Shown piece after piece: positions 1 to 64,000 of a stretch of DNA of 64,000 nt. The DNA lies in assembly GCA_963575645.1 (NCBI GenBank), contig OY754470.1, positions 4,720,501 through 4,784,500 of the forward strand, written 5' to 3'. Every line of letters starts with the position of its first letter. Position 1 is the first letter of the stretch. A program made the position numbers and the translations under genes. The notes under the pieces were generated by a model, which ran no database searches, was not told where the DNA came from, and saw only the letters and a list, made by a program, of their open reading frames with translations. Origin of the DNA: Xanthostigma xanthostigma (Eukaryota > Arthropoda > Insecta > Raphidioptera > Raphidiidae).

Positions 1-640
1 AAGCGGCGTTTTTATGTTTTTTTTATTATATCGAGAGACAATTCAAAAAAAGAGATAATAGATATTTACAGTTTACAGCAAGTAATTTTTTATGATTAAT
101 TAAAAAACCAGAACTGACTTGTGGAAACCGACTTGTAGGGTGTTCTTTCTCATATTTTTTTTCTATGCCTGTCATAAATCTAAGAATACAGAACAAGAGG
201 AGAACTGCACTCTGCAGCTATAATACTCGCCACGAATCTAGAATTTAGATGCGAATGCGGGCTTGCGCTTGTACAGTCTGTTGAAAAACTACAAACTCAA
301 CTCAACAAAACTAAAGTAACAATAACAACTTGACAATCGCGTACTCGACTGTACTTTAAAGTAGGAAAGCGACAAGTGACAAAGGCAACGAGCGATCACG
401 ACCAATCACCGACGAGCGCATGTTCCGTGTAGGTAGCTGAGAGGTGATGGGAGTCTTAACGACCTAAAATGTGCCTTTGCGGCGCTGTTTGTGACTAACT
501 TCTGAACCTTTTAGATCCGTGGCGCGTATTATACCAGCTTTTAAAAAGTGTCTTACACTGTCGATGAGGCTATAAACTTAATATTTGTTTTATAAGCTAT
601 GGAAAGTAATTTTGCAGATATTCTGTTTATATTTTTGTTA
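1..640. other. Single-copy, partly GC-richer stretch
   Basis: No open frame, RNA gene or repeat was recognised. Positions about 181-520 are richer in G+C and CpG than the surroundings, which might mark a regulatory segment, but no specific site could be named. Confidence 0.4.
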
Positions 641-720
641 GAAATTCTTAGAATATCTCGGAAACTCTTCGAACGTCTCGGGAAGTATTCAGAAGTGTTG
701 GGAATTTTTCGAAATTCTTA
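641..720. repeat. Degenerate 10-bp tandem repeat with phased GAA
   Basis: Eight consecutive 10-base units can be lined up, each with GAA at or next to its first position (641, 651, 661, 671, 682, 692, 702, 711), followed in most units by a TC- or TTC-containing half. The period equals about one helical turn. The pattern resembles alternating GAA/TTC heat-shock-element blocks, but spacing is 10 rather than 5 bases throughout, so function is not claimed. Confidence 0.55.
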
Positions 721-1145
721 CTAGTACTTTTTTTCTCGGATAAACAACCCCTCGATAAATTTTTGTATGTATGACAATTAAAAATCAACAGAATTTGCTG
801 CATATTTAAAAACATGACAAAAACAAAATATTCAGATAATTTATTAATATTTTTTTGTCAAATAAAACATTGCATTTCATAATAAAACATCAAAATCATT
901 CTCTATAGTCCATAATGTATAATTGATATTTTATCTTTTATTTATTTTCGTATAAATGGAAAAATTATGTAAACAGAAAATTTACATACATCGCTTAAAA
1001 TAATATCAAAATCTCTGTTTATTTATATGTTGGACGTAAATATTGTTCACCACACACTAATAATTGATATACGAGTCGTAATAAATTCCCTAGGATGACA
1101 TTTAAATATAGAGTCATCGAGAAATAACGGTAATGGCTCAGACAA

Positions 1146-1168
1146 TAGATAGATAGATAGATAGTTTA
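1146..1168. repeat. (ATAG)n microsatellite, 3' tail of a non-LTR relic
   Basis: Six tandem ATAG units. They lie just beyond the stop codon and 3' untranslated part of the minus-strand reverse transcriptase relic at 1275-1420, so on the minus strand they form its simple-repeat tail, as is usual for CR1/Jockey-like elements. Confidence 0.6.
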
Positions 1169-1274
1169 TTCATCATAGCGTCAAAACATAGTTTGAATAT
1201 GACAAGTCACAATATGCAAAATGCAAGAATTAGAACGTAGAAAAAAATAGTAAGAAAGTGCCAATATATACAAC

Positions 1275-1420
1275 TTATGAAGTATAAAAATCGTCTAGTG
1301 AATAAAAACATTGCTCAAATAATTTTTTTTTTAAATACGCTTGAAGCTATTAAAGTCGTTGATGCGTCGAATTGATTCAGACAATTTATTAATCCGCATA
1401 AAGACAAAATTCAGTCTTTA
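1275..1420 (-). pseudogene. C-terminal relic of a non-LTR reverse transcriptase
   Basis: Read on the minus strand, this gives the end of a CR1/Jockey-type ORF2. One frame contains NKLSESIRRINDFNSFK. After a homopolymer slip in the ten-T run at about 1322-1332, another frame gives FEQCFYSLDDF and a stop at 1275-1277. The block of L-P/S-E-S, F-N-x-F-K and C-F-Y-S-L-D-D is the usual end of these polymerases, shared with the relics at 34950 and 39950. The catalytic domain is absent, so this is a 5'-truncated, frameshifted dead copy. The plus-strand open frame at 1457-1729 lies upstream and antisense and is not a gene. The clade (CR1 or Jockey) is inference. Confidence 0.65.
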
Positions 1421-1828
1421 GTAATAGTTAACGAGCCAGCGACAATAATTGTCGATGTGTTTGCAACGTCCAAAGAAGCGGCTGTAGATAGCATCATAAC
1501 TCCCCTCTACAATTATTTCCTCTGGCTTTTCTCTCCAAACCTGCGGCGGATCGCGCTAGAGCGCGTTCTAATCGATTTAAGATTGATATTCATAACCAGT
1601 GTTCGCGATATCAGAAAATCATCTTATACCATTGAGGAGGGTCCAATAATCATGAAAATCATATTTTCTGACAATTTCTCCCGATCAAAAACTTACGCGA
1701 GATCGCCGAAAATTCACAATCCCAATTAATTGTGTGGTCCTGTTCGAATTTGTGTTTAGTTACGACATTATGTTTATCAGGGAGTATATTTATAGTTGTG
1801 TTGGTGTTCTCTTAAAGCTCTTTTAGTT

Positions 1829-1888
1829 TAACCAATATAGTTCTTTTCATAATAATTTTGAAAATTGTGAAAAGAGCTATATTGGTTA
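1829..1888. repeat. Isolated 60-nt hairpin, pre-miRNA-sized
   Basis: Arms 1829-1849 and 1868-1888 pair over 21 positions with one mismatch, leaving an 18-base loop. Size and shape resemble a pre-miRNA hairpin, but no known miRNA seed was recognised and it may equally be a worn inverted-repeat element. Confidence 0.5.
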
Positions 1889-1889
1889 G

Positions 1890-2602
1890 TTAATATTTGG
1901 TTTTAATTTTAAGAAAAAATTTTTTATTTTAATTGCTAATTTCTAATTTTATTTTTGTTTCAGGTAAGAACTTCTGAAGTATTTTTGCAATCATACTGTA
2001 AGTTATTTGTTCTATATTTTCTTTTTGCGAAAAATTTGTGAATTGTATTTATATCGGAAAACCGGATCTTTACTGTACTTAATTTCGTAGTTAGGTATAG
2101 GTTTACTTTGTAATTTCTCGTTTTTCTTTTTAATTAAAAATGTCAGTAAAACGACTTCCATATAAATAAAAGTACATTTTCAAGTACGAAACAAATTTCC
2201 GTGTCATTAATTAAGAATGATAAGATCGCCATAAATAAATAATTTGAAATCCTTAAATCCGATTATGAAGCAAACAGTACGTACGGCGCTGCTGTCTTAT
2301 AGAATTGATATAATTTATTGTGCGGGAACAAAAAACACAAAATGCAGGTTAATAAATTTATGGTAAGTAGAATCTCTGCTGTATCGACATTCATTATATT
2401 TGCTCTTCCGGTGCAATGATAAATAGATAAGGCAGCTTATTGTTTATTGTCAGCGTTTAAGGACCTACATTTGCTGCTCTAGCGAATTTATATATAATAT
2501 AAATGGTAAAACATTTATAATTAATTACACGAACAAGGAAATTTTTAAAATGTATGTATGTGGTCAAAATTCAAAATGGGTAATTTGATTTTTAAATCAA
2601 TT
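1890..2602. other. Nothing recognised
   Basis: AT-rich sequence without open frame, repeat or RNA gene that could be supported. Confidence 0.4.
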
Positions 2603-2808
2603 CGGAACCCAAAGGAATGGTAAGACCTCTGGTGAGAAATGCGCCAAACTGTCCTAAGGGGAGTTTTTGACAGGTGAACATAGATTTAGAAAAGCATGAT
2701 GGAGGCTAACCTCCATCATGCTTTTCTAAATCAATGCTTATCTTATGCCTCCATGAAAAACCCCCCTTAGGACAGTTCAGCGCATTTCTCACCATTCCTT
2801 CGGATTCC
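2603..2808. mobile_element. 206-bp foldback MITE-like unit
   Basis: The two halves are inverted copies: the left end GGAACCCAAAGGAATGG answers the right end CCATTCCTTCGGATTCC. A shared block around TGTCCTAAGGGG lies further in. The left arm carries about 12 extra bases. The centre is a perfect palindrome of 23-bp arms (2683-2705 and 2710-2732) around CTAA. No target duplication is clear. A non-autonomous foldback or MITE is the natural reading. Confidence 0.7.
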
Positions 2809-3906
2809 AAATAACTTAAATGTAGGTAAATTGCATCTTGTCGCTCTCCTACGTTTTACTAAGTTGCGACCGTCATCCCCACTCCTATAACTAGTTCCCT
2901 CAACGTCGAACATCCAGGTTGAGGAATTGACGAAACAGCGGTAAAGGTTCTTTTTAGTGCTCCGTGCAAAATTCGGTAATAAACTGTATCATCATTTCCA
3001 AGATACCAATAGTGTCATTGTGAAATTGTAGAAGCCTATATATATAGCTCAGAACCGGAGCTTGTTATGTGTTGACGAGCGCCATGCATTATGCATTAAG
3101 ATCAATGAAAATCCATTTACTTTATCCGTAATTACTTCAATTTCCAATAACTTATACAGTTATGAATGACATCTGCTGTATACAAGTTGTTGGGTAATAC
3201 TGTCATAAAATAAAATCAATCCACCAATTTGAAAAGCATCACCCACGCACTAAATTTTGAACGAATAATGTAAATCATCTTTTTCGTTCTTATACTCCTC
3301 TTAATTTCAAAACAAAAATCAAAAAAATATATATTTACCATTAGGAAGATAATTTGTGGATCGCTTTCAATTCGATAGACCAGTGGGCGTTGCGCAAAAA
3401 ATCTAGTCAGCCAATCACAGGCTGGATATTATCTACGTCATTTCGGTAGCGGCGTAATTGTATGTTTAAAATTCCATCGTAAGACTTCTGGAAAATTTTT
3501 ATCTCTGAACTAAATAAAGGTAACTAACTGAATATTAGCACAATTCAATTGTTTCAGTTAAAAATATATTTTTGGAGGGGGGACATAGTTTACTAAAATG
3601 TTATTCTAAAAATGTTTTTTTGAAGTGAAACTTTTTTAACATTGTACATGTTTTCTGTACTGTTAAAAAAATGATTTAACATTGAGGAAATATTAGATAA
3701 TTAAATAGAGTCCCCTTGGATAACGCACCAAAGAAGCGAGTCCATTTAACTTCCCCCATGAGCTTATGGATGTGGTTCACACGTTTTTTTTGTCTCTATG
3801 TAGGATCAATTATTGTTTTTCTTTGGATATGTAGGTCCAGTTTAATGTTCTACGGATCCACATAATAAAAAATTGAACAACATATACGAAAAATGTACTA
3901 ATATCA
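2809..3906. other. Nothing recognised
   Basis: About 1.1 kb of AT-rich sequence without supported genes or repeats. Confidence 0.4.
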
Positions 3907-3914
3907 TTGCCAAA

Positions 3915-4161
3915 CAAGGGCGTAGATATATTTTTCTGAGAGGGGAGGTAAAACAATAAAAAGAACGTTTTTAGTAACTTAATTTAAAAAACTTTGTCTT
4001 GTGTAGGTTTGAAAAGCAAAACAAATAACTTTTAATAAGTGAATGCATTCCTATAGACATAGAAAATTCACGTAATACTGCGGTACATTTTCTCTAATAC
4101 CCTAATTATTATAGTCCTGGGGAGGAAATTACCCCCTGTACTCCCCATATCTACGTCCTTG
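3915..4161. mobile_element. hAT-type MITE with perfect 8-bp TSD
   Basis: The ends are a 15-bp inverted repeat starting CAAGGGCGTAGATAT and ending with its complement at 4147-4161. Exact 8-bp direct repeats TTGCCAAA flank it at 3907-3914 and 4162-4169. An 8-bp duplication and CA(A/G)GGGCG-like ends are characteristic of the hAT superfamily. At 247 bp it has no coding capacity and must have been moved by a transposase made elsewhere. Purine- and pyrimidine-rich runs near both ends resemble the G/C-tract repeats at 30640 and 54862, which may be relatives. Confidence 0.8.
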
Positions 4162-4169
4162 TTGCCAAA

Positions 4170-4620
4170 CCAATATGAATCAGTCAATTTAGATTTTAGA
4201 TTTTTTTTAGCAGTGCATTGTGCAACTCATGCACTCGTGTCCCCGTATGAAAAAGTGGATAATTTTTGTAGTAACACACGATATTATATATTTTGAACGA
4301 GTTATTACATCTCAATAAAGTTAACAATGTATATCTACTGTCTAGTGAGCTGTGGAGTTATAATAGAGAAGTTTTTATGTACTGCTTGGACATTTTTGTT
4401 GCAATAAAATTGTTACTTGAAATACTTTTTGTGCCGAAACTTCTTTATTACTCTAAGATTTCACAAACTTACAGAATACATACATCATAAAAATAAGTCA
4501 ACTCGGATATAAATTGTCTATATCGATGCTGCAGTGTTTCAGAAAAACGTTGTTCCCAATTGAAAAACTCTAAAATGATTGCATACAGTTTTGTTTTGTC
4601 TTTGTAGATTTTTTTACATT
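4170..4620. other. Nothing recognised
   Basis: AT-rich spacer. The 65-codon open frame at 4293-4490 has no recognisable motif and is treated as chance. Confidence 0.4.
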
Positions 4621-5091
4621 TTACCATTCAAACCCAGAAGTGGGGAATGGTACTAGATTAGGTTAAAATTCACTTTTAAAAAATTTTATAATATTTTTTC
4701 GTTTTGAGGTCTCCCGAATCTAAAAAAGCATATTTTTAGAAAAACTCTGTGCGTCTGTTTGTCTAAACGGATTGAAACTAAATTTTGGGAGGATGTTTGG
4801 TATGCAAATATGAAGAGCCCTGTTGTTTTTGGTAAAAATCGACGCATGCGCAGAAGAGATAGATGCTATATGCTTATATAATAATCGATACTTTTCATAA
4901 CGGCTTGTTATTCTATTTATTTTTTCAAGAAAGTTTGTTGAAACATTTTTTCTAAACTTTTATAGTTTCGGAAATATTTTGAAAATAAAAAAATCGGTTT
5001 TTCTTTTGTTTTGTATCCGTGTCACCTCACGCGATACCAGAAATTTTCTTTTCTTTATTATACTATATCAAATGCCAATATTTCTGTCTGA
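4621..5091 (-). mobile_element. Repeat family A, truncated copy
   Basis: Matches 8146-8761 and 57824-58457 in inverted orientation. It begins at the terminal motif TACCATTC followed by a TGGGGAATGGTA block, then runs through the conserved GAAGAGCCCT and CGCATGCGCAGAAGAG segments to the GTCACCTCACGCGATA segment, and lacks the far end. No coding capacity is seen. Confidence 0.7.
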
Positions 5092-5158
5092 TTGTCCGCA
5101 ACGATCGTCGAGAGAGAAAATGATTTGTGCCGAGTGAAAAATCAGTGCAATTATAATT

Positions 5159-5727
5159 TACTAGCGGTCCCGTCCGGTTTCACCCGGGTGTAAAAGAACG
5201 AATGGGGAAGGGAGGAACATGAGTACACACATTCATCTTAGTTTACCGAAATGAATGTTGTGTCTAAATTTCATGATGATCGGAGTTACCGTTCAAAAGT
5301 TTTTGTCGATAAAAAGCAGTATTTATACTTTTTTTAACTAATAATTTTTTTTTTTTAATTAAATAAAATTTAAATGTAAGCCTTAGAAGAAAGCAATGTG
5401 GAAAATTAAAAAAAAAAAATAAAAATATATTCGCCCAACGTAGGGCTTGAACCTACGACCCTGATATTGACAACGCTAATATGAGTACCTATATTTAGTT
5501 AGTGCATTTCACCTGAATAGAAGCTTATTTTTGAGATACATTTTGCAACATTTTTCATTAATGCTCCGCTCCTAATGGTCGTAGCCTAATTTTATATAGC
5601 CTATAGCCTTCCTCGATAAATGGGCTATCAGCAAAATTTTTTTGTTCAATTTGAACCAGTAGTTCCTGAGATTAGCGCGTTCAAACAAACAACTAAACTC
5701 TTCAGCTTTATATATTAGTATATAGAT
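5159..5727 (-). mobile_element. tRNA-Lys-like composite repeat, copy 1
   Basis: The inverted counterpart of 45744-46346. On the minus strand it runs from an AAGCTGAAGAG segment through a tRNA-like block (about 5431-5505, B box GGTTCAAGCC) to a terminus reading ACACCCGGGTGAAACCGG next to GCTAG. The tRNA-like block sits inside the unit rather than at its 5' end. The paired copies show that the whole arrangement moved together. Non-autonomous, no open frame. Confidence 0.65.
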
Positions 5728-6299
5728 TTCTATACAAAGTATATCCTCAAAACACTCTGTATTATAGGAACTGTATATCAATTAGATAGAAACTGCAGGT
5801 ATCTATACTTTTCCTTACTTGAATCACTTTTCGTACTAAAAATAGAAACAAAGTAAAAGCTATTATATTTCAAATTACGACCGTATCATTACTATATTGT
5901 CATTTATATTGGCGCGTCTCTGAAAAACAAACTGTATCTGTATGGCTATGCAATAGCCAAGCATAAAAACAATACGATAGTCGATAGATAGAATTAAATC
6001 TACAATAGTAAAAAAAAACACTGGTCATGCAATATTGTGCTACGTACATTGTTATGTGGTATTGTCTCGTATTATGTAAACTGATATTTTCAGGCCAATT
6101 GCGTATTCGCAGATCAAATGTAAATTGTTTTTCATCTCTTGAGAGAATTCTTTCTGGAATGAAAGTAAGCGAAAGTGGCGCCATCCTACGCGACGATTCT
6201 AAACTATATTTGACATTTCGCCTTACCTACAATATTCATTTATCTGTTTCAGTATTTAAAGTTGTTCTTTCAAAAAGTACTGTTTGTTACTCGGGCAGA
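5728..6299. other. Nothing recognised
   Basis: Overlapping open frames on both strands at 5900-6356 carry no known domain and are judged chance. Confidence 0.4.
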
Positions 6300-6600
6300 A
6301 AATTGACGTTTACGACTCGCGTGATAGGCCACCCTCGCTTCGCTCGGCGACGATAAGGTCGCAAATTGATCGCAAATGCCAACTTTCTGCCATTTTTAAA
6401 ACAAAATTATGTTATCAATCCAACACCTGTATCGAATTATGCACACCTTTGTGTTTTCTGAAATTTTATAAATCCAGTCCTGTCTGTCTGATTTTATTAA
6501 AATTTTAGTTGCACATTTTAATCCTCACCAAATAGTTTAATTCAGATTTTGAAAGAAATAGTCAAATTTTTTCGATGTTTTCGTGCCCGACTCAAATTAA
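6300..6600 (+). repeat. Interspersed repeat, probable non-LTR 3' region
   Basis: Starts near a CTTCGCTCGG segment and continues with a block resembling 44880-45120 (AATCCAGTCCTGTC against AAGTCCGGTCCTGTC, followed in both by TGATTTTATT- and TTTTAG-like pieces). Two diverged copies in the same orientation indicate an old family. Assignment to an RTE-like 3' untranslated region is inference. Confidence 0.45.
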
Positions 6601-7129
6601 AAATTAAAACGAATTAATTAATGACTAATATTGACACAAAAATATTTCGATACTATGCTACTCATAAATTTGTACGTCCATCCCTATAAAAAACTTCAGT
6701 ATGTATTTTGGAAAAAGTAAGAATATTTTTGAAATACAGAATTAGATGATAATTTAAACAAAATATAAAAAAAAATTTATTCACATATTCGCCTCTCTTT
6801 CTATCGGAAAATGAATGTTGAAGTCCTGTTAGTTATTGGAATGGAATATCTATAAACTGGAAACTCCAAACAGATAATTTTCCTCAAGAGAGTACGATAT
6901 TCTGCACCGTAGAAAAACGTGGAAAAACAACAAAAGTGAGAATATCATTTACTTTAAAAAGAAAGTTACGCGTCGTTCTCAATAGAAAAGGTATTACTAA
7001 TAGGAAAGCTTCCCTATAAATAGTTATAACTAAAATAATATACCTTTGGTATCAGGTATATTATTTTAGTTATACATTTTTTTAAGAAAATATTGAAAAA
7101 ATAAAAAATTGCAATAAACAATTTATAAA
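6601..7129. repeat. Spacer with a 20-bp-stem hairpin
   Basis: Arms 7025-7044 and 7055-7074 are perfect complements around a 10-base loop. They are AT-only apart from CC/GG at the loop. The rest of the stretch holds nothing recognisable. Confidence 0.55.
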
Positions 7130-7435
7130 AACTTTTATAACGTGAAAAAGGGCTCAGTGAAGCAAAAAATTTATAGGTCAATTATTTAAACATTTTTTGT
7201 TATTTTAAATGGAGACGGTTTTTTGAAAAAAAAATTTAGTGAACAATAGCCTCACTTTTTTAAAAATAAATTTAAAAATGTTTTTTCAACGGAACTTTAA
7301 TATTCAAATTTTTAAATTGTATTTAATACTATAAAAAAATTATTATGTGTTGTACTCTATAAACGCCTTCTTTTTGCTCGAGCTATAACGGCCTATTTTC
7401 CACGTTAAATTAAAACTAAAGTATAAATATTTCCG
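7130..7435 (+). repeat. Interspersed repeat family D, copy 1
   Basis: Matches 22395-22725 in the same orientation: GAAAAAGGGCTC near the start, CAATTATTTAAACATTTTTT, GACGGTTTTT, ACTATAAAAAAATTATT, then CTCGAGCT followed by TAACGGCC and ACGTTAAATTAAAACT. No inverted ends and no open frame were seen. Superfamily unknown. Confidence 0.65.
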
Positions 7436-8145
7436 CTATCCCTTATAGTTTGTGAGTAATTGCCAAAAATCTGAGGGACTTTTATTTTTCGTTTTTTGTT
7501 AACAACCAAATGAAGTTTTTTTTTGTCTGCGCAAAAAATTAAAAAAAAAGTCTTTTTCGGAATGTTTTTCCGAATCGAATAAGCTATTGCTCATATTTTT
7601 TGAAGACTTGGAATTATTTTTCGCACATAATATCTCACCTCCCGACTAGGCGAAATGTTTCGTTTGTGAACGAGCAATCTGGAACAGTTCACGCCGTACA
7701 ATGAAATGATGGTGTTTAAATTTGCATATAGAATATCAATTGGACGCATCAAATTATACTCTTATTTTATTTTATATATATTTTTGTTCTATATTCTTCC
7801 GTTTCGAGCGGGCAGCCGATTGGTGCATTAGCATACCCAATATCTTACAAAGCAGCTATATGTATTCATTTCATTGTTATTCTACTTGACTTCAAAGAGC
7901 ATAGTAATTTGTTTGAATCCAAAGCTCAGGTCAAGTCGCCTCTGGAAATTTATAAGGCATGTATTGTGTTCACAAAAAAAAAATAACAACAGTTAATCGA
8001 TTTTCAACGTTACCGTATTTTTTTGATCAGAAGTTTTGACAAAAATAGTTTTTGAAACAATTGAATCGATTTGAAAAAATCAATCAAAATGTCAAAATAA
8101 CTATCCCATTTCAAATTCAAAAATTACAGCCAATTGGGTGACGGG
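7436..8145. other. Nothing recognised
   Basis: AT-rich spacer with no supported gene. The last part approaches the left end of family A. Confidence 0.4.
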
Positions 8146-8761
8146 ACCACTCCAACTTCAAAATTGTTGACATTTGATTATAATAAAGAAAATAAAATTT
8201 CTGATATCGCGTGAGGTGACGCGGGTAATGGCTAGTATTCAATATGATATTAACTATTCGTTGCCATGGTTACCTACATAATATGTTCTACGTCATGTAA
8301 AAATAGTTTATTTCTGGCAGATCCATAAAACTAAAGAGCGGCTGATTTTTTTTTATTTTCAAAATAATTTCGAATCTATAAAGTTAAGAAAAAAATTTTT
8401 TTAACAAAACTTTCTTAAAAAAATAAATAGAATAATAAGCCGTTATGAAAAGTATACCATTATTATATAAAAAATACCGTTTTAGCATATATCTCTTCTG
8501 CGAATGCGCCGATTTTCCCCAAAAACTATAGGGCTCTTCATATTTGCATACCAAACATCCTCCCAAAATTTGGTTTCAATCCGCTCATCCGTTTGACCTG
8601 TATCGTGTTCACAGACTAACAGACGCACAGAGTTTTTTTAAAAATATGTTTTTTGGATTCGGGGGACCTCAAAACGGAAATATATTGTAAAATTTTTGAG
8701 AAGTGATTTCTGACCTAAACTAGTAGGTACTTACCATTCCCCACTTGTGGGTTGGAATGGT
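8146..8761 (+). mobile_element. Repeat family A, full-length-looking copy
   Basis: The left terminus ACCACTCCAAC and right terminus GTTGGAATGGT form a short imperfect inverted repeat, and the same ends recur in the copy at 57824-58457. Internal landmarks are CGCGTGAGGTGACGCGGGT, a run of TTTTTTTAACAAAACTT, the GCGCCGATTTTCCCCAAAAA block and CAGACGCACAGAG. About 616 bp with no coding capacity. At least five copies or fragments occur in the window. Reading it as a DNA-transposon derivative is inference. Confidence 0.65.
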
Positions 8762-8770
8762 AAAATATTA

Positions 8771-8863
8771 ATGGATTATTTCTTCTTCCCATTTAACGAC
8801 AACTCTCAATATTATAATGCCACAAAATGCACAGTTCCTTGACGCTATATAGAGTTCACACTG
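8771..8863. mobile_element. Solo pogo/Tigger-like terminus
   Basis: About 93 bp match the left end of the pogo element at 9826 in inverted orientation (TTTAACGACAACTCTCAATA against its complement) and finish in CACACTG followed by TA. It is the end of another copy, abutting family A, with the rest missing. Confidence 0.6.
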
Positions 8864-9412
8864 TATTACATTTTCGTTGTCTCAAGAACTACTGAACCGA
8901 CTTTAAAGACACTTTTACGATATGCTAAACGTAAACGAAATTTTTAGTCGGCATTAATTAACTTTATCCGTTTGTTTATAATTAGGCTTGTATGGCATCA
9001 GTGTAAATATATATTTGGACAAAAGTTCGTCTGCAGCACATTTGATGCGGTTTATGTGGTCAAGTGATTAAAGCGGCTAACCATGTTCATACAACAATAT
9101 TCAACACTGGTAACTGTCATTGGTGCAATTTCATTATTTAGCTGCATGGTTGAAAACTAGGCCATTCCGAACAGTTGAATGGCATAATGACCGGCTCTCG
9201 TCTTTTAACTTAATATTGTTAATTTGATATTTTATGCGACCGACAACAAATCATTCTGTGGATTCATATTTCACAACCGGTTATTATAATGTTCTCCTTA
9301 ATTTTATAATATAACATTCAACTTGTACAGCGCGTTCCAGTTATCTGGGCAACCAGAGGCAGATATGGGCTCAACTGTTCCGACCCGGGAACATAACTGT
9401 GTCCACTGCGAA

Positions 9413-9480
9413 CCAGTGCCAGATTAATCATTAGGCAGAGTAAGCAACTGCCTAGGGGCCCGTGCCCACAACAAGAAAAC
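9413..9480 (+). mobile_element. hAT-like terminus fragment
   Basis: CAGTGCCAGATTAATC followed by GGCAGAGTAAGCAACTGCC and GGGGCCCG is the kind of left end seen in hAT elements. No matching right end was found, so this is a fragment or an orphan end. Confidence 0.45.
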
Positions 9481-9825
9481 AAACTTTTCATTGAACGAAA
9501 ATTTTATTTGAAAATTTGTATGAAATTTCCCAACAACAATATTATTTTCTTTCGTTGTTTGTTGTAATTTATTGCATTTAACAAGATAAAATTTATAATA
9601 ACTACGTCACGTCTCATTTCTTTTTCCTGACCCATCAAAAAACCTGGATCATCAATTATCTATAACCTATTCATTAAGACCATTTCAATAAAGCTAACGA
9701 GTCAGGTAAGGAGATGCTGCAGCATCTAGTCAAAGTAATCATGTTGTTACAATATCACATAAGACATTGAAGGTAACGGGATGCCTGGAGCCAATCATCA
9801 CATCCCTTCATCAACTGTGAACATA

Positions 9826-10363
9826 CAGTATAAACTTTTTATAGTGACACTCAAGAGACTGTGCACTTTGTGGCGTTATTGAGAGTTGTTGTTAAATGGA
9901 GAGAAGAAATAATACATATTGTCGATACGGTCAACCGACTGAATCCAAAGCGTCTTCCAACATCACTTATCTTTTCTCCCGCCTCTATTGCGCGTATTGA
10001 TTAAAACTTTTTCATCAATACACAAAGATTTTCTTTTACTCGCCATGTTCATAGTTTGCAAGTTTGTGGGCAACTAAGAATATGATAAATTATCGATGAG
10101 CAGCTGAGCTAAACACATGAAAGATAATCCCAGCAAAGAAAAGAACGAATTTCTTAGAATGTTCGATACGCATGATGCCGATAACAAGCAAGTACTGTTT
10201 ATTGCTTAATGATGACGTATTGTTGTCATTATTTAGAGTGGATGTGTCGTTATTTAGAGTGTATCATTGTATGAGCAACAAGGTAAACCAAATAGAGTAA
10301 AGTATTTCGACGTTTTAAGGTGTTTGTCGTTATATCGAGTGACGTTAAATGGGGTTTACACTG
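9826..10363 (-). mobile_element. Internally deleted pogo/Tigger element
   Basis: 538 bp with CAG termini. The left end is CAGTATAAAC with TATAGTGACACTC inside. The right end, read on the minus strand, is CAGTGTAAACCCC with AACGTCACTCGATATAACG inside. TA flanks the left side and CA (one change from TA) the right, as expected for the TA-targeting Tc1/mariner-pogo group. The minus strand begins at 10363, runs through an untranslated leader and reaches the transposase start at 10046. After about 45 codons the sequence jumps to the terminal region, so most of the transposase is deleted. Confidence 0.75.
9911..10046 (-). pseudogene. N-terminus of a pogo/Tigger transposase
   Basis: From ATG at 10046 the minus strand reads MASKRKSLCIDEKVLIN. 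A one-base frame change follows, and then RAIEAGEKISDVGRRFG with a further FSRLTVSTI segment. Basic start, an acidic helix, then a helix-turn-helix with S-x-V-G-R-R-F-G and S-x-x-T-V-S-T-I is the first DNA-binding (psq/CENP-B type) domain of pogo and Tigger transposases. Only this domain remains, broken by one frameshift and cut off by the internal deletion near 9911. There is no DDE catalytic domain, so it cannot work as a transposase. It lies inside the element whose TIRs are at 9826 and 10363, which confirms the assignment. Confidence 0.75.
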
Positions 10364-10758
10364 CATATTTATATTTGACTAATCCTTATCCTTTTTTGGA
10401 GCAGTTTTGAGAAAATAAATATCTTATTATTTTGTAGAAAAACATTGCAAAGAATTCCACATGAGCGTTTTTGCGTTTTGACCCCAGATTTAAACGCCAT
10501 TTAACAGACTATAAGTTCAGCTTTATTAAAGGCAAAGTTGCTTGACATTATTACACATTCAATATTTTGTTAGTAGTTTGAACAATAAATAATAAACACA
10601 CTTCGGTTTAAGTGGCTGTTTGTACAAACTTTTTATACACTTGTAAAGAGAAGTAATTAATATGTAATATATGATGCAGTTAAAGTTTAACACGGTGGGA
10701 CATTACAAAAAACTGTGGAATGAAAACTTACCTTATTCAAATTTAAATAATAGCTGGT
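10364..10758. other. Nothing recognised
   Basis: AT-rich spacer between two DNA elements. Confidence 0.4.
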
Positions 10759-10766
10759 ATTTTCTC

Positions 10767-11297
10767 TAGTGATGTGCCGGATCGTTAAAAATGTATATCC
10801 GCGGATACGGATCTGAATACGGATTTTTGGTTTCAAGATCCGCGGATACGGATACGGATCTTAACTTTCTTAGAGTACGCGGCGGTAAATATTGCACATC
10901 GACCTTTGGAAAGAGACTATCTGTTATGGGGAAAAGTTATTGACTTCTTTAAGAGTTAACTCTCATAACAGATTGTCTCTTTCCAAAGATCGATGTGCAA
11001 TATCTCATTATAAAAATCGTTAATTTAGTACCTTTGAGTTATGTACTATTAGTATGGTACTCACTACGATAAATGTTTGCAATATAAAGGTGCCTAATAC
11101 GATTTAAAAAAATAAAAAATAATCTGAATGGAATTTAACAGTTTTTCATTATTACCTAATCACCTATATATATATAAAATGTCATCTATGAATTGAAAAT
11201 TAATTAGGTAAAAGATCCGCCAAAAACTAACGGATACGGATCTTTCTTCTCCCTCTGATATCCGCGGATACGGATACGGATATCCGGCACATCACTA
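10767..11297. mobile_element. hAT-type element, 531 bp, with TSD
   Basis: A 16-bp TIR TAGTGATGTGCCGGAT at 10767-10782 is answered exactly at 11282-11297. Flanks ATTTTCTC (10759-10766) and ATTTTCTT (11298-11305) agree at 7 of 8 positions, the hAT target size. Next to both ends are repeated GCGGATACGGAT blocks, likely transposase-binding subterminal repeats. A nested inverted repeat (about 10888-11012, arms with AAAGAGAC and TTGCACATCGA) sits inside. No open frame, so non-autonomous. Confidence 0.8.
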
Positions 11298-11305
11298 ATT
11301 TTCTT

Positions 11306-11885
11306 GAAGATATTTTATGCCCACGGTGCATAGCAATATAAAAAAATAACTTAGTTATATAATTTTTTTAAATAAATATCGTAGGAAGTTTTGTTTTACA
11401 TAAATAGCATAAATACAATAAACAAAAACACCATCATTAAAAATTTCAGTTACCCCTACCCCCGAGCAGGGGACGATGGTTTTTTTTAATGTTTAATCGA
11501 TTAGTCTTCCCAAACTAAACAATTTTTACCTTTCGTAATTTTCTGCGCTTCAGACAAATGTTGCATATTTTTTCTCTAAAAATCTTAATTTGTGATAAAA
11601 AATAGGTGTTTCAATTAAAGATGCCAAAATCACCCTCATCCCTGATGATATTTGATATTTGTCTCCAAACGATGTCCCCCTTCAAACTAACTACTTTTTT
11701 TTCGAAAATGTTAACCTGTCTCAATAATTCCCCATATAGATTAAAATGGATCACCTGTACAAAGATAAAATGTTAAAAATAACGTTAAAATTATGTAATC
11801 AACAAAATATAAAAATTACATTAGAACGAATTTACTTTGATTTCAGATGTAAATTGAATTGTAATTAACTAGTCTTGCCTCTACA
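11306..11885. repeat. Spacer with a possible repeat at 11440-11760
   Basis: The stretch from TTACCCCTACCCCCGAG to the GATCACCTGTACAAAG end looks like a dispersed insect-type repeat, but no second copy in this window confirms it. Confidence 0.25.
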
Positions 11886-11893
11886 GTCTGTAC

Positions 11894-12149
11894 TATAGTT
11901 TCTCAACCTTTTTACATCCGCGGGCTACCAAAAAATCCAAAAAAGTTTTGCGGACCATCAACATTGGAATAAAATAATAAATATTTGTATAATTGATGTT
12001 TTATTAAAGACAATTAATTTTGCAACAATGTATGCTGATATAACAATATTTAAGTATATTAAAACAGACAGTAACAAAAAATATATAGTAAAAATCCGTA
12101 AAATACAACATCCCAAAAGTCTCCGCGGACCACCGTTAGAGAAACCATG
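11894..12149. mobile_element. hAT-type MITE, 256 bp
   Basis: The left end TATAGTTTCTCAACC with CATCCGCGGG inside and the right end CCGCGGACCACCG followed by GAGAAACCATG are imperfect inverted repeats of the well-known kind GGTTTCTCAACC...GCGGACCAC. Flanks GTCTGTAC and GTCTATTC agree at 6 of 8 positions. No coding capacity. Confidence 0.65.
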
Positions 12150-12619
12150 GTCTATTCTATACTATTGGCGTTGGTTGATTGGTTGCTCCTAAGATTTGGA
12201 CCATAAAATGTTGTTACATTGTTAATATTGTCACAAAAACCCTAGACAGTGCATTTTAGAAACATCTATAAATACTGCATGCAGAAGTGTTCGTAACAAA
12301 CTTTAAAACTCCGAACATTTTTATTGTTCTAAAAGAAGTTTTCACTCGCTACTTACAATCTGTTGAAATCTCTTAAGTATTTACAGCTTTGGGGCTTAAG
12401 AGTCGATTTTGTAAATAATCCTTTTCGTATATTTCAGTTACCTTTTATCACAGCGCAGGCGCGCCATATTCCATAACAAATCGAATCTTTTGGTGTTTGT
12501 TTCTAAAAAAAATTTGAAAAGAAGTTTGACCCTGCAGGCCATCCGTGTAACTTCCCGCTATTTTCGAGTTCAAAACGCTCAAAAATATATAAAATATAGC
12601 AAGAAGTTTATTTTTTAGC

Positions 12620-13200
12620 TCTTCGAGCTCAAAAAAAAAAAACACTGTTACGAAATTTTCGTTTACGATATCTCATGAACAAATGAACCGATTTTGATGC
12701 GATTTGCGGCAGTCGACGCAATTTTTTAACCTAAAAAAGTAATTTATTACAGAAAAATCGATCTCATAAGAATTTTACGAGCAATTAAAAAAAAACACTT
12801 TTTTATCAATTTTTTGTTCACGATATCTCGTGAACAAATAAGCCGATTTTGATGCGGTTTGCGGCGATCGACGCAGTTTTTTTAACCTAAGAAAGTAAAT
12901 TATTGCAAAAAAATCGGTTTGATAAGAATTTTACGAGTAATTATAAAAAATTATTTTTTTCCTAGTTTTTCGTTCACGTTATCTCATGAACAAATGAACC
13001 AATTTTGATCTGGTTTGCGGCGATCGACGCAGTTTTTTTAGCCTAAGAAAGTAATTTATTACAAAAAAATCGATCTGATAACAATTTTAAAAGTCATTTT
13101 AAAAAAACACTTTTTTACGATTTTTTCGTTCACGGTATCTCGTGAACAAATGAACCGATATTGATGCGGTTTGCGGAAATCGACGCAGTTTGTTAAGGAG
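12620..13200 (+). repeat. Tandem array, period about 156 bp, nearly four units
   Basis: The landmark TATCTC(A/G)TGAACAAAT recurs at about 12667, 12822, 12978 and 13134, steps of 155, 156 and 156. Each unit continues with a TTTTGATGCGGTTTGCGG-like piece and GCGATCGACGCAGTTTTTT, ending in an A/T tract and a TTCGTTCACG-like link. Units differ by scattered changes, so the array is not very recent. It is not a CRISPR array: repeats are long, adjacent and without spacers. Confidence 0.85.
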
Positions 13201-13419
13201 AAGAGCTGATTAAATTTTGGAATTATTCGGTTTAGTAGTTTAGAAAATATTTTACAAAAACAAATTTTTAAAAATTTTTGAAACTTGTTTTTTTAAGATT
13301 TCTCAAAATTTTTTGGGCTGAATCGTTTCAAATTTTCAGAAAGTCTAAGTTCACCAAGATCACGTCAGATGCCGCAAACCGCGTTTCAGTCGGACACTCC
13401 GTTCAAAAGATATAAAAGG

Positions 13420-13422
13420 TTT

Positions 13423-13455
<33 letters not shown>

Positions 13456-13456
13456 T
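13420..13456. repeat. (TACA)n(CA)n microsatellite
   Basis: Five TACA-type units run directly into a CA run inside the element at 12549-13616. Confidence 0.85.
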
Positions 13457-13889
13457 ACAGCCCTACGGACATCATCGCCAAAATAGTTTCAATAGCTTCC
13501 TAGGACCTCAAAACGTCGAGATCTGGCGAAAACTCGATTTTCTAAAATCGGGGTGAAACCAATAACTTCCCGATTTTTGAAAAAAAATTTTTTTTTATTT
13601 TTAAAGCGGGAAGTTAAAAATGTGTGTGAAATATATCCAAAACCCGAAATTAATGTAAACATCAAGCATAGTAAACGCATATGCGTAACGTTTTATGAAT
13701 AAAAAATAAAAGACGAAATGTTTTGTGTAGGTATCACCCGGTTGGAATGAAGTTCTTTTCGCTGTATATGTATCAAATAACTGACACAACAAAATAAATT
13801 AACAACGTTTGAGAATAATTAATTGTGTTTAATTAGAAAAATTAACATTTCTATTATTAATTATATAACAAAGATTTAGGCAAATTTAA

Positions 13890-13898
13890 CAATAAAAA
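13890..13898 (-). terminator. Pol III terminator of tRNA-Gly
   Basis: On the minus strand a run of at least four T follows the tRNA 3' end within about ten bases, which is sufficient for RNA polymerase III. Confidence 0.6.
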
Positions 13899-13905
13899 TA
13901 TGACT

Positions 13906-13976
13906 TGCATCGGCCGGGAATCGAACCCGGGCCGCCCGCGTGGCAGGCGAGCATTCTACCACTGAACCACCGATGC
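13906..13976 (-). tRNA. tRNA-Gly (anticodon GCC)
   Basis: The minus strand folds as a complete 71-nt cloverleaf: acceptor GCATCGG with CCGATGC, discriminator A, D stem GTTC/GAAT with loop AGTGGTA, anticodon stem CTCGC/GCGGG with loop CTGCCAC (anticodon GCC, complement at 13942-13944), variable CGGC, T stem CCGGG/CCCGG with loop TTCGATT. The internal promoter is intact: the B box is GGTTCGATTCC and the A box is the D-arm block. No CCA is encoded, as in eukaryotes. A TTTT run at 13897-13894 on the minus strand, about 9 bases past the end, can terminate RNA polymerase III. No intron. It matches the standard eukaryotic tRNA-Gly and decodes GGC/GGU. This is the only gene here that looks intact and functional. 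Confidence 0.96.
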
Positions 13977-13979
13977 TTG

Positions 13980-14911
13980 CAAGCGTTTGCATTACTAACG
14001 TTTATTTAAAACGAAATACTATCAAACAAAAAAAGTATGACGGTCGAAACTTACATTTTTTTTTCGCCTAGCCCTAATTCTCCATTTATATCTATAGAAG
14101 TATAGACTATAACGTCCCATAAGGAACTTCATTTCAATAATATCACAAATAAAATCGTGCGCCTTTGTAATGATTGCTTTTTAAATTTAATATCGTCGAT
14201 AATTCCGTTAATATTGAGTTTGGTCAAAGAAAACCCCGCTTCAGAAAAAATCGTAAAAGAACGACTTTTTTGGCCTTGCAACTGCATATAAGTTCTTAAT
14301 ACATCCTCACATCGCCACCTTAAAAGTGCATTTGTTTTTAGGTTATGTTCGTGCTATTTCGTGTGTTCAGAAATAAAACAAATGATAGAATATCGCTTGA
14401 AATAAACATTGTAAGCTACGTAATTAAACGTGGAAATAATGTTATATAATTGCTAAGGGATTTTATGATACGTTTGATACAAACAGCAATAATTCTAATT
14501 TAATTGCGCTATTTCTAATTGCTTGATGGCGCAGAAATGTGCCAAGCTTCATATTTTATTTGATTATATGCACAGATCTGAGCACGTGCTGTCTTCTGTT
14601 TTAATATTAAATGCAATTGTGATTGTCTACTCATTAATTATAACCTGTGTTTCACAACGTTATTATTCAATTTGAATCAAACATTTTAATTATCACTAAA
14701 ATGTTTGTTATATTTTTGATGTGTGAACGTTTATATGCGCCATCCTTTCAATTAGTTCAGCTAACCGCTAGCATGTTGCTACTACCACAGCGCCATCTCT
14801 AAGACAAGACCCAAACTAAATTGCAACCCAACAAGATCAGAACCAGTCGCATTTTTTCACATAAAAACCCGAAAGTCTTCCACAAAATATGTATCTGTTA
14901 AGAATTTCTTT
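13980..14911. other. Nothing recognised
   Basis: The 5' flank of the tRNA gene and beyond. No TATA-like element or other control site could be assigned with confidence. Confidence 0.4.
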
Positions 14912-15871
14912 TAGTCCAGGAGGCAGAGAATTTTTTTGTACTTATTTTCCCAGTCGATGAATATGAAATAGTTTGTTCGGATGGTGACACAAAACGACAA
15001 TTTGTTCGCATGGGTTCACTAGATAAAAAAAAGACAAGTCCACTTGTTTTCCCAGTCATAAATATTTGACATTAATTAAAGTGAATCATTTTATTAATGG
15101 AAATAACAGCCCCAAGTGGAGGAAAGTCAGTCTGGCTGAAAATTTGCGGATGCAAAAATTTGAACGATTTTTGAAATCTGTAACCTTTATTTTCCCATGT
15201 TTGAAATTTAACATATCATTTGATACTATCATAAACTATAATCAAAAGTAAGTCTGGCTGATTTACGAAATTGGCAAATGAGTCTGGCGGCATCTTGAAA
15301 ATCGTAAAAATTACAAAATTTTTGCTCTTATTTTCCCGGATTTAAAAATTTGTCACATGATAAATAATACTTTAATTTCATAGTAAATACACGCCTGGCT
15401 GTCATTTACAATCTCGAAAGCCCCGCCAGACTCACAAGTCAGATAGTTAAATGAGCGCGCCTGACGAGCGTTGGACGAGTCTGGCAAGGCTTTCGGGGTG
15501 TTCCACATTAGCCAGACTACATTTGCAGCTGTAATTATAATATAAACTATCATCTGACAAATTTTTAGGACTGCGAAAATAAGGGCAATGGTTTTGATTA
15601 TTTTTTTCCAATTTTTTACCTGTCAGACATATTACCCATACTCACAGATTAGCCAGACTATTTTTTTTTCTTCTTCACTATATCTATCACTAAGAGAACT
15701 GTTTTTATCACTGAAAAAAAGTGCAGTATATTTGTACTTTCTAACGCATTTTCCGCCTCAACCCATCGGAACTATATATGAATTTTGCTTAGAATAACAA
15801 ACCGAATAATTCTATCGGTGTTTGCTGACTGGGAAAATAAGTACCGAAAATCTTCACTGCTTCCTGGACTA
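14912..15871. mobile_element. 960-bp TIR element rich in GTCTGGC motifs
   Basis: Ends are inverted over about 50 bp with mismatches: TAGTCCAGGAGGCAG plus TACTTATTTTCCCAGTC on the left, answered by GACTGGGAAAATAAGTA and CTGCTTCCTGGACTA on the right. Inside, GTCTGGC or its complement occurs at least seven times (about 15130, 15252, 15282, 15425, 15479, 15511, 15652), and TTATTTTCCC recurs about five times. Such repeats typically bind transposase. An internal inverted pair around CGAAAGCCCC lies at 15415-15496. The 61-69-codon open frames are chance. Superfamily unknown: flanks are T runs that hide any duplication. Confidence 0.65.
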
Positions 15872-15879
15872 TTTTGAAA

Positions 15880-16838
15880 GTTATTACTTTGTTTTTTTTT
15901 ATTTTAAATCTGCGCCAACGCTTTGAGTTTACGTTTCAAAGAAACAAATAAAAAGCATTATTAAGCATCAAAAGGATATAAATCTATTTCTTTGCACTTA
16001 AGCGTAGATTATTTTGTGTAAAATTCTTATTTAAAATTATATTATATTTATTCTGTTTTAATTACTTCAAATAGTAGTACATAACTTTTGAAGTATGTGG
16101 TAAATACGCATATCATTAAGTTGGGTAAACGTGAAACATTTTAGGGTAAAACAGGGTAAAGGATAAACACCTGACAGTCGTTGTATACTCACTGCAAAAC
16201 TCATTAATGCTTTTACTTTGATCTGTTAATAACGAGACAGAGATATACCTTGTTAAATGCAAAAGACAAAGATAGGCGATACAAGGTACTCCCGCTACTA
16301 ATAAATAATAAACAAACACACCGCCTTAACGAACTTCTTATGCTTTGCACAGCTCTGCACTAAAATCTTCTTATCCAAGCTTTTATAAAGCACGTTTCAC
16401 AATAACGATAAATTATCTCTAATCTTTATTTCTGTATCCATCATTCATTTTTATCCGTAACATTTTTACGGTTACGAATGTGCATTGTATATCATTATTA
16501 CACTTGCGTGAACTAAAGATATACAATTTTTAATTTAATTCATAAAAATTGTTGCAGAAATATTATTGGCAACTGTGAAATATATTGTTTTCATCAATAA
16601 TTGAGAACAAATTATATCTAATGTTTCGCTCTCAAGATCACATTGTAGTGCATGTCTTTGTACACAGAGAGAACCACAATTCAGAAAAAAGTAAGAAAGA
16701 GAGAGCCCATCGCCATCTCACGTCCAATTATGTCATAATGTTCTTTGTGCAGCCACAGTTCAGACGCGTAATAATTTTGAGCACATCCTGGTGAAGGGAC
16801 AATCTTACCTCCGACTGTTGTTCCCTGAAAATATGTAG
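15880..16838. other. Nothing recognised
   Basis: AT-rich spacer without supported genes. Confidence 0.4.
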
Positions 16839-17160
16839 AATAATAATAGAAATTAAAAACATTTTTAATAGACGACGTTTTTAAATCGAACTAAAATTTC
16901 TTTACAGACAGATTTTTAACTTGTAGAATTTGAAGCGAAAAACGTGGGGCGCATTATTCATTTTACTTATATCATAAATAGATTTTTTCATTGATAGCTA
17001 CTCTCTACAATTCTTATTTAACTGTCGCATGCGCCCCACTTTTTTCGTTTCAAATCCTACAAGTTAAAAATCTGTCCGTAAAGAAATTATTTTACACTTT
17101 TTAGTGCGATTTAAAGACGTGATACCTTTATTAAAAATGTTTTTTATTTCTATTATTATT
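16839..17160. mobile_element. Long foldback element, 322 bp
   Basis: The left arm, from AATAATAGAAATTAAAAAC through AACTTGTAG to GTGGGGCGC (about 16839-16953), is answered by GCGCCCCAC and CTACAAGTT to ATTTCTATTATTATT on the right (about 17032-17160). A short loop lies between. It abuts the tRNA-like block at 17211. A foldback MITE is the simplest reading. Confidence 0.7.
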
Positions 17161-17210
17161 TTTATATACTTTTTAGTTAAAAAAAAAAATATATCGTAAA
17201 AAAATAAAAA

Positions 17211-17282
17211 TAGTTCATGGGGAATCGAACCCGGGACCTTTGCGTTATTAGCCAAAGGTCTAGCCAACTGAGCCATACACCA
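17211..17282 (-). pseudogene. Degenerate tRNA-Ile(AAU)-like sequence
   Basis: On the minus strand the A box TGGCTCAGTTGG and B box GGTTCGATTCC are intact, and the anticodon arm CTTTGG/CTAATAA resembles tRNA-Ile(AAU). The T stem pairs at only three positions and the acceptor has a mismatch and several weak pairs, so it is not a working tRNA. It may be a worn tRNA or the head of a SINE. No second copy in this window settles this. Confidence 0.65.
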
Positions 17283-17499
17283 GTGAGTGCTTTGCGCCTT
17301 ACAACTGTATTTATTAAACTTTATTTTATTATTTTCTTCTTTATTTGAGTACTTTCTCATTTGTCATCTAATTCTGGCTTATGTCAAAAATTCCAAGTCT
17401 CTATCTCATCAAGAAGTTAGTTTAAAATTAATTACAAAGTTTCGCCCGACATACACGAAAAGCAAGTTAATATAAAATGGAATACTTCTTAGATCGTGT

Positions 17500-18000
17500 C
17501 TTTATTTAGTCAAAAAAGGCTTTCACGAACCTTTATCGTCATCGATTTTCAGGACACGCTCTTCGTATGATCTATCGAGATCAGTCTCCTTTCTCTCTAG
17601 CCTCCATGTTCAAGTGATCAACGGTTACTGACCTCTAACGGCGACAGTCTTAACAAAGCGGCGGCATTAATGTGCCACATGTGTCACCTGCTTATTACAT
17701 CGGGTTGATTGCACGCTAAATTTTCCTTCCAATCGGTGTAATTACAGCACATATCTCCTATAAGAAATGCTCGGTGGTTTTATAGTGGAGCGACTGCGAT
17801 GATCTATAAATACAACGGCGCTTCCACCACCGTCAACCCGGTACCTCCACCGCCGCGCCCAACATTTAATGACCGGGAGCTTTTAACGAACGCCGTAACG
17901 AATAAAGGACATAGATGACTCGTCTGCCTTCTTACCCCGTGCTGAGAAATTATATAACCGCGGGGAAAAGGTCATATCATTGTAATACGACTCGGTACCC
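17500..18000. promoter_or_regulatory. GC-richer single-copy block, candidate regulatory region
   Basis: Clearly richer in G+C than its surroundings and free of repeats, with E-box-like CACATGTG and CACCTG, homeodomain-like ATTTAATGA and a TTTTATAG site. Such blocks in AT-rich introns or intergenic DNA are often conserved enhancers. No open frame over about 60 codons. Function is inference only. Confidence 0.3.
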
Positions 18001-18210
18001 TTAAATAGTTTGGTTCCAAAATTACAAAATGTAAATTTGAAAATATGTAATTTTACCTTGGATTTGTAAATTTGACAAATTCTTCACAGCAGATAAAAAT
18101 TATAAATTACTCAAAAAGTTAGTTTATATTTGTATATATATACATCTCGTGTCACAATTAAATCGCTATCAACTGTCAAAGTTCGAAATTCCCTATTGGA
18201 AGACCCTTTT

Positions 18211-18545
18211 ATATAAAAAATCTCGTGTCACAATATTTGCCCGCGCTAATCTGTGAAACAACTGAACCGATTTTAATAAAGTTTTTTAAATGTGTCTTGC
18301 TTGGTCCAACTTAGACTATAGGATAGTTTTTATTAAATATTTTATGCAAAAAAAAACTGTTTTACTAACATGTAGCTACATCTGATATAATTTACTGAAA
18401 GCTATTAGTTCAGAATCAAACAAAAAAAAACTGTTTTAGTACCAAGTAGCTCAAAGCTATTAGTGCAGACGCCAGGCCGCAAACGAAATACATTTTGCAG
18501 AATTATATCTATCGCACCCGGGTGAAATCGGGACGGGCCGCTAGT
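18211..18545 (-). mobile_element. Repeat family B, copy 1
   Basis: On the minus strand it starts at the GCGGCCCG end next to CTAGT, carries an ACCCGGGTGCGATAGATAT-like piece and GAACTAATAGCTTT-like pieces, and ends in TGTGACACGAGATTTTT. Copies at 31192-31590, 60230-60620 and 60621-61022. A partial second end with CTCGTGTCACAAT lies at about 18147. Non-coding. Possibly a non-LTR-mobilised short element (inference). Confidence 0.65.
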
Positions 18546-18549
18546 ATTG

Positions 18550-19261
18550 TATAATTATATACCTACACATATTTTTTTGTTTTGACAGATAAAAAGGTTA
18601 AAATTTTATTTTTTTTCCGTTTATTTTTTTGTAATTTACTCTTGTTTAAAAGTTAAAAAAATGGCAGTGAAATGTATTTTTTAAAACTGTCGAAAATTTT
18701 GCCAAATATTTATAAATCGCATGTTTTGTTTTTAATTAATTTTTGCACTATGTTTATGAGGTCAACGCATTGTTTACAAAATAATAACGTTTATTGTACT
18801 TGTGGGGAGAACGTAAATTTCACACTAAATACACAGCAGTTGTTTTTTAACTACTTTTTATTTTGATTTAACGACAGAGCCGGATCAAGAAACCATCCAT
18901 TTCCAAAGACAAAATAAAAACTAAGAAAATAAATAAAACAACACAATGCACCTTAAACTTTAGTTTGCCCAGAAGCTAACAGAGATTTATTTAAAATTTT
19001 ACATTGTTACAACTATTTTGTTTTGTCATTTTATTAATAAAAAATTTACGCATGACGCATGACTTCCAATTATCAAAACAATTTTGAATACAAAAAATCT
19101 TAATGAAATTTTGACACATAGTCATTAAACAATAAGACGATACTATACAAGATTTTCAAAACGATTTATTCAATTAAAAAAAATAAAATTAAAAAGATAA
19201 TATTGTTACAATTTACACAATTTTCTACAAAATTTTAGACTTTCTTCCCTTGACATCAAGT
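18550..19261. other. Nothing recognised
   Basis: AT-rich spacer. Confidence 0.4.
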
Positions 19262-19815
19262 AAAGGCCGCTGCACACGAGACTGGTTTTGCCGCTTGAAA
19301 TCACTGCTGGGACTTCTACCGCCTGGCGGTCTGGCTACGAGCTTGGAAATGACGTCACTGCGGGCTCGCCTGTGAGATCACAAGATAGACAAATCTTTGA
19401 TTAACGTCTGATTAGAACTCTTCAATAAATAAAATTATCGACTAATTTTTCAGACAATAATATATTAACAAAAAATATAATTAATACATTAACGTTTCGA
19501 TCCGGACTATATTTTAATTATATTTTTTGTTAATATATTGTCTGAAAAATTGGTCGATAATTTTATTTATTGAAGAATCACAAGATAGATTTCAAAATTA
19601 GGACCGGGACTATTTTTCCTGCTTGTTCGTCTGCTTGTTTTGAAACATTAATTTGTTACGTGGACATGGACAGACAAACATGGCGTCATAGCGTGTATTC
19701 TGTTCAAAGACTTTTGTTTACATTCTTTCACTGCGCGCGCACCAAATCCATCTACAAAGCATGGTGTATAGCGCTTGAAAAGTGCAGCAAAACCAGCCTC
19801 GTGTATAGCGGCTTT
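19262..19815. mobile_element. TIR element with GGCCGCTGCACACGAG end
   Basis: The left end, AAAGGCCGCTGCACACGAG followed by ACTGGTTTTGC, is answered at about 19780-19815 by GCAAAACCAGCC and CGTGTATAGCGGCTTT. A related left end occurs at about 35445. The interior contains the separate foldback at 19421-19574. Confidence 0.6.
19421..19574. mobile_element. Foldback MITE family E, nested
   Basis: Arms start TTCAATAAATAAAATTATCG and continue through TTTTTCAGACAATA to AACAAAAAATATAATTA, with the complement on the right. The loop is only about 25 bases. Related arms occur at 35675-35735, 49343-49397 and 61680. It lies inside the TIR element 19262-19815. Confidence 0.65.
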
Positions 19816-19829
19816 AAAATAATGATAAC

Positions 19830-20346
19830 TATATATCCCAAAATGACGAGTCGCCCAAGATTTAACAACTAACACGACTACACGGGTTTTTAAGACTGTT
19901 TTCATTGAATATTCTGTGCTTTTAGAAAATATTAACTGAAGTGGACGATATTTTTCTGTATCTCATTTAAAATAAATGTCGGCTGGAGCAACATTTTATC
20001 GTTTGTTAAGTTCATAGTACCTAAATGTTTACAGTCTATTTCTTATTTTTAAAAAACACGAGTATGATTTATAGTGTTTGTACATGGGAATGGAACATTT
20101 GAGAATAGACTAAAATAGAAACCACTTTAGTTGAAATTAACATCAAATGACCCCCTAGTAAGACGTGTAACATTTATCTTCATATATACTCCGCATGGAA
20201 TCTTTGTGTAACAGTTCAAAGATTTTTGTTTTTCGAATACTGTGACTGAAGTACAACCACTTAAGATCTTTTTTCTATTTGTTACAATTTTTGTTTAAAT
20301 TATATTTTTAAGTATTACAAATATTAAGAGCACTGTGGTTGAAACA
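19830..20346. other. Nothing recognised
   Basis: AT-rich spacer. Confidence 0.4.
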
Positions 20347-20530
20347 AAAATAAAAAATATAGAATAGTTACTTCTTACCACAACAGTTTTATTAGCGGAT
20401 GTACATTTCGGGAGCTATGCTCTCATCTTCAGCAAGCACTAAAGATGAAGATGAGAGCATATCTCCCGAAATGTACATCCGCTAATAAAACTGTTGTGGT
20501 AAGAAGCAACTATTCTTTATTTTTTATTTT
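20347..20530. mobile_element. Near-perfect 184-bp palindrome with hammerhead-like arms
   Basis: Arms of about 80 bp (ATAGTT, TTCTTACCACAACAG, TTTTATTAGCGGATG, ACATTTCGGGAG) face each other across about 12 bases. On the minus strand the left arm reads CTGAAGA (20432-20426), a GAG/CTC-closed hairpin and GAAAT (20409-20405). The right arm reads ATGAAGA (20445-20451) and GAAAT (20468-20472) on the plus strand. This order of motifs recalls hammerhead cores in Penelope-like element terminal repeats. Catalytic competence is not shown. Confidence 0.6.
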
Positions 20531-22116
20531 AAGTATTGTTTGAAAATAAATTTTATTTTATTTAAACTGTTTTGAAGAATTCATTTTTTAATTTACGAGT
20601 AAGCCCAGAAATACAAATTATTATTTTTTTTTTTTTTGGAAAGCAGTTAAATTACGAAATTAATTAAAAATAATTATACATAAATTTAAAAGAAAATATA
20701 ATCTTAAACATTTATGTAAGCAAATGTCTATAATTTTTAAATTTAAATAAAAGTCGTCTTAATAAAAAATAAAAGTCTTTCTAAAATAAAATATCTTTGA
20801 GTCATTATTTTGTTTTAAATGTTTAGCATGTAGGTACAATTTACTTAACGTTTTTTTTTAAATTCGTGCATGTTATTTTAATTTGCTTTTTGATGATAAT
20901 AAAATTCAACAAAAAAATATTTTCAAAGCATCTCAATTGTTACTAGAAAATTCTTCCTCTCTTGCAATAATTAGTAAGGTTGAAAGATTACAAACGTTGC
21001 CTTGTTTCATATTTCATCAATCAGCTTAAACGCCGGAAGGACGTCAGCTGGATGGCGCCGTTCATATTTTAATAAACTTATAATGACAATATCAAGCATG
21101 TCATTTATATTTTACTATGGCTGTTGTAAATCTTTTACCTTAAATAGTATCAATATTCGGTTTTTAATTTCTTTGACATTTGTTAAGTACTTCATTAAAT
21201 CAACGCAATCAATAAACAGTCTATCATCCCCTTACTGCTATCCAACGAAAAGAGGCAACCTCTGTAATCTACTTACCTTGCTTACACTGAAAAAACCAAA
21301 GTAGGTATAAACTAAGTTCGCGTCTGTACATTTAAATATAAAATATAATGACATAAAAATATGTAATTTCGAATCATTAACATAGCTCTAATATTTTTAG
21401 TGACTCTTAAATCGAACAAATTAAATTTCTTCGTGGAACCTTTAATATTCAGAGCGAGAGAGATTGTAGACGCTCGACAATTGAGGTAATTAGTGTACAC
21501 TTTAAGTATTCACTGCGTGTTAGAAAATAAAAAAAAGAAAACAGACACAGCTATGGATTTGAATACAATCGTTTGGGGTCGATTATTATCGAATATATTT
21601 TTTATTTGTAAGCTTTCAAGCAGTTGATTCTTGAAAATCAATTGATCAAATGGCAGATACCGCCTGTATGGCAGTTAAAAGGCAAAGCCAATAAATCCAC
21701 ACGGAGGCACAACAAACACGCGAATCGCGCTCCGCATGTCTGCACGTCTAATTCAATATTTATTTTACACTGGATAATATATAATTTTATTCGTCGACTA
21801 TAAAAGACATCGTCAACTCCGTTGTTCTATCAGAAATCGCTTTAAAACACGACATCCAGTACACCGTAAACTGCAGTATACTGTTTCACGATATTTATTA
21901 GGTGATCACATGTATCTATTAATTTACTATATGAATCATTGCCTATCTACTCAATTTGCGGTGAGTAAACGCAACAAGCGTATCGAAAATATATCTGCGT
22001 CTTTTTTTCGATGTAATTTCCTGATTTCTCCGATGATAGGATTAGTTGATGTATTTGCATTCAATCTAAATAAAGTATCTCGGTTTCAAAAACTTTGTCT
22101 TTTTCTATGACGTTAA
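20531..22116. other. Nothing recognised
   Basis: About 1.6 kb of AT-rich single-copy sequence. The 100-codon open frame at 21002-21304 has no recognisable domain. Confidence 0.4.
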
Positions 22117-22214
22117 CATGGGCGTAACCAGCTTCTGGCCCAGGAGGGGCAAATTAGAAATTTCTTAAGCCGGGTTCCCCGTGTTTGTTTTGCGCTCCTG
22201 GATACGCCAGTGCT
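22117..22214. mobile_element. Possible small hAT-like remnant
   Basis: The left GGGCGTAACCAG and right CTGGATACGCC segments are roughly inverted and resemble hAT-type termini, with a GGCCCAGGAGGGGC run inside. No convincing target duplication. Confidence 0.3.
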
Positions 22215-22394
22215 TACGGCGTAAAGAAAGACAGAAGTATATGTTTACACCCTAATAGTTCGATTACGATTTTATTCCTATGCTCAGTATAGAATAAAAT
22301 TATATGGGTGACCAATAGCTTCAAAATGTTTCTGTATTTATTAAACTGCGCGGTTACTAGAACTCTACTGGGCTCAAATTAGAACAGACAAATT

Positions 22395-22725
22395 TTATGA
22401 GATGGAAAAAGGGCTCCATGAAGAAAAAACATTTCTAGGCCAATTATTTAAACATTTTTTGTTGTTTTCAATGCAGACGGTTTTTCAAAAAAAATATTTA
22501 GTTAACAAAACCTAACATCACTGTTTTAAAAATAAATTTAAACATTTATTTTCTACGTAACTTTCTTTTTTCATTTGTTAAGATGAGACCATAATTTATT
22601 CATATTTTTTAATTGTTATTTAATACTATAAAAAAATTATTTCTTCACAGGCCATTGCGCTCGAGCTGTAACGGCCGCGCGGAACCCTGTTTTCAACGTT
22701 AAATTAAAACTATAAATAATAGAGA
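22395..22725 (+). repeat. Interspersed repeat family D, copy 2
   Basis: Same order of landmarks and same orientation as 7130-7435, including GGAAAAAGGGCTC, ATTATTTAAACATTTTTTG and CTCGAGCT followed by TAACGGCC. Its 3' part retains GTTAAATTAAAACTATAAAT. Confidence 0.65.
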
Positions 22726-22738
22726 TTAGAGTGACCTG

Positions 22739-22753
22739 TGCGAATTATTCGCA
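22739..22753. repeat. 15-bp perfect palindrome
   Basis: TGCGAATTATTCGCA, 7-bp arms around one base. A possible dimer-binding site, or chance. Confidence 0.3.
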
Positions 22754-22858
22754 CTAAATAGGTATAATAATTATCATTTTACAAATTTTTTTTAAAATAT
22801 GATTGCAGGTATTCAATTCGTTTCTAATTTTGCACACTGCTTACAACATTCTTCTTTT

Positions 22859-23155
22859 TGTTGTATTACAATATGAAGCTCAGATGACAGATCGGAGAAA
22901 TATTTTACTAAAATGGTCATATAGAGGCGCAAGTAGCAAAAGCGTTGAGCTAAGCAGTCAGATGGCATCATGCAGCATTGCTGTGACGTTGTTCAGCGTT
23001 GCTCGCTGTTACAAAATTAAAGCCGTCAGATGGCAGTATGCAGTATTGTGTCTGTTGTAATACAATATGAAGGTCAGATGAAAAGATCGAAGTGTTGACG
23101 TTGTTTCAAAATTAAAGGCGTCAGATGGCAGACGTTGTTCAGCGTTGCTGTATTT
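22859..23155 (+). repeat. Partial tandem duplication, period about 194 bp
   Basis: TGTTGTA followed by TTACAATATGAAG (or its one-base variant) occurs at about 22859 and 23053. ACAAAATTAAAG plus GTCAGATGGCAG and GACGTTGTTCAGCGTTGCT are each found twice. The second unit is shortened. The 85-codon open frame across it is a by-product. Confidence 0.6.
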
Positions 23156-23159
23156 TAAT

Positions 23160-25044
23160 TAATTTACAAAAACAAAAGCTATAATAAATTTTTTAGTTGT
23201 CGATGTCAGTAGAGCAAGCAATTATCTGTAAAATGATATATAATTTATGTGGAGAAATTGTGAGGTTTTTTCTAAAAAGAGAGGCAAACATCTTTAACCT
23301 TAGCGTATTAATATATATGATTATAGAGTTCCGGGAGTGGGACTTCATGATTGGAAATTTTCTCCTCTTTAAGAATCTATTTTTCCATTTCTGCTATCGT
23401 TTACCTATACCTAGTTAATTTATAAAATAATATTTTATTATTTTTTTTAATAATGGCAATATTTTGAACAATTTATAATTTAAAAATGATCATTCTTCTA
23501 GAAATGCATTGTTCTACGTGAAATCATTCTAATTAATTTCAGTTTAAACAAAAAGAAGTTTCACTTCAATAAGTTAGTTTATTATTTACCAGTGCAAAAT
23601 CAATTAACCGAATACCAAAACTACCTAAGTATATGATGAATATAAACACTTAATTGCATCATTGCATGATTTAGGTTCGTAATTATGTTAGAGTTGGTAT
23701 TTACTACGTATAACTAACAAACTGGAACACCTGCTTGCATTACTGCAGTTTATACAAACTGTTTCAAAAATACAGCGGGCAATAATTGCACTTAAAGGTA
23801 GATTTTTACCTTAAATTTGCTTGAGTAAAAGTACTACCAAAAACCCAGCATAAGTTCGTTCCAAATTAAATCTTCATTTTTTTTTAATGAAGAACTTAAT
23901 TTTGCTATGTACATCTAAATTCTAATTAATGTTCTAACTGTCACTTTTGCTTTTAGCATGTCGTTTTTGAAAAAAACTTCTTTATCCTTTATTCCGAAAC
24001 GCCCTTTGTCAAATATTTTGAGTTTTGTGGTGAAGTATTGCATTAGGTGAGTTAACGATATTATTTTACACGAGCAATAGCAAAATATCATCATGTATCG
24101 AGTAATATGTATATTTTTTGCACATGTCTCCTATAAAATGGCTGATTTTCACTCCATTATATTTCTGACAGCTGTGTCATCGCTGTATGCGGTCGTATAG
24201 CATTTCATTAGGATTGTTTACAAAAACTGCATCAGTTTTGTGTTGCTTTGCTCTCTGTTTATCTTATGGTATTAAATGGTAACTGAGAGATAGCTTTTGG
24301 AAATTACTGTTGGATTGATTAAATGGCATTAATTTACTAGTTGCGTCTTGGGTCATTTTCTTACAGGCATGAGAAGTGTGCTCTGCAGTCACTGAAATAA
24401 AAAATAGCGTATATTTAGTATTGTGGCCAATCGCTGGAAGGGAGTTCACTTTTAAAATACTAAAAATGGCGATTTGCACCAAGACAAAGGCGAACCGGCC
24501 TCTGTAAAAAAAGTAATTATTTATTGACGGGTTGCTAATCGATAATACTGTGCAGATATATATTATTATTGGCTTCGAATTGCATTAATATTATGCCGTG
24601 CTTGTAATAAAGTAACATAACCTCACATTATTTAATAATAGTCGAACGTATTGCATGATTTGAATCCTGGTACTATTGTTACTGTTCCTTCGAGTACCAA
24701 CTGTTAGAGCATTAAAGGAACTAAACACCTGGCGGTAACAATATACAATAATATAGTGTATGCAACGTAAGTAGATAGAGAATAATATTATATACGTAGA
24801 TGTCGCATTAATTAATTATTTACGCTTGTTGAAAACACGTATTGTTATAGTTCGAATTTATAGCGTCTATCTATTATTATACAGAATGTTTATTAATAAA
24901 ACGATTTTTGTATTTTATAATTACATGTGACTTAAGGTAGTTCACTCGTAAAACGGCTTTTCTTAGGAATTTTATAAAATTGAAGTACCTACATCTAAGG
25001 AATAGGGTTAATTGTTAGTAGTAGTTCTGTTCCAAATAATATGT
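23160..25044. other. Nothing recognised
   Basis: Single-copy AT-rich sequence. Open frames at 23197-23418 and 24264-24482 show no known domain. Confidence 0.4.
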
Positions 25045-25092
25045 TTCAGAAAGTTTATTTTGGTTGAGAAGGAGAAAATAAACTTTCTGAAG
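25045..25092. repeat. Hairpin with 17-bp stem
   Basis: TTCAGAAAGTTTATTTT at 25045 is complemented exactly by AAAATAAACTTTCTGAA shortly after, with a loop of about 14 bases. Confidence 0.6.
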
Positions 25093-27866
25093 AGTACCTT
25101 CACCGACTGTAAAACGAGATACTAACAATCAAAATGTGCATAATTAACATGCTGGAGGTACCTATATCACTTATAAAAGAAAACGAGTTTTCAGAACATC
25201 TCGTAAATGGTTCTTAGTATATTTCTTAAAAATGAATGCATGATAAACTCAAAAATTAAAAATTTTCTGAAAAACATTGAATGTTTTTACTGTTTTCTTA
25301 AAAAAATATAGATGTTTAAAATAAAAACATTTTTATTGGATTTTCAACTGTAATCGTATAGGAGTGCATCTGTATATTCAAGCTTAGATGTGTTGGGTAC
25401 AATCCCTTACAAAAATTCACGGGAATCTTTATATACTTTTTATTACTCATGCCGGAAAAGTGGTATCTTTACGCATGCTGTTACGGCTGAAAAGTAGCTA
25501 TTTTCATTTGCGTGCGGAAACTTTATTTGTCGCACTGAAATTATTGTTTGCCGCACGCAAATTCAGAGAAAAAAACAAAATAATAACGGTGTTAGTGTCA
25601 GCGAAACAAACTGCAGATTTGAGGTTAAAATTTTCGATTATGGACTTTTATTCTTACAATTTTAACTAAATTTTCAACTTTTTAATGATTTAATTTTAAT
25701 TTTTAGGTATTACTTCTAATTTCTTTTTTTAATTCGTAATAAAATTTTAATTTAATTTAATTCGTAATAAAAAATAGTATTGCACAATATACTGTTGTCT
25801 ACGTCTGTCGCGAGTGAATAATACTTTCTTCTGTATGGAATAATATTTGATATACTTAGTACTCACAAAATTCGCACTGTCTTCATAATATTAGATTTTC
25901 ACACCAAAACCAACCTAATAGTAACACGATTATATTAACGTGCAGCTACCAAAGATAATAACCTGCATTGATTTATTGATAAATTGTAATTCGGTTCACA
26001 GATGTCGTTAAAATATATTTCGAGATAAATAGTTCATTTTATATTGCATAACATAGGACGTCTTTAGACATGCAAACACAAGTACTTACCTATTGATGAA
26101 TTCTACTGAATCATAATATAGTCAGTTGATTACGGTTTGCATCAAAAGTATTTTAATAATTGTGTGGTCAATGTATTAATAAATAACTTAGTGAAAAATA
26201 ATTAGTTTTCTTCTAATTTACTGGTTTTTCCGTGTAATAATAATCAATTTAGTGTCAGTGGGATTCGTGAAAAATTAAAAACATTTGTTTGTTCTCAAGA
26301 ATAATTAATTAATTTTGTACTTTTACATCATCATCTCTGTACTAGTGTATTCATTACTGTCATTATTCAACAGAGCTACAAATGCGGTAAGTCCTTTTTG
26401 TTATTATTAGCGTCATTGTATTATTTTTTTGTATTTTCAACGCTATCCGCAATGTGCATAGAGTTAAGTGATTCTTGGTTCTTCATTTAGCGTTTACTTA
26501 AACCCTGCAGCTTTATAAATAGCGTCGGCAGAGCTGTAACGAATTTTAGGCGAAAGGAAAAGGGGTAATGTAGGTATTGCCTCTCAGATCACTATAAAAG
26601 TTTCAAGTGAGTAATACAAAATAGAAATAAAAATTGCTTAACCTCATTGTTTGAAGGCATTTTAAATACGTGTTCAAGTGAACTTTTTTACTTGTGCTGA
26701 CCCTCAGCCTTAAGTTTTTGATTTTTGGAATCAATCTCTATATGAATATGTTTTATGAAAATCTTGTAAATGACATATTTGATTGAATTTCAAGGAAAGT
26801 TTTCTTTGTTGCATTTATAATATTCGTTTTTCTGAACTAGAATAACAGAAACATCTGTGTAGTTTCATTATTAATTTAAATGTTATTATTATATGTTTTA
26901 TTTAGTATGAATCAGTTCTATGTAGACTAACAATGAAACAATAGCACCAATTACAGTAAACCTACATAGGTATATTTATATAAAATCTGTTGAATATGTT
27001 TAACTGGGACATTTAGTAAATGGTTCGTTTAACATGTTTAGTTTGTTAAATTTAAACAAAACAAAAATTTAAAACATAAGCAGTATAGATTTTGTTTTTT
27101 ATGCGTTTCTGTTTTGTTTTATTCACAGAACATAAAATTTAACTGCGTGGTCATTTTAAATTGAAATTTGGATTATAAATGTGCAAATAATAAGAGAAAT
27201 GCGGTACTGTTTGAAATCTCAAACATCCAGACCTTAAACATAATTTCAGTCATTAATTAATTAAACAACTGTATTATAATATTAATCTATATAATTGTCC
27301 TAAAATCGTTATTGCTTATTTAAAGTTTTCAGTTTCACCTGAAGAGTGTTTTTAAGTAGGTCTGACCTTGATCCGGCATTTTGTTTCAAAATGGTAGTCA
27401 TTTGAATGTTGATAAATTCATAACATCTATTCTAGGCACCGTAATAGAAGGAATGTATCCACCAAATTTCATGTTTCAAAGTTTCTGCAAGACCAACTTT
27501 CTCAAAACTAATTTGCAAAGGTCTAAACAAAATAAATAATTTCAGAACCTATATCAGGCGCTCTTGGACACCCGGTTTACGTTGCGTCTTATGTGGAACG
27601 ACTTTCTGTAATTCATTAATGATTTCCATATCGACATAGGCTAGTAAAATGAAGATGATTTGACCCACAAAATTACTAAAGGGTGCACATTTGAGGGAAC
27701 ATTTATATATAAGTATGACACACAATCTGTCAAAATTTCACCTTCCTGCGATGACGGGAACTTATTAAAAACATTTAAAAAGTGTTAAAAAACTGTGTTT
27801 CATCAGTTTTTGCTTGTTTCTTGTCAAAATTCAATATTGTAACTATGGAAAATTTCTAATTTTCGA
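25093..27866. other. Nothing recognised apart from one small hairpin
   Basis: About 2.8 kb of AT-rich single-copy sequence. A 12-bp perfect inverted pair (ATTTGCGTGCGG at 25506 and its complement at 25551) lies inside the 93-codon open frame at 25388-25669. That frame has no known motif and is not called a gene. This could be intronic or intergenic DNA. Confidence 0.4.
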
Positions 27867-28371
27867 ATAGGTCATATGCATGTATTTTTTTTATATTTTT
27901 AATAGATTATTTAGTCAACCACAATACGGAAAAAAATTGCTAATCATTTAAAAATGTAATATTATCATAAGAAAAAAAATATTAAATTTCACATTCAAAA
28001 TTAGACAGTTTAAACAATCGACCATGTTGGCGGGCTTATCTGACGTCATGATATATGATGCATGTCAACCTTGATGTCAAATTGTTAATGTTCTAAGTGA
28101 AGTTTATTTGTTGTTTTCTCTGAATACTGACATAATTTTACTGTGAGACGACACAGTCGTCATGGAAACTGTTGTTGATATATACTCTGACGTCACGCTG
28201 CGTTTTGAAAATTCGAAAATAGCGCATATTTTCTACATTTCTTTTTTATTATTTGTATTTTTTTTCAGTGATTAGATTAATAAAATATCCATTACGATAG
28301 AATCAGGAATTAAAATATATTTCGAAATAAAAATTTAAACCAATTTGGAGTCTCATGCATATGACCTATTA
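27867..28371. mobile_element. Candidate TIR element, 505 bp
   Basis: AATAGGTCATATGCATG at the left end is answered exactly by CATGCATATGACCTATT at the right end. Further inside, AT-rich stretches are roughly complementary, and TGACGT motifs occur at 28040 and 28190. No clear target duplication. Confidence 0.5.
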
Positions 28372-29041
28372 GTGGAAACTGAGTTCATCATTTTACTGGC
28401 CTAAGTAAATATGCAATTAGTTTTCTTATTTATACATCAATAAGTACGAACGTTGCATATTTCCTAGAGAGAAAACAATTGTAGAATGAAATCTAAAAAA
28501 AATATTTTTTCAAAAAAGAATATTCTCAGTGCTGTGTTATTTTCGACATTTCGAAGAACGAAGAAGATATTTGTAAAATTAAACTAGACGAAACTTTTCA
28601 ACTTCAATCAAATTTGTGCGAGTATGGAGATTGATACTGACATTTTATGATAACAAAGCTCATCTTTGAAAGCCTCTGAAGGCGTCTTTTGCATCAATCT
28701 ATCGTCTTTTCTGTTGTATTCGTTCAAAGCTCCACTGTATAAATGATCAAGTTACATCGTTCGCGCAACGAAAAAAGCGTTCAAAATAGATTGAATCTGG
28801 TATAACTATTCGGTTGACGACTTTGAACGATATTTCATAAATAATTTAAAGGAAATAATAATATATGCCTTCTTAAAATTTCTCTTACAAGTTTCTGTTA
28901 CAGTCGAAACTATCATTAAACTAATTTTTTCATCGTAAAAATACACTAAAAATATTCCTTTGACACGAATTTATAAAACTATGGCAGACTATAAATTTTA
29001 TAATAAGCAAAAATAATAAAAGATGACACGCCTATGAATAA
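28372..29041. other. Nothing recognised
   Basis: AT-rich spacer. Confidence 0.4.
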
Positions 29042-29390
29042 AAAACCGGCCAAGAGCGAGTCGAACTCGCGCACCGAGGATTCCGTACAAACTTGCAGGT
29101 ATGTAAATAGTTCGTCTATCACGGTAATCGAATTTCGAATATTTTTCCCGCTTAGCCGTTGAAAAACTGTTATCATACATCGACAAACGTCGCGGCCAGT
29201 TTGCAAACTCAGCGTGTAATTGCATAGAGCTCAGATGGACTACTGAACTGTACTATACCTCGTGGCTATATCTAATAGTCTAGTTGTCGTACCGTGTTGT
29301 ATGCGAGAGTTCTTATATTGTGCTGTATAAACGCACCGTTGACGAACTGCCGAAAGAAAACGCCTTGTGCTATTTTATAGATTTTATATT
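29042..29390 (+). mobile_element. Repeat family C, copy 1
   Basis: Begins AACCGGCCAAGAGCGAGTCG followed by CTCGCGCACCGAGGATTCCG and continues with a segment around TCGTACCGTG and GTATAAACGCACC. The minus-strand copy at 49890-50249 shares the whole order, and a start-only fragment lies near 61583. A GCCAAGTGCGAGTC...GGTTCCGTAC head is very widespread in insect genomes. Non-coding. Confidence 0.7.
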
Positions 29391-30040
29391 TAGGTAGAAA
29401 AAGACGGATGAGGTAGAAAGACAACCACAAAAAAAACTTTCAATTAACTTTTTTAAAATAATGGTCAACGTGTAGACCTTTGCCGCCGACATCTGTTGAA
29501 AACTGGTACCGTGAACTAATTTCGTCCGTGATCTAGTGAATCGTTAACGAGTTGAGAGCGGTTAAATCCAGCGTTACACTTTTTGAATGCCAAAGCGTTC
29601 AATTCTGAGTGGCGTGTTTAAATTGAGTAGTTGAGAGTTTAGTATCTCTCTCTCTGTATATATCCTACAGGAGTGTATAGTATGGATCCACTCCTGCAGG
29701 ACTGAGGAGTCCGTAGCGTGCGTGCCGTAGGGGAGCTATCAATCACTCTGTATCGATCCTCAGCCCTACAGTGTGCCCTCTGCAACCCCCCAAACGCCCA
29801 CACACCCACTATGTATGGATGTTAACGATTGCTTCTCGTTTTTATATCGTCTATACTTAGGGATGTAAGTCTACTTCATGTTGTCAAGATTATTTTTATT
29901 CAATTTAAAAAAAAAACAACTTAGTTGTGACTTTTTAAAAAAAATTAATATACCACGTTTTTTAAAGCGAACTAAAAAGTATAAAATAATTTCTTTTTTA
30001 ACACGCATTTTGATTAAGTTGGCAAAAAAATTCAACTTTC
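29391..30040. other. Single-copy stretch with local hairpins
   Basis: 29640-29810 is GC-richer and contains GGACTGAGGAGTCC and AGGAGTG/CACTCCT hairpins. A hammerhead was considered and rejected. No gene is supported. Confidence 0.4.
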
Positions 30041-30057
30041 GTTGGAAACTTTTTTTT

Positions 30058-30515
30058 CGGAAATGCAAATATGTCAAATTACCGAGTTGTCAAAATCAAA
30101 TTCTATGGGAAGGTATATAATTGAGAAAATTACAGGTGGAAAATAATTTTTCTTGAGTATTTCATGGACAGGAAGGGGTTTTCGAGATTAAACAGTTGTC
30201 AATAATATCTATTAATATTTCTGGATCATCTGGGTCTTCTTTGCCAGTGGACAAATCCACCTCGACCCCGATCCAGTAAGACGAGAATGATATTATGACA
30301 GTAAATTTAGTAATTCAACAAAAATCTAGTAAATGTCAACTGTCACTTGCTGTGAAAAGTGCAAAGTCTCGTTTGTAACAACTCCAGAACCAGTCGAGTA
30401 TTCATTCTCGCTGTCAACAATTCTATTATTATTTTTCACCTGTAATTTGCTCAATTACATTTCCATTGAACTTTGAAAAATTTGATTTTGACAGCTTGGT
30501 AACTTGACAGATTTT
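30058..30515. mobile_element. TIR element between exact 17-bp direct repeats
   Basis: Arms of about 90 bp (GTCAAATTACCGAG, GTCAAAATCAAATT, AATTGAG, AAATTACAGGTG on the left) are inverted at the right. Outside them GTTGGAAACTTTTTTTT occurs exactly at 30041-30057 and 30516-30532. If these are target duplications they are unusually long for a TIR element. Part of the match is a T run. Superfamily unknown. Confidence 0.55.
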
Positions 30516-30639
30516 GTTGGAAACTTTTTTTTAATCCCACTGTTTTCAAATATCTGCCTGGTAAGATTAAAATAGATCACCCGGTATATCGCCATCTTCT
30601 GCTCCTTGTGACCACACAAATAATGCTATAATGCGCCCT

Positions 30640-30890
30640 ACTTGCCAAGGGCGGAGATAAGGGAAGAAAAGGGAGTTATTACCCCCCCCCCCCCCGCAAG
30701 AATCGTAATAATACAAAAATAAAACTGAAAATAATACGAATAGGTACCTGGCTAAAAATACTTCTTGAAAAAAAATTGTAAAAATTACTTTGGGAAATAA
30801 TATTTTGCTTGACACATTTTTTCGTGAGTATTCTTGTGTCATATTAATAAAACTTTAAAAAAAATATTGAATTTTGTTTTGCTTTTGCTA
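30640..30890 (+). repeat. C-tract repeat, diverged copy
   Basis: CAAGGGCGGAGATAAGGG, a run of 14 C at about 30681, AAAATAATACGAATAGGTAC, and TATTTTGCTTGACA match the tandem units at 54862-55776 in the same orientation. The start resembles the TIR of the hAT MITE at 3915. Confidence 0.6.
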
Positions 30891-31191
30891 CTTGCACAAG
30901 TATGCTGTACATGCCCTACTTGTTTATGGATACTGCATTTTCGCCCTGTTTATTTATGCGTTTCACTTGTTTATGCCAGTTATATGAACCCTTACTTGTC
31001 TAAACAGTGAGAGATTTATTCACCCATTACTGTCCATCACCGTAAAAAATACGCTTGTTCGTGAATTCTCGTCTATCGACCTATTGAAGAAAAACATGCA
31101 AGGCAATAATTCAACTTTATAAAAATATTGCTTCCGGCCCGACTTCGCTCGGGTAGATTTTAGTCTGGAATTCATTTTAAAATATTTTCTT

Positions 31192-31590
31192 CTAGCGGTC
31201 CGTCCCGGTTTCACCCGGGTGCGATAGATATAGTTCTGCAAAATGTATTTCGTTTGCGGCCCGGCGTCTGAACTAATAGCTTTGAGCAATTCTACCGGAT
31301 TTGCTTTGAGTGAATTCTATTAGATGTCTCTACTTGGTACTAAAACAGTTTTTTGGTTTGCTTCTGAACTAATAGCTTTGAGTAAATTCAATGAGATGTC
31401 GCGACATATTACTAAAACAGTTTATTTTTACAAAACACCGTTTTGTACAAAATATTTGTAATAAAAACTATCCTATGACGAAAGTTGGTCCAAACAAGAG
31501 ACATTTACAAAATTTCATTAAAATCGGCTCAGTCGTTTCGGAGATAAGCGCGGACGAACATCGTGACAAGAAATTTTTATATAGATATTC
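31192..31590 (+). mobile_element. Repeat family B, copy 2
   Basis: Starts CTAGCGGTCCGTCCCGG and ACCCGGGTGCGATAGATAT, has duplicated GAACTAATAGCTTTGAG blocks, TATCCTATGACG, AAAATTTCATTAAAATCGG and ends CGTGACAAGAAATTTTT. Best preserved copy of the family. The 78-codon open frame at 31391-31627 lies within it and is not a gene. Confidence 0.7.
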
Positions 31591-31620
31591 ACAAAATAAA
31601 ATTAGACACCTTGGTATTAT

Positions 31621-31841
31621 GGTATGATAAAATTATACGGGATACAAGACTAAAATATTAAAACAATTTTTATTCGCTAGAACATTATTTATTTGTCGAC
31701 GTTTCGGCAAAATTTTATGTCTTCTTCAGGACCTGAAGAAGGAAAGAAATTTTGCCTAAACTTCGACCAATAAATAATGTTCTAGTGAATAAAAATTGTT
31801 TTAATATTTTAGCCTTGTATCCCGTATAATTTTATCATATA
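31621..31841. mobile_element. 221-bp palindrome with hammerhead-like arms
   Basis: Arms of about 105 bp (ATGATAAAATTATACGGGAT, ATATTAAAAC, ACATTATTTATTTG) meet at TTCAGGACCTGAAG. The left arm on the minus strand reads CTGAAGA (31729-31723), then AGACATAAAATTTTGCC, then GAAAC (31705-31701). The right arm on the plus strand reads CTGAAGA (31733-31739) but TAAAC in place of GAAAC (31757-31761). This matches the motif order seen in Penelope-like element termini. Not proven catalytic. Confidence 0.6.
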
Positions 31842-31859
31842 TCATATATCACTTCGATA

Positions 31860-33143
31860 TTTCAGCTCTTGAAACGTTTGCCACTCCTGGTATAGAAAAT
31901 ATTCACACGTGTGAAGATTATCCTCTAGCTAAAAATGTTGTTTTATTGTATAAAACAAATATACGTGGACGAAGCTGGCATTCAAGCCTTTTGTAGTTTG
32001 ATCAGACGATTGTCTGACCAGTGAACCAATCTACTCCCAAAAATGTAAACAAGGGTACGAGCACGTAGTATGTTTTCAACCTTTTTTACGGTTACTGGAA
32101 CATGTAAACAATTAACTTGTATAGACATCGGTTCCTGGAAAAATTATTAAGCAGTCTTTCAATTGCTCACCCCGAAATAGTTTGTCATAATATTTATTTC
32201 CTTAAATTCTAAGATCTTTCTGTTACTCAATCGAGAGTTACGTCTAAGGCCTCTTGTTAACGACAACGTATAACGGCCCGATTTTTATGCGACGTACCGA
32301 CGCGCAGTGTTCAATAGGTTAGTGTGGGTGTTTTTTAACGCGACGGGCATGTAACCGTTGCAACAAAACTCAACGGGTACTCGCAAGTCGCCCCTCGGCG
32401 CGACGGCGGTCGGTCCGATGCAGTAGACCACGTCATTTCATAGAAGTCTGTTGACGACGACAAATGTGCGCGCACGTTTTTACCTATACATACCTACCTA
32501 CTTTATTCTACTCATTGTGAATATGGAGTTTAAAATTGATATTAATTAGCCTTGTTCATAATAGGCCAGTGTTGGGACAAGACTAGAAAATTACAAAAAT
32601 AAACAATCAAGACATAACGTACTTTAACTTCTTAGCCCGAATTAGATTTTTTAGAAAATAATGCATTTTCGACACCCAAGTGATCATTCCAAATATTAGT
32701 AATATTATAGCTTCTTCTTCCGAGAGGAATACGAGCAATGACCGGTCACTCTGTATTTATCCGATAGACAGCCCTCGGAAGGTGCAAAGTATTTACGAGA
32801 ATAAACTACTCGCGTTATGTGAATGCATCTTTCAGAAATTGTTAAATAATGAGTTAAGGAGAGTATGAATATCTTGAAAACTTTCACACGGCGGAGATCT
32901 TAATTTTAGGTTAAAGCAGATTTCAACACGGTTCGACGATGCTGTAACAACAGAACATTATTCAAAACGAATACATAAGTTCAAAAGTTGTAGGTACGTC
33001 TTTCACCCGAAGATGTACACTCTGTTACTTTGACAGCATGTCAAACTTTCATTCAATCGACAAAATGCCGACATACCTGCTTGAAAAAAACTCTGTTCAA
33101 TTTTTACCATTTTTTTTAGCAATACTAAAACTAACTGACTCAT
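31860..33143. other. Spacer with a CpG-rich block at 32230-32480
   Basis: 32230-32480 is strikingly CpG-rich for this window (GCGACGTACCGACGCGCAG, CTCGGCGCGACGGCGGTCGG), single-copy and without an open frame. It could be a promoter or enhancer of a host gene outside the window. The remainder holds nothing recognisable. Confidence 0.35.
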
Positions 33144-33469
33144 CTTCTTGGTTTTCGGGATTGTATGTCGTGGTCCATTGGTACTACTACTAGTCACGCA
33201 TATACAGAGAGGCCACAGAAATACACAAACACACAAATAATTTCAACCGCAAAGATGAAGGTTTGAATCTAAGTAAAACCTGGACACCAGCACTGTGCAA
33301 TACCAACCCACTGAATGGAACGACCAATCACAGAAGAGCATACTACGACCGAGTAGAGAGCACTGCGCCCGCTACCACATCGCCTTTGATAATGTCTACC
33401 GCAGTTGTAGACGGAACGTCAAGTAAAAATACCAATGGACCACGGTATACAAGCTCGGAAACCAAGAAG
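33144..33469. mobile_element. TIR unit with best hammerhead-like stem, Penelope-like
   Basis: The ends are inverted over about 40 bp: CTTCTTGGTTTTCGGGA and GTCGTGGTCCATTGGTA on the left, TACCAATGGACCACGG and GGAAACCAAGAAG on the right. At 33386-33417 the plus strand reads TTGATAA, then a perfect 6-bp stem GTCTAC/GTAGAC with a 7-base loop, then GGAACGTC. This is a hammerhead-like core with changes at conserved positions. The related unit at 37740-37984 supports a family. The 127-codon open frame at 33263-33646 crosses it and is not convincing as a gene. Confidence 0.55.
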
Positions 33470-34236
33470 ATTTGGATCAACACTGGCCGTGAAAGCCTAC
33501 ACGCTTGGATAAAACTTTCACTCTGTTATAGATATGAATTAATTATATTAAAAAATCAGTCTGTTGCTAATTATATATTTTCGATAAAGAGGTGGCTGTT
33601 GCGTCAGAAGATTTTTGCAGCTCTGCGAAATATTAAATTAATCTAATTGGCTATTATACCTACAATGCATAATATGATTTTGTATGCAAAAGGAATTTTA
33701 TTATCCTCTTGGTTCATCCATCCAATTTAATTATCAGTCATTAGTGATAAAAGCAAAAAATTCTTGGAAAGACGTGAATGACACAACCGTAGTCATTATT
33801 ATTCTCTATAGTAGGAATGTTTAGACTTTAATCCCACTGCATAGAAGGTTTGTTCTTTGCATCATTAATTCGGTACATCATTAGTACGGACTGAAAGAGA
33901 AGCAAAGCCTGTTTCTAGAGCTCGAAGTTTTCACTGCGTACCTGTAATAAGGAATTGAATTATGTGAAAAGTAAACATATAAAAAATGTCATGTAAAAGT
34001 CTGCAAAAAAAAAGATTTTCCAGGGATGTTTTTATTCTAATTAAAACAACAGGAAAAAACGATGTATCCCGTTTACTGTGCTTTGTTATTGAAGGTGACT
34101 TTTGAGAACAAAACTTTTTTTTTAAATCATAAAAAAACTTTATTCATGGTGATTCGAAAACTTAACTATGTTTTTTTTTAAGTAGATATGCTTCCTTGGT
34201 TTTAGATTTCAATAGTGTATAAATTAATTAATTAAT
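33470..34236. other. Nothing recognised
   Basis: AT-rich spacer. Confidence 0.4.
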
Positions 34237-34648
34237 ATGAAGAGCCCTATTGTTTTTGGAGAAAATCGGCGCATGAGCAGAAGAGGTATATGCTATAACG
34301 GTGTTTTTTTATATAATAATGGTATACTTATCATAACGTTTCGTTAAAAATTTTTTTTCTAAACTTTATAGTTTCCGTAATATTTTGAATATAAAAAATC
34401 AGCTGTTCTTTGGTTTGGCAAATCTGTCAGAATTAAACTAGTTAAGCATGTTTTGATCAATTTTTAATGATTAGAACATATTATTTATAGGTAACCATGG
34501 CAACTAATAGCAAATATCATCTTGAATACTAGCCATTACCTGCGTCACCTTACGCGATATCAGAAATTTTATTTTCTTTATCTTTATTATACTATATCAA
34601 ATGTCAATATTTTTGAAGTTGGAATGGTCCTGTCGCCCAATTGGTTGG
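34237..34648 (-). mobile_element. Repeat family A, 3'-truncated copy
   Basis: Inverted relative to 8146-8761: starts in the GAAGAGCCCT segment, passes ATCGGCGCATGAGCAG, the GTAACCATGGCAAC and CTTACGCGATATCAG segments, and ends at GTTGGAATGGTCCTGTCGCC. The CCCCACTTGTGGG end is missing. Confidence 0.65.
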
Positions 34649-34952
34649 ATTTTTTTTTGTCATTCTTAGAAGTTAGACTTGGAAAACATCAATTTTTTTT
34701 TATCACTACTACAGGATGTTGATTTTAGTTTTTAAGAGCAGATGCAATCAGGTGCTTTTGTTTAAAAGAAACCCGTGGTTCTAATTAAAAGTTTACATAT
34801 AGAGTTTGTGCACAAAGCATTATGCAAGCGTATCAATCGTTACAAAATAAGATATTGCAAATAAGCACGTCGCGGTTTCACATCTAACAAGGCACGCTGT
34901 ACTTGATTTTGATTGAAACGGTTTGCTCTTGCAACGTGCAAGTACAGTAAAT

Positions 34953-34978
34953 AATAATAATAAATAATAATAATAAAT
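34953..34978. repeat. (AAT)n tail of the non-LTR copy
   Basis: AATAATAATAAATAATAATA lies past the stop of the minus-strand reverse transcriptase relic and forms its 3' tail. Confidence 0.65.
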
Positions 34979-35069
34979 TTATTTTATCAAGTCGGGATAC
35001 AAAATGTATCCATTTGACATGTCAAGTACATTAAAAATTAAAATACATATAGGTACATTATATAAAATA

Positions 35070-35425
35070 TTACAGTCTAAAATCATCTATATTGTAGAGG
35101 CACGCTTCAGTCAAGATTACTTTTATTTTATTTTTAAACTTAAGTAGTGGCAAATTTTTTATTGGTTGAGGTAAAATATTGTAGAATTTTTGAGATGTAT
35201 AGTGAAAATTATTCTGAGAACTGGATAGATAATACTTGGGTAGTCGCAGTGCTTCTTTATTCCTTGTATCATAGTTATGGTTATCTTTAATTCTGTTGAA
35301 GGATGATATATTTTCTTTGGCATACATTAACAAATGATATAGATATAGCGACGGCAGAGTCATTATTTTTAAATTTTGGAAAAACGGTTTGCAGTGCTCA
35401 CGAGGAGCAGCTCGACATATTTATA
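35070..35425 (-). pseudogene. C-terminal part of a non-LTR reverse transcriptase
   Basis: The minus strand gives about 110 codons in one frame. It starts with RAAPREHCKPFFQNLKIMTL (continuous with the first methionine at 35363), then PSLYLYHLLMYAKEN, a HNYDTRNKEALRLPKY segment, SSSQNNFHYTSQKFYNILP and LLKFKNKIKVILTEACLYN before the stop at 35070. C-x-x-x-F, YxTR and the K-x-Y-N-x-L-P / L-x-x-F-K blocks are the standard end of CR1/Jockey-type ORF2. The polymerase active site is absent: the copy is 5'-truncated near 35425. The 3' untranslated part runs to the AAT tail at about 34950. No frameshift in what remains, so it is younger than the relics at 1275 and 40027. It encodes no working enzyme. 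Confidence 0.82.
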
Positions 35426-35439
35426 GGTTGAATGTTAGT

Positions 35440-35758
35440 TCGCTAGACACGAAGCTGGTTTTGTCACTGAAATCGTTGCTGCAGTGCTTCAAGAGAGATT
35501 AACCAGTCGCTGATGTCCATAGAATGTGATATGCTCAAAAACATAAATTTTGATGAAGTGATCAACGATTTTGCCCATCTCAAATCTAGAAAATATTGAA
35601 AAAATAATGATTATTTTTTCAATACTTTGATATTAATTAATAATTTTGAAGGACGTTAATGTATTAATTATATATTTTTCTGTTAATATATTGTCTGAAA
35701 AATTGGTCGATAATTTTATTTATTGAAGAGTTCTAATCAGACGTTAACCAAAGATTTG
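35440..35758. mobile_element. Partial copies of the 19262 and family E elements
   Basis: CGCTAGACACGAAGCTGGTTT at 35451 resembles the left end of 19262-19815. 35675-35735 repeats one arm of the family E foldback (TTTTATTTATTGAAGAG), and CTAATCAGACGTTAAC matches its flank at about 19403. A broken pair or a chimeric copy. Confidence 0.5.
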
Positions 35759-36304
35759 AATATTGCACATACCGCTAAACTAGCGGTATGTGCTTTATTA
35801 TCGCTTTGTGCGTCAGAGCTGACTTTCGTTCATATAAGAAGTTATATCTAAGTTAATTTCACACGAAATCCATTCAAATTGAAGCTTTTTGAAAAGAGGA
35901 GATTCTAATCTATAAAACAGAACCATTTTTAAATCAATTCGAGTTCATAAATACTATTAAAATTGTAATTGAAAATCACAAACAGCAGTTGTCGGTTGGT
36001 CTGTACGTATGTACGTATGTACGTATGTACGTATGTACGTACGTCACGACTCTACAGATCGCAATTTTGGTCGGATTGCCTTGGGTTATATTTTATTCAC
36101 TTTGTTTACTATCAGACCAGAACCCTATTTAAATTCACTAAAATGTGTTCAGTAGTTTAATTTTTATAAACAGTTTTATTTTATTATTTTTGACAGCTAA
36201 TTAATAGTTTAAAAAAACAATATAATAATTGCTGTGCAAATATAGTGTAATCCATAAAACAAGTGCTACACTTCTATACCGTGATAACACCACTACACGT
36301 ATTA

Positions 36305-36376
36305 GGCCGCCGTGGCGTAATGGTTATGCCGTTGGATCCCCAAGGGCAAGGTCCTGGGTTCGATTCCTTACGAAAT
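36305..36376 (+). other. tRNA-like Pol III promoter block in repeat F
   Basis: A box TGGCGTAATGG and B box GGTTCGATTCC fit the Pol III consensus, and the intervening GTTGGATCCCCAAGG resembles an anticodon arm. Acceptor pairing is poor, so this is a tRNA-derived promoter rather than a tRNA gene. It lies about 550 bp inside the repeat, unlike the 5' position of typical SINE heads. Confidence 0.7.
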
Positions 36377-36441
36377 CATTGATTTTTTTCTGTTTTTTTT
36401 TCTTTTTATTTTGTTTTATTTTATTCCACTTGATATTAATT

Positions 36442-36515
36442 ATATATTATATATGTATATATATATATTATTATTATATATTATATATGTATATATATAT
36501 ATTATATATGTATAG
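36442..36515. repeat. (TA)n-rich tract
   Basis: Interrupted TATATG/TATATA runs, largely missing from the second copy of repeat F, showing rapid length change. Confidence 0.8.
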
Positions 36516-36692
36516 TTCTTAATTTTTTTTATTTTTGCAAACTTAAAAAAAATATTTTTTCAATTTTTAATTATTTATTTCTTTAAATTTTTAAATCTTT
36601 TTAAATTTATTAAAAATATTTTTTAATTGTTATTTTTTTATCATACAGTGGAAAACTTGCGGGATGTGCACTTTTGGTTTTGCCAACTATTT

Positions 36693-37393
36693 TTTTTTTG
36701 TTAACGGTATAAATGTAAGTGAAGAGATGATTTGGAACTTTGAGTTTTGTAAAATATAAAACGGTGTAGTATAAGCAAAGGCTTTGTGCTTGACACACTC
36801 AGATCAGAGATTATCACTGTTCAGACGCCAAGCTGTGTGATATAAAGCTTTGGTGAAGCTCCATGTTTTGCTGGCAGTTGCTGTAGTAGTTCTGTTACAT
36901 CAATTTCACTACTTGAAAGCTGGATTTGACTCTTTGATTCGAGAACTTGTGATATAATAGAAGGAAATAGTATATATATTTGAACCATCCAACCGAACTT
37001 AACTGAATCTTGTCATACTGTATATTATTTCTGGAATATTTCCAACTATATATTATAAAATCATATGCAGTAACAAAATACCGACTTTCATTCAAAGATA
37101 GTTTTAGGAATTTAAAAAACATTTCTCAGAAGAATAAAATTTTTTCATGCGTGGTTAACCATGTAAATATAGAGAACTAAAACCATCGTGTTTTTTAACA
37201 CTTTTTTTAGCTTGCTTCGTATATTTCTTTATTTCTTTGTTTCAAATCTTGGAACAGCTTTTTTAACTATTTCCCGTTATCCGATTAAGCTTAAATTTTG
37301 CATAGGTATGTTTCGATGACAATATAATATTATAATAATGACTGACTAACCGTTCCGGCTTTCGTCCGGATGTAAATCAAACTATAAAACTTG
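36693..37393. other. Nothing recognised
   Basis: AT-rich spacer. Open frames at 36610-37122 carry no known motif. Confidence 0.4.
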
Positions 37394-37729
37394 AAAATAA
37401 AAATAGGTAAAAAAACTTTTAAGTTAAACGCTTTTATTGTACAATCGATAATGTACTTAAAACTAGACAATAAATATGAGTCACCATAGGGGGGTTTTGA
37501 ACTAAAATGAAATCGTGGGGGCATTTAGGAGAAAACTTTCATTTGTTTGAGATTAGAAATCATATTTAGCTTTATTCGACTGTCTTGTTCGACCATAATG
37601 TAACTATAAATGCCCTCCACGATTTTATTTTAGTTTATTTAAAGACCCCTATAGTGCCTCATATTTATTTTATAGTTTTTAGTACAATATCGATTGTACA
37701 ATAAAAGCGTTTTTCTTAATTTTTATTTT
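37394..37729. mobile_element. Long foldback element, 336 bp
   Basis: Arms of about 130 bp: AACGCTTTTATTGTACAATC, AATAAATATGAGTCACCATA and TCGTGGGGGCATTTA on the left are answered by TAAATGCCCTCCACGA, TAGTGCCTCATATTTATT and GATTGTACAATAAAAGCG on the right, with a loop of about 80 bases. No coding capacity. Confidence 0.75.
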
Positions 37730-37739
37730 GTTCTAAATC

Positions 37740-37984
37740 TTTTGGTTCCCGCGTGTGTAGGCCGTGGTCCATTGGCATTTCAACCTTACGTTTCGTCTAC
37801 AATTGCTGTAGTCATTATCAAAGAACACTAACACGCTGTGCATAAAAAAGGGAGAACACCAGCCATCGACACACCTGCAAGACGCCAGCTGTCACAGTCG
37901 CCTTTGATAATGTTTACCGCAGTTGTAGATAAACATCAGGCAGAAATGCCAATGGACCACGACGTATGAGCCTAGAAACCAAAA
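37740..37984. mobile_element. TIR unit with hammerhead-like arms, Penelope-like
   Basis: The left end TTTGGTTCCC and CGTGGTCCATTGGCATTT is answered by AAATGCCAATGGACCACG and GAAACCAAAA. The minus strand of the left arm reads TTGATAA, a CTAC/GTAG stem, and GAAAC (37794-37790). The right arm on the plus strand reads TTGATAA (37914-37920) and TAAAC (37930-37934). Related to 33144-33469. Confidence 0.55.
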
Positions 37985-38518
37985 AAATTTGTTTTCAATT
38001 CTGTTTTTGGCGTTATATGCAACTGTTGTCTTATTCGAAAATACATGTTGGCACATCTTTTGAGAGCACAGCAGATTTTTTTTTAATTACAAACTGTTTT
38101 CATGAGGATTTACGGTAAATAATGAGTAAACTAAAAATTGTCCCACGCATTTGTTCACTGGGGTTTTTTTACATAACGACCAAATGGTATTTGAGGGACA
38201 CTATCAACTGCAACCTGGAGCGTAAACCAAAGGGACTTGTTTGTTGTCATTTCGTAAGAGACATAACAACAAGGTATAACGACGGATTAGCAATGTAACC
38301 AGCTCAAACGTTTGCATGCGTTAGTTCTATGTCAGTTTAAATAGAAGATTAACTATACATACGCAATCCACACTCTCGATTATATCGGAACATCTCTCTC
38401 TTTATTATTGATCAAGGAGATCGGTAGACAAAGATGATCTACTAAAAAAACTCATTTACAGGAATACGAATATACTTTGGCTTTCAATTTTTACACCGAG
38501 AGATGGCGTTACTATGCT
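37985..38518. other. Nothing recognised
   Basis: AT-rich spacer. Confidence 0.4.
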
Positions 38519-39300
38519 CATTTTACCATTCCAACCCACTAGCGGGGAACGGTGCTAGTTAAGGTCATAATTCTTTTTGACGTGATAACGTCTTATAAAT
38601 TGATGAATCACCAATCTTATAAATTGATAAAACACCGGCTGCATGTACGAAAAAGTGTAACGTTCCTAACGGTCGTAACGTTCCTAACGTTCGTAACGCC
38701 TGACCCTGTGCGTGCTTTTTGCTAATTTCTCGCTCAATTTAAATCAGATCGGTTTGAAACCAGTCTTAAACGAAAGAGGAGAACATTTTACATAGATTTC
38801 GTATAACAGAATTTGCCTAAACAGTTTTTTTATACAAATTTATATAGAAAAATAGCTGTATAAATGCAATGTTGTCTAATGCATGGCGCGACGCGGTCGG
38901 TCGTCTTTGTTTGCCGTACATGGAAATTAGAAGATAACGTATGTCTTGTCTTAACATGAAAACGGCTGCATTTCTAATGTTTAATTCAATTTTTTGACAT
39001 TAGTATTTTGTGAAATGCAACGCCTTCTAAGTTAAGTATTGGAATAACTAATTATTATTAGAACATAATACTTTGTAAGTTGCAAACGTCACTTTTGACA
39101 TTTCTTATCATTCCGACACCAAGGATAAGCGGATTGAAACCAAATTTTGGGAGGTTTAGGTTATGTATTACGGAATACGTTATCACGTAAAACTATCGTC
39201 CGTAAACCGACTTTACAGACAACCAATTTTTTTTCAAAATTTTTATGTTTTGAGATTCCCCGAATCCAAAAAAAAATATATTTTTGGAAAAACTATCTGT
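38519..39300. mobile_element. Family A copy interrupted by a TIR element (mosaic)
   Basis: 38519-38576 carries the family A terminus (TACCATTCCAACCCACTAG). 39227-39300 carries its next segment (TTTTGAGATTCCCCGAATCC). Between them lies the TIR element G. A short family A piece (GGATTGAAACCAAATTTTGG, about 39131) appears inside G out of order, so more than one event is needed. Confidence 0.6.
38579..39226 (+). mobile_element. TIR element G, copy 1
   Basis: Left GACGTGATAACGTC and, near the right end, ACGTTATCACGT are inverted. The unit ends with CGTAAACCGACTTTACAGAC and AACCAAT. Near the left end are stacked TAACGTTCCTAACG-type repeats and GCCTGACCCTGTGCGTGC. The inverted copy is at 62674-63252. 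Non-coding. Confidence 0.65.
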
Positions 39301-39874
39301 TTTTCTGTTACTATGTTTACTGGCGTAAATTGGCATACTTCAAGTAAAATGCTCTTCAAATGAACTGGTTCTGAATAATCAGCTTAACAAGATTTTTGAA
39401 ATTATTTTTTTATTATCGCAAACAGTACTTCTGGCGCTTAGAACGAATTACTGTTACGTTTCCAAGTTGAATCGGGACACTAATTTACATTTTGATATAA
39501 AAATTGTGTGCGAATTTTTGTTCTGAATGAAATTTCCATTTACACGAAGTCCCAGAACTGTACAGCGATTATAAATGTGTTTTAAATAACTGTGTGCATA
39601 TTTTAAATTATTATATTGTAGCCATATTTTCATACACAATATATAACACTTACGGTTTACATTCAAATATACCGACTGTACCCGAAATAAGAAATGAATC
39701 GAAAATAGGTATGGTTCCAAGCCTTACAATTGGTGCCGAAAGTAGGCACTTTCGATCGAGGTATGAAGAAAACTTGGTTTCGAATTTGAAACTTAAGCTT
39801 TGGTAGTTGATAACTTTAAGAAAAATTTTAAAGAACAGAAAATTTGAAAAAATAGAATAGAGATAAAACTGTTT
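39301..39874. other. Nothing recognised
   Basis: AT-rich spacer. The overlapping open frames at 39454-39806 have no known domain. Confidence 0.4.
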
Positions 39875-39950
39875 TTAGTGTATTTGTCGTAAAGCGTCGG
39901 TCGGATGGCGGGTCCTAGGAGTTGGACTAAAATTTCCCGACGTTTTAGAA
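39875..39950 (+). repeat. Repeat fragment, partner of 45355-45460
   Basis: TGTATTTGTCGTAAAGCGTC, GGTCGGATGGCGGG and CTAGGA are the inverted counterpart of the segment at 45355-45460. Confidence 0.6.
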
Positions 39951-40026
39951 TAGAATAGATTTATTTCTAAACAGCCAAATAGGCAAGAAATTGTCAAAAT
40001 ATGTTTCAAGTTTCAATCATGACAAA

Positions 40027-40191
40027 TTAATTAAAATATTCCTCAATAGAGTAAAAACACTGCTGAATGAGAAATTTTTTTAACGCAATTTTAAATAAGC
40101 TAATGTTTAGATCTTTTATTTCGGCAGGTAAATTATTGAAAATGTTCGTTCTGTACAATTTGGCATCACTTTCAAAAAATCCAGCTTACTA
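40027..40191 (-). pseudogene. C-terminal relic of a non-LTR reverse transcriptase, interrupted
   Basis: About 52 codons in one minus-strand frame: GFFESDAKLYRTNIFNNLP, an AEIKDLNISLFKIALKKF segment, then LIQQCFYSIEEYFN and stop at 40027-40029. The AKLYxxNxFNNLPxEI and QQCFYSIEEY blocks are typical of CR1/Jockey-like ORF2 ends and resemble the relic at 1275. The 3' untranslated part ends in AGAATAGAATAG repeats near 39949. The frame stops exactly where the TA-flanked element at 40192 begins, so the older copy was split by that insertion. The upstream continuation beyond 40561 could not be recognised with confidence. Confidence 0.75.
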
Positions 40192-40558
40192 CCGTATTTT
40201 ACTGACTATAAGACGCTACGGCCTATAAGACGGACCTTAATTTTTAGCATTTTTTTTTTTAAATAACATAATATCATTTTTATTATTAGATTGTAAAACC
40301 AGACTAAAAAAACAATTCTTAGTTGATGAAATCGGACGGATCATTAAAACCCCTCTAAAAGTCGTCATCTGAGCTTTCTTCTTCTTCTGACCAGATAGAG
40401 ATAGATTTCCCGCGGCATCGATGGCCATTTTTAAGACTGGCGGGAAATTTAAATCAAACTCTGGACATTTTTAAATTAAATACGACTATAAACCACCCCT
40501 GTATTTCGGAGGCATTTTTTTGAAAAAAAAGTGTGTCTTTATAATCCGTAAAATACGC
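40192..40558 (-). mobile_element. pogo-like DNA element, 367 bp, nested
   Basis: Left CCGTATTTTACTGACTATAA and right GTAAAATACGC (complement GCGTATTTTAC) form the TIR, flanked on both sides by TA (40190-40191 and 40559-40560). CGTATTTTACGGACTATAAG-like ends with TA duplications fit the Tc1/mariner-pogo group. It contains the transposase C-terminal relic below and has inserted into the reverse transcriptase copy at 40027. Confidence 0.7.
40360..40440 (-). pseudogene. C-terminal tail of a pogo-like transposase
   Basis: Minus-strand frames give MAIDAAGNLSLSG and, after a one-base shift, SEEEESSDDDF followed by a stop (about 40360). An acidic C-terminus with a DAAGN segment just before it is what pogo-type transposases often show. 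Only about 25 codons remain and the frame is broken, so this is a relic. Family assignment rests mainly on the surrounding TIR and TA duplication. Confidence 0.5.
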
Positions 40559-40560
40559 TA

Positions 40561-40984
40561 TATTTTAGTTATTAGTGGACGTGTAATGGTGGAGATGCAA
40601 GTCTATATGGTAGAAGAGCGGGTATGCAGAATAAACAGACTTAATGCCTATAAAGTGCGTTTTACATGTATTAATTGCCTATAAAAATGTGTTTTTCAAT
40701 ATTCTTTCTTTGCAAATATCAGTTTGAGCACGTATGTCCTTTAAACAGCGGAGTGTTTAAGAAGCACCCGGTATATACGAACGATTCTGTTGTGCATTTG
40801 TACCTCATATATTTTCATTAAAATACAATTAATCGAAAGGACCACTAGATATGCTGTTCTACATATTGTGTACAATACATTTTGTGCCATAATACTGCAC
40901 GTGAATAGGTGGTCTGGCCAAAAAAACTTAATTTTTGTTTTCTGAAGTCAAACATCATATTAGCGCGTGCATGATGCTCTCCCT
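40561..40984. other. Possible remainder of the split non-LTR copy
   Basis: If the element at 40192 split a reverse transcriptase copy, its upstream part should lie here on the minus strand. Only weak, frame-broken likeness was seen. Confidence 0.25.
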
Positions 40985-41615
40985 TCTTTTAGTTTGGAAA
41001 CTACGGCCATTCGAAGTCTATGTATGATTTTCTGAAAACTATAAACGCAAATAACTACTAAACCAAAAGACATACAGACGTTTGTTTGTGCTCATTGAAT
41101 TCAGCGTATTTTTTTCTATAAGCATAATGATTTTGTTAAAGTTCCGAAAGATATCGGTTTTCATCAAAAACCGCATTTTTTTTAAAGGGGTATGCCTTGA
41201 AAAAATCGCAAATATCGAATTGTTTAATATACTTTTGAAATTGAGAATACTTACAGAAAAAATAACGCTGAATTCAATGAGCGTAAGCAAACGTCTGTAT
41301 CTCTTTTAGTTTGGAAACTACGGCCATTCAGAGGTTTTGTATGATTTTCTGAAAACTATTAACGCAAATAACTTCTAAACAAAAAGATATACAGACGTTT
41401 CTATGTGCTCATTGGATTCAGCGTGTTTTTTTCTATGCATGATGATTTTGCCAAAGTTCCGAAAGATATCGGTTTTCATAAAAAATAGGATTTTTTTAAG
41501 GGGTAAGCCTTAAAAAAATCGCAAAAATCAAATTCTTTAATAATACATTTGCAATTGATAATACTTACGGAAATAAATCCAATATGGCGGATGATAACCG
41601 CGAATTACATCCGCA
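40985..41615 (+). repeat. Direct duplication of a 317-bp unit containing a palindrome
   Basis: AGTTTGGAAACTACGGCCAT starts at 40991 and again at 41308. Both units continue with TGTATGATTTTCTGAAAACT, ATACAGACGTTT, CTCATTG(A/G)ATTCAGCG, AAAGATATCGGTTTTCAT and a GGGGTA(T/A)GCCTT segment. The first unit is itself an inverted repeat: 41068-41130 is answered by 41240-41304. That is why similar peptides appear on both strands at 41039-41290 and 41082-41309. Neither is a gene. Confidence 0.75.
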
Positions 41616-42182
41616 GAGAACGATATAGCTATATGCTACTGTTTTTTGACCACCCAACATTTTGAGTACGTAAGTACTATATAACTTTGGAAGCAGCTTA
41701 ATTAAATTGCAGAATTTATGGACATGTAATATTATGCAAGTGCTTAGTACTCGTTACTCGCGGAAGTAATGCGAGTAAATCCCGTAAAAGATAACTTTGA
41801 GTTGCCAGTCCTGTATAAATAATTAGAAAATAAATTAGGTGTTTGAAATGCAATTCTACTAGTGAATTGTGCAAGAGTCCCCCGTGAATAAGTTTAGATT
41901 GTTTTATTTCGAAATGTATAAGTAAGAGATTTGTTATGCAGACGGAAAAAGTAAACCAAAAAAAAAAAGTACAATATCATAACAATAATTTTCTTCGTCA
42001 GTTTCTCTGCAACAGTGTTACCAATTTACATAAAGAAAATGTTAATTTTCTGACACTCGCTTGCACTAACAATTTCCTTTATTCAAGTTTTAATAATAAT
42101 ATTAGATTTACTGAACAGAGACAGTTGGAAAACAGCTTTTTTGTTGAGGACTTATTTAACCAGTTTTAGACAATTTTTAGAC
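41616..42182. other. Nothing recognised
   Basis: AT-rich spacer. The 77-codon open frame at 41936-42169 has no known motif. Confidence 0.4.
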
Positions 42183-42200
42183 AATTTTTTTGGAAATTAA

Positions 42201-42613
42201 TAAACGTCCGTTTCTCGACTTTTATGTCATAACAGACGCCATTCGCACCATTACTATTTTCATTCTACCACACTTCCCGTTATTTTCTACAATTTTTAAT
42301 TTTCAACTAAATTAATAGCAATGGGCGAATGAAGTAATTTTTAGGAAATTAGGATAAGGTAGGCACATTTTGAGCATAGGAGTTTGACAGGTAATCGGCC
42401 ATGGCCTTGAATAAGGAACCGTCTCGATATTTATCTGGAATTATTGAGGGAAACCATGGAAAACCTCAACAAGATGGCCGGTACAGGAATTACCGTTTCT
42501 CGGCGAGAGGCAGTTGGAAAAAGTCCTAGTCACATCTGCCTCCGCCGGGATTCGAACCCGGTACCTCACGAATGCGAGTCTAGAGCTCTCACCGCTACGC
42601 CACCCCGCTCGGT
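42201..42613 (-). mobile_element. tRNA-derived SINE (family S), copy 1, exact TSD
   Basis: A 413-bp element on the minus strand. The tRNA-derived head at 42540-42612 has A box TGGCGTAGCGG and B box GGTTCGAATCC. The body contains CCATGGCCGATTACCTG and AATGGTGCGAATGGCGTC, and the tail ends at ACGGACGTTTATTA. The 18-bp direct repeats AATTTTTTTGGAAATTAA at 42183-42200 and 42614-42631 are identical, the hallmark of target-primed reverse transcription. Copy 2 is at 56814-57223. Transcribed by Pol III in principle, and moved by a partner non-LTR polymerase. The exact duplication suggests a fairly recent insertion. Confidence 0.88.
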
Positions 42614-42631
42614 AATTTTTTTGGAAATTAA

Positions 42632-43135
42632 CTGTCTGATTTTTTAAAGTAAAAAAACATCAATTTAGAAATAATTAGCTTCTCAATACATTGGGAAGTA
42701 ATTGTAAAGGGTTCGAAAGTCGAAATAAAAAATTTTAACTCAAAGTCACTACATTATTTTTAAACTGTTTTTGAAAAGATCTCTCTGGTTTTACATCTTT
42801 TTAAAATATTCATCTTAAGAATTTGTAGCTCGTTTTATACTTTTTACATCGACTTTTTTATCTTTTGAATCAAAATGCAATGTGTTATCAGATATTCCAA
42901 AAATAAATTGATATGTTTCTATCATAAAATACATATTTAATATTTAAAAGGTTTTTAATGTTAATATTGCTGTTATGAAACCCACTTTAGTATTTTTTTT
43001 TATTTGATTTTTTTATGATTTATGTTGTACACACACTTGATAATGTTATAAATACACAGTGTCCAATTATGTTTAAAGTTGCGTTTGAAACCTTTTGAAA
43101 TAAAGAGAAATATTTAAAATAGACCTTCAGGCTGG
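42632..43135. other. Nothing recognised
   Basis: AT-rich spacer. Confidence 0.4.
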
Positions 43136-43143
43136 ACATAGAC

Positions 43144-43626
43144 CAGGGGTCGGCAACCTTTTGAGACGGAAGAGCCAAAATTGACAATTTATAACATTTT
43201 CCAGTTTTTAAAGAGCCAATAAAAATTTTCGTTTCAATATTTTAGTATTTGAAGGGTACACGGGAAGAAGGCGATTTGTCAAAAAATGGAAATTGTGCAG
43301 GAGAACATTTTGAAGGGTTTAAGATCGTGCCATTTACTTGCTGATGCATTTCTTTCAACGCTTATAACTTTTCACCTAGCGTATTCTTGTCTAAAATGAA
43401 TACACCAACAGAAAGGTACGACTTTTGGCTACAAGATGGCATAAAAAATTAATTTCGAATTTTTACTGACAAATCGCCTTCTTCCCGTGTACCCTTCATT
43501 TGGATTTAAAAAAAAACGACTCAAACGTGGATCGAATTTTTAGGGCTATAATAAAATAATTAATTTTGGCGTATGGAACTGGAGAGCCGCAACTTAACAT
43601 CGCAAGCCGCAGGTTGCCAACCCCTG
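43144..43626. mobile_element. hAT-type MITE with TSD
   Basis: Left end CAGGGGTCGGCAACCTTTTG and right end CAGGTTGCCAACCCCTG are inverted repeats typical of hAT elements. Flanks ACATAGAC (43136-43143) and ACATAGGC (43627-43634) agree at 7 of 8 positions. AAGAGCC and GAGAGCC motifs occur just inside the two ends. No coding capacity. Interrupted by the element at 43251-43497. Confidence 0.85.
43251..43497. mobile_element. 247-bp element nested in the hAT MITE, perfect 31-bp TIR
   Basis: GAAGGGTACACGGGAAGAAG continues to GCGATTTGTCA at 43281 and is answered without mismatch by 43467-43497. ATTT flanks both sides (43247-43250, 43498-43501), a possible 4-bp duplication. Perfect ends suggest it is younger than its host. 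Superfamily unknown. Confidence 0.75.
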
Positions 43627-43634
43627 ACATAGGC

Positions 43635-44197
43635 TATAGATTATCGCGTTAAAATCAAAGCGCTTTTCGTGGCGACCAATTTTGCAACGTAAGTCGACGA
43701 AAAAACGGTGGAAATCTACAAATTTGGGCAAAACCGAACCAGACCGGTAGCATTATATATTTTTCGAATAGTCGTTAAAAATGGTACACTTGTCTATCGT
43801 CAGTTGTTTTTGAACACGATGTACAGTATTATTGTTGACATGAGCGTAGCAAACAAAAATGCATGATATAGATTATATTATTGCTCTTGAATATTCATAT
43901 TTACAGCGAGGTCTGCTATTCTTCTACTCCGCTTCCGTTAAGTGATATTAAAAATGTCAACTTGAATAAAAATGATTTGAAATTACATTCAACAGAATAA
44001 TAAAAAGTAGCGCAAGCAAGCAATAACAGCCTGCAGAAATGCAGAAATATCAAAGTGGATCTATGCTAGCTTGTAGTATGACTATATTACATTATTGTAT
44101 ATTCTGTCTGCCGGCAGAATCTGGTTAGCTATCATTGGCGTACATAGTGCACTGCATATTTAATCATTAAAATTCAATAAAGAAAGGACGCAGTACA
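43635..44197. other. Nothing recognised
   Basis: AT-rich spacer. Confidence 0.4.
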
Positions 44198-44660
44198 TAT
44201 TGTAACAAAACTGTTCTTGTTCGCGGTGGAAAATATTTATTTACAATAGTGAAACGTTAACAAAACAGTCAAACACACAAACAAAAGTACTTCTCTATAA
44301 CGTAACAGAAAAAAACAACAATTCCAACTAATAAAATAAAAGAATAAGTAATAATGAATACAAAGTCACTATTTATGTACACAAAAAATTTACAACACAT
44401 AAACACACCAAAGTTTATTATTTATGTTAAACAATTTATTTCGCGCACTGTTTATTTACACGTACATTTATCTATTTATCTCATCAGTTACCTCAGTACT
44501 GTTCATGGTACTGACTGTCAATTTATGTCACAACTATTTGTTGGCAATTGCACAATTTTCCATCGCAACTTGCATTGAGGCCCTGAGGATGAAAATATAT
44601 TTTTTGAAACGTTGGCCACAAGCGATACTCTGGTAAAGTTTATTTTTCAATTGTTCCTCA
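44198..44660 (+). mobile_element. Repeat family P, copy 1, with hammerhead-like motif
   Basis: Starts TATTGTAACAAAACTGTTCT and shares about 250 bp with 52404-52650 (CAATAGTGAAACGTTAAC, ACAAAGTCACTAT). Near the right end 44583-44610 reads CTGAGGA, a self-complementary AAAATATATTTT and GAAAC followed by GTTGGCC. That is a hammerhead-like order and a sequence context common near Penelope-like element ends. The 70-74-codon open frames inside are not genes. Confidence 0.5.
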
Positions 44661-44749
44661 ACCAAATAAATCTCCTTCAATACATATTTTTGGAACAAAA
44701 CTTCTACTAACAATTGTTTAAAATATCAGTATATTAAAAAAAAACTCGG

Positions 44750-45265
44750 GTCGCAGTGCGAAACCCTGCCGACAATATAGTGTATTTGCTTTTATAAGCA
44801 GTGTGGCTCTATTCTATGAACTTAACTTTGTTTTTGGACAAAATAAAAAAAATTACCCTCTAATACACCCCTTAAAACAACATTTTTTTACTTAATTTCA
44901 ATACTACATACCAATTCAACATCTGTACCAAATTATATACACCCTTCAGTATGTAAATCCATATCAGTAAACTTGCGTTTTCATAAAACTTGTAAGTCCG
45001 GTCCTGTCGGGCCGATTTTATTTAAATTTTAGCAGCACATTTCAATAATTACTAAAGGGTTAAATTTCAAATTTGAAGTGATTCTGAGAATTTTTTCCGT
45101 ATTTTTGGGCCCAAAAACATTTTTCAACCCCTAAATACCCCCCTTAAAATGGCCCGATCGGGCCCATTTTAAATAGGCTTCTTGCGATGATGGATTCCAA
45201 CATGTGGACCAAATTTCGTTTAAATCGATTAAGTCTGTCGAGAGTTATCGTGGTCACACATATAT

Positions 45266-45302
<37 letters not shown>

Positions 45303-45330
45303 CATATATATATAAACATTTCCAAAAATG
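44750..45330 (+). repeat. Probable non-LTR 3' region with (TA)n tail
   Basis: Relative of 6300-6600 in its first half. Later CCAAATTTCGTTTAAATCG, GAGAGTTATCGTGGTCACAC and a long (TA)n run at 45258-45314. This succession resembles RTE-like 3' untranslated regions with simple-repeat tails. Clade is inference. Confidence 0.45.
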
Positions 45331-45354
45331 GTGCCAAACTTCTTAGAAACTTAT

Positions 45355-45460
45355 GAAACGTCGAGAAATTTTGGTCCGACCCCTAGGTCCCGCCATCCGA
45401 CCGACGCCAATAGTGTAAGTGCCTTATGGCAAATACACTAAAAATGTTTCGGACAAAACT
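45355..45460 (-). repeat. Repeat fragment, partner of 39875-39950
   Basis: AAACGTCGAGAAATTTTGGT, CCTAGGTCCCGCCATCCGAC and CAAATACACTAAAAA are the inverse of the segment at 39875. Confidence 0.6.
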
Positions 45461-45743
45461 TACGTATTTTGATGCAAGGAAACGAGTTAGCTTCTACACC
45501 ACTGCTAATATTAAGAGAAAAGTGAAGAGTGATTCCATCGAAAACAGAAAGCTGAGATGATATTATATAGTACAATGCTGTCATCAGCTGCTGCTAGTAT
45601 GTTCTGTAACTTAATCTAACAGAGCTGTCTTTAAAGATGTTTTGGAGATACAATCGTAGACAAAAGTATGTCCCTTGCTGTATATAATTTTCGATAGGGA
45701 AGCAAAAGTTTTAACCTGATACAGCTTGTTATGCACCAACTCA

Positions 45744-46346
45744 TCTATACTAATATATAAAGCTGAAGAGTTTGTTTGTTTGTTTGTTTGTTTGAACGCG
45801 CTAACCTCAGGAACTACTGGTTCAAAGTTTTTGTTGTATAGCCCATTTATCGAGGAAGGCTATAGGCTATATAATATTACGCTACGACCATTAGGAGCGG
45901 AGCTTCAATGCAAAAAGGTTGCAAAATGTATCTCAAAAATAAGCTTCTACTCATGTGAAATGCACTAACTAGATATACTCAAATTAGCGATGTGAGAATA
46001 CATCAGGTGGATCAATCGGTAGAGCATGCGACAGTCAATATCAGGGTCGTGGTTTCAAGCCCCACATGGGGCGAATATATTTTTATTTTTTTTTACATTG
46101 CTTTCTTCTAAGGCTTACATTTAAATTTATTTTAATTTTATTTAATTAATTAAAAAAAAATTATTAGCTAAAAAAAGTTTATATACTGCTTTTTTCGACA
46201 AAAACTTTTGAACGGTAACTCCGATCATCATGAAATTTGGACACAACATTCATCTCGGTAAACTAAGATGAATGTGTATACTCATGTTCCTCCCTTCCCC
46301 ATTCGTTCTTTTACACCCGGGAGAAACCGGACGAGACAGCTAGTAG
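45744..46346 (+). mobile_element. tRNA-Lys-like composite repeat, copy 2
   Basis: Order: CTATACTAATATATAAAGC, (TTTG)5 at 45776-45796, AACGCGCTAACCTCAGGAAC, ATTTATCGAGGAAGGCTATA, a tRNA-like block at 46001-46073, a T-rich tract, AACTCCGATCATCATGAAAT, and the end TACACCCGGGAGAAACCGG next to AGCTAGTA. Inverse of 5159-5727. Non-coding. The 80-codon open frame at 45726-45968 is within it. Confidence 0.7.
46001..46073 (+). other. tRNA-Lys-like promoter block
   Basis: 73 bases closely follow a eukaryotic tRNA-Lys: ATCGGTAGAGCATG, then TCAGGGTCGTGG, TTTCAAGCCCCAC and GGGGCG at the end. The anticodon region reads CAGTCAATA, so CTT is lost. Acceptor pairing is imperfect. A tRNA-derived Pol III promoter inside a repeat, not a tRNA gene. 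Confidence 0.72.
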
Positions 46347-46547
46347 ATACATAATATACGTTCATACTGACATAGAAGATATAGAAGATATCATTACACC
46401 GTCACATTTTAAATCTATCAATTTCATTGGTTAGTTGTCAACAGTGAGTGGACGTTGTGTTAAAACAATTATTGCCGCAATTTCAGAGTGTCAACAACAA
46501 TTACATCATACTTATTGTAATATTTTTGAAATTCAAAATTTCTTTCT

Positions 46548-47422
46548 AATATTGCACATACCGCTAAACTAGCGGTATGTGCTTTATTATCGCTTTGTGC
46601 GTCAGAGCTGACTTTCGTTCATATAAGAAGTTATATCTAAGTTAATTTCACACGAAATCCATTCAAATTGAAGCTTTTTGAAAAGAGGAGATTCTAATCT
46701 ATAAAATAGAACCATTTTTAAATCAATTTGAGTTCATAAATACTATTAAAATTGTAATTGAAAATCACAAACAGCAGTTGTCGGTTGGTCTGTACGTATG
46801 TACGTACGTACGTACGTATGTACGTACGTACGTCACGACTCTACAGATCGCAATTTTGGTCGGATTGCCTTGGGTTATATTTTATTCACTTTGTTTACTA
46901 TCAGACCAGAACCCTATTTAAATTCACTAAAATGTGTTCAGTAGTTTAATTTTTATAAACAGTTTTATTTTTTATTATTTTTGACAGCTAATATAGTTTA
47001 AAAACAATATAATAATTGCTGGTAAATATAGTGTAATCCATAAAACAAGTGCTACACTTGTATACCGTGATAACACCACTACACGTATTAGGCAGCCGTG
47101 GCGTAATGGTTATGCCGTTGGATCCCCGAGGGCAAGGTCCTGGGTTCGATTCCTTACGATATCATTGATTTTTTTCTTTTTTTTTTCTTTTTATTTTGTT
47201 TTATTTTATTCCACTTGATATTAATTATATATTATATTATGTATTGTTCTTAATTTTTTTTATTTTTGCAAACTTAAAAAAAAATATTTTTTCAATTTTT
47301 AATTATTTACTTCTTTAAATTTTTAAATCTTTTTAAATTTATTAAAAATATTTTTAATTGTTATTTTTTTATCATACAGTGGAAAACTTGCGGGATGTGC
47401 ACTTTTGGTTTTGCCAACTATT
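46548..47422 (+). mobile_element. Composite repeat F with inner tRNA-like promoter, copy 2
   Basis: Same order as 35759-36692: the palindromic start, a TACG microsatellite at 46791-46832, the tRNA-like block at 47091-47162 (A box TGGCGTAATGG, B box GGTTCGATTCC), a T-rich part and the GTGGAAAACTTGCGGGATG end. High similarity over nearly 900 bp implies recent dispersal. Confidence 0.75.
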
Positions 47423-47477
47423 GTTCTTTATTGTCTAAACTCTTTATTTTCAAACTTAATTTTTTTTATTCATGTTC

Positions 47478-47955
47478 TTTAAGTTGATTCTTTTTTTAGC
47501 AGCGTGTAGAAATCAAATAGACGAGCAAATATTTAAAGTAACTTTTTTATCAAAACTCAAAAATTAAAGAGGAACGAGCTTTCAAAATTTTATCAAATTT
47601 TGAGGTCGATCCTGGCGTTATGTTATGTCACTATGGAAACATGTTATGTCATTATCAAGTATTCTTGTTGTTTCCGTTTTGTTGGACACAATGATGCGTG
47701 CGTCGTAGCCATGCTTGTAGTAGCGATAAGGGCCTTCCGCGAATTATTTGGGATGCATTTCCGATTCGTGCTATCATTTATTCGCGTGTGTTAACCGGGC
47801 TTTTGAATTATTTAAATAAAATTTAATAATTTTAATTAAACTCTGAAAGGCTGTTTCTCTCTTATTTTTGAGTTTAAATAAAACAGTTACTTAAAATATA
47901 TTTTGTTCGTCTATTTGATTTCTACACGCTGTTAAAAAGAAGAATTAACTTAAAA
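47478..47955. mobile_element. TIR element with about 100-bp arms
   Basis: AAGTTGATTC, AGCGTGTAGAAATCAAATAG and ACGAGCAAATAT on the left are answered by ATATATTTTGTTCGTC, TATTTGATTTCTACACGC and GAATTAACTT on the right. A TTTTTGAGTTTAAAT segment matches the inner left arm. The interior holds GC-richer single-copy sequence with a 64-codon open frame (47600-47794) of no known type. Confidence 0.65.
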
Positions 47956-49342
47956 ATCATTCTGTAGATATGCACACCAATTTAAATGGACAGAATCATT
48001 CATGACAATTTGTGCATAATTAAAATAGTTCTAACTTTTTATTTATACAGTGAATCGTTTTGAAAATTTTTAGTGATCTTCAGAATTGGATGATACACCT
48101 GTTTTTTTTTTATTTATTCTGAATCCATCTCTGCTACCTATTAGAAATAAATGAAATGAGAGTAAAGAGCTGTAGTAATTTAACATCCTACTAGGATAAA
48201 TCCATTTCAACTAGAAATACGAAATACAATACTTATTCTCAACATATTATATGTCAGCTTTACACTCGTGTGGAAACACATAAGTACGTTAGCTTTAAAA
48301 ATTTAAAAGTTCTGTGCTATAGAAACAATTATTGATTAAATAGTTACGCATTGTCTTTTTTAAAGAGTTTAAAAGACGCGATCTTCTTTATTTCGTCTGG
48401 TAACTTGTATTATTATTTTATTCAACATATTTATTAACGTAAGTTTGTAACATGAATATTATTTAATTCAACACATTTATCAATTTAAGTTTTTTAACAT
48501 GAACACTACTTCTTAGTTCATACGCTCCGCTGCCATCTTGCCTCTGTTTCTCCTATATAACCACCAGAGTACACCAGTGACTTTTTAAGACGTGGTGTTA
48601 CAATTTGTATTATGTGATGGAAATAGCTAAATTGTTTCTACCCCTTGTGTTGTTGATGCAAATATCACTATTTGTTGAAATTTTTTTTAACAAAACAAAT
48701 CAATTATAAAATATAATACAATAAATATTTAAAAACTTTTCACTTTTAAATAAAGGTTTACAATAAGCAAGCACGTCAGGAGATTCATTTATGATATCTG
48801 ACGGACGAAATTTTTGGCTATTAAAGATTCAACATCTTTTTTGGAAAAGTTAAGAAAACGAGTAACGGAAATCAACACAAAACAAAACTGTCTTGCGTTA
48901 CTGCGTAGCTTTTAAGCGTTTTAAATTGCTTGAAGAAATCGTAAATTCTTAATCGGCATTATTTATTTTCCAAATAAACATTCACTTTGGAATACTATAC
49001 TTAATTCATTTAGATAAATGCTTCATTTTACACCGACAACATTAAAGGTACAAATAGTAGGTACGTCGTATAAAAGAGCTTAAATTCGGTTGTTTCTGTT
49101 GGCCAATGAAAACTGAACAAGTCGAATTTCGTTCATTTTCACGATACTGATTTGGATTTGACGACTATAAGACATTATTTATCTTAAAACATTTTAAAAT
49201 CCACAATAAGTTTAATTTTAAATTTACTCTAAAACTCGATATACTTGTAAAAAGATGTAATACGTTAGAAAAATATGATTAATTAAACTTATCGATTTAT
49301 CAATAATTTCAGTTCACATCTTTGATTAACGTCTTAGAATTC
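47956..49342. other. Nothing recognised
   Basis: About 1.4 kb of AT-rich spacer. Confidence 0.4.
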
Positions 49343-49397
49343 TTCAAATAAATAAAATTATCTATAAATTATTGGTCGATAATTTTATTTATTTGAA
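49343..49397. mobile_element. Minimal family E foldback
   Basis: TTCAAATAAATAAAATTAT and its exact complement, 19-bp arms, around a 17-base loop containing ATTGGTCG. CTTTGATTAACGTCT just before it matches the flank of the family E copy at 19394. Confidence 0.65.
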
Positions 49398-49889
49398 TAT
49401 TTCAGTTCTATTTTAATTAATTTCAAAAATTGTGTATATTTTTGACTTAATCCATAATTTAAAATATTTAATACATCGTACCAAAAAAACACCTTTAATC
49501 TAAATTAATATAATAAACACTAATTTGCAGAAACAAATACAAAATTCAAAAACAATCCGTTTAAATACCTCAAAGTATCTATGATATCAAATACATCATT
49601 TTATCCCTAATTAATTTTACGACCAATGTTGTTTTTTTTTCAATTATTAAGACTAAAAATTTTAGGTTGCTAAAGCGTAGAAAAATAACAAACGCTTATC
49701 ATATAAAATAAAAGTTATGTTACTTTTTTAGGGTTCGTATCCCAGCGGGCTGTATCTTATAAACCGTAGTACGTAGAGAATTGACATTTTCACAGAGTGT
49801 GTATTTCTATTGCCGCCATAACAACAAATAATTAAAAAAACAAAAAATTTTATACACAATATATTCTATACTATACACACACAAACTGC
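49398..49889. other. Nothing recognised
   Basis: AT-rich spacer. Confidence 0.4.
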
Positions 49890-50249
49890 GACAACGTGCT
49901 GTGCATGTACACAGTAACACCTCTAATACAAAACAAGCGTTCGCTAACGGTGCGTTTATACAGCAGTATACTCGAACATTTATTAAAATACAATTGAGAC
50001 CTCTCACGTACAGCACGGTACGACCGCTAGGCTATCAGGTATAGCCCACGGTATACAGTAGAGTTCGGGTAGTTATCTGAACTCGTTGCAAGTATACTTA
50101 CCACGACCTATAATATCTATGTTTTCCAACGGTGCAGCGGAAAAATCTTCGAGACTCTTTACCGTGATGGACGAACTAATTACATAGCTATACAAGTTTG
50201 TACGGAACCCTCGGTACGCGAGTCTGACTCGCACTTGGCGTTTTTTTTT
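49890..50249 (-). mobile_element. Repeat family C, copy 2
   Basis: On the minus strand: an A run, CGCCAAGTGCGAGTCAGACT, CGCGTACCGAGGGTTCCG, TACAAACTTGTATAG, later GTCGTACCGTGCTGTACGTG and TGCTGTATAAACGCACC. Same order as 29042-29390. The T run at about 50232-50246 bounds its head. Confidence 0.7.
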
Positions 50250-50254
50250 TTTTT

Positions 50255-52403
50255 AATACTTTCTTGCCATTAAGAAATGAATCATTTTGCGGAATCATTT
50301 GAACCGATTCAACTAATAAACGACTTGTATATCTCACATTTATGGCACAATGCTTTCTGCGAAAGTATGGGTGCTTTAAGCCTTCAAACGGCAAGCTTTA
50401 ATCTCTTTCTCAGTACGTCTCACTTCAACACCATCGCGCTTATATCACTCAAGATTCTCTTATTCTTTCTAATATATGTTTCTATTTAGCTGTTAGCTAT
50501 AACGCATAAGTCAGAGCTAGAACTGGCTTTCTTCTTGTGTTTGTGTTTACGTACTTTGAGATTTTCTTACCGCGGAATGTTTTAAAACATTTCCATATTT
50601 TCAAAGCGAATTTCTCTCCTTTGATTTCACAAAATAAATACAACTTTGTAGAATATGCAATCATTATGGACTGCAAGAAAGGAAGATTCATTTCAACGTT
50701 TAAATAATACATTTTCTTCTTGTAAACCTACACGTCCGAGTAATTATTACGAGGTCTCACCAGTGTTACTATCTCTCTGGCGAGTCAAACGCATGAAGCC
50801 CTAAAGTTTAAATTTATTGTTACATAGTCAAACGCTAGAGGCGCTCATGGCATACTAGCTCATAGTGCATGCTGCACTAGAGAAATGAAACATTAAAAGC
50901 AGGTCGAAACTTAAGGAGTTAACGCAGTTAGAAATTTCAAAAAAAAGATTTTTTTATTATATTTTCGGGACGTAGGTACATATATTTGAGTATATTCTCT
51001 GAAAATTTCAAATCAATTCGGCATATATTCTTGGAGATACACGCTTATTTGTAAAGACTTTCGAATATTCGAGGTGTCAGACATTTTAAATGGTTCATGT
51101 TATTTGTCAGAGAACATTATTTTAGCGTTTTGGTTGAAGTTTTTAAGCTATCCAATTAAAAAAACAAACAGTATCTATAAATTTTTACATGTCGTCAAAA
51201 CGACATCTTTCGGAAAATTTAGAGGGAAAACGCCCCAAAATCAAGAAAAGTCATAGAGGAAATAGGTGTCAGACTAGGCCTAATGAAGCCATATATATGA
51301 GTTTGGGGAAAGTATGTGTCAGTAAAATTTTTGCCGACGGGCACTCTGGCTACTAGATTTATCTTCTGTTTTTTTTTTTTAATTCAGATAATCCGAACCA
51401 AAGATATCTGGCACACCGTCAGACATCTTTTTTGAAGGACCTCCAGGAGACCTGGAGCAGTGTGAATTAATATTTTTAAAAATAAAAAATTCCGAAATAA
51501 AACTAAAAGTTACCACTACATTTATTAATACTTATTGTATTTGTCAAAGAAAACCCCTCGTCTGAAAAAAATCGCGTACTCGGTGGTGTGTTGCTTGAAC
51601 AAAAAAAAGTTTGGGACAAAAGATGTCTTTTTTTGCCCGAAGAACTCGACCCAATAAAAAAAATTGCGGTTGCCGTTTAACCTCCTACCCTCCCACGAGG
51701 GTACCCCCTTGGAAGGAATTTTTGTGACCGAAAAACGAGTTGAGCAACTTTCATTCGCAACATTTTTCAAAAAAATTTAATCTCTGAGATATTCAAGCGT
51801 TTCGGGACTTTTTTTAGCACCCTGTATATTGCAATATGTAATAAAAGTATTTTGTAATTAATTTTTCAATTTTTTAAAATCTTTTTTAATTAATTAAAGA
51901 AATTAAATCACTTATCCAATTTAATTTTCTAATGTCAAAATGAATTAGTGTTAACATTTAATTTATAATTACAGCTGACAAAAAAAATGTTATTTTCCCT
52001 TATCGAACTAATTTAAAATCGCCGCTCTTAAACCGATGTTATTTTTCAAAAGTCAGTTGTGCACAAAATCCTCTTTGTAACAACACAGAACCGAGAAGCA
52101 ATGTATATCCGGTCCTTTATAGTGGCTTCCGGTGTGCCTTGTTGTCCTTTCGATAGATTGTTCCGTTCTGCGGTGTGATATACGAATGGTGGAAGGGGGA
52201 AGGAGGCGGCGTTCTCATCGTCTTGAAGTGAATCACAGATAATGATATATCAATGAACTTGCCCTCAGAATAAAACAGATGTTTTGTTACCCAAAATCAA
52301 AGCTTAGTGGCATCTAAGTGTCCGGCTTACATTTGGAAAATATAGGCTTTGTACCCTTAGCTTAAGCTACTCATTCGCTGGAAATGTCAATCGTTGACCG
52401 ATA
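50255..52403. other. Nothing recognised
   Basis: About 2.1 kb without supported genes. 51360-51830 has the look of a worn repeat ending GCACCCTGTATATT, but no second copy is in the window. Confidence 0.35.
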
Positions 52404-52650
52404 TTGTAACAAAACTGTTCTAGTTCGTAGTGGAAATTATTTATTTACAATAGTGAAACGTTAACGAAACAAATAAACAAACTAAAAAGCACTTTTCTTT
52501 AACGTAACGAAATCAAAACGACAGTTCTTACTAATAAAATAAAATAATAATTAACGAAGAATACAAAGTCACTATACAACTATATACACAAGATTATTTA
52601 CAACACAGGGGCACACCAAAATTTATTTAGCACAGTTATTTATTTATTAA
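52404..52650 (+). mobile_element. Repeat family P, copy 2 (5' part)
   Basis: TATTGTAACAAAACTGTTCT, CAATAGTGAAACGTTAACG, AATACAAAGTCACTAT and a CACACCAAAATTTATT end match 44198-44440. The part carrying the hammerhead-like motif is absent. Confidence 0.65.
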
Positions 52651-52659
52651 CTATTAAAA

Positions 52660-53104
52660 TTCCTTGAAATAAAAAATAAGTAATATTCTGGATTTCGGCA
52701 ATACACTGTATCTCTGTACCTATTGTACAGTAATACCTACGTTTGTCTATTGCAGATAGTCAGTTGTCTGCGAGCTCACAGCTTGCTAGATAACGTCTAT
52801 GTATTTAACCATTTGTATTTATTATACAAAGGAAATCTACAGCAAGAATAACGACCAAAATGGCCGTAGCAGATGATGCGTGTCACGTTAAATTTATTAC
52901 GACTGTTCGTTGAAAAAGCGACTCTCGTTTATTGTTGCTAAATGTTATTTTCTTTTTATTTTGTTGGCAGTAGTTTTATGTGTACTTAAAGCTCTGATTC
53001 CGCAGCTTTCGTTTTTTTTTATTCAATAAAACACTTCGGAATTTTAGAACGTTAATGTTTTTATTGAAATTTTTATTTAAATACGCTTACATTGACACAA
53101 AATC
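52660..53104. other. Nothing recognised
   Basis: AT-rich spacer. Confidence 0.4.
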
Positions 53105-53116
53105 AGAATTCAAAAC

Positions 53117-53245
53117 TTATACCGCATACTTACCTCTAACCATATGTACTTTTTATATTATATTATGTCACTTTTGTAGCGATAATGGCCACAGATGCCA
53201 AATCGCATTTTTTTTTCTCTTGCTAATAAAAAAAAAAAAAAAAAA
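53117..53245 (+). mobile_element. Poly-A-tailed retrosequence with 12-bp TSD
   Basis: 129 bp ending in 18 uninterrupted A. AGAATTCAAAAC occurs exactly before it (53105-53116) and after it (53246-53257). An A tail plus a direct repeat is the signature of a processed RNA inserted by a non-LTR polymerase. The source RNA was not recognised. Near its 5' end it carries ATACTTACCT, the first ten bases of U1 snRNA, but nothing else of U1. The pure A tail suggests a young insertion. Confidence 0.75.
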
Positions 53246-53259
53246 AGAATTCAAAACAA

Positions 53260-54036
53260 CTGACTGTCACAATCATTAATTGCGTAATTTATTCCATTTT
53301 CTAGATTTCGCGTGCAATTTACGAGCAGTGTGTTGCGTATTGATCTCTTCTCGCTGTTTAATCTAGTTTTTGAATTGAAACTTCTTTATAGGTGCGCAAG
53401 GTAGGAATAATTTCGATCAGAGGCATGTTGGAAGCAGTGCTCCAAAAATAGGCGATATGACAGATTTTGAAATCCCGTTTTATAGTGTAGTTACACGTCT
53501 ACTAGTTCCTAAAATAAAAGCATTATTTCAGCAACAAATTAAGAACGCAAATTATTGCATTTTTTCTTTCAAATTTTTATTCAGCGCGAAAACACTCGTC
53601 ATGGCGTCCGCTTGTGACGTCACGCCTAAGTGACAACTGACATAAGATGTATTTATGGGTGTAAAGCTGTGGTGAAGAAGTATGTAAATTTACTTATTGA
53701 TATGATTTATATTAAATATTTTCTTTAAAATATAGGTACTTAGTAGTAACAGTGACTTTTTTCTGCAGCGAGTTAACTAACCTCAAAAATAACCTATGAC
53801 ATAAGTGTTATAAAATATTACAAAAAACGAATAATCAACAAATCAACTTATTAAATGATGCAGAAGTGAATGATCGCAACAAAAATTTAAGCGACACGCT
53901 GATTATTTACTTTAAGTGTTTATATTCTTCTTGATTACAAAGGCGTGACGTCATTCGGTGTTCCAGTCAACATGGCCGATTGCAGTATTTTATATTTTTA
54001 TTTTATTGAAAATCTTACTCAAACCGCTTCGCTTTC
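53260..54036. other. Spacer with inverted TGACGTCACGCC-like segments
   Basis: TTGTGACGTCACGCC at about 53612 and GGCGTGACGTCATTC at about 53942 are inverted. They may be worn element ends or paired CRE-like sites. Nothing else was recognised. Confidence 0.35.
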
Positions 54037-54205
54037 TTGGCAACGAACGGCTTAAAAAATCAACCGTTGTGCCGAATCGGTACCTATTTGAACCAGTACC
54101 CACTCCCACTCCCGCCAGTGTCGCCAAGAGCTTCGTTTGGGAAGGACGCGCTGCGCAGTGTTTCGCGCGCTCTCGATGTTAAAATCTCGCGACATACTTT
54201 ACCAT
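54037..54205. promoter_or_regulatory. GC-rich block, possible promoter or exon remnant
   Basis: GC-rich for this window, with CACTCCCACTCCCGCC and a GCGCTGCGCAG palindrome, followed by ACCATGTAAGTAC, a good splice-donor match. Three overlapping short open frames exist but none shows a known domain. A non-coding first exon or promoter is possible but unproven. Confidence 0.25.
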
Positions 54206-54299
54206 GTAAGTACACTTTTATTGACTGGTCCAATCAAAGAAACAGCGGTCCAAAGAAAGCAACCATTACAAAACTGGATTTTTATATTTTACCGCTTTA

Positions 54300-54374
54300 G
54301 GCCTAGTTTATATGAGAGGCGTTCAACGCGCGTTGGGCCAACGCGCGTTGAACGCCTCTCATATAAACTAGGCC
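54300..54374. mobile_element. 75-bp minimal Harbinger-like element
   Basis: A perfect palindrome of 37-bp arms around one G (54337). It starts GGCCTAGTTTATATGAGAGG, continues to AACGCGCGTTGG, and is then mirrored. TTA flanks both sides (54297-54299, 54375-54377), the target size and sequence of PIF/Harbinger elements. The same terminal and ACGCGCGTT motifs appear in the 642-bp element at 59464-60105. It is little more than two TIRs joined end to end. Confidence 0.75.
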
Positions 54375-54379
54375 TTATG

Positions 54380-54861
54380 GTCTGGACAAAAAATCTTAAA
54401 TGACACCTGTGTTCTTATAAATGTAAGGCTTATTAAAATCATAAATCACGTCGTCGCTTCTTATCATTTTTCAGCAGTTATGACAATTTAAAGTTAAGTG
54501 GTCCAATACTGGCAACCTTACGCTAATCATATAATTCCCCGGTTGTTTATTCTATTTTAAGTTAAAGATAACACGATTAACAAGAACCGTTGCTGGATTA
54601 TATGTAAAAGCGTTTAATAAAAATATAAAAATAAAATTACTCATATACAAGCCAAGCGTATATCGTACTGACCTTATAGCCCTCAAATAAAAATCCTGAG
54701 TCGCAGCTAAAGTGATTTATGGTTTTGGGATTAATTTAATACAACATAACGGTCATATAATTAAATGTCAACTAACTTTGTACTCTGTTCAAAAAATATT
54801 TATTAATGATTCCGTAGAGTATTCTTTTTATGAATGGATTCGACGAGTTTTGATGTCTAAT
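54380..54861. other. Nothing recognised
   Basis: AT-rich spacer. Confidence 0.4.
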
Positions 54862-55776
54862 ATTTTATTACCAACAAATAAATTGTGTTTAAAGTTTTTT
54901 TTTTCATTACAGTGTAATATACATTTAAAACTCGATAAAATGTTCTTTCCAAGGGCGTAAATAGGGGGGGGGGGGGTAAAGGGGTTAATTACCCCCCCCC
55001 CAGGATCATAATTATAAAAAATAAAATTGAAAATAATACGAATACCTGGCTAAAAAAATAAATATAGAAACACTTCTTGAAAAAAAAAATGTAAAATTGG
55101 TTTGGAAATTAATATTTTGCTTGACATCTTCTTGTGTAATAGGTATTAAAAAAAAAGTCAAAAATATTGATTTTTTTGCTTTAAGGACGTAGTCCTATGT
55201 TCAAGCTCGTTTTCAACCGTTATTTCAGAATTTTTTTTAATATCAAAATAATGTACGATGTTTTCAATTTTGTTACATGTTTTTACTAACATCGTAAACT
55301 AAGAAAAAAATTTTGTTTGCTTATTTTATTACCAACAAATAAATTGTTTGTAAAGTTTTTTTTTTCATTACAGTGTAATATACATTTAAAACTCGATAAA
55401 ATGTTCCTTCCAAGGGCGTAGATAGGGGGGATAAAGGGGGTAATTACCCCCCCAGGATCATAATTATAAAAAATAAAATTGAAAATAATACGAATACCTG
55501 GCTAAAAAAATAAAATTTAGAAACACTTCTTGAAAAAAAAAATGTAAAATTGGTTTGGAAATTAATATTTTGCTTGACATCTTCTTGTGTAATAGGTATT
55601 AAAAAAAAAGTCAAAAATATTGATTTTTTTGCTTTAAGGACGTAGTCCTATGTTCAAGCTCGTTTTCAACCGTTATTTCAGAATTTTTTTTAATATCAAA
55701 ATAATGTGCGATGTTTTCAATTTTGTTACATGTTTTTACTAACATCGTAAACTAAGAAAAAAATTTTGTTTGCTTA
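54862..55776 (+). repeat. Tandem duplication of a 454-461-bp G/C-tract repeat
   Basis: Unit 1 (54862-55322) and unit 2 (55323-55776) are almost identical: TATTTTATTACCAAC, CTCGATAAAATGTTC, CAAGGGCGTA(A/G)ATAGGGG, an inverted G-run/C-run pair, AATAATACGAATACCTGGC, AAGGACGTAGTCCTATG and AGAAAAAAATTTTGTTTGCT. They differ mainly in the length of the G and C runs. A diverged relative is at 30640-30890. Either a recent duplication or an assembly effect at homopolymers. Confidence 0.85.
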
Positions 55777-56799
55777 ATTTTACGCCATTTTATACTTAAT
55801 TGTTTTTTTAACCTAAAGTAGACAACTTTAAATTGAGGTAGGTGGGTAGCGCGGGTGATAACGTCACTTGGAGTCAACTGAATTATAAAAATTAAATTGG
55901 TTATTGTTTCGTAGGCTTGTGGCTCTATCCCGTACTAGAAATAAACATTTTTATTGATAAATAACAAAATGGCAGGTTGTATACAATTGTTTCAATCATC
56001 CGCGCCGCTTAGAGAAACGTGGTTTTGAGAAAAACGCGTTTAAAGTTTTAATTTCAGATTTCTTACAAAAAAATAAAAATGAATATTTACACTAATCAGT
56101 TATGCCTGGTGTATAGTAAACCTTCCGTTTCTTCAAAGGCATCGTTTTCTGCTAATTTGTTTGCTCTACTCTGCGAGAGTATAAGGGTAACGTGATAACA
56201 ATTGAGAGGTAAGAGCAGGTAAGAGTCTTACCGTAAGACCGTTGCTGCTCTCGACTATATGCTATAGCTTTGTAAATATTTAATATTTCGCTCTAAAATT
56301 TTTACAGTATTTTCTCAATATAATATACTTACTTAAAATGTAAAAAAAATAAATTCGTTTTTTCAAAACCCGAACACCAGACTACGTCCGTAAGTCCATC
56401 AAAATGTTTTGTTTTTTGTCACTGCGTGCCGCAACAGAGTGAAAACAATATGGACGGTAGCTGGAATAATATCATCCTGAAATGAATGATCAATTTTTTG
56501 TTATTTTGGTCTGGTTTTCATTAACGTAAAAAATCACTTTTTTTAATATATAAATTAAATTGTAATATCTGGATGCAGCTAAATTTAAAAGGGTTTAGAA
56601 ACAACATATAATATATTATTTTAGAATGAAGCATGATATGAAAGGGTCGAAGTCTTTATAGCATTATCTCTCTGACCAGATTAAACCCTGCAGGGTTATG
56701 TAACACATCAAACCACATATCTGTGGCCGGAGGGCAAAAGGACTATGTCAGATTTTTCGAAAAAATTGAATTACGACAATGATATTTTAATCTTTTTGT
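55777..56799. other. Nothing recognised
   Basis: About 1 kb of spacer. Confidence 0.4.
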
Positions 56800-56813
56800 G
56801 ACTGAATGAAATA

Positions 56814-57223
56814 ATAATAATACGTTTAACGTCCGTTTCTCGACTTTATGTCATAACAGACGCCATTCGCACCATTACTATTTTCCATCTATAAAACTTC
56901 CCGTTATTTTCTAATTTTTAAACTTCCACTTAATTAATAGCAATGGGCGAATGAAGAAATTATTGGACATTGGGATAAGGTAGGCAAATTTTGAGCATAG
57001 AAGTTTGACAAATAATCGGCCATGGCCTTGAATAAGAAACCATCTCGATATTTATCTGGAATTATTGAGGGAAACCTCAATAGGGTGGTTGTTACGTAAT
57101 TTTCATTTCTCGGCGAGAGGCAGTAGGAAAAAGTCCCAGCTACGTTTGCCCCTGCCAGGACGCGAGCCCGGTACCTCCCGAATGCGAGTCTGGTGCTCTC
57201 ACCACTACGCCACTTCTCTCGGG
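56814..57223 (-). mobile_element. tRNA-derived SINE (family S), copy 2
   Basis: Same body as 42201-42613. The head at about 57149-57223 keeps A box TGGCGTAGTGG but its B box is worn (GGCTCGCGTCC). Flanks GACTGAATGAAATA (56800-56813) and GACTGACTGAAATA (57224-57237) agree at 13 of 14 positions. Older than copy 1 by both measures. Confidence 0.82.
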
Positions 57224-57239
57224 GACTGACTGAAATAGA

Positions 57240-57413
57240 GCGGCGTTATTTTGACATTTTTTACTGTTGATGTAATGTTACGTAAGAATTATTTACACTT
57301 ATTTTGAGTTTTTTAAAAATAAAAATTAAATTGAAATTAAAAAACTTTTTATAAAAAAATAGAATTGTCTTTAAAAATTCACTGAAAGGGACAATATGAT
57401 TTAATTTCATTAT
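57240..57413. other. Nothing recognised
   Basis: Short AT-rich spacer. Confidence 0.4.
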
Positions 57414-57526
57414 TTTATTTATCATCCAACCGACTGCAATAGTGTATGTGTTATATTATGGCCAGTATAATGTACTGGCCATAATATAACACACACACTA
57501 TTGGAGTCGGTTGGATGATAAATAAA
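57414..57526. mobile_element. 113-bp palindrome
   Basis: Arms of about 54 bp with few mismatches: ATTTATCATCCAACCGACTG, CAATAGTGT, GTTATATTATGGCCAGTA on the left and the mirror on the right, around TAATG at 57468-57472. A minimal foldback element is likely. No target duplication could be separated from the AT-rich arms. Confidence 0.7.
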
Positions 57527-57823
57527 TATTCGACATACGCCACTTTGCAGTGTGGCTACATACATAGCACACGTAGCAACTATATGTGCTGGGAGATACA
57601 CACGGCACAACAAACCTTTCAAATTAATTAATTTCATCATTTCATCTCTCTGGTCAGAGCGTATAAAAATTTTTACAACTTCTCACCATACCGCGTTGGT
57701 ATATTCTAGATTCAATCCCATCAATCAAGTGTCCAGCGTTCAGGTTTAGTTGCAACACTACGCGCGTTTTACGCAGTTTTATGATATCAAATATAAAAAA
57801 AATCCAGCCAATTGGACGACGGG

Positions 57824-58457
57824 ACCATTACGACTTCAAAATTTTGACATTTGATAGCGTATAATAAAGAAAATCAACTATCTGATATCGCGTGAGGTGA
57901 CGCGGGTGATGGCTAGTATTCAATATGATAATATTTGCTATTCGTTGCCGTGATTACCTACATATGTTCCACGCCATGTAAAAATTAATCAAAGCATGCT
58001 CCACTAGTTTATGTTTGACAGATCTACAAAACGACAGAACAGCTGATTTTTATTTATTTTCAAAATATTTCCGAAACTATAAAGTTAAGAAAAAAATTTT
58101 TTTAACAAAACTTCCTTAAAAAAATAAATAGAATAATAAGCTGTTATTAAAAGTATACTATTATTATATAAAAAAAAAACACCGTTATAGCATCTCTTCT
58201 GCGCATGCGCCGATTTTCCCCAAAAACCATAGGGCTCTTCATATTTTCATACCAAACATCCTCCCAAACTTGGGTTTCAATCCGTTAATCCGTTTGACTC
58301 GTATCGTGCTCACAGACTAACAGACGCACAGAGTTTTTCCAAAAATATGTTTTTTGGATTCGTAGGACCTCAAAATGAAAAGATAGGTATTGTAAAATTT
58401 TGAAAAGTGATTTTTGACCTAATCTAGTACAATTCCCCACTTGTGGGCTTGAATGGT
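57824..58457 (+). mobile_element. Repeat family A, full-length-looking copy
   Basis: Left ACCATTACGAC and right GCTTGAATGGT are the family A termini. Landmarks follow the order of 8146-8761: CGCGTGAGGTGACGCGGGT, TTTTTTTAACAAAACTT, CGCATGCGCCGATTTTCC and CAGACGCACAGAG. Same orientation as 8146-8761. Confidence 0.68.
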
Positions 58458-58459
58458 AA

Positions 58460-59460
58460 CAATTAAAATATAATAACTTTATCTAAATTGTAGCGGCAAA
58501 TGAAATTTGTTATAATAAATCACAACTTTCACGACGATGTTAATAAATAAAATACAAACAATCGTTATAATAAATCTAAAATTTCAATGTACAGATTTGT
58601 TTTAAAACATAAAATTATTGTCTATACATTTAGATATGAAATTTTTGGCTTCATTAAACAGAATAACATTAAAAATTCAAAATTCATTTGACTGCTAAAA
58701 CAATGTAAATTTAATTTAAATTGCGTTGGTATAATGTACTGTACACACCAGAAGTCATTTGTTTGCTTTAAGGCATTTGTTTTGTTTTCTTTATTCTATT
58801 GTTTGAATATTATTGAAACAAAAGAAGGCGGCGGCAATATTCAGGGACTCTGCGATGCGTGTGCATTAAATTGTGCGTAAACACTTGCTGTATACGCATA
58901 CCATGAGAAAACAACTGCCGCATGTCCATTCGAATGTCTGCTGTTTTGCGTTACGAGATTGAAAATGGCGCCCGTCTCCAATCTATTCAATCACAAACTA
59001 AACTGCATATGGTTACTAGGAGCGGTAAAAAAATTATTAAATGCACATACTCAAACAACAGTAAAAGAAAAATTCTCGTTTTTTGGTTCTCCACTAGATA
59101 GAGCTGAAAAGAAAATATTTTACGAGTTCTAAAATCCCAAGTATCTTGAAAAATATTTAATTTTTCTATGTCAGCGAAATACGTATTTAACACAAACATG
59201 AATATTTATTTATGTGGATAAATTTCAAGATAAGTATCAAGGATTTTGAAGACAGTTTGAAATAACCTAGTATGCTAAACCATAACAGTATTATACACAA
59301 TTTGGAGACTTTTACCCCTCCACTGCGTATAACAATCACAGTTTTAGAGGAACCCTCTCATATATATACGTCATTTAATATTATGTAGCAAAGGATTAAA
59401 AAACAAGATGTTGTCATCCTTTTTCATTCTGAATATTACAGCTTTATTTTCCCCGCACCC
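58460..59460. other. Nothing recognised
   Basis: About 1 kb of spacer. The 70-codon open frame at 58987-59199 has no known motif. Confidence 0.4.
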
Positions 59461-59463
59461 TTA

Positions 59464-60105
59464 GGGCTAGGTCACATGAAGAGCGTTAATCGCGCGTTGA
59501 CAGTTATACCACTGTTCACATGGTTACCGATTTTACGCCTTAAGGGCGCGTTTATTTTATAGTTTATACGCTAGTCGAGTGTTGTTTTCTGTCGAAGATT
59601 GCCGTTGCAGATGCAATCTGTTTATGGATGCTATATCGAAGAAGACAGCGTCATAGAAAAATCGAAAATATTGGGTTCATCCTATTTTACAAAAGAGACT
59701 TACCTCAAGCTTGTACATTACACTTTATCCGAGTCTCAGGAATTATGAACCTAAATTTTTCAACTACTATTTTGTCGATGAATAAATCATAATCAAATTC
59801 TTCTCCATCCTTTTTTTATTTTAAAGCAAACTTTAGAAAAAATAATCGAAAATATTGGACAGCAAGAACCTATCGCTTCAAATCGCGCGTTGCAACTGAA
59901 CACATCAATGCTAATCAATGTTAAGTTAGACATGATCTAAGCGCGCGTTGACGCGCGTAGACAGGGTATTTGCGTTATCGTGGCGTCGAACGCGCGTCGC
60001 CCACCAACGCGCGTTATCATATGTACCGTTTAAATGAAATTGTATTGAAATTGTAAACGCGCGCTTGGCTAACGCGCGTTTAACGCCTCTCATGTAAACC
60101 TATCT
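59464..60105. mobile_element. Harbinger-like element, 642 bp
   Basis: Left GGGCTAGGTCACATGAAGAG and right CGCCTCTCATGTAAACCTAT are inverted with mismatches. TTA flanks both sides (59461-59463, 60106-60108). ACGCGCGTT or close variants recur about eight times (for example 59490, 59885, 59940, 59990, 60005, 60070). Relative of the 75-bp element at 54300. No open frame. Confidence 0.65.
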
Positions 60106-60229
60106 TTAGTGTGCGGGGCTCACACGTTAAAAAATACCTATAATGAAATTATTTTTTTATACATTAATAATTGTACTATACAAATTTCCTTTTTATTAAC
60201 CTCCTGAAAACAAACATGTGTATATTATA

Positions 60230-60620
60230 CTAGCGGTCCGTCCCGGTTTGACCCGGGTGCGATAGATATAATTCTGCAAAATGTATTTCGTTTGCGGCCC
60301 GACGTCTGAACTAATAGCTTTGAGCAAATTCTACCAGATTTGCTTCTGAACTAATAGATTTGAACGAATTCTATATCAGATGTCGCTACTTGGTACTAAA
60401 CAGTTTTTTTTTTGTTTGCTTCTGAACTAATAGCTTTGAGTAAATTCTATGAGATGTCGCTACATGTTACTTAAACAGGTTTTTTTTGTGTGCAAAATAT
60501 TTAATAAAAACTATCCTATAGTGTAAGCTGAACCAAGCAAGACACATTTACAAAATTTCATTAAAATCGGTTAGCGTGGAAGAAGATCGTGACACGAGAT
60601 TTTTTATCTATATTATATAT
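60230..60620 (+). mobile_element. Repeat family B, copy 3
   Basis: CTAGCGGTCCGTCCCGG, GACCCGGGTGCGATAGATAT, duplicated GAACTAATAG blocks, TATCCTATAGTGTAAGCTG, and the end CGTGACACGAGATTTTTTA. It meets copy 4 end to end. Confidence 0.7.
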
Positions 60621-61022
60621 CTATAAAAATCTCGTATCACAATTTTGGTCGGGCTAATCACCGAAAGAACAGATTTAAATGAAATTTTGTAAATGTATCT
60701 TGCTTGGTTCAACTTACGCTATAGGCTAGTTTTTATGAAATATTTTGTACAAAATTACGATGTTTTCTCAAAAAAACTGTTTTAGTAACATGTAACGACA
60801 TCTGACAGAATTTACTCAAAGCTATTAGTTCAGAAGCAAACCAAAAAATAAACTGTTTTAGTACCAACTAGCAACATCTGTTATAATTCGCTTAAAGCTT
60901 TGAGTTCAGAAGCAAATCTGGCAGATTTTTCTCAAAGCCATTAGTTCAGACGCCGGGCCGCAAACGAAATACATTTTGCAAAATTGTATCTATCGCACCC
61001 GGGTGAAACCGGGCCGCTATAG
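60621..61022 (-). mobile_element. Repeat family B, copy 4, inverted against copy 3
   Basis: Mirrors copy 3 from CTATAAAAATCTCGTATCAC to GCACCCGGGTGAAACCGG and CCGCTATAGTA. Together they make an inverted repeat of about 0.8 kb with essentially no spacer. Confidence 0.7.
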
Positions 61023-61580
61023 TACTGATTAGTATTGATGGCGTAGCCTTCTATTTCCCTACTTTATCCTGCGGGTTTCTGCCAGGTCCATAAAGTTTTT
61101 TGACAGTACATGTAATTTGACAGACATGCAGTAAAACTGTGATCGAATCTATATGTATGTGTGCGGAACTCATTGGCGTTCAACAACGAAATTGAATGTT
61201 GTATGAAACTTTACTGCTGTTAAATTGATCAATTTGATTATTTCACCCTTAATAAAGTTGTACATGGGATAACACGGAACATCGGTTTTATGTCTTAGGT
61301 TTAAATCAAAACCTGGACTTCTGAAAACAAATAAATGTCTGAATTTTCAAACGGCAATTGGTTTGGTTTATTTTCCTCTCCACTATTCAGCTTTGATATT
61401 CAAAATAGTGCATCAGACACACTACACTAGATCTGGTTATACGAGATAATCATTCTGGGTTTGATCTTCGGTTTGGATTATTAATGATGCGTAAATACCA
61501 AAGTTTATATCAAATCTAAAATTTTGAATAAAGCCTTATAAAAAGACTGGTGAAGATTACAGGAAAACTATTGCAAAGGA
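61023..61580. other. Nothing recognised
   Basis: AT-rich spacer. Confidence 0.4.
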
Positions 61581-61582
61581 CG

Positions 61583-61640
61583 CACGGAACCCTCGGCACA
61601 TGAAGTACGCCCATACTTGATAGGTTTCTTTAAAAAATGT
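61583..61640 (-). mobile_element. Repeat family C fragment
   Basis: CGCACGGAACCCTCGGCAC followed by GAAGTACGCCCATACTTG is a worn version of the head of family C on the minus strand. Confidence 0.45.
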
Positions 61641-61680
61641 ACGTTATCTAAAATTTTTTTTTTCAAATAACTAAAGAAGA

Positions 61681-62053
61681 AAATTATCGACCAATTTTTC
61701 AGACAAAGAATATTTCGATATTAAAAAACCCCTTTGCACTCCGGTAGTGCCGGCAGAAGTGAAAACTTGAATATTAACGTCTTACGAATTTTCGATCCAA
61801 ATGGTTTGTATCATAGATTGCATTTTTATGTACGATATTTCAACGCTAGATGTCTAACGTTGTATAAATAAAAGTTTTCGTCTTACGCATTTTCGATCAG
61901 GACACGTGACCCTGACGCGAGTTTAACATTTTTTACCCATTACAAAAAAGTGTACCTACAACTCCGCTAAAGAAGTTTTAACTTCAAAAACTTTAAGCGA
62001 ATTTTATTAAAAACTAATGAGGAACTAATTAATTATTAATTAATTTTTATATT
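61681..62053. repeat. Worn family E arm and body of a SINE-like fragment
   Basis: AAATTATCGACCAATTTTTC at about 61682 matches the family E arm. GTCTTACGAATTTTCGATC and GTCTTACGCATTTTCGATC, about 100 bases apart, are a short internal repeat. Confidence 0.4.
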
Positions 62054-62125
62054 TTTCGAACCAGGTACCTCCCGAATGTTAAACCAGTGCTCTTGCAACT
62101 ACGCTACAACCGCTCGGTCACGCAC
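62054..62125 (-). other. tRNA-like SINE head fragment
   Basis: The minus strand reads GACCGAGCGGTTGTAGCGTA, AGAGCACTGG, ATTCGGGAGGTACC and TGGTTCGAA, a worn relative of the family S head. Body not matched. Confidence 0.5.
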
Positions 62126-62159
62126 TAGATAAGTTATGAATCTAGTCTAGATAATAATA

Positions 62160-62315
62160 CCTATATATGTCACCAGGATATTGTCAAATCCGTGATATTA
62201 TAATTTTACTTAGTGAAATTATAATATCACGACTTTTTGTCAATCGTGATATTGTAATTTCACTAGTGAAATTACAATATCACGGATTTGACAAGATCCC
62301 GGTGACATATATAAC
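62160..62315. mobile_element. Nested palindromic element
   Basis: Outer arms TATATGTCACC and TTGTCAAATC are mirrored by GATTTGACAA and GGTGACATATA. Inside, two successive palindromes, CGTGATATTATAATTTTACT and CGTGATATTGTAATTTCACT, each followed by its complement, are separated by about 13 bases. The DNA could form a multi-armed cruciform. Element type unknown. Confidence 0.65.
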
Positions 62316-62673
62316 CCACTATTATATAACGGTGATAATGTTTTGATAAAACTTTATGACATCAAACTTGAAAAAAATACGTACAAAAATTACAAGAATT
62401 AAATTATAAACTTGTATAGAATTTTTAAGTAGAAAAGACATGTCTTCTAACAAGTTGTAAAGTAGAACTATATGTAAAAACAGTTTTCTTGTTTAAATTG
62501 TATAACAAGAAATACATAGCGTAAGAAACATTACAGTTATTATAATTAACAAGGGACTTTTATTGCATCTCGTTGCACACTTGGCAGCCTGTAGCGATTT
62601 AAAACAAAAAGTCTGAACGTACTTCAGTTACAAGAATCTCAATTTTTTACAACTTTAAAAAAAGATTGGTTGT

Positions 62674-63252
62674 CTGTAAAGTCGGTTTACGGACGATAGT
62701 TTTACGTGATAACGTATTCCGTAATACATAACCTAAATTTATATAATAATTATAATAATTCGAATCTATGATATTGCATCTTTCGCTTCAAATTTAGGTT
62801 AATTTTATTTATTTAAATTACTCACCATATAATATAATTGTTTTTTTTAACTTTCTTTCTTTCGTATTTATTTTAAGTCTCAAAGATTAGCTGTCATAAT
62901 ATTTATAAAACAATTGTTTCACTGTTTATAATATAAAATTCCAAAACCTACTTACAATATTTAAGTATTTTCATAGTCAAAAAATTGATTTTTATAATGA
63001 TAAAATTTGTAAGGAAACGATTTTTTCGAGAGATGAGACCTAGCTAAAACGATTTTTTGCCCCCCAAAATCCCTTTTCAGTAAATTTCATCCAAATCGTT
63101 AGGGCCGTTTTCGAGAAAAGCACGCACAGGGTCAGGCGGAACGTTACGCGTTACGAACGTTAGGAACGTTACACTTTTTCGTGCATGCAGCCGGTGTTTT
63201 ATCAATTTATAAGATTGGTGATTCATCAATTTATAAGACGTTATCACGTCAA
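62674..63252 (-). mobile_element. TIR element G, copy 2
   Basis: Inverse of 38579-39226: starts ATTGGTTGTCTGTAAAGTCG, then TTTTACGTGATAACGTATTC, and ends GACGTTATCACGTC. CAGGGTCAGGCGGAACGTTA and stacked AACGTTAGGAACGTT repeats lie near the right end. The middle differs from copy 1. Confidence 0.65.
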
Positions 63253-63256
63253 AAAA

Positions 63257-63795
63257 AGTATTTAATTGGTAAGACTGTTTTTGATTACCCTATTTTTAAA
63301 GAATTTTTGTTTTCATTATTTGATCGAAATCTACGAGTTTAACGTATTTTTATTGTGTTACAAATTGTCAGTACTTACGTGAAGTACTAGGTTTCGTATG
63401 AACTTTTTTTTTTAATCTGTTTGTATACCGAGAAGGCCTTGATACACTTGCATTGGAACAAAACAAAACTGTCTATAGTTGTAAACAGTTTGAGAATGAA
63501 GTTTGCGTGGTGCAAAATTAAGATTAATTACTAATTATCGTCTGTCACTTGTTTGTAAATTACTAAACGTTCAGAATGTTCAGATAAGTTAAAGTTGCTT
63601 TGTCAACTTTCCTATAACTGGTACACCAGTAAATTGAATAAACTGTCCTATGTTTCATGACAATAAATAATCAATTGAAAAGTTACAGGCTAATAACTTT
63701 CTAGACTGACATGCTGCTAACTTCGAACTGTTTTTTAGGTACATTCTCTTTTCTAAAAATGAGGGTCTTAACTAGCAAGTAATTGAATTAAAACA
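63257..63795. other. Nothing recognised
   Basis: AT-rich spacer. Confidence 0.4.
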
Positions 63796-63862
63796 AAATC
63801 CTGCCAATTGGGCGACAACCATTTCAACATCAAAAATATTGATATATCTTTATTTATATAAA
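63796..63862 (+). mobile_element. Repeat family A, 5' fragment
   Basis: TGCCAATTGGGCGACAACCA, TTTCAACATCAAAAATATTG and TATCTTTATTTAT match the first 60 bases of family A. A family B-like end (AAAATCTCGGGTCACGAA) follows at once. Confidence 0.5.
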
Positions 63863-64000
63863 AATCTCGGGTCACGAACCTACTTTGCTTCCCAAAAAAA
63901 AGTATAAGTGTGTAAAAATTCATAATTCACATAGGCATTGCAAAAAAGAGACTGTGTGTTTTACACTACATACTACAGAAATAACACATATAATTAAATA

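Follow-up and report, generated by a model that had tools for sequence, protein, structure and literature searches.

Short palindromic units of Xanthostigma xanthostigma as probable two-ended insertions of Penelope-like retroelements with a minimal hammerhead motif

The 2017 work of Lunse, Weinberg and Breaker and the 2014 work of Cervera and de la Pena reportedly describe small hammerhead (HHR) variants of Penelope-like retroelements (PLEs) that cleave as dimers. According to portions of the reports on Poseidon of Anolis (PMC11167929) and Penelope of Adineta vaga (PMC3846280), these elements encode the reverse transcriptase (RT) and the GIY-YIG domain in one ORF and have tandem pLTRs, an HHR at the junction of pLTR and ORF, short target duplications and inverted pLTRs, and the elements described here are like them in these respects. 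The inverted pLTR with a tail on one copy, a feature of EN+ PLEs, is found here as well. In contrast to those systems, our units are small palindromes of one element end, 56 of the 60 typed cases have the tail on one arm only, many of the hammerheads have a U3-A8 core pair, and more than 21,000 exact motif matches occur in one 623-Mb genome. Hammerheads, inverted pLTRs and a tail that may or may not be present are already known from PLEs; no report of the near-strict tail rule or of the mass occurrence of U3-A8 in PLEs was found in the surveyed parts of PMC11167929, PMC3088659, PMC3846280, PMC6155905, PMC7229834 and PMC10085705.

The window analysed here is a stretch of 64,000 nucleotides (contig OY754470.1, positions 4,720,501 to 4,784,500). 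We consider it probable that five units in it are short insertions of GIY-YIG-type PLEs with a minimal hammerhead motif aboard, and that the four palindromic ones were produced by priming of sense RNA copying on both target strands. For the wider proposal, that PLE integration is normally two-ended with one start site per strand and that a large share of the hammerheads has moved to U3-A8 while staying functional, we see the chances as about even.

An earlier note, made from the letters alone, had proposed that five units share a hammerhead-like motif order, lying in inverted arms in four of them. The motif is indeed present at all five places; several arms, however, are incomplete. In unit 20347 the left arm (20316..20443, minus strand) comprises a PLE 5' end, an HHR-type motif and a long tail; its alignment with a natural copy spans −11 to +117, numbered from the C of CUGA. 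The right arm (20446..20530, plus strand; +1 to +86) has a core without C3, stem II, GAAAUGUA and a short tail. The inverted pair proper (20347–20431/20446–20530) is 85 nt long with 96% identity. An 11-nt repeat common to both flanks, TTTTAAGTATT, forms the target site duplication at 20306..20316 and 20527..20537; owing to an ambiguous junction, the right copy overlaps the end of the arm. Unit 31621 (31590..31839, the left boundary at ~31590 set by eye; the same unit as L047 in tail typing) is a tail-out palindrome with a long tail on the left arm and a short one on the right (inverted pair 31623–31730/31732–31839, 108 nt, 92%). Its left arm has a predicted PLE-type C3-G8 motif (31692..31735, minus strand) and its right arm a decayed one with mutated GAAACGU (31727..31770, plus strand). 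Unit 33144 (33140..33514, boundaries by eye) is a tail-out pair with a short left and a long right tail (tail scores 9/39 and 35/39), and the core is found only in its right arm, as a putative U3-A8 variant, UUGAUAA, with one change in GAAA (33380..33426, plus strand). Unit 37740 (37735..37990, boundaries by eye), also tail-out, has two short tails (10/39 on each side), a candidate U3-A8 motif in the left arm (37781..37827, minus strand) and in the right arm a decayed U3-A8 motif with mutated GAAACGU, found by a fuzzy match (37901..37936, plus strand). The fifth motif (44577..44619, plus strand) is a single arm with a GGCC/GGCC stem I, whose long tail appears to reach ~44710 when compared by eye with L159. 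The same note had named a repeat family, P, as the carrier of this motif, which does not hold: repeat P (44198..44541) is a separate repeat abutting the PLE piece, and of 40 copies scored among 4,946 first-look candidates, all 39 besides that of the window reach no further than position 353 of the 463 in the query, while the HHR lies at 380–422.

The window was searched with a model, R2, whose 22 members are HHRs from this genome without clear relation to the window units; L131, which shares 99 of 115 aligned letters with unit 31621, was left out, and the alignment and pair count were redone without it. R2 gave 31 matches at E ≤ 10, of which the top five fall on four of the five units: 31692–31735 (39.4 bits, E 3.5e-8), 44577–44619 (35.0 bits, 6e-7), 37781–37827 (22.3 bits, 0.0024), 31727–31770 (16.8 bits, 0.085) and 33380–33426 (15.7 bits, 0.17). 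The same five places came top with the 23-member model R1, which includes L131. Only three of these matches are convincing alone; the two weak ones, 31727–31770 and 33380–33426, rest on their families. Unit 20347, which has GAAAUGUA and not GAAACGU, was not matched by R2. A strict grammar (core, stem II of at least 4, AxxU-H) was matched three times in the window, and only one match, at 44583 within the motif at 44577..44619, also has a stem I of at least 3; 30 random sequences with matched dinucleotide composition gave an average of 0.43 matches, none with such a stem I. Most window copies are thus decayed, and it is the genome-wide families that make the case. Energy folds of the isolated motifs gave a hammerhead for 44577 and none for 31692 (z 0.35), with z 0.55 for 37781; for the latter two the folds are not informative. 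A permissive Rfam scan, the check proposed in the earlier note, found no hammerhead in units 20347 and 44577 (E ≤ 10), nor did Rfam find one in the whole window at the gathering level. The GIY-YIG-linked motif of L016, used as a positive control, was missed too, so the scan is not informative for this form of the motif.

In order, the motif comprises stem I, then CUGANGA or UUGANAA, a single additional base, stem II and GAA, then ACGU or AUGU, H and the closing 3' strand of stem I. Stem III is absent, and only the self-complementary ACGU/AUGU stands in its place. As judged from sequence, the motif matches the minimal, type-I-like hammerhead of PLEs; the small PLE hammerheads, which part of a review describes as lacking helix III (PMC6155905), are like it in this and in their association with PLEs. 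Stem I, left unconfirmed in the earlier note, covaries: in 34 distinct HHRs, kept from 51 sources after removal of duplicates and of motifs with fewer than 3 stem II pairs, 111 of 136 pairs were formed versus 62.8 in shuffled alignments (sd 4.8, maximum 80). The covariation score was 0.843, versus 0.239 for shuffled (reached in 0/500) and at most 0.187 for slid alignments; 78% of the cells were paired in stem I and 99% in stem II, where the first pair, like pair 3-8, is fixed by the search patterns and yields no covariation evidence. Two of the five covariation measures, both-side changes (338/500) and further pair types (202/500), were not above the shuffles.

Exact genome matches to the hammerhead core C3UGANG8A ... 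G12A13A14-A15.1/U16.1-H17 number 16,277, and 5,016 have U3/A8 in place of C3/G8, the broken combinations being rarer (485 C.A and 781 U.G; reversed-pattern controls for C-G, U-A, C.A and U.G: 7, 31, 9 and 7). Pair 3-8 thus changes from C-G to U-A as a pair, with an odds ratio of ~215, in counts of copies, not of events. TTGATAA is a family trait, with U3-A8 in place of C3-G8. The same covarying change was noted in natural hammerheads by Perreault et al. 2011 (PMC3088659), the consulted part of which speaks of "several" examples; here a single genome has ~5,000 such sites, spread over many motif families. With thousands of natural double-variant sites and rare broken single variants, these families support the 3-8 base pair on comparative grounds and offer a test set for the role of the PLE ribozyme. 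The joint switch is what a hammerhead fold would predict. We infer that the PLE RNA may cleave itself, probably in dimeric form or together with the PLE protein. A less likely reading, though one that deserves serious weight, is that the units are PLE insertions whose motif is kept for start-codon context, protein binding or the choice of the RT start site and not for cleavage. The core runs into ATG in many families (CUGANG-AUG, UUGAUA-AUG), although AAG replaces ATG there in several, and the paired switch at 3-8 also speaks against this reading. The extra base after A9, present in 49 of 49 grammar matches, departs from the textbook core. In the available part of PMC11167929 the Anolis PLE ORF begins where stem II begins, the RNA stays uncut without the protein, and cutting is dispensable for insertion in vitro.

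The Penelope-like origin that the earlier note had suggested for the hammerhead-bearing units is borne out by the neighbourhood of the motif. In 25 of 30 fetched GIY-YIG loci the GIY-YIG domain is followed downstream by an HHR motif in the same orientation, although these loci are not independent, 18 of them being one family and some lying within the same element. The grammar found 22 of the 25 and model R1 the other three (L013, L014 and L019), in a search that included L009, L011, L015 and L016, themselves members of R1; of the remaining five, L010 carries the motif in opposite orientation, and L012, L017, L024 and L028 gave none. A relative of unit 20347, L040, to which the left arm of the unit is identical in 115 of 123 aligned letters (93%), has an ORF of 804 aa with RVT_1 (3.1e-11) and GIY-YIG (1.2e-5) in the order HHR and tail, ORF, HHR and tail on one strand, that is, with tandem pLTRs. 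The link to RVT_1 and GIY-YIG is thus shown for this one unit; the 30 GIY-YIG loci yielded no RT partner for 31621, 33144/37740 or 44577, and the window units are without such an ORF. Several non-autonomous lineages, as the earlier note had suggested, are not needed: the units have the look of short, two-ended PLE RNA insertions, one of them with an autonomous relative.

The arms of these palindromes are arranged tail-out and their tails are mostly unequal. Among adjacent motif pairs within 1 kb, 15 of 19 are −/+, four −/− and none +/−, and all 13 two-ended loci of the 31621 family are tail-out. Of the 60 palindromes typed in all, 56 combine a long with a short 3' tail, four are short/short and none is long/long. 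In the 20347 family 23 of 25 are mixed and two short/short (P 8e-6; 40 loci, the window and 39 others, gave 32 palindromes, 25 of them typed at both ends). The 31621 family has 12 of 13 mixed and one short/short (P 0.0016); six of its 19 loci have one end only, L054 was excluded because it and L052 are one locus, and the tail score was used for L057 and L058, where it disagrees with the loose alignment. For the U3-A8 families 14 of the 15 −/+ pairs were fetched and all ten typed pairs are mixed (L143, L148, L150 and L157 untyped); in the window 33144 is mixed and 37740 short/short. The autonomous relative is mixed at all five loci with two ends, counting L035/L036 and L038/L041 as one locus each and excluding loci with one end inside the stretch, and the GGCC family in all five pairs typed, by eye, out of six (L162 untyped).

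These tails bear on the suggestion, made for rotifer Penelope elements in the part seen of PMC3846280, that palindromes arise by self-priming, in which an antisense PLE RNA bends back at its 3' end and so serves as the primer for its own copying, and the resulting hairpin integrates. Head-to-head polarity is expected from it too, some centres (e.g., L001, L099) read as small hairpins, and arms of the 31621 family are slightly more alike within a unit than between units (94.7% versus 92.9%, reached in 87 of 5,000 draws). Self-priming, however, predicts equal 3' ends, whereas nearly all typed palindromes are long plus short; many centres have unequal arms; and a related protein has two start sites on sense RNA (PMC11167929, in part). 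We regard it as improbable here. Under two-strand priming, the endonuclease would cut the target on both strands, and copying of the sense PLE RNA would be primed from each of the 3' ends thus freed, which would account for the palindromes. One end would start at a distal site, giving the long tail, and the other at a proximal site ~30–40 nt upstream, giving the short one; the two cDNAs would run toward the RNA 5' end and be joined head-to-head between short target duplications, in an order of steps that we infer. A single protein–RNA dimer may use both start sites. Purified PLE protein, in the consulted part of PMC11167929, is able to cut and extend either strand, with starts at two internal sites next to each other; the start site in the Anolis reaction in vitro did not differ between strands, according to the same part, which counts against the strand rule. 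A read-through transcript of a palindrome would fold on itself, and the ribozyme in inserted copies is probably a silent passenger.

The two-tail rule predicts that one target strand starts at one site and the other strand at the other. Two start sites, one per strand, would in this reading explain why the tail seems "optional" and how the head-to-head palindromes arise that were earlier ascribed to antisense self-priming, and would make the genome a record of the insertion reaction.

Target duplications of at least 9 nt flank 10 of 25 two-ended units, versus 1.0% of shuffled flank pairs; the other 15 are without them. The palindrome centres differ in all 17 loci with both landmarks found, of 40, which argues against a single palindromic DNA master, as do the asymmetric ends, and it is very improbable that the units are foldback or MITE-like DNA elements, or retrozyme-like repeats, merely carrying a hammerhead-like motif. 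They are short, non-coding, palindromic and of high copy number, as such elements would be, and part of PMC7229834 reports retrozyme-like repeats with type I hammerheads from insects and other invertebrates. Nevertheless, the terminal sequence of one unit also occurs in elements with RVT_1 and GIY-YIG, and animal retrozymes are tandem ~300-bp repeats that carry a canonical type I HHR but lack an RT partner, unlike the inverted tail-out pairs with two-ended tails found here. In the 20347 family 15 of 64 5' ends lie at −13 and 37 of 64 between −19 and −9, and the stop of many copies ~13 nt upstream of the core may mark the RNA 5' end. This clustering was seen in that family only; in the 31621 family the ends are scattered, and a single RNA 5' end shared by all families is not supported. 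Nor is there support for truncated arms being mostly the long-tail ones (6/34 versus 3/35, Fisher P 0.31). The "short" arm of some typed pairs, such as L141, ends before the usual short end.

The earlier note had read a hammerhead-like order, CTGANGA or TTGATAA followed by a hairpin and GAAAY, at five places of the window, and this order can indeed be read in the sequence at all five (units 20347, 31621, 33144, 37740 and 44577), two of the units being near-perfect palindromes. The full order is that of stem I 5' strand, CUGANGA or UUGANAA, one base, stem II, GAAACGU or GAAAUGU, H and stem I 3' strand. In the 34 distinct examples kept from 51 sources the core was CUGANGA in 21 and UUGANAA in 13, stem II started with G-C in 33, and the triplet was GUU (20), GUC (10) or GUA (4). 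Stem I pairs were formed at 111 of 136 positions, compared with 62.8 (sd 4.8, maximum 80) when the strands were shuffled between families. In an alignment of 22 of these hammerheads, in which the search patterns had imposed pair 3-8 and the outer pair of stem II so that neither counts as evidence, the covariation score was 0.843 versus 0.239 for shuffled (0/500) and at most 0.187 for slid strands; two coarser measures, pairs changed on both sides and further pair types, were not above the shuffles.

In the two units scanned at E ≤ 10 the Rfam hammerhead models gave no match, an outcome that points to refutation by the criterion of the earlier note, and at the Rfam gathering level the window yielded tRNA only and no hammerhead. 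The same models, however, also missed the motif of locus L016, which follows a GIY-YIG domain at a distance of about 630 nt, and thus they appear to be blind to the present form of the motif. A held-out model built from 22 hammerheads, none of them clearly related to the window units, placed its top five matches in the whole window at 31692 (−), 44577 (+), 37781 (−), 31727 (+) and 33380 (+), in that order, with E-values from 3.5e-8 to 0.17; unit 20347 was absent from its window matches. A first model that included a relative of unit 31621 (L131) gave the identical order of the five places.

The window spans C7:4720501–4784500 of a genome of 623 Mb and 28 contigs, and searching this genome for GIY-YIG domains yielded 37 reported matches from 150 scored of 521 candidates, and 30 loci were fetched. 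The motif lies downstream of the domain on the same strand in 25 of these (22 found by grammar; L013, L014 and L019 by the model) and on the opposite strand in L010, while no motif was seen by GIY-YIG in L012, L017, L024 and L028. Since 18 of the 30 loci represent one family and some share an element, there are no more than about eight independent families. The large family combines RVT_1 and GIY-YIG in a single 804-aa ORF (L040) with motif and tail both before and after it, which is the pLTR arrangement of Penelope-like elements (PLEs). Aligned with the end of this family, the left arm of unit 20347 shows 115 of 123 letters identical and 4 gap letters. No reverse transcriptase partner was seen among the 30 fetched loci for units 31621, 33144/37740 and 44577, which are taken as putative PLE units because they share the motif, the tails and the style of insertion.

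The core pair 3-8 was assessed without bias by counting four patterns of equal spacer and tail in the genome, with the reversed patterns as control. The counts, which represent copies and not events, were 16,277 for C3/G8 (control 7), 5,016 for U3/A8 (control 31), 485 for C3/A8 (control 9) and 781 for U3/G8 (control 7). By eye, the first 100 listed of each single change were mostly one-letter-altered copies of C3/G8 families, and a few were altered copies of U3/A8 families. U3/A8 sites have stem I and II sequences of their own, and one of them (L011) has a GIY-YIG domain about 550 nt upstream. The TTGATAA of units 33144 and 37740 therefore characterizes their family and is not decay. Natural U3-A8 has been described before in several hammerheads (PMC3088659).

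Among the first 100 U3/A8 sites, neighbouring motifs within 1 kb were oriented −/+ in 15 of 19 pairs, −/− in 4 and +/− in none, and in the 31621 family all 13 two-ended loci carry outward-pointing pairs. Downstream of the core the copies stop at one of two points, giving either a short end or, some 30–40 nt farther on, a long end, and the two arms of one palindrome nearly always differ in end type: 56 of 60 palindromes typed, by more than one typing method, were mixed. The 20347 family comprised 23 mixed, 2 short/short and 0 long/long among 25 typed (P = 8e-6 versus independence), and the 31621 family 12 mixed and 1 short/short among 13 (P = 0.0016). All typed palindromes were mixed in the U3/A8 families (10/10, from 14 fetched pairs; in some typed pairs the other arm does not reach the usual short end), in the autonomous relative of unit 20347 (5/5 loci) and, by eye, in the GGCC family that includes 44577 (5/5 typed, of 6). 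In the window, units 20347 and 31621 (within the family counts) and 33144 are mixed and 37740 is short/short. Both the near-strict pairing of one long with one short end and the great abundance of U3-A8 hammerhead motifs go beyond the published accounts found, though the latter may be partly known from older work (Cervera 2014, Lunse 2017).

Target duplications of at least 9 nt flank 10 of 25 units, compared with 1.0% of shuffled flanks. The palindrome centres are all different (17 loci with both landmarks found, of 40), so each of these palindromes was formed separately. According to a report on an Anolis PLE (PMC11167929), the protein cuts and extends both target strands and copying begins at two neighbouring internal RNA sites, with no start-site difference between strands. 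In our elements the two target strands would both be primed on sense RNA, each starting once, one per start site; such two-strand priming fits better because the arm ends differ and the centres are not mutual copies. We infer the order of steps, the involvement of a dimer and the position of the RNA 5' end. Arms within one unit are slightly more alike than others (94.7% versus 92.9%), as could result from sister RNAs of a single source or from self-priming. The 5' ends of the 20347 family fall at −13 in 15 of 64 cases and between −19 and −9 in 37 of 64, and the TTAGTT at −13 presumably resembles the arthropod initiator; those of the 31621 family are scattered.

The arms of the 20347 family extend across the predicted cut site, thus the copied RNA was uncut there. 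The Anolis report (PMC11167929) states that hammerhead cutting is not required for PLE insertion in vitro and that C3 and G8 of the hammerhead are located before the ORF start. Because a transcript across unit 31621 folds as one long hairpin (31660–31802, −78.3 kcal/mol, z −19.4), the predicted ribozyme is probably silent in inserted palindromic copies, and these, we infer, may feed small-RNA pathways. The role of the putative hammerhead cutting may be to free unit RNAs from tandem transcripts.

The earlier note was right in assigning the motif to a known kind of element and wrong in taking repeat P (44198–44541) as its carrier: P is separate from the motif of the fifth unit, and 0 of 39 other scored copies found with the P query reach it. 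The motif itself (44577–44619) belongs to the GGCC family, with near relatives in L130 and L136 and a long tail resembling that of L159. By eye, P adjoins a GGCC-family PLE piece both in the window and in L163 (minus strand, after the tail); P could be a common neighbour of such pieces or a common target, or it may belong to a longer element.

The second arm of L100, a member of the 20347 family with an 11-nt flank duplication, ends by eye close to a T-run, well upstream of where the tail usually lies, possibly marking a third start site. Both arms of the GGCC-family palindrome L162 run on into the same flank, as if within a larger inverted duplication, and in L005 short units stand head-to-tail behind an inverted one, each long-tailed, as in tandem PLE arrays. 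Elsewhere the window holds a tRNA-Gly (GCC) gene (13906–13976, minus strand, 66.7 bits), a tandem array of four copies of a ~156-bp unit (12567–13194, 63–86% identity to the reference copy) and two dispersed repeat pairs, 35759–36698 with 46548–47429 (83–98% identical) and 8304–8684 with 58005–58385 (90–91% identical).
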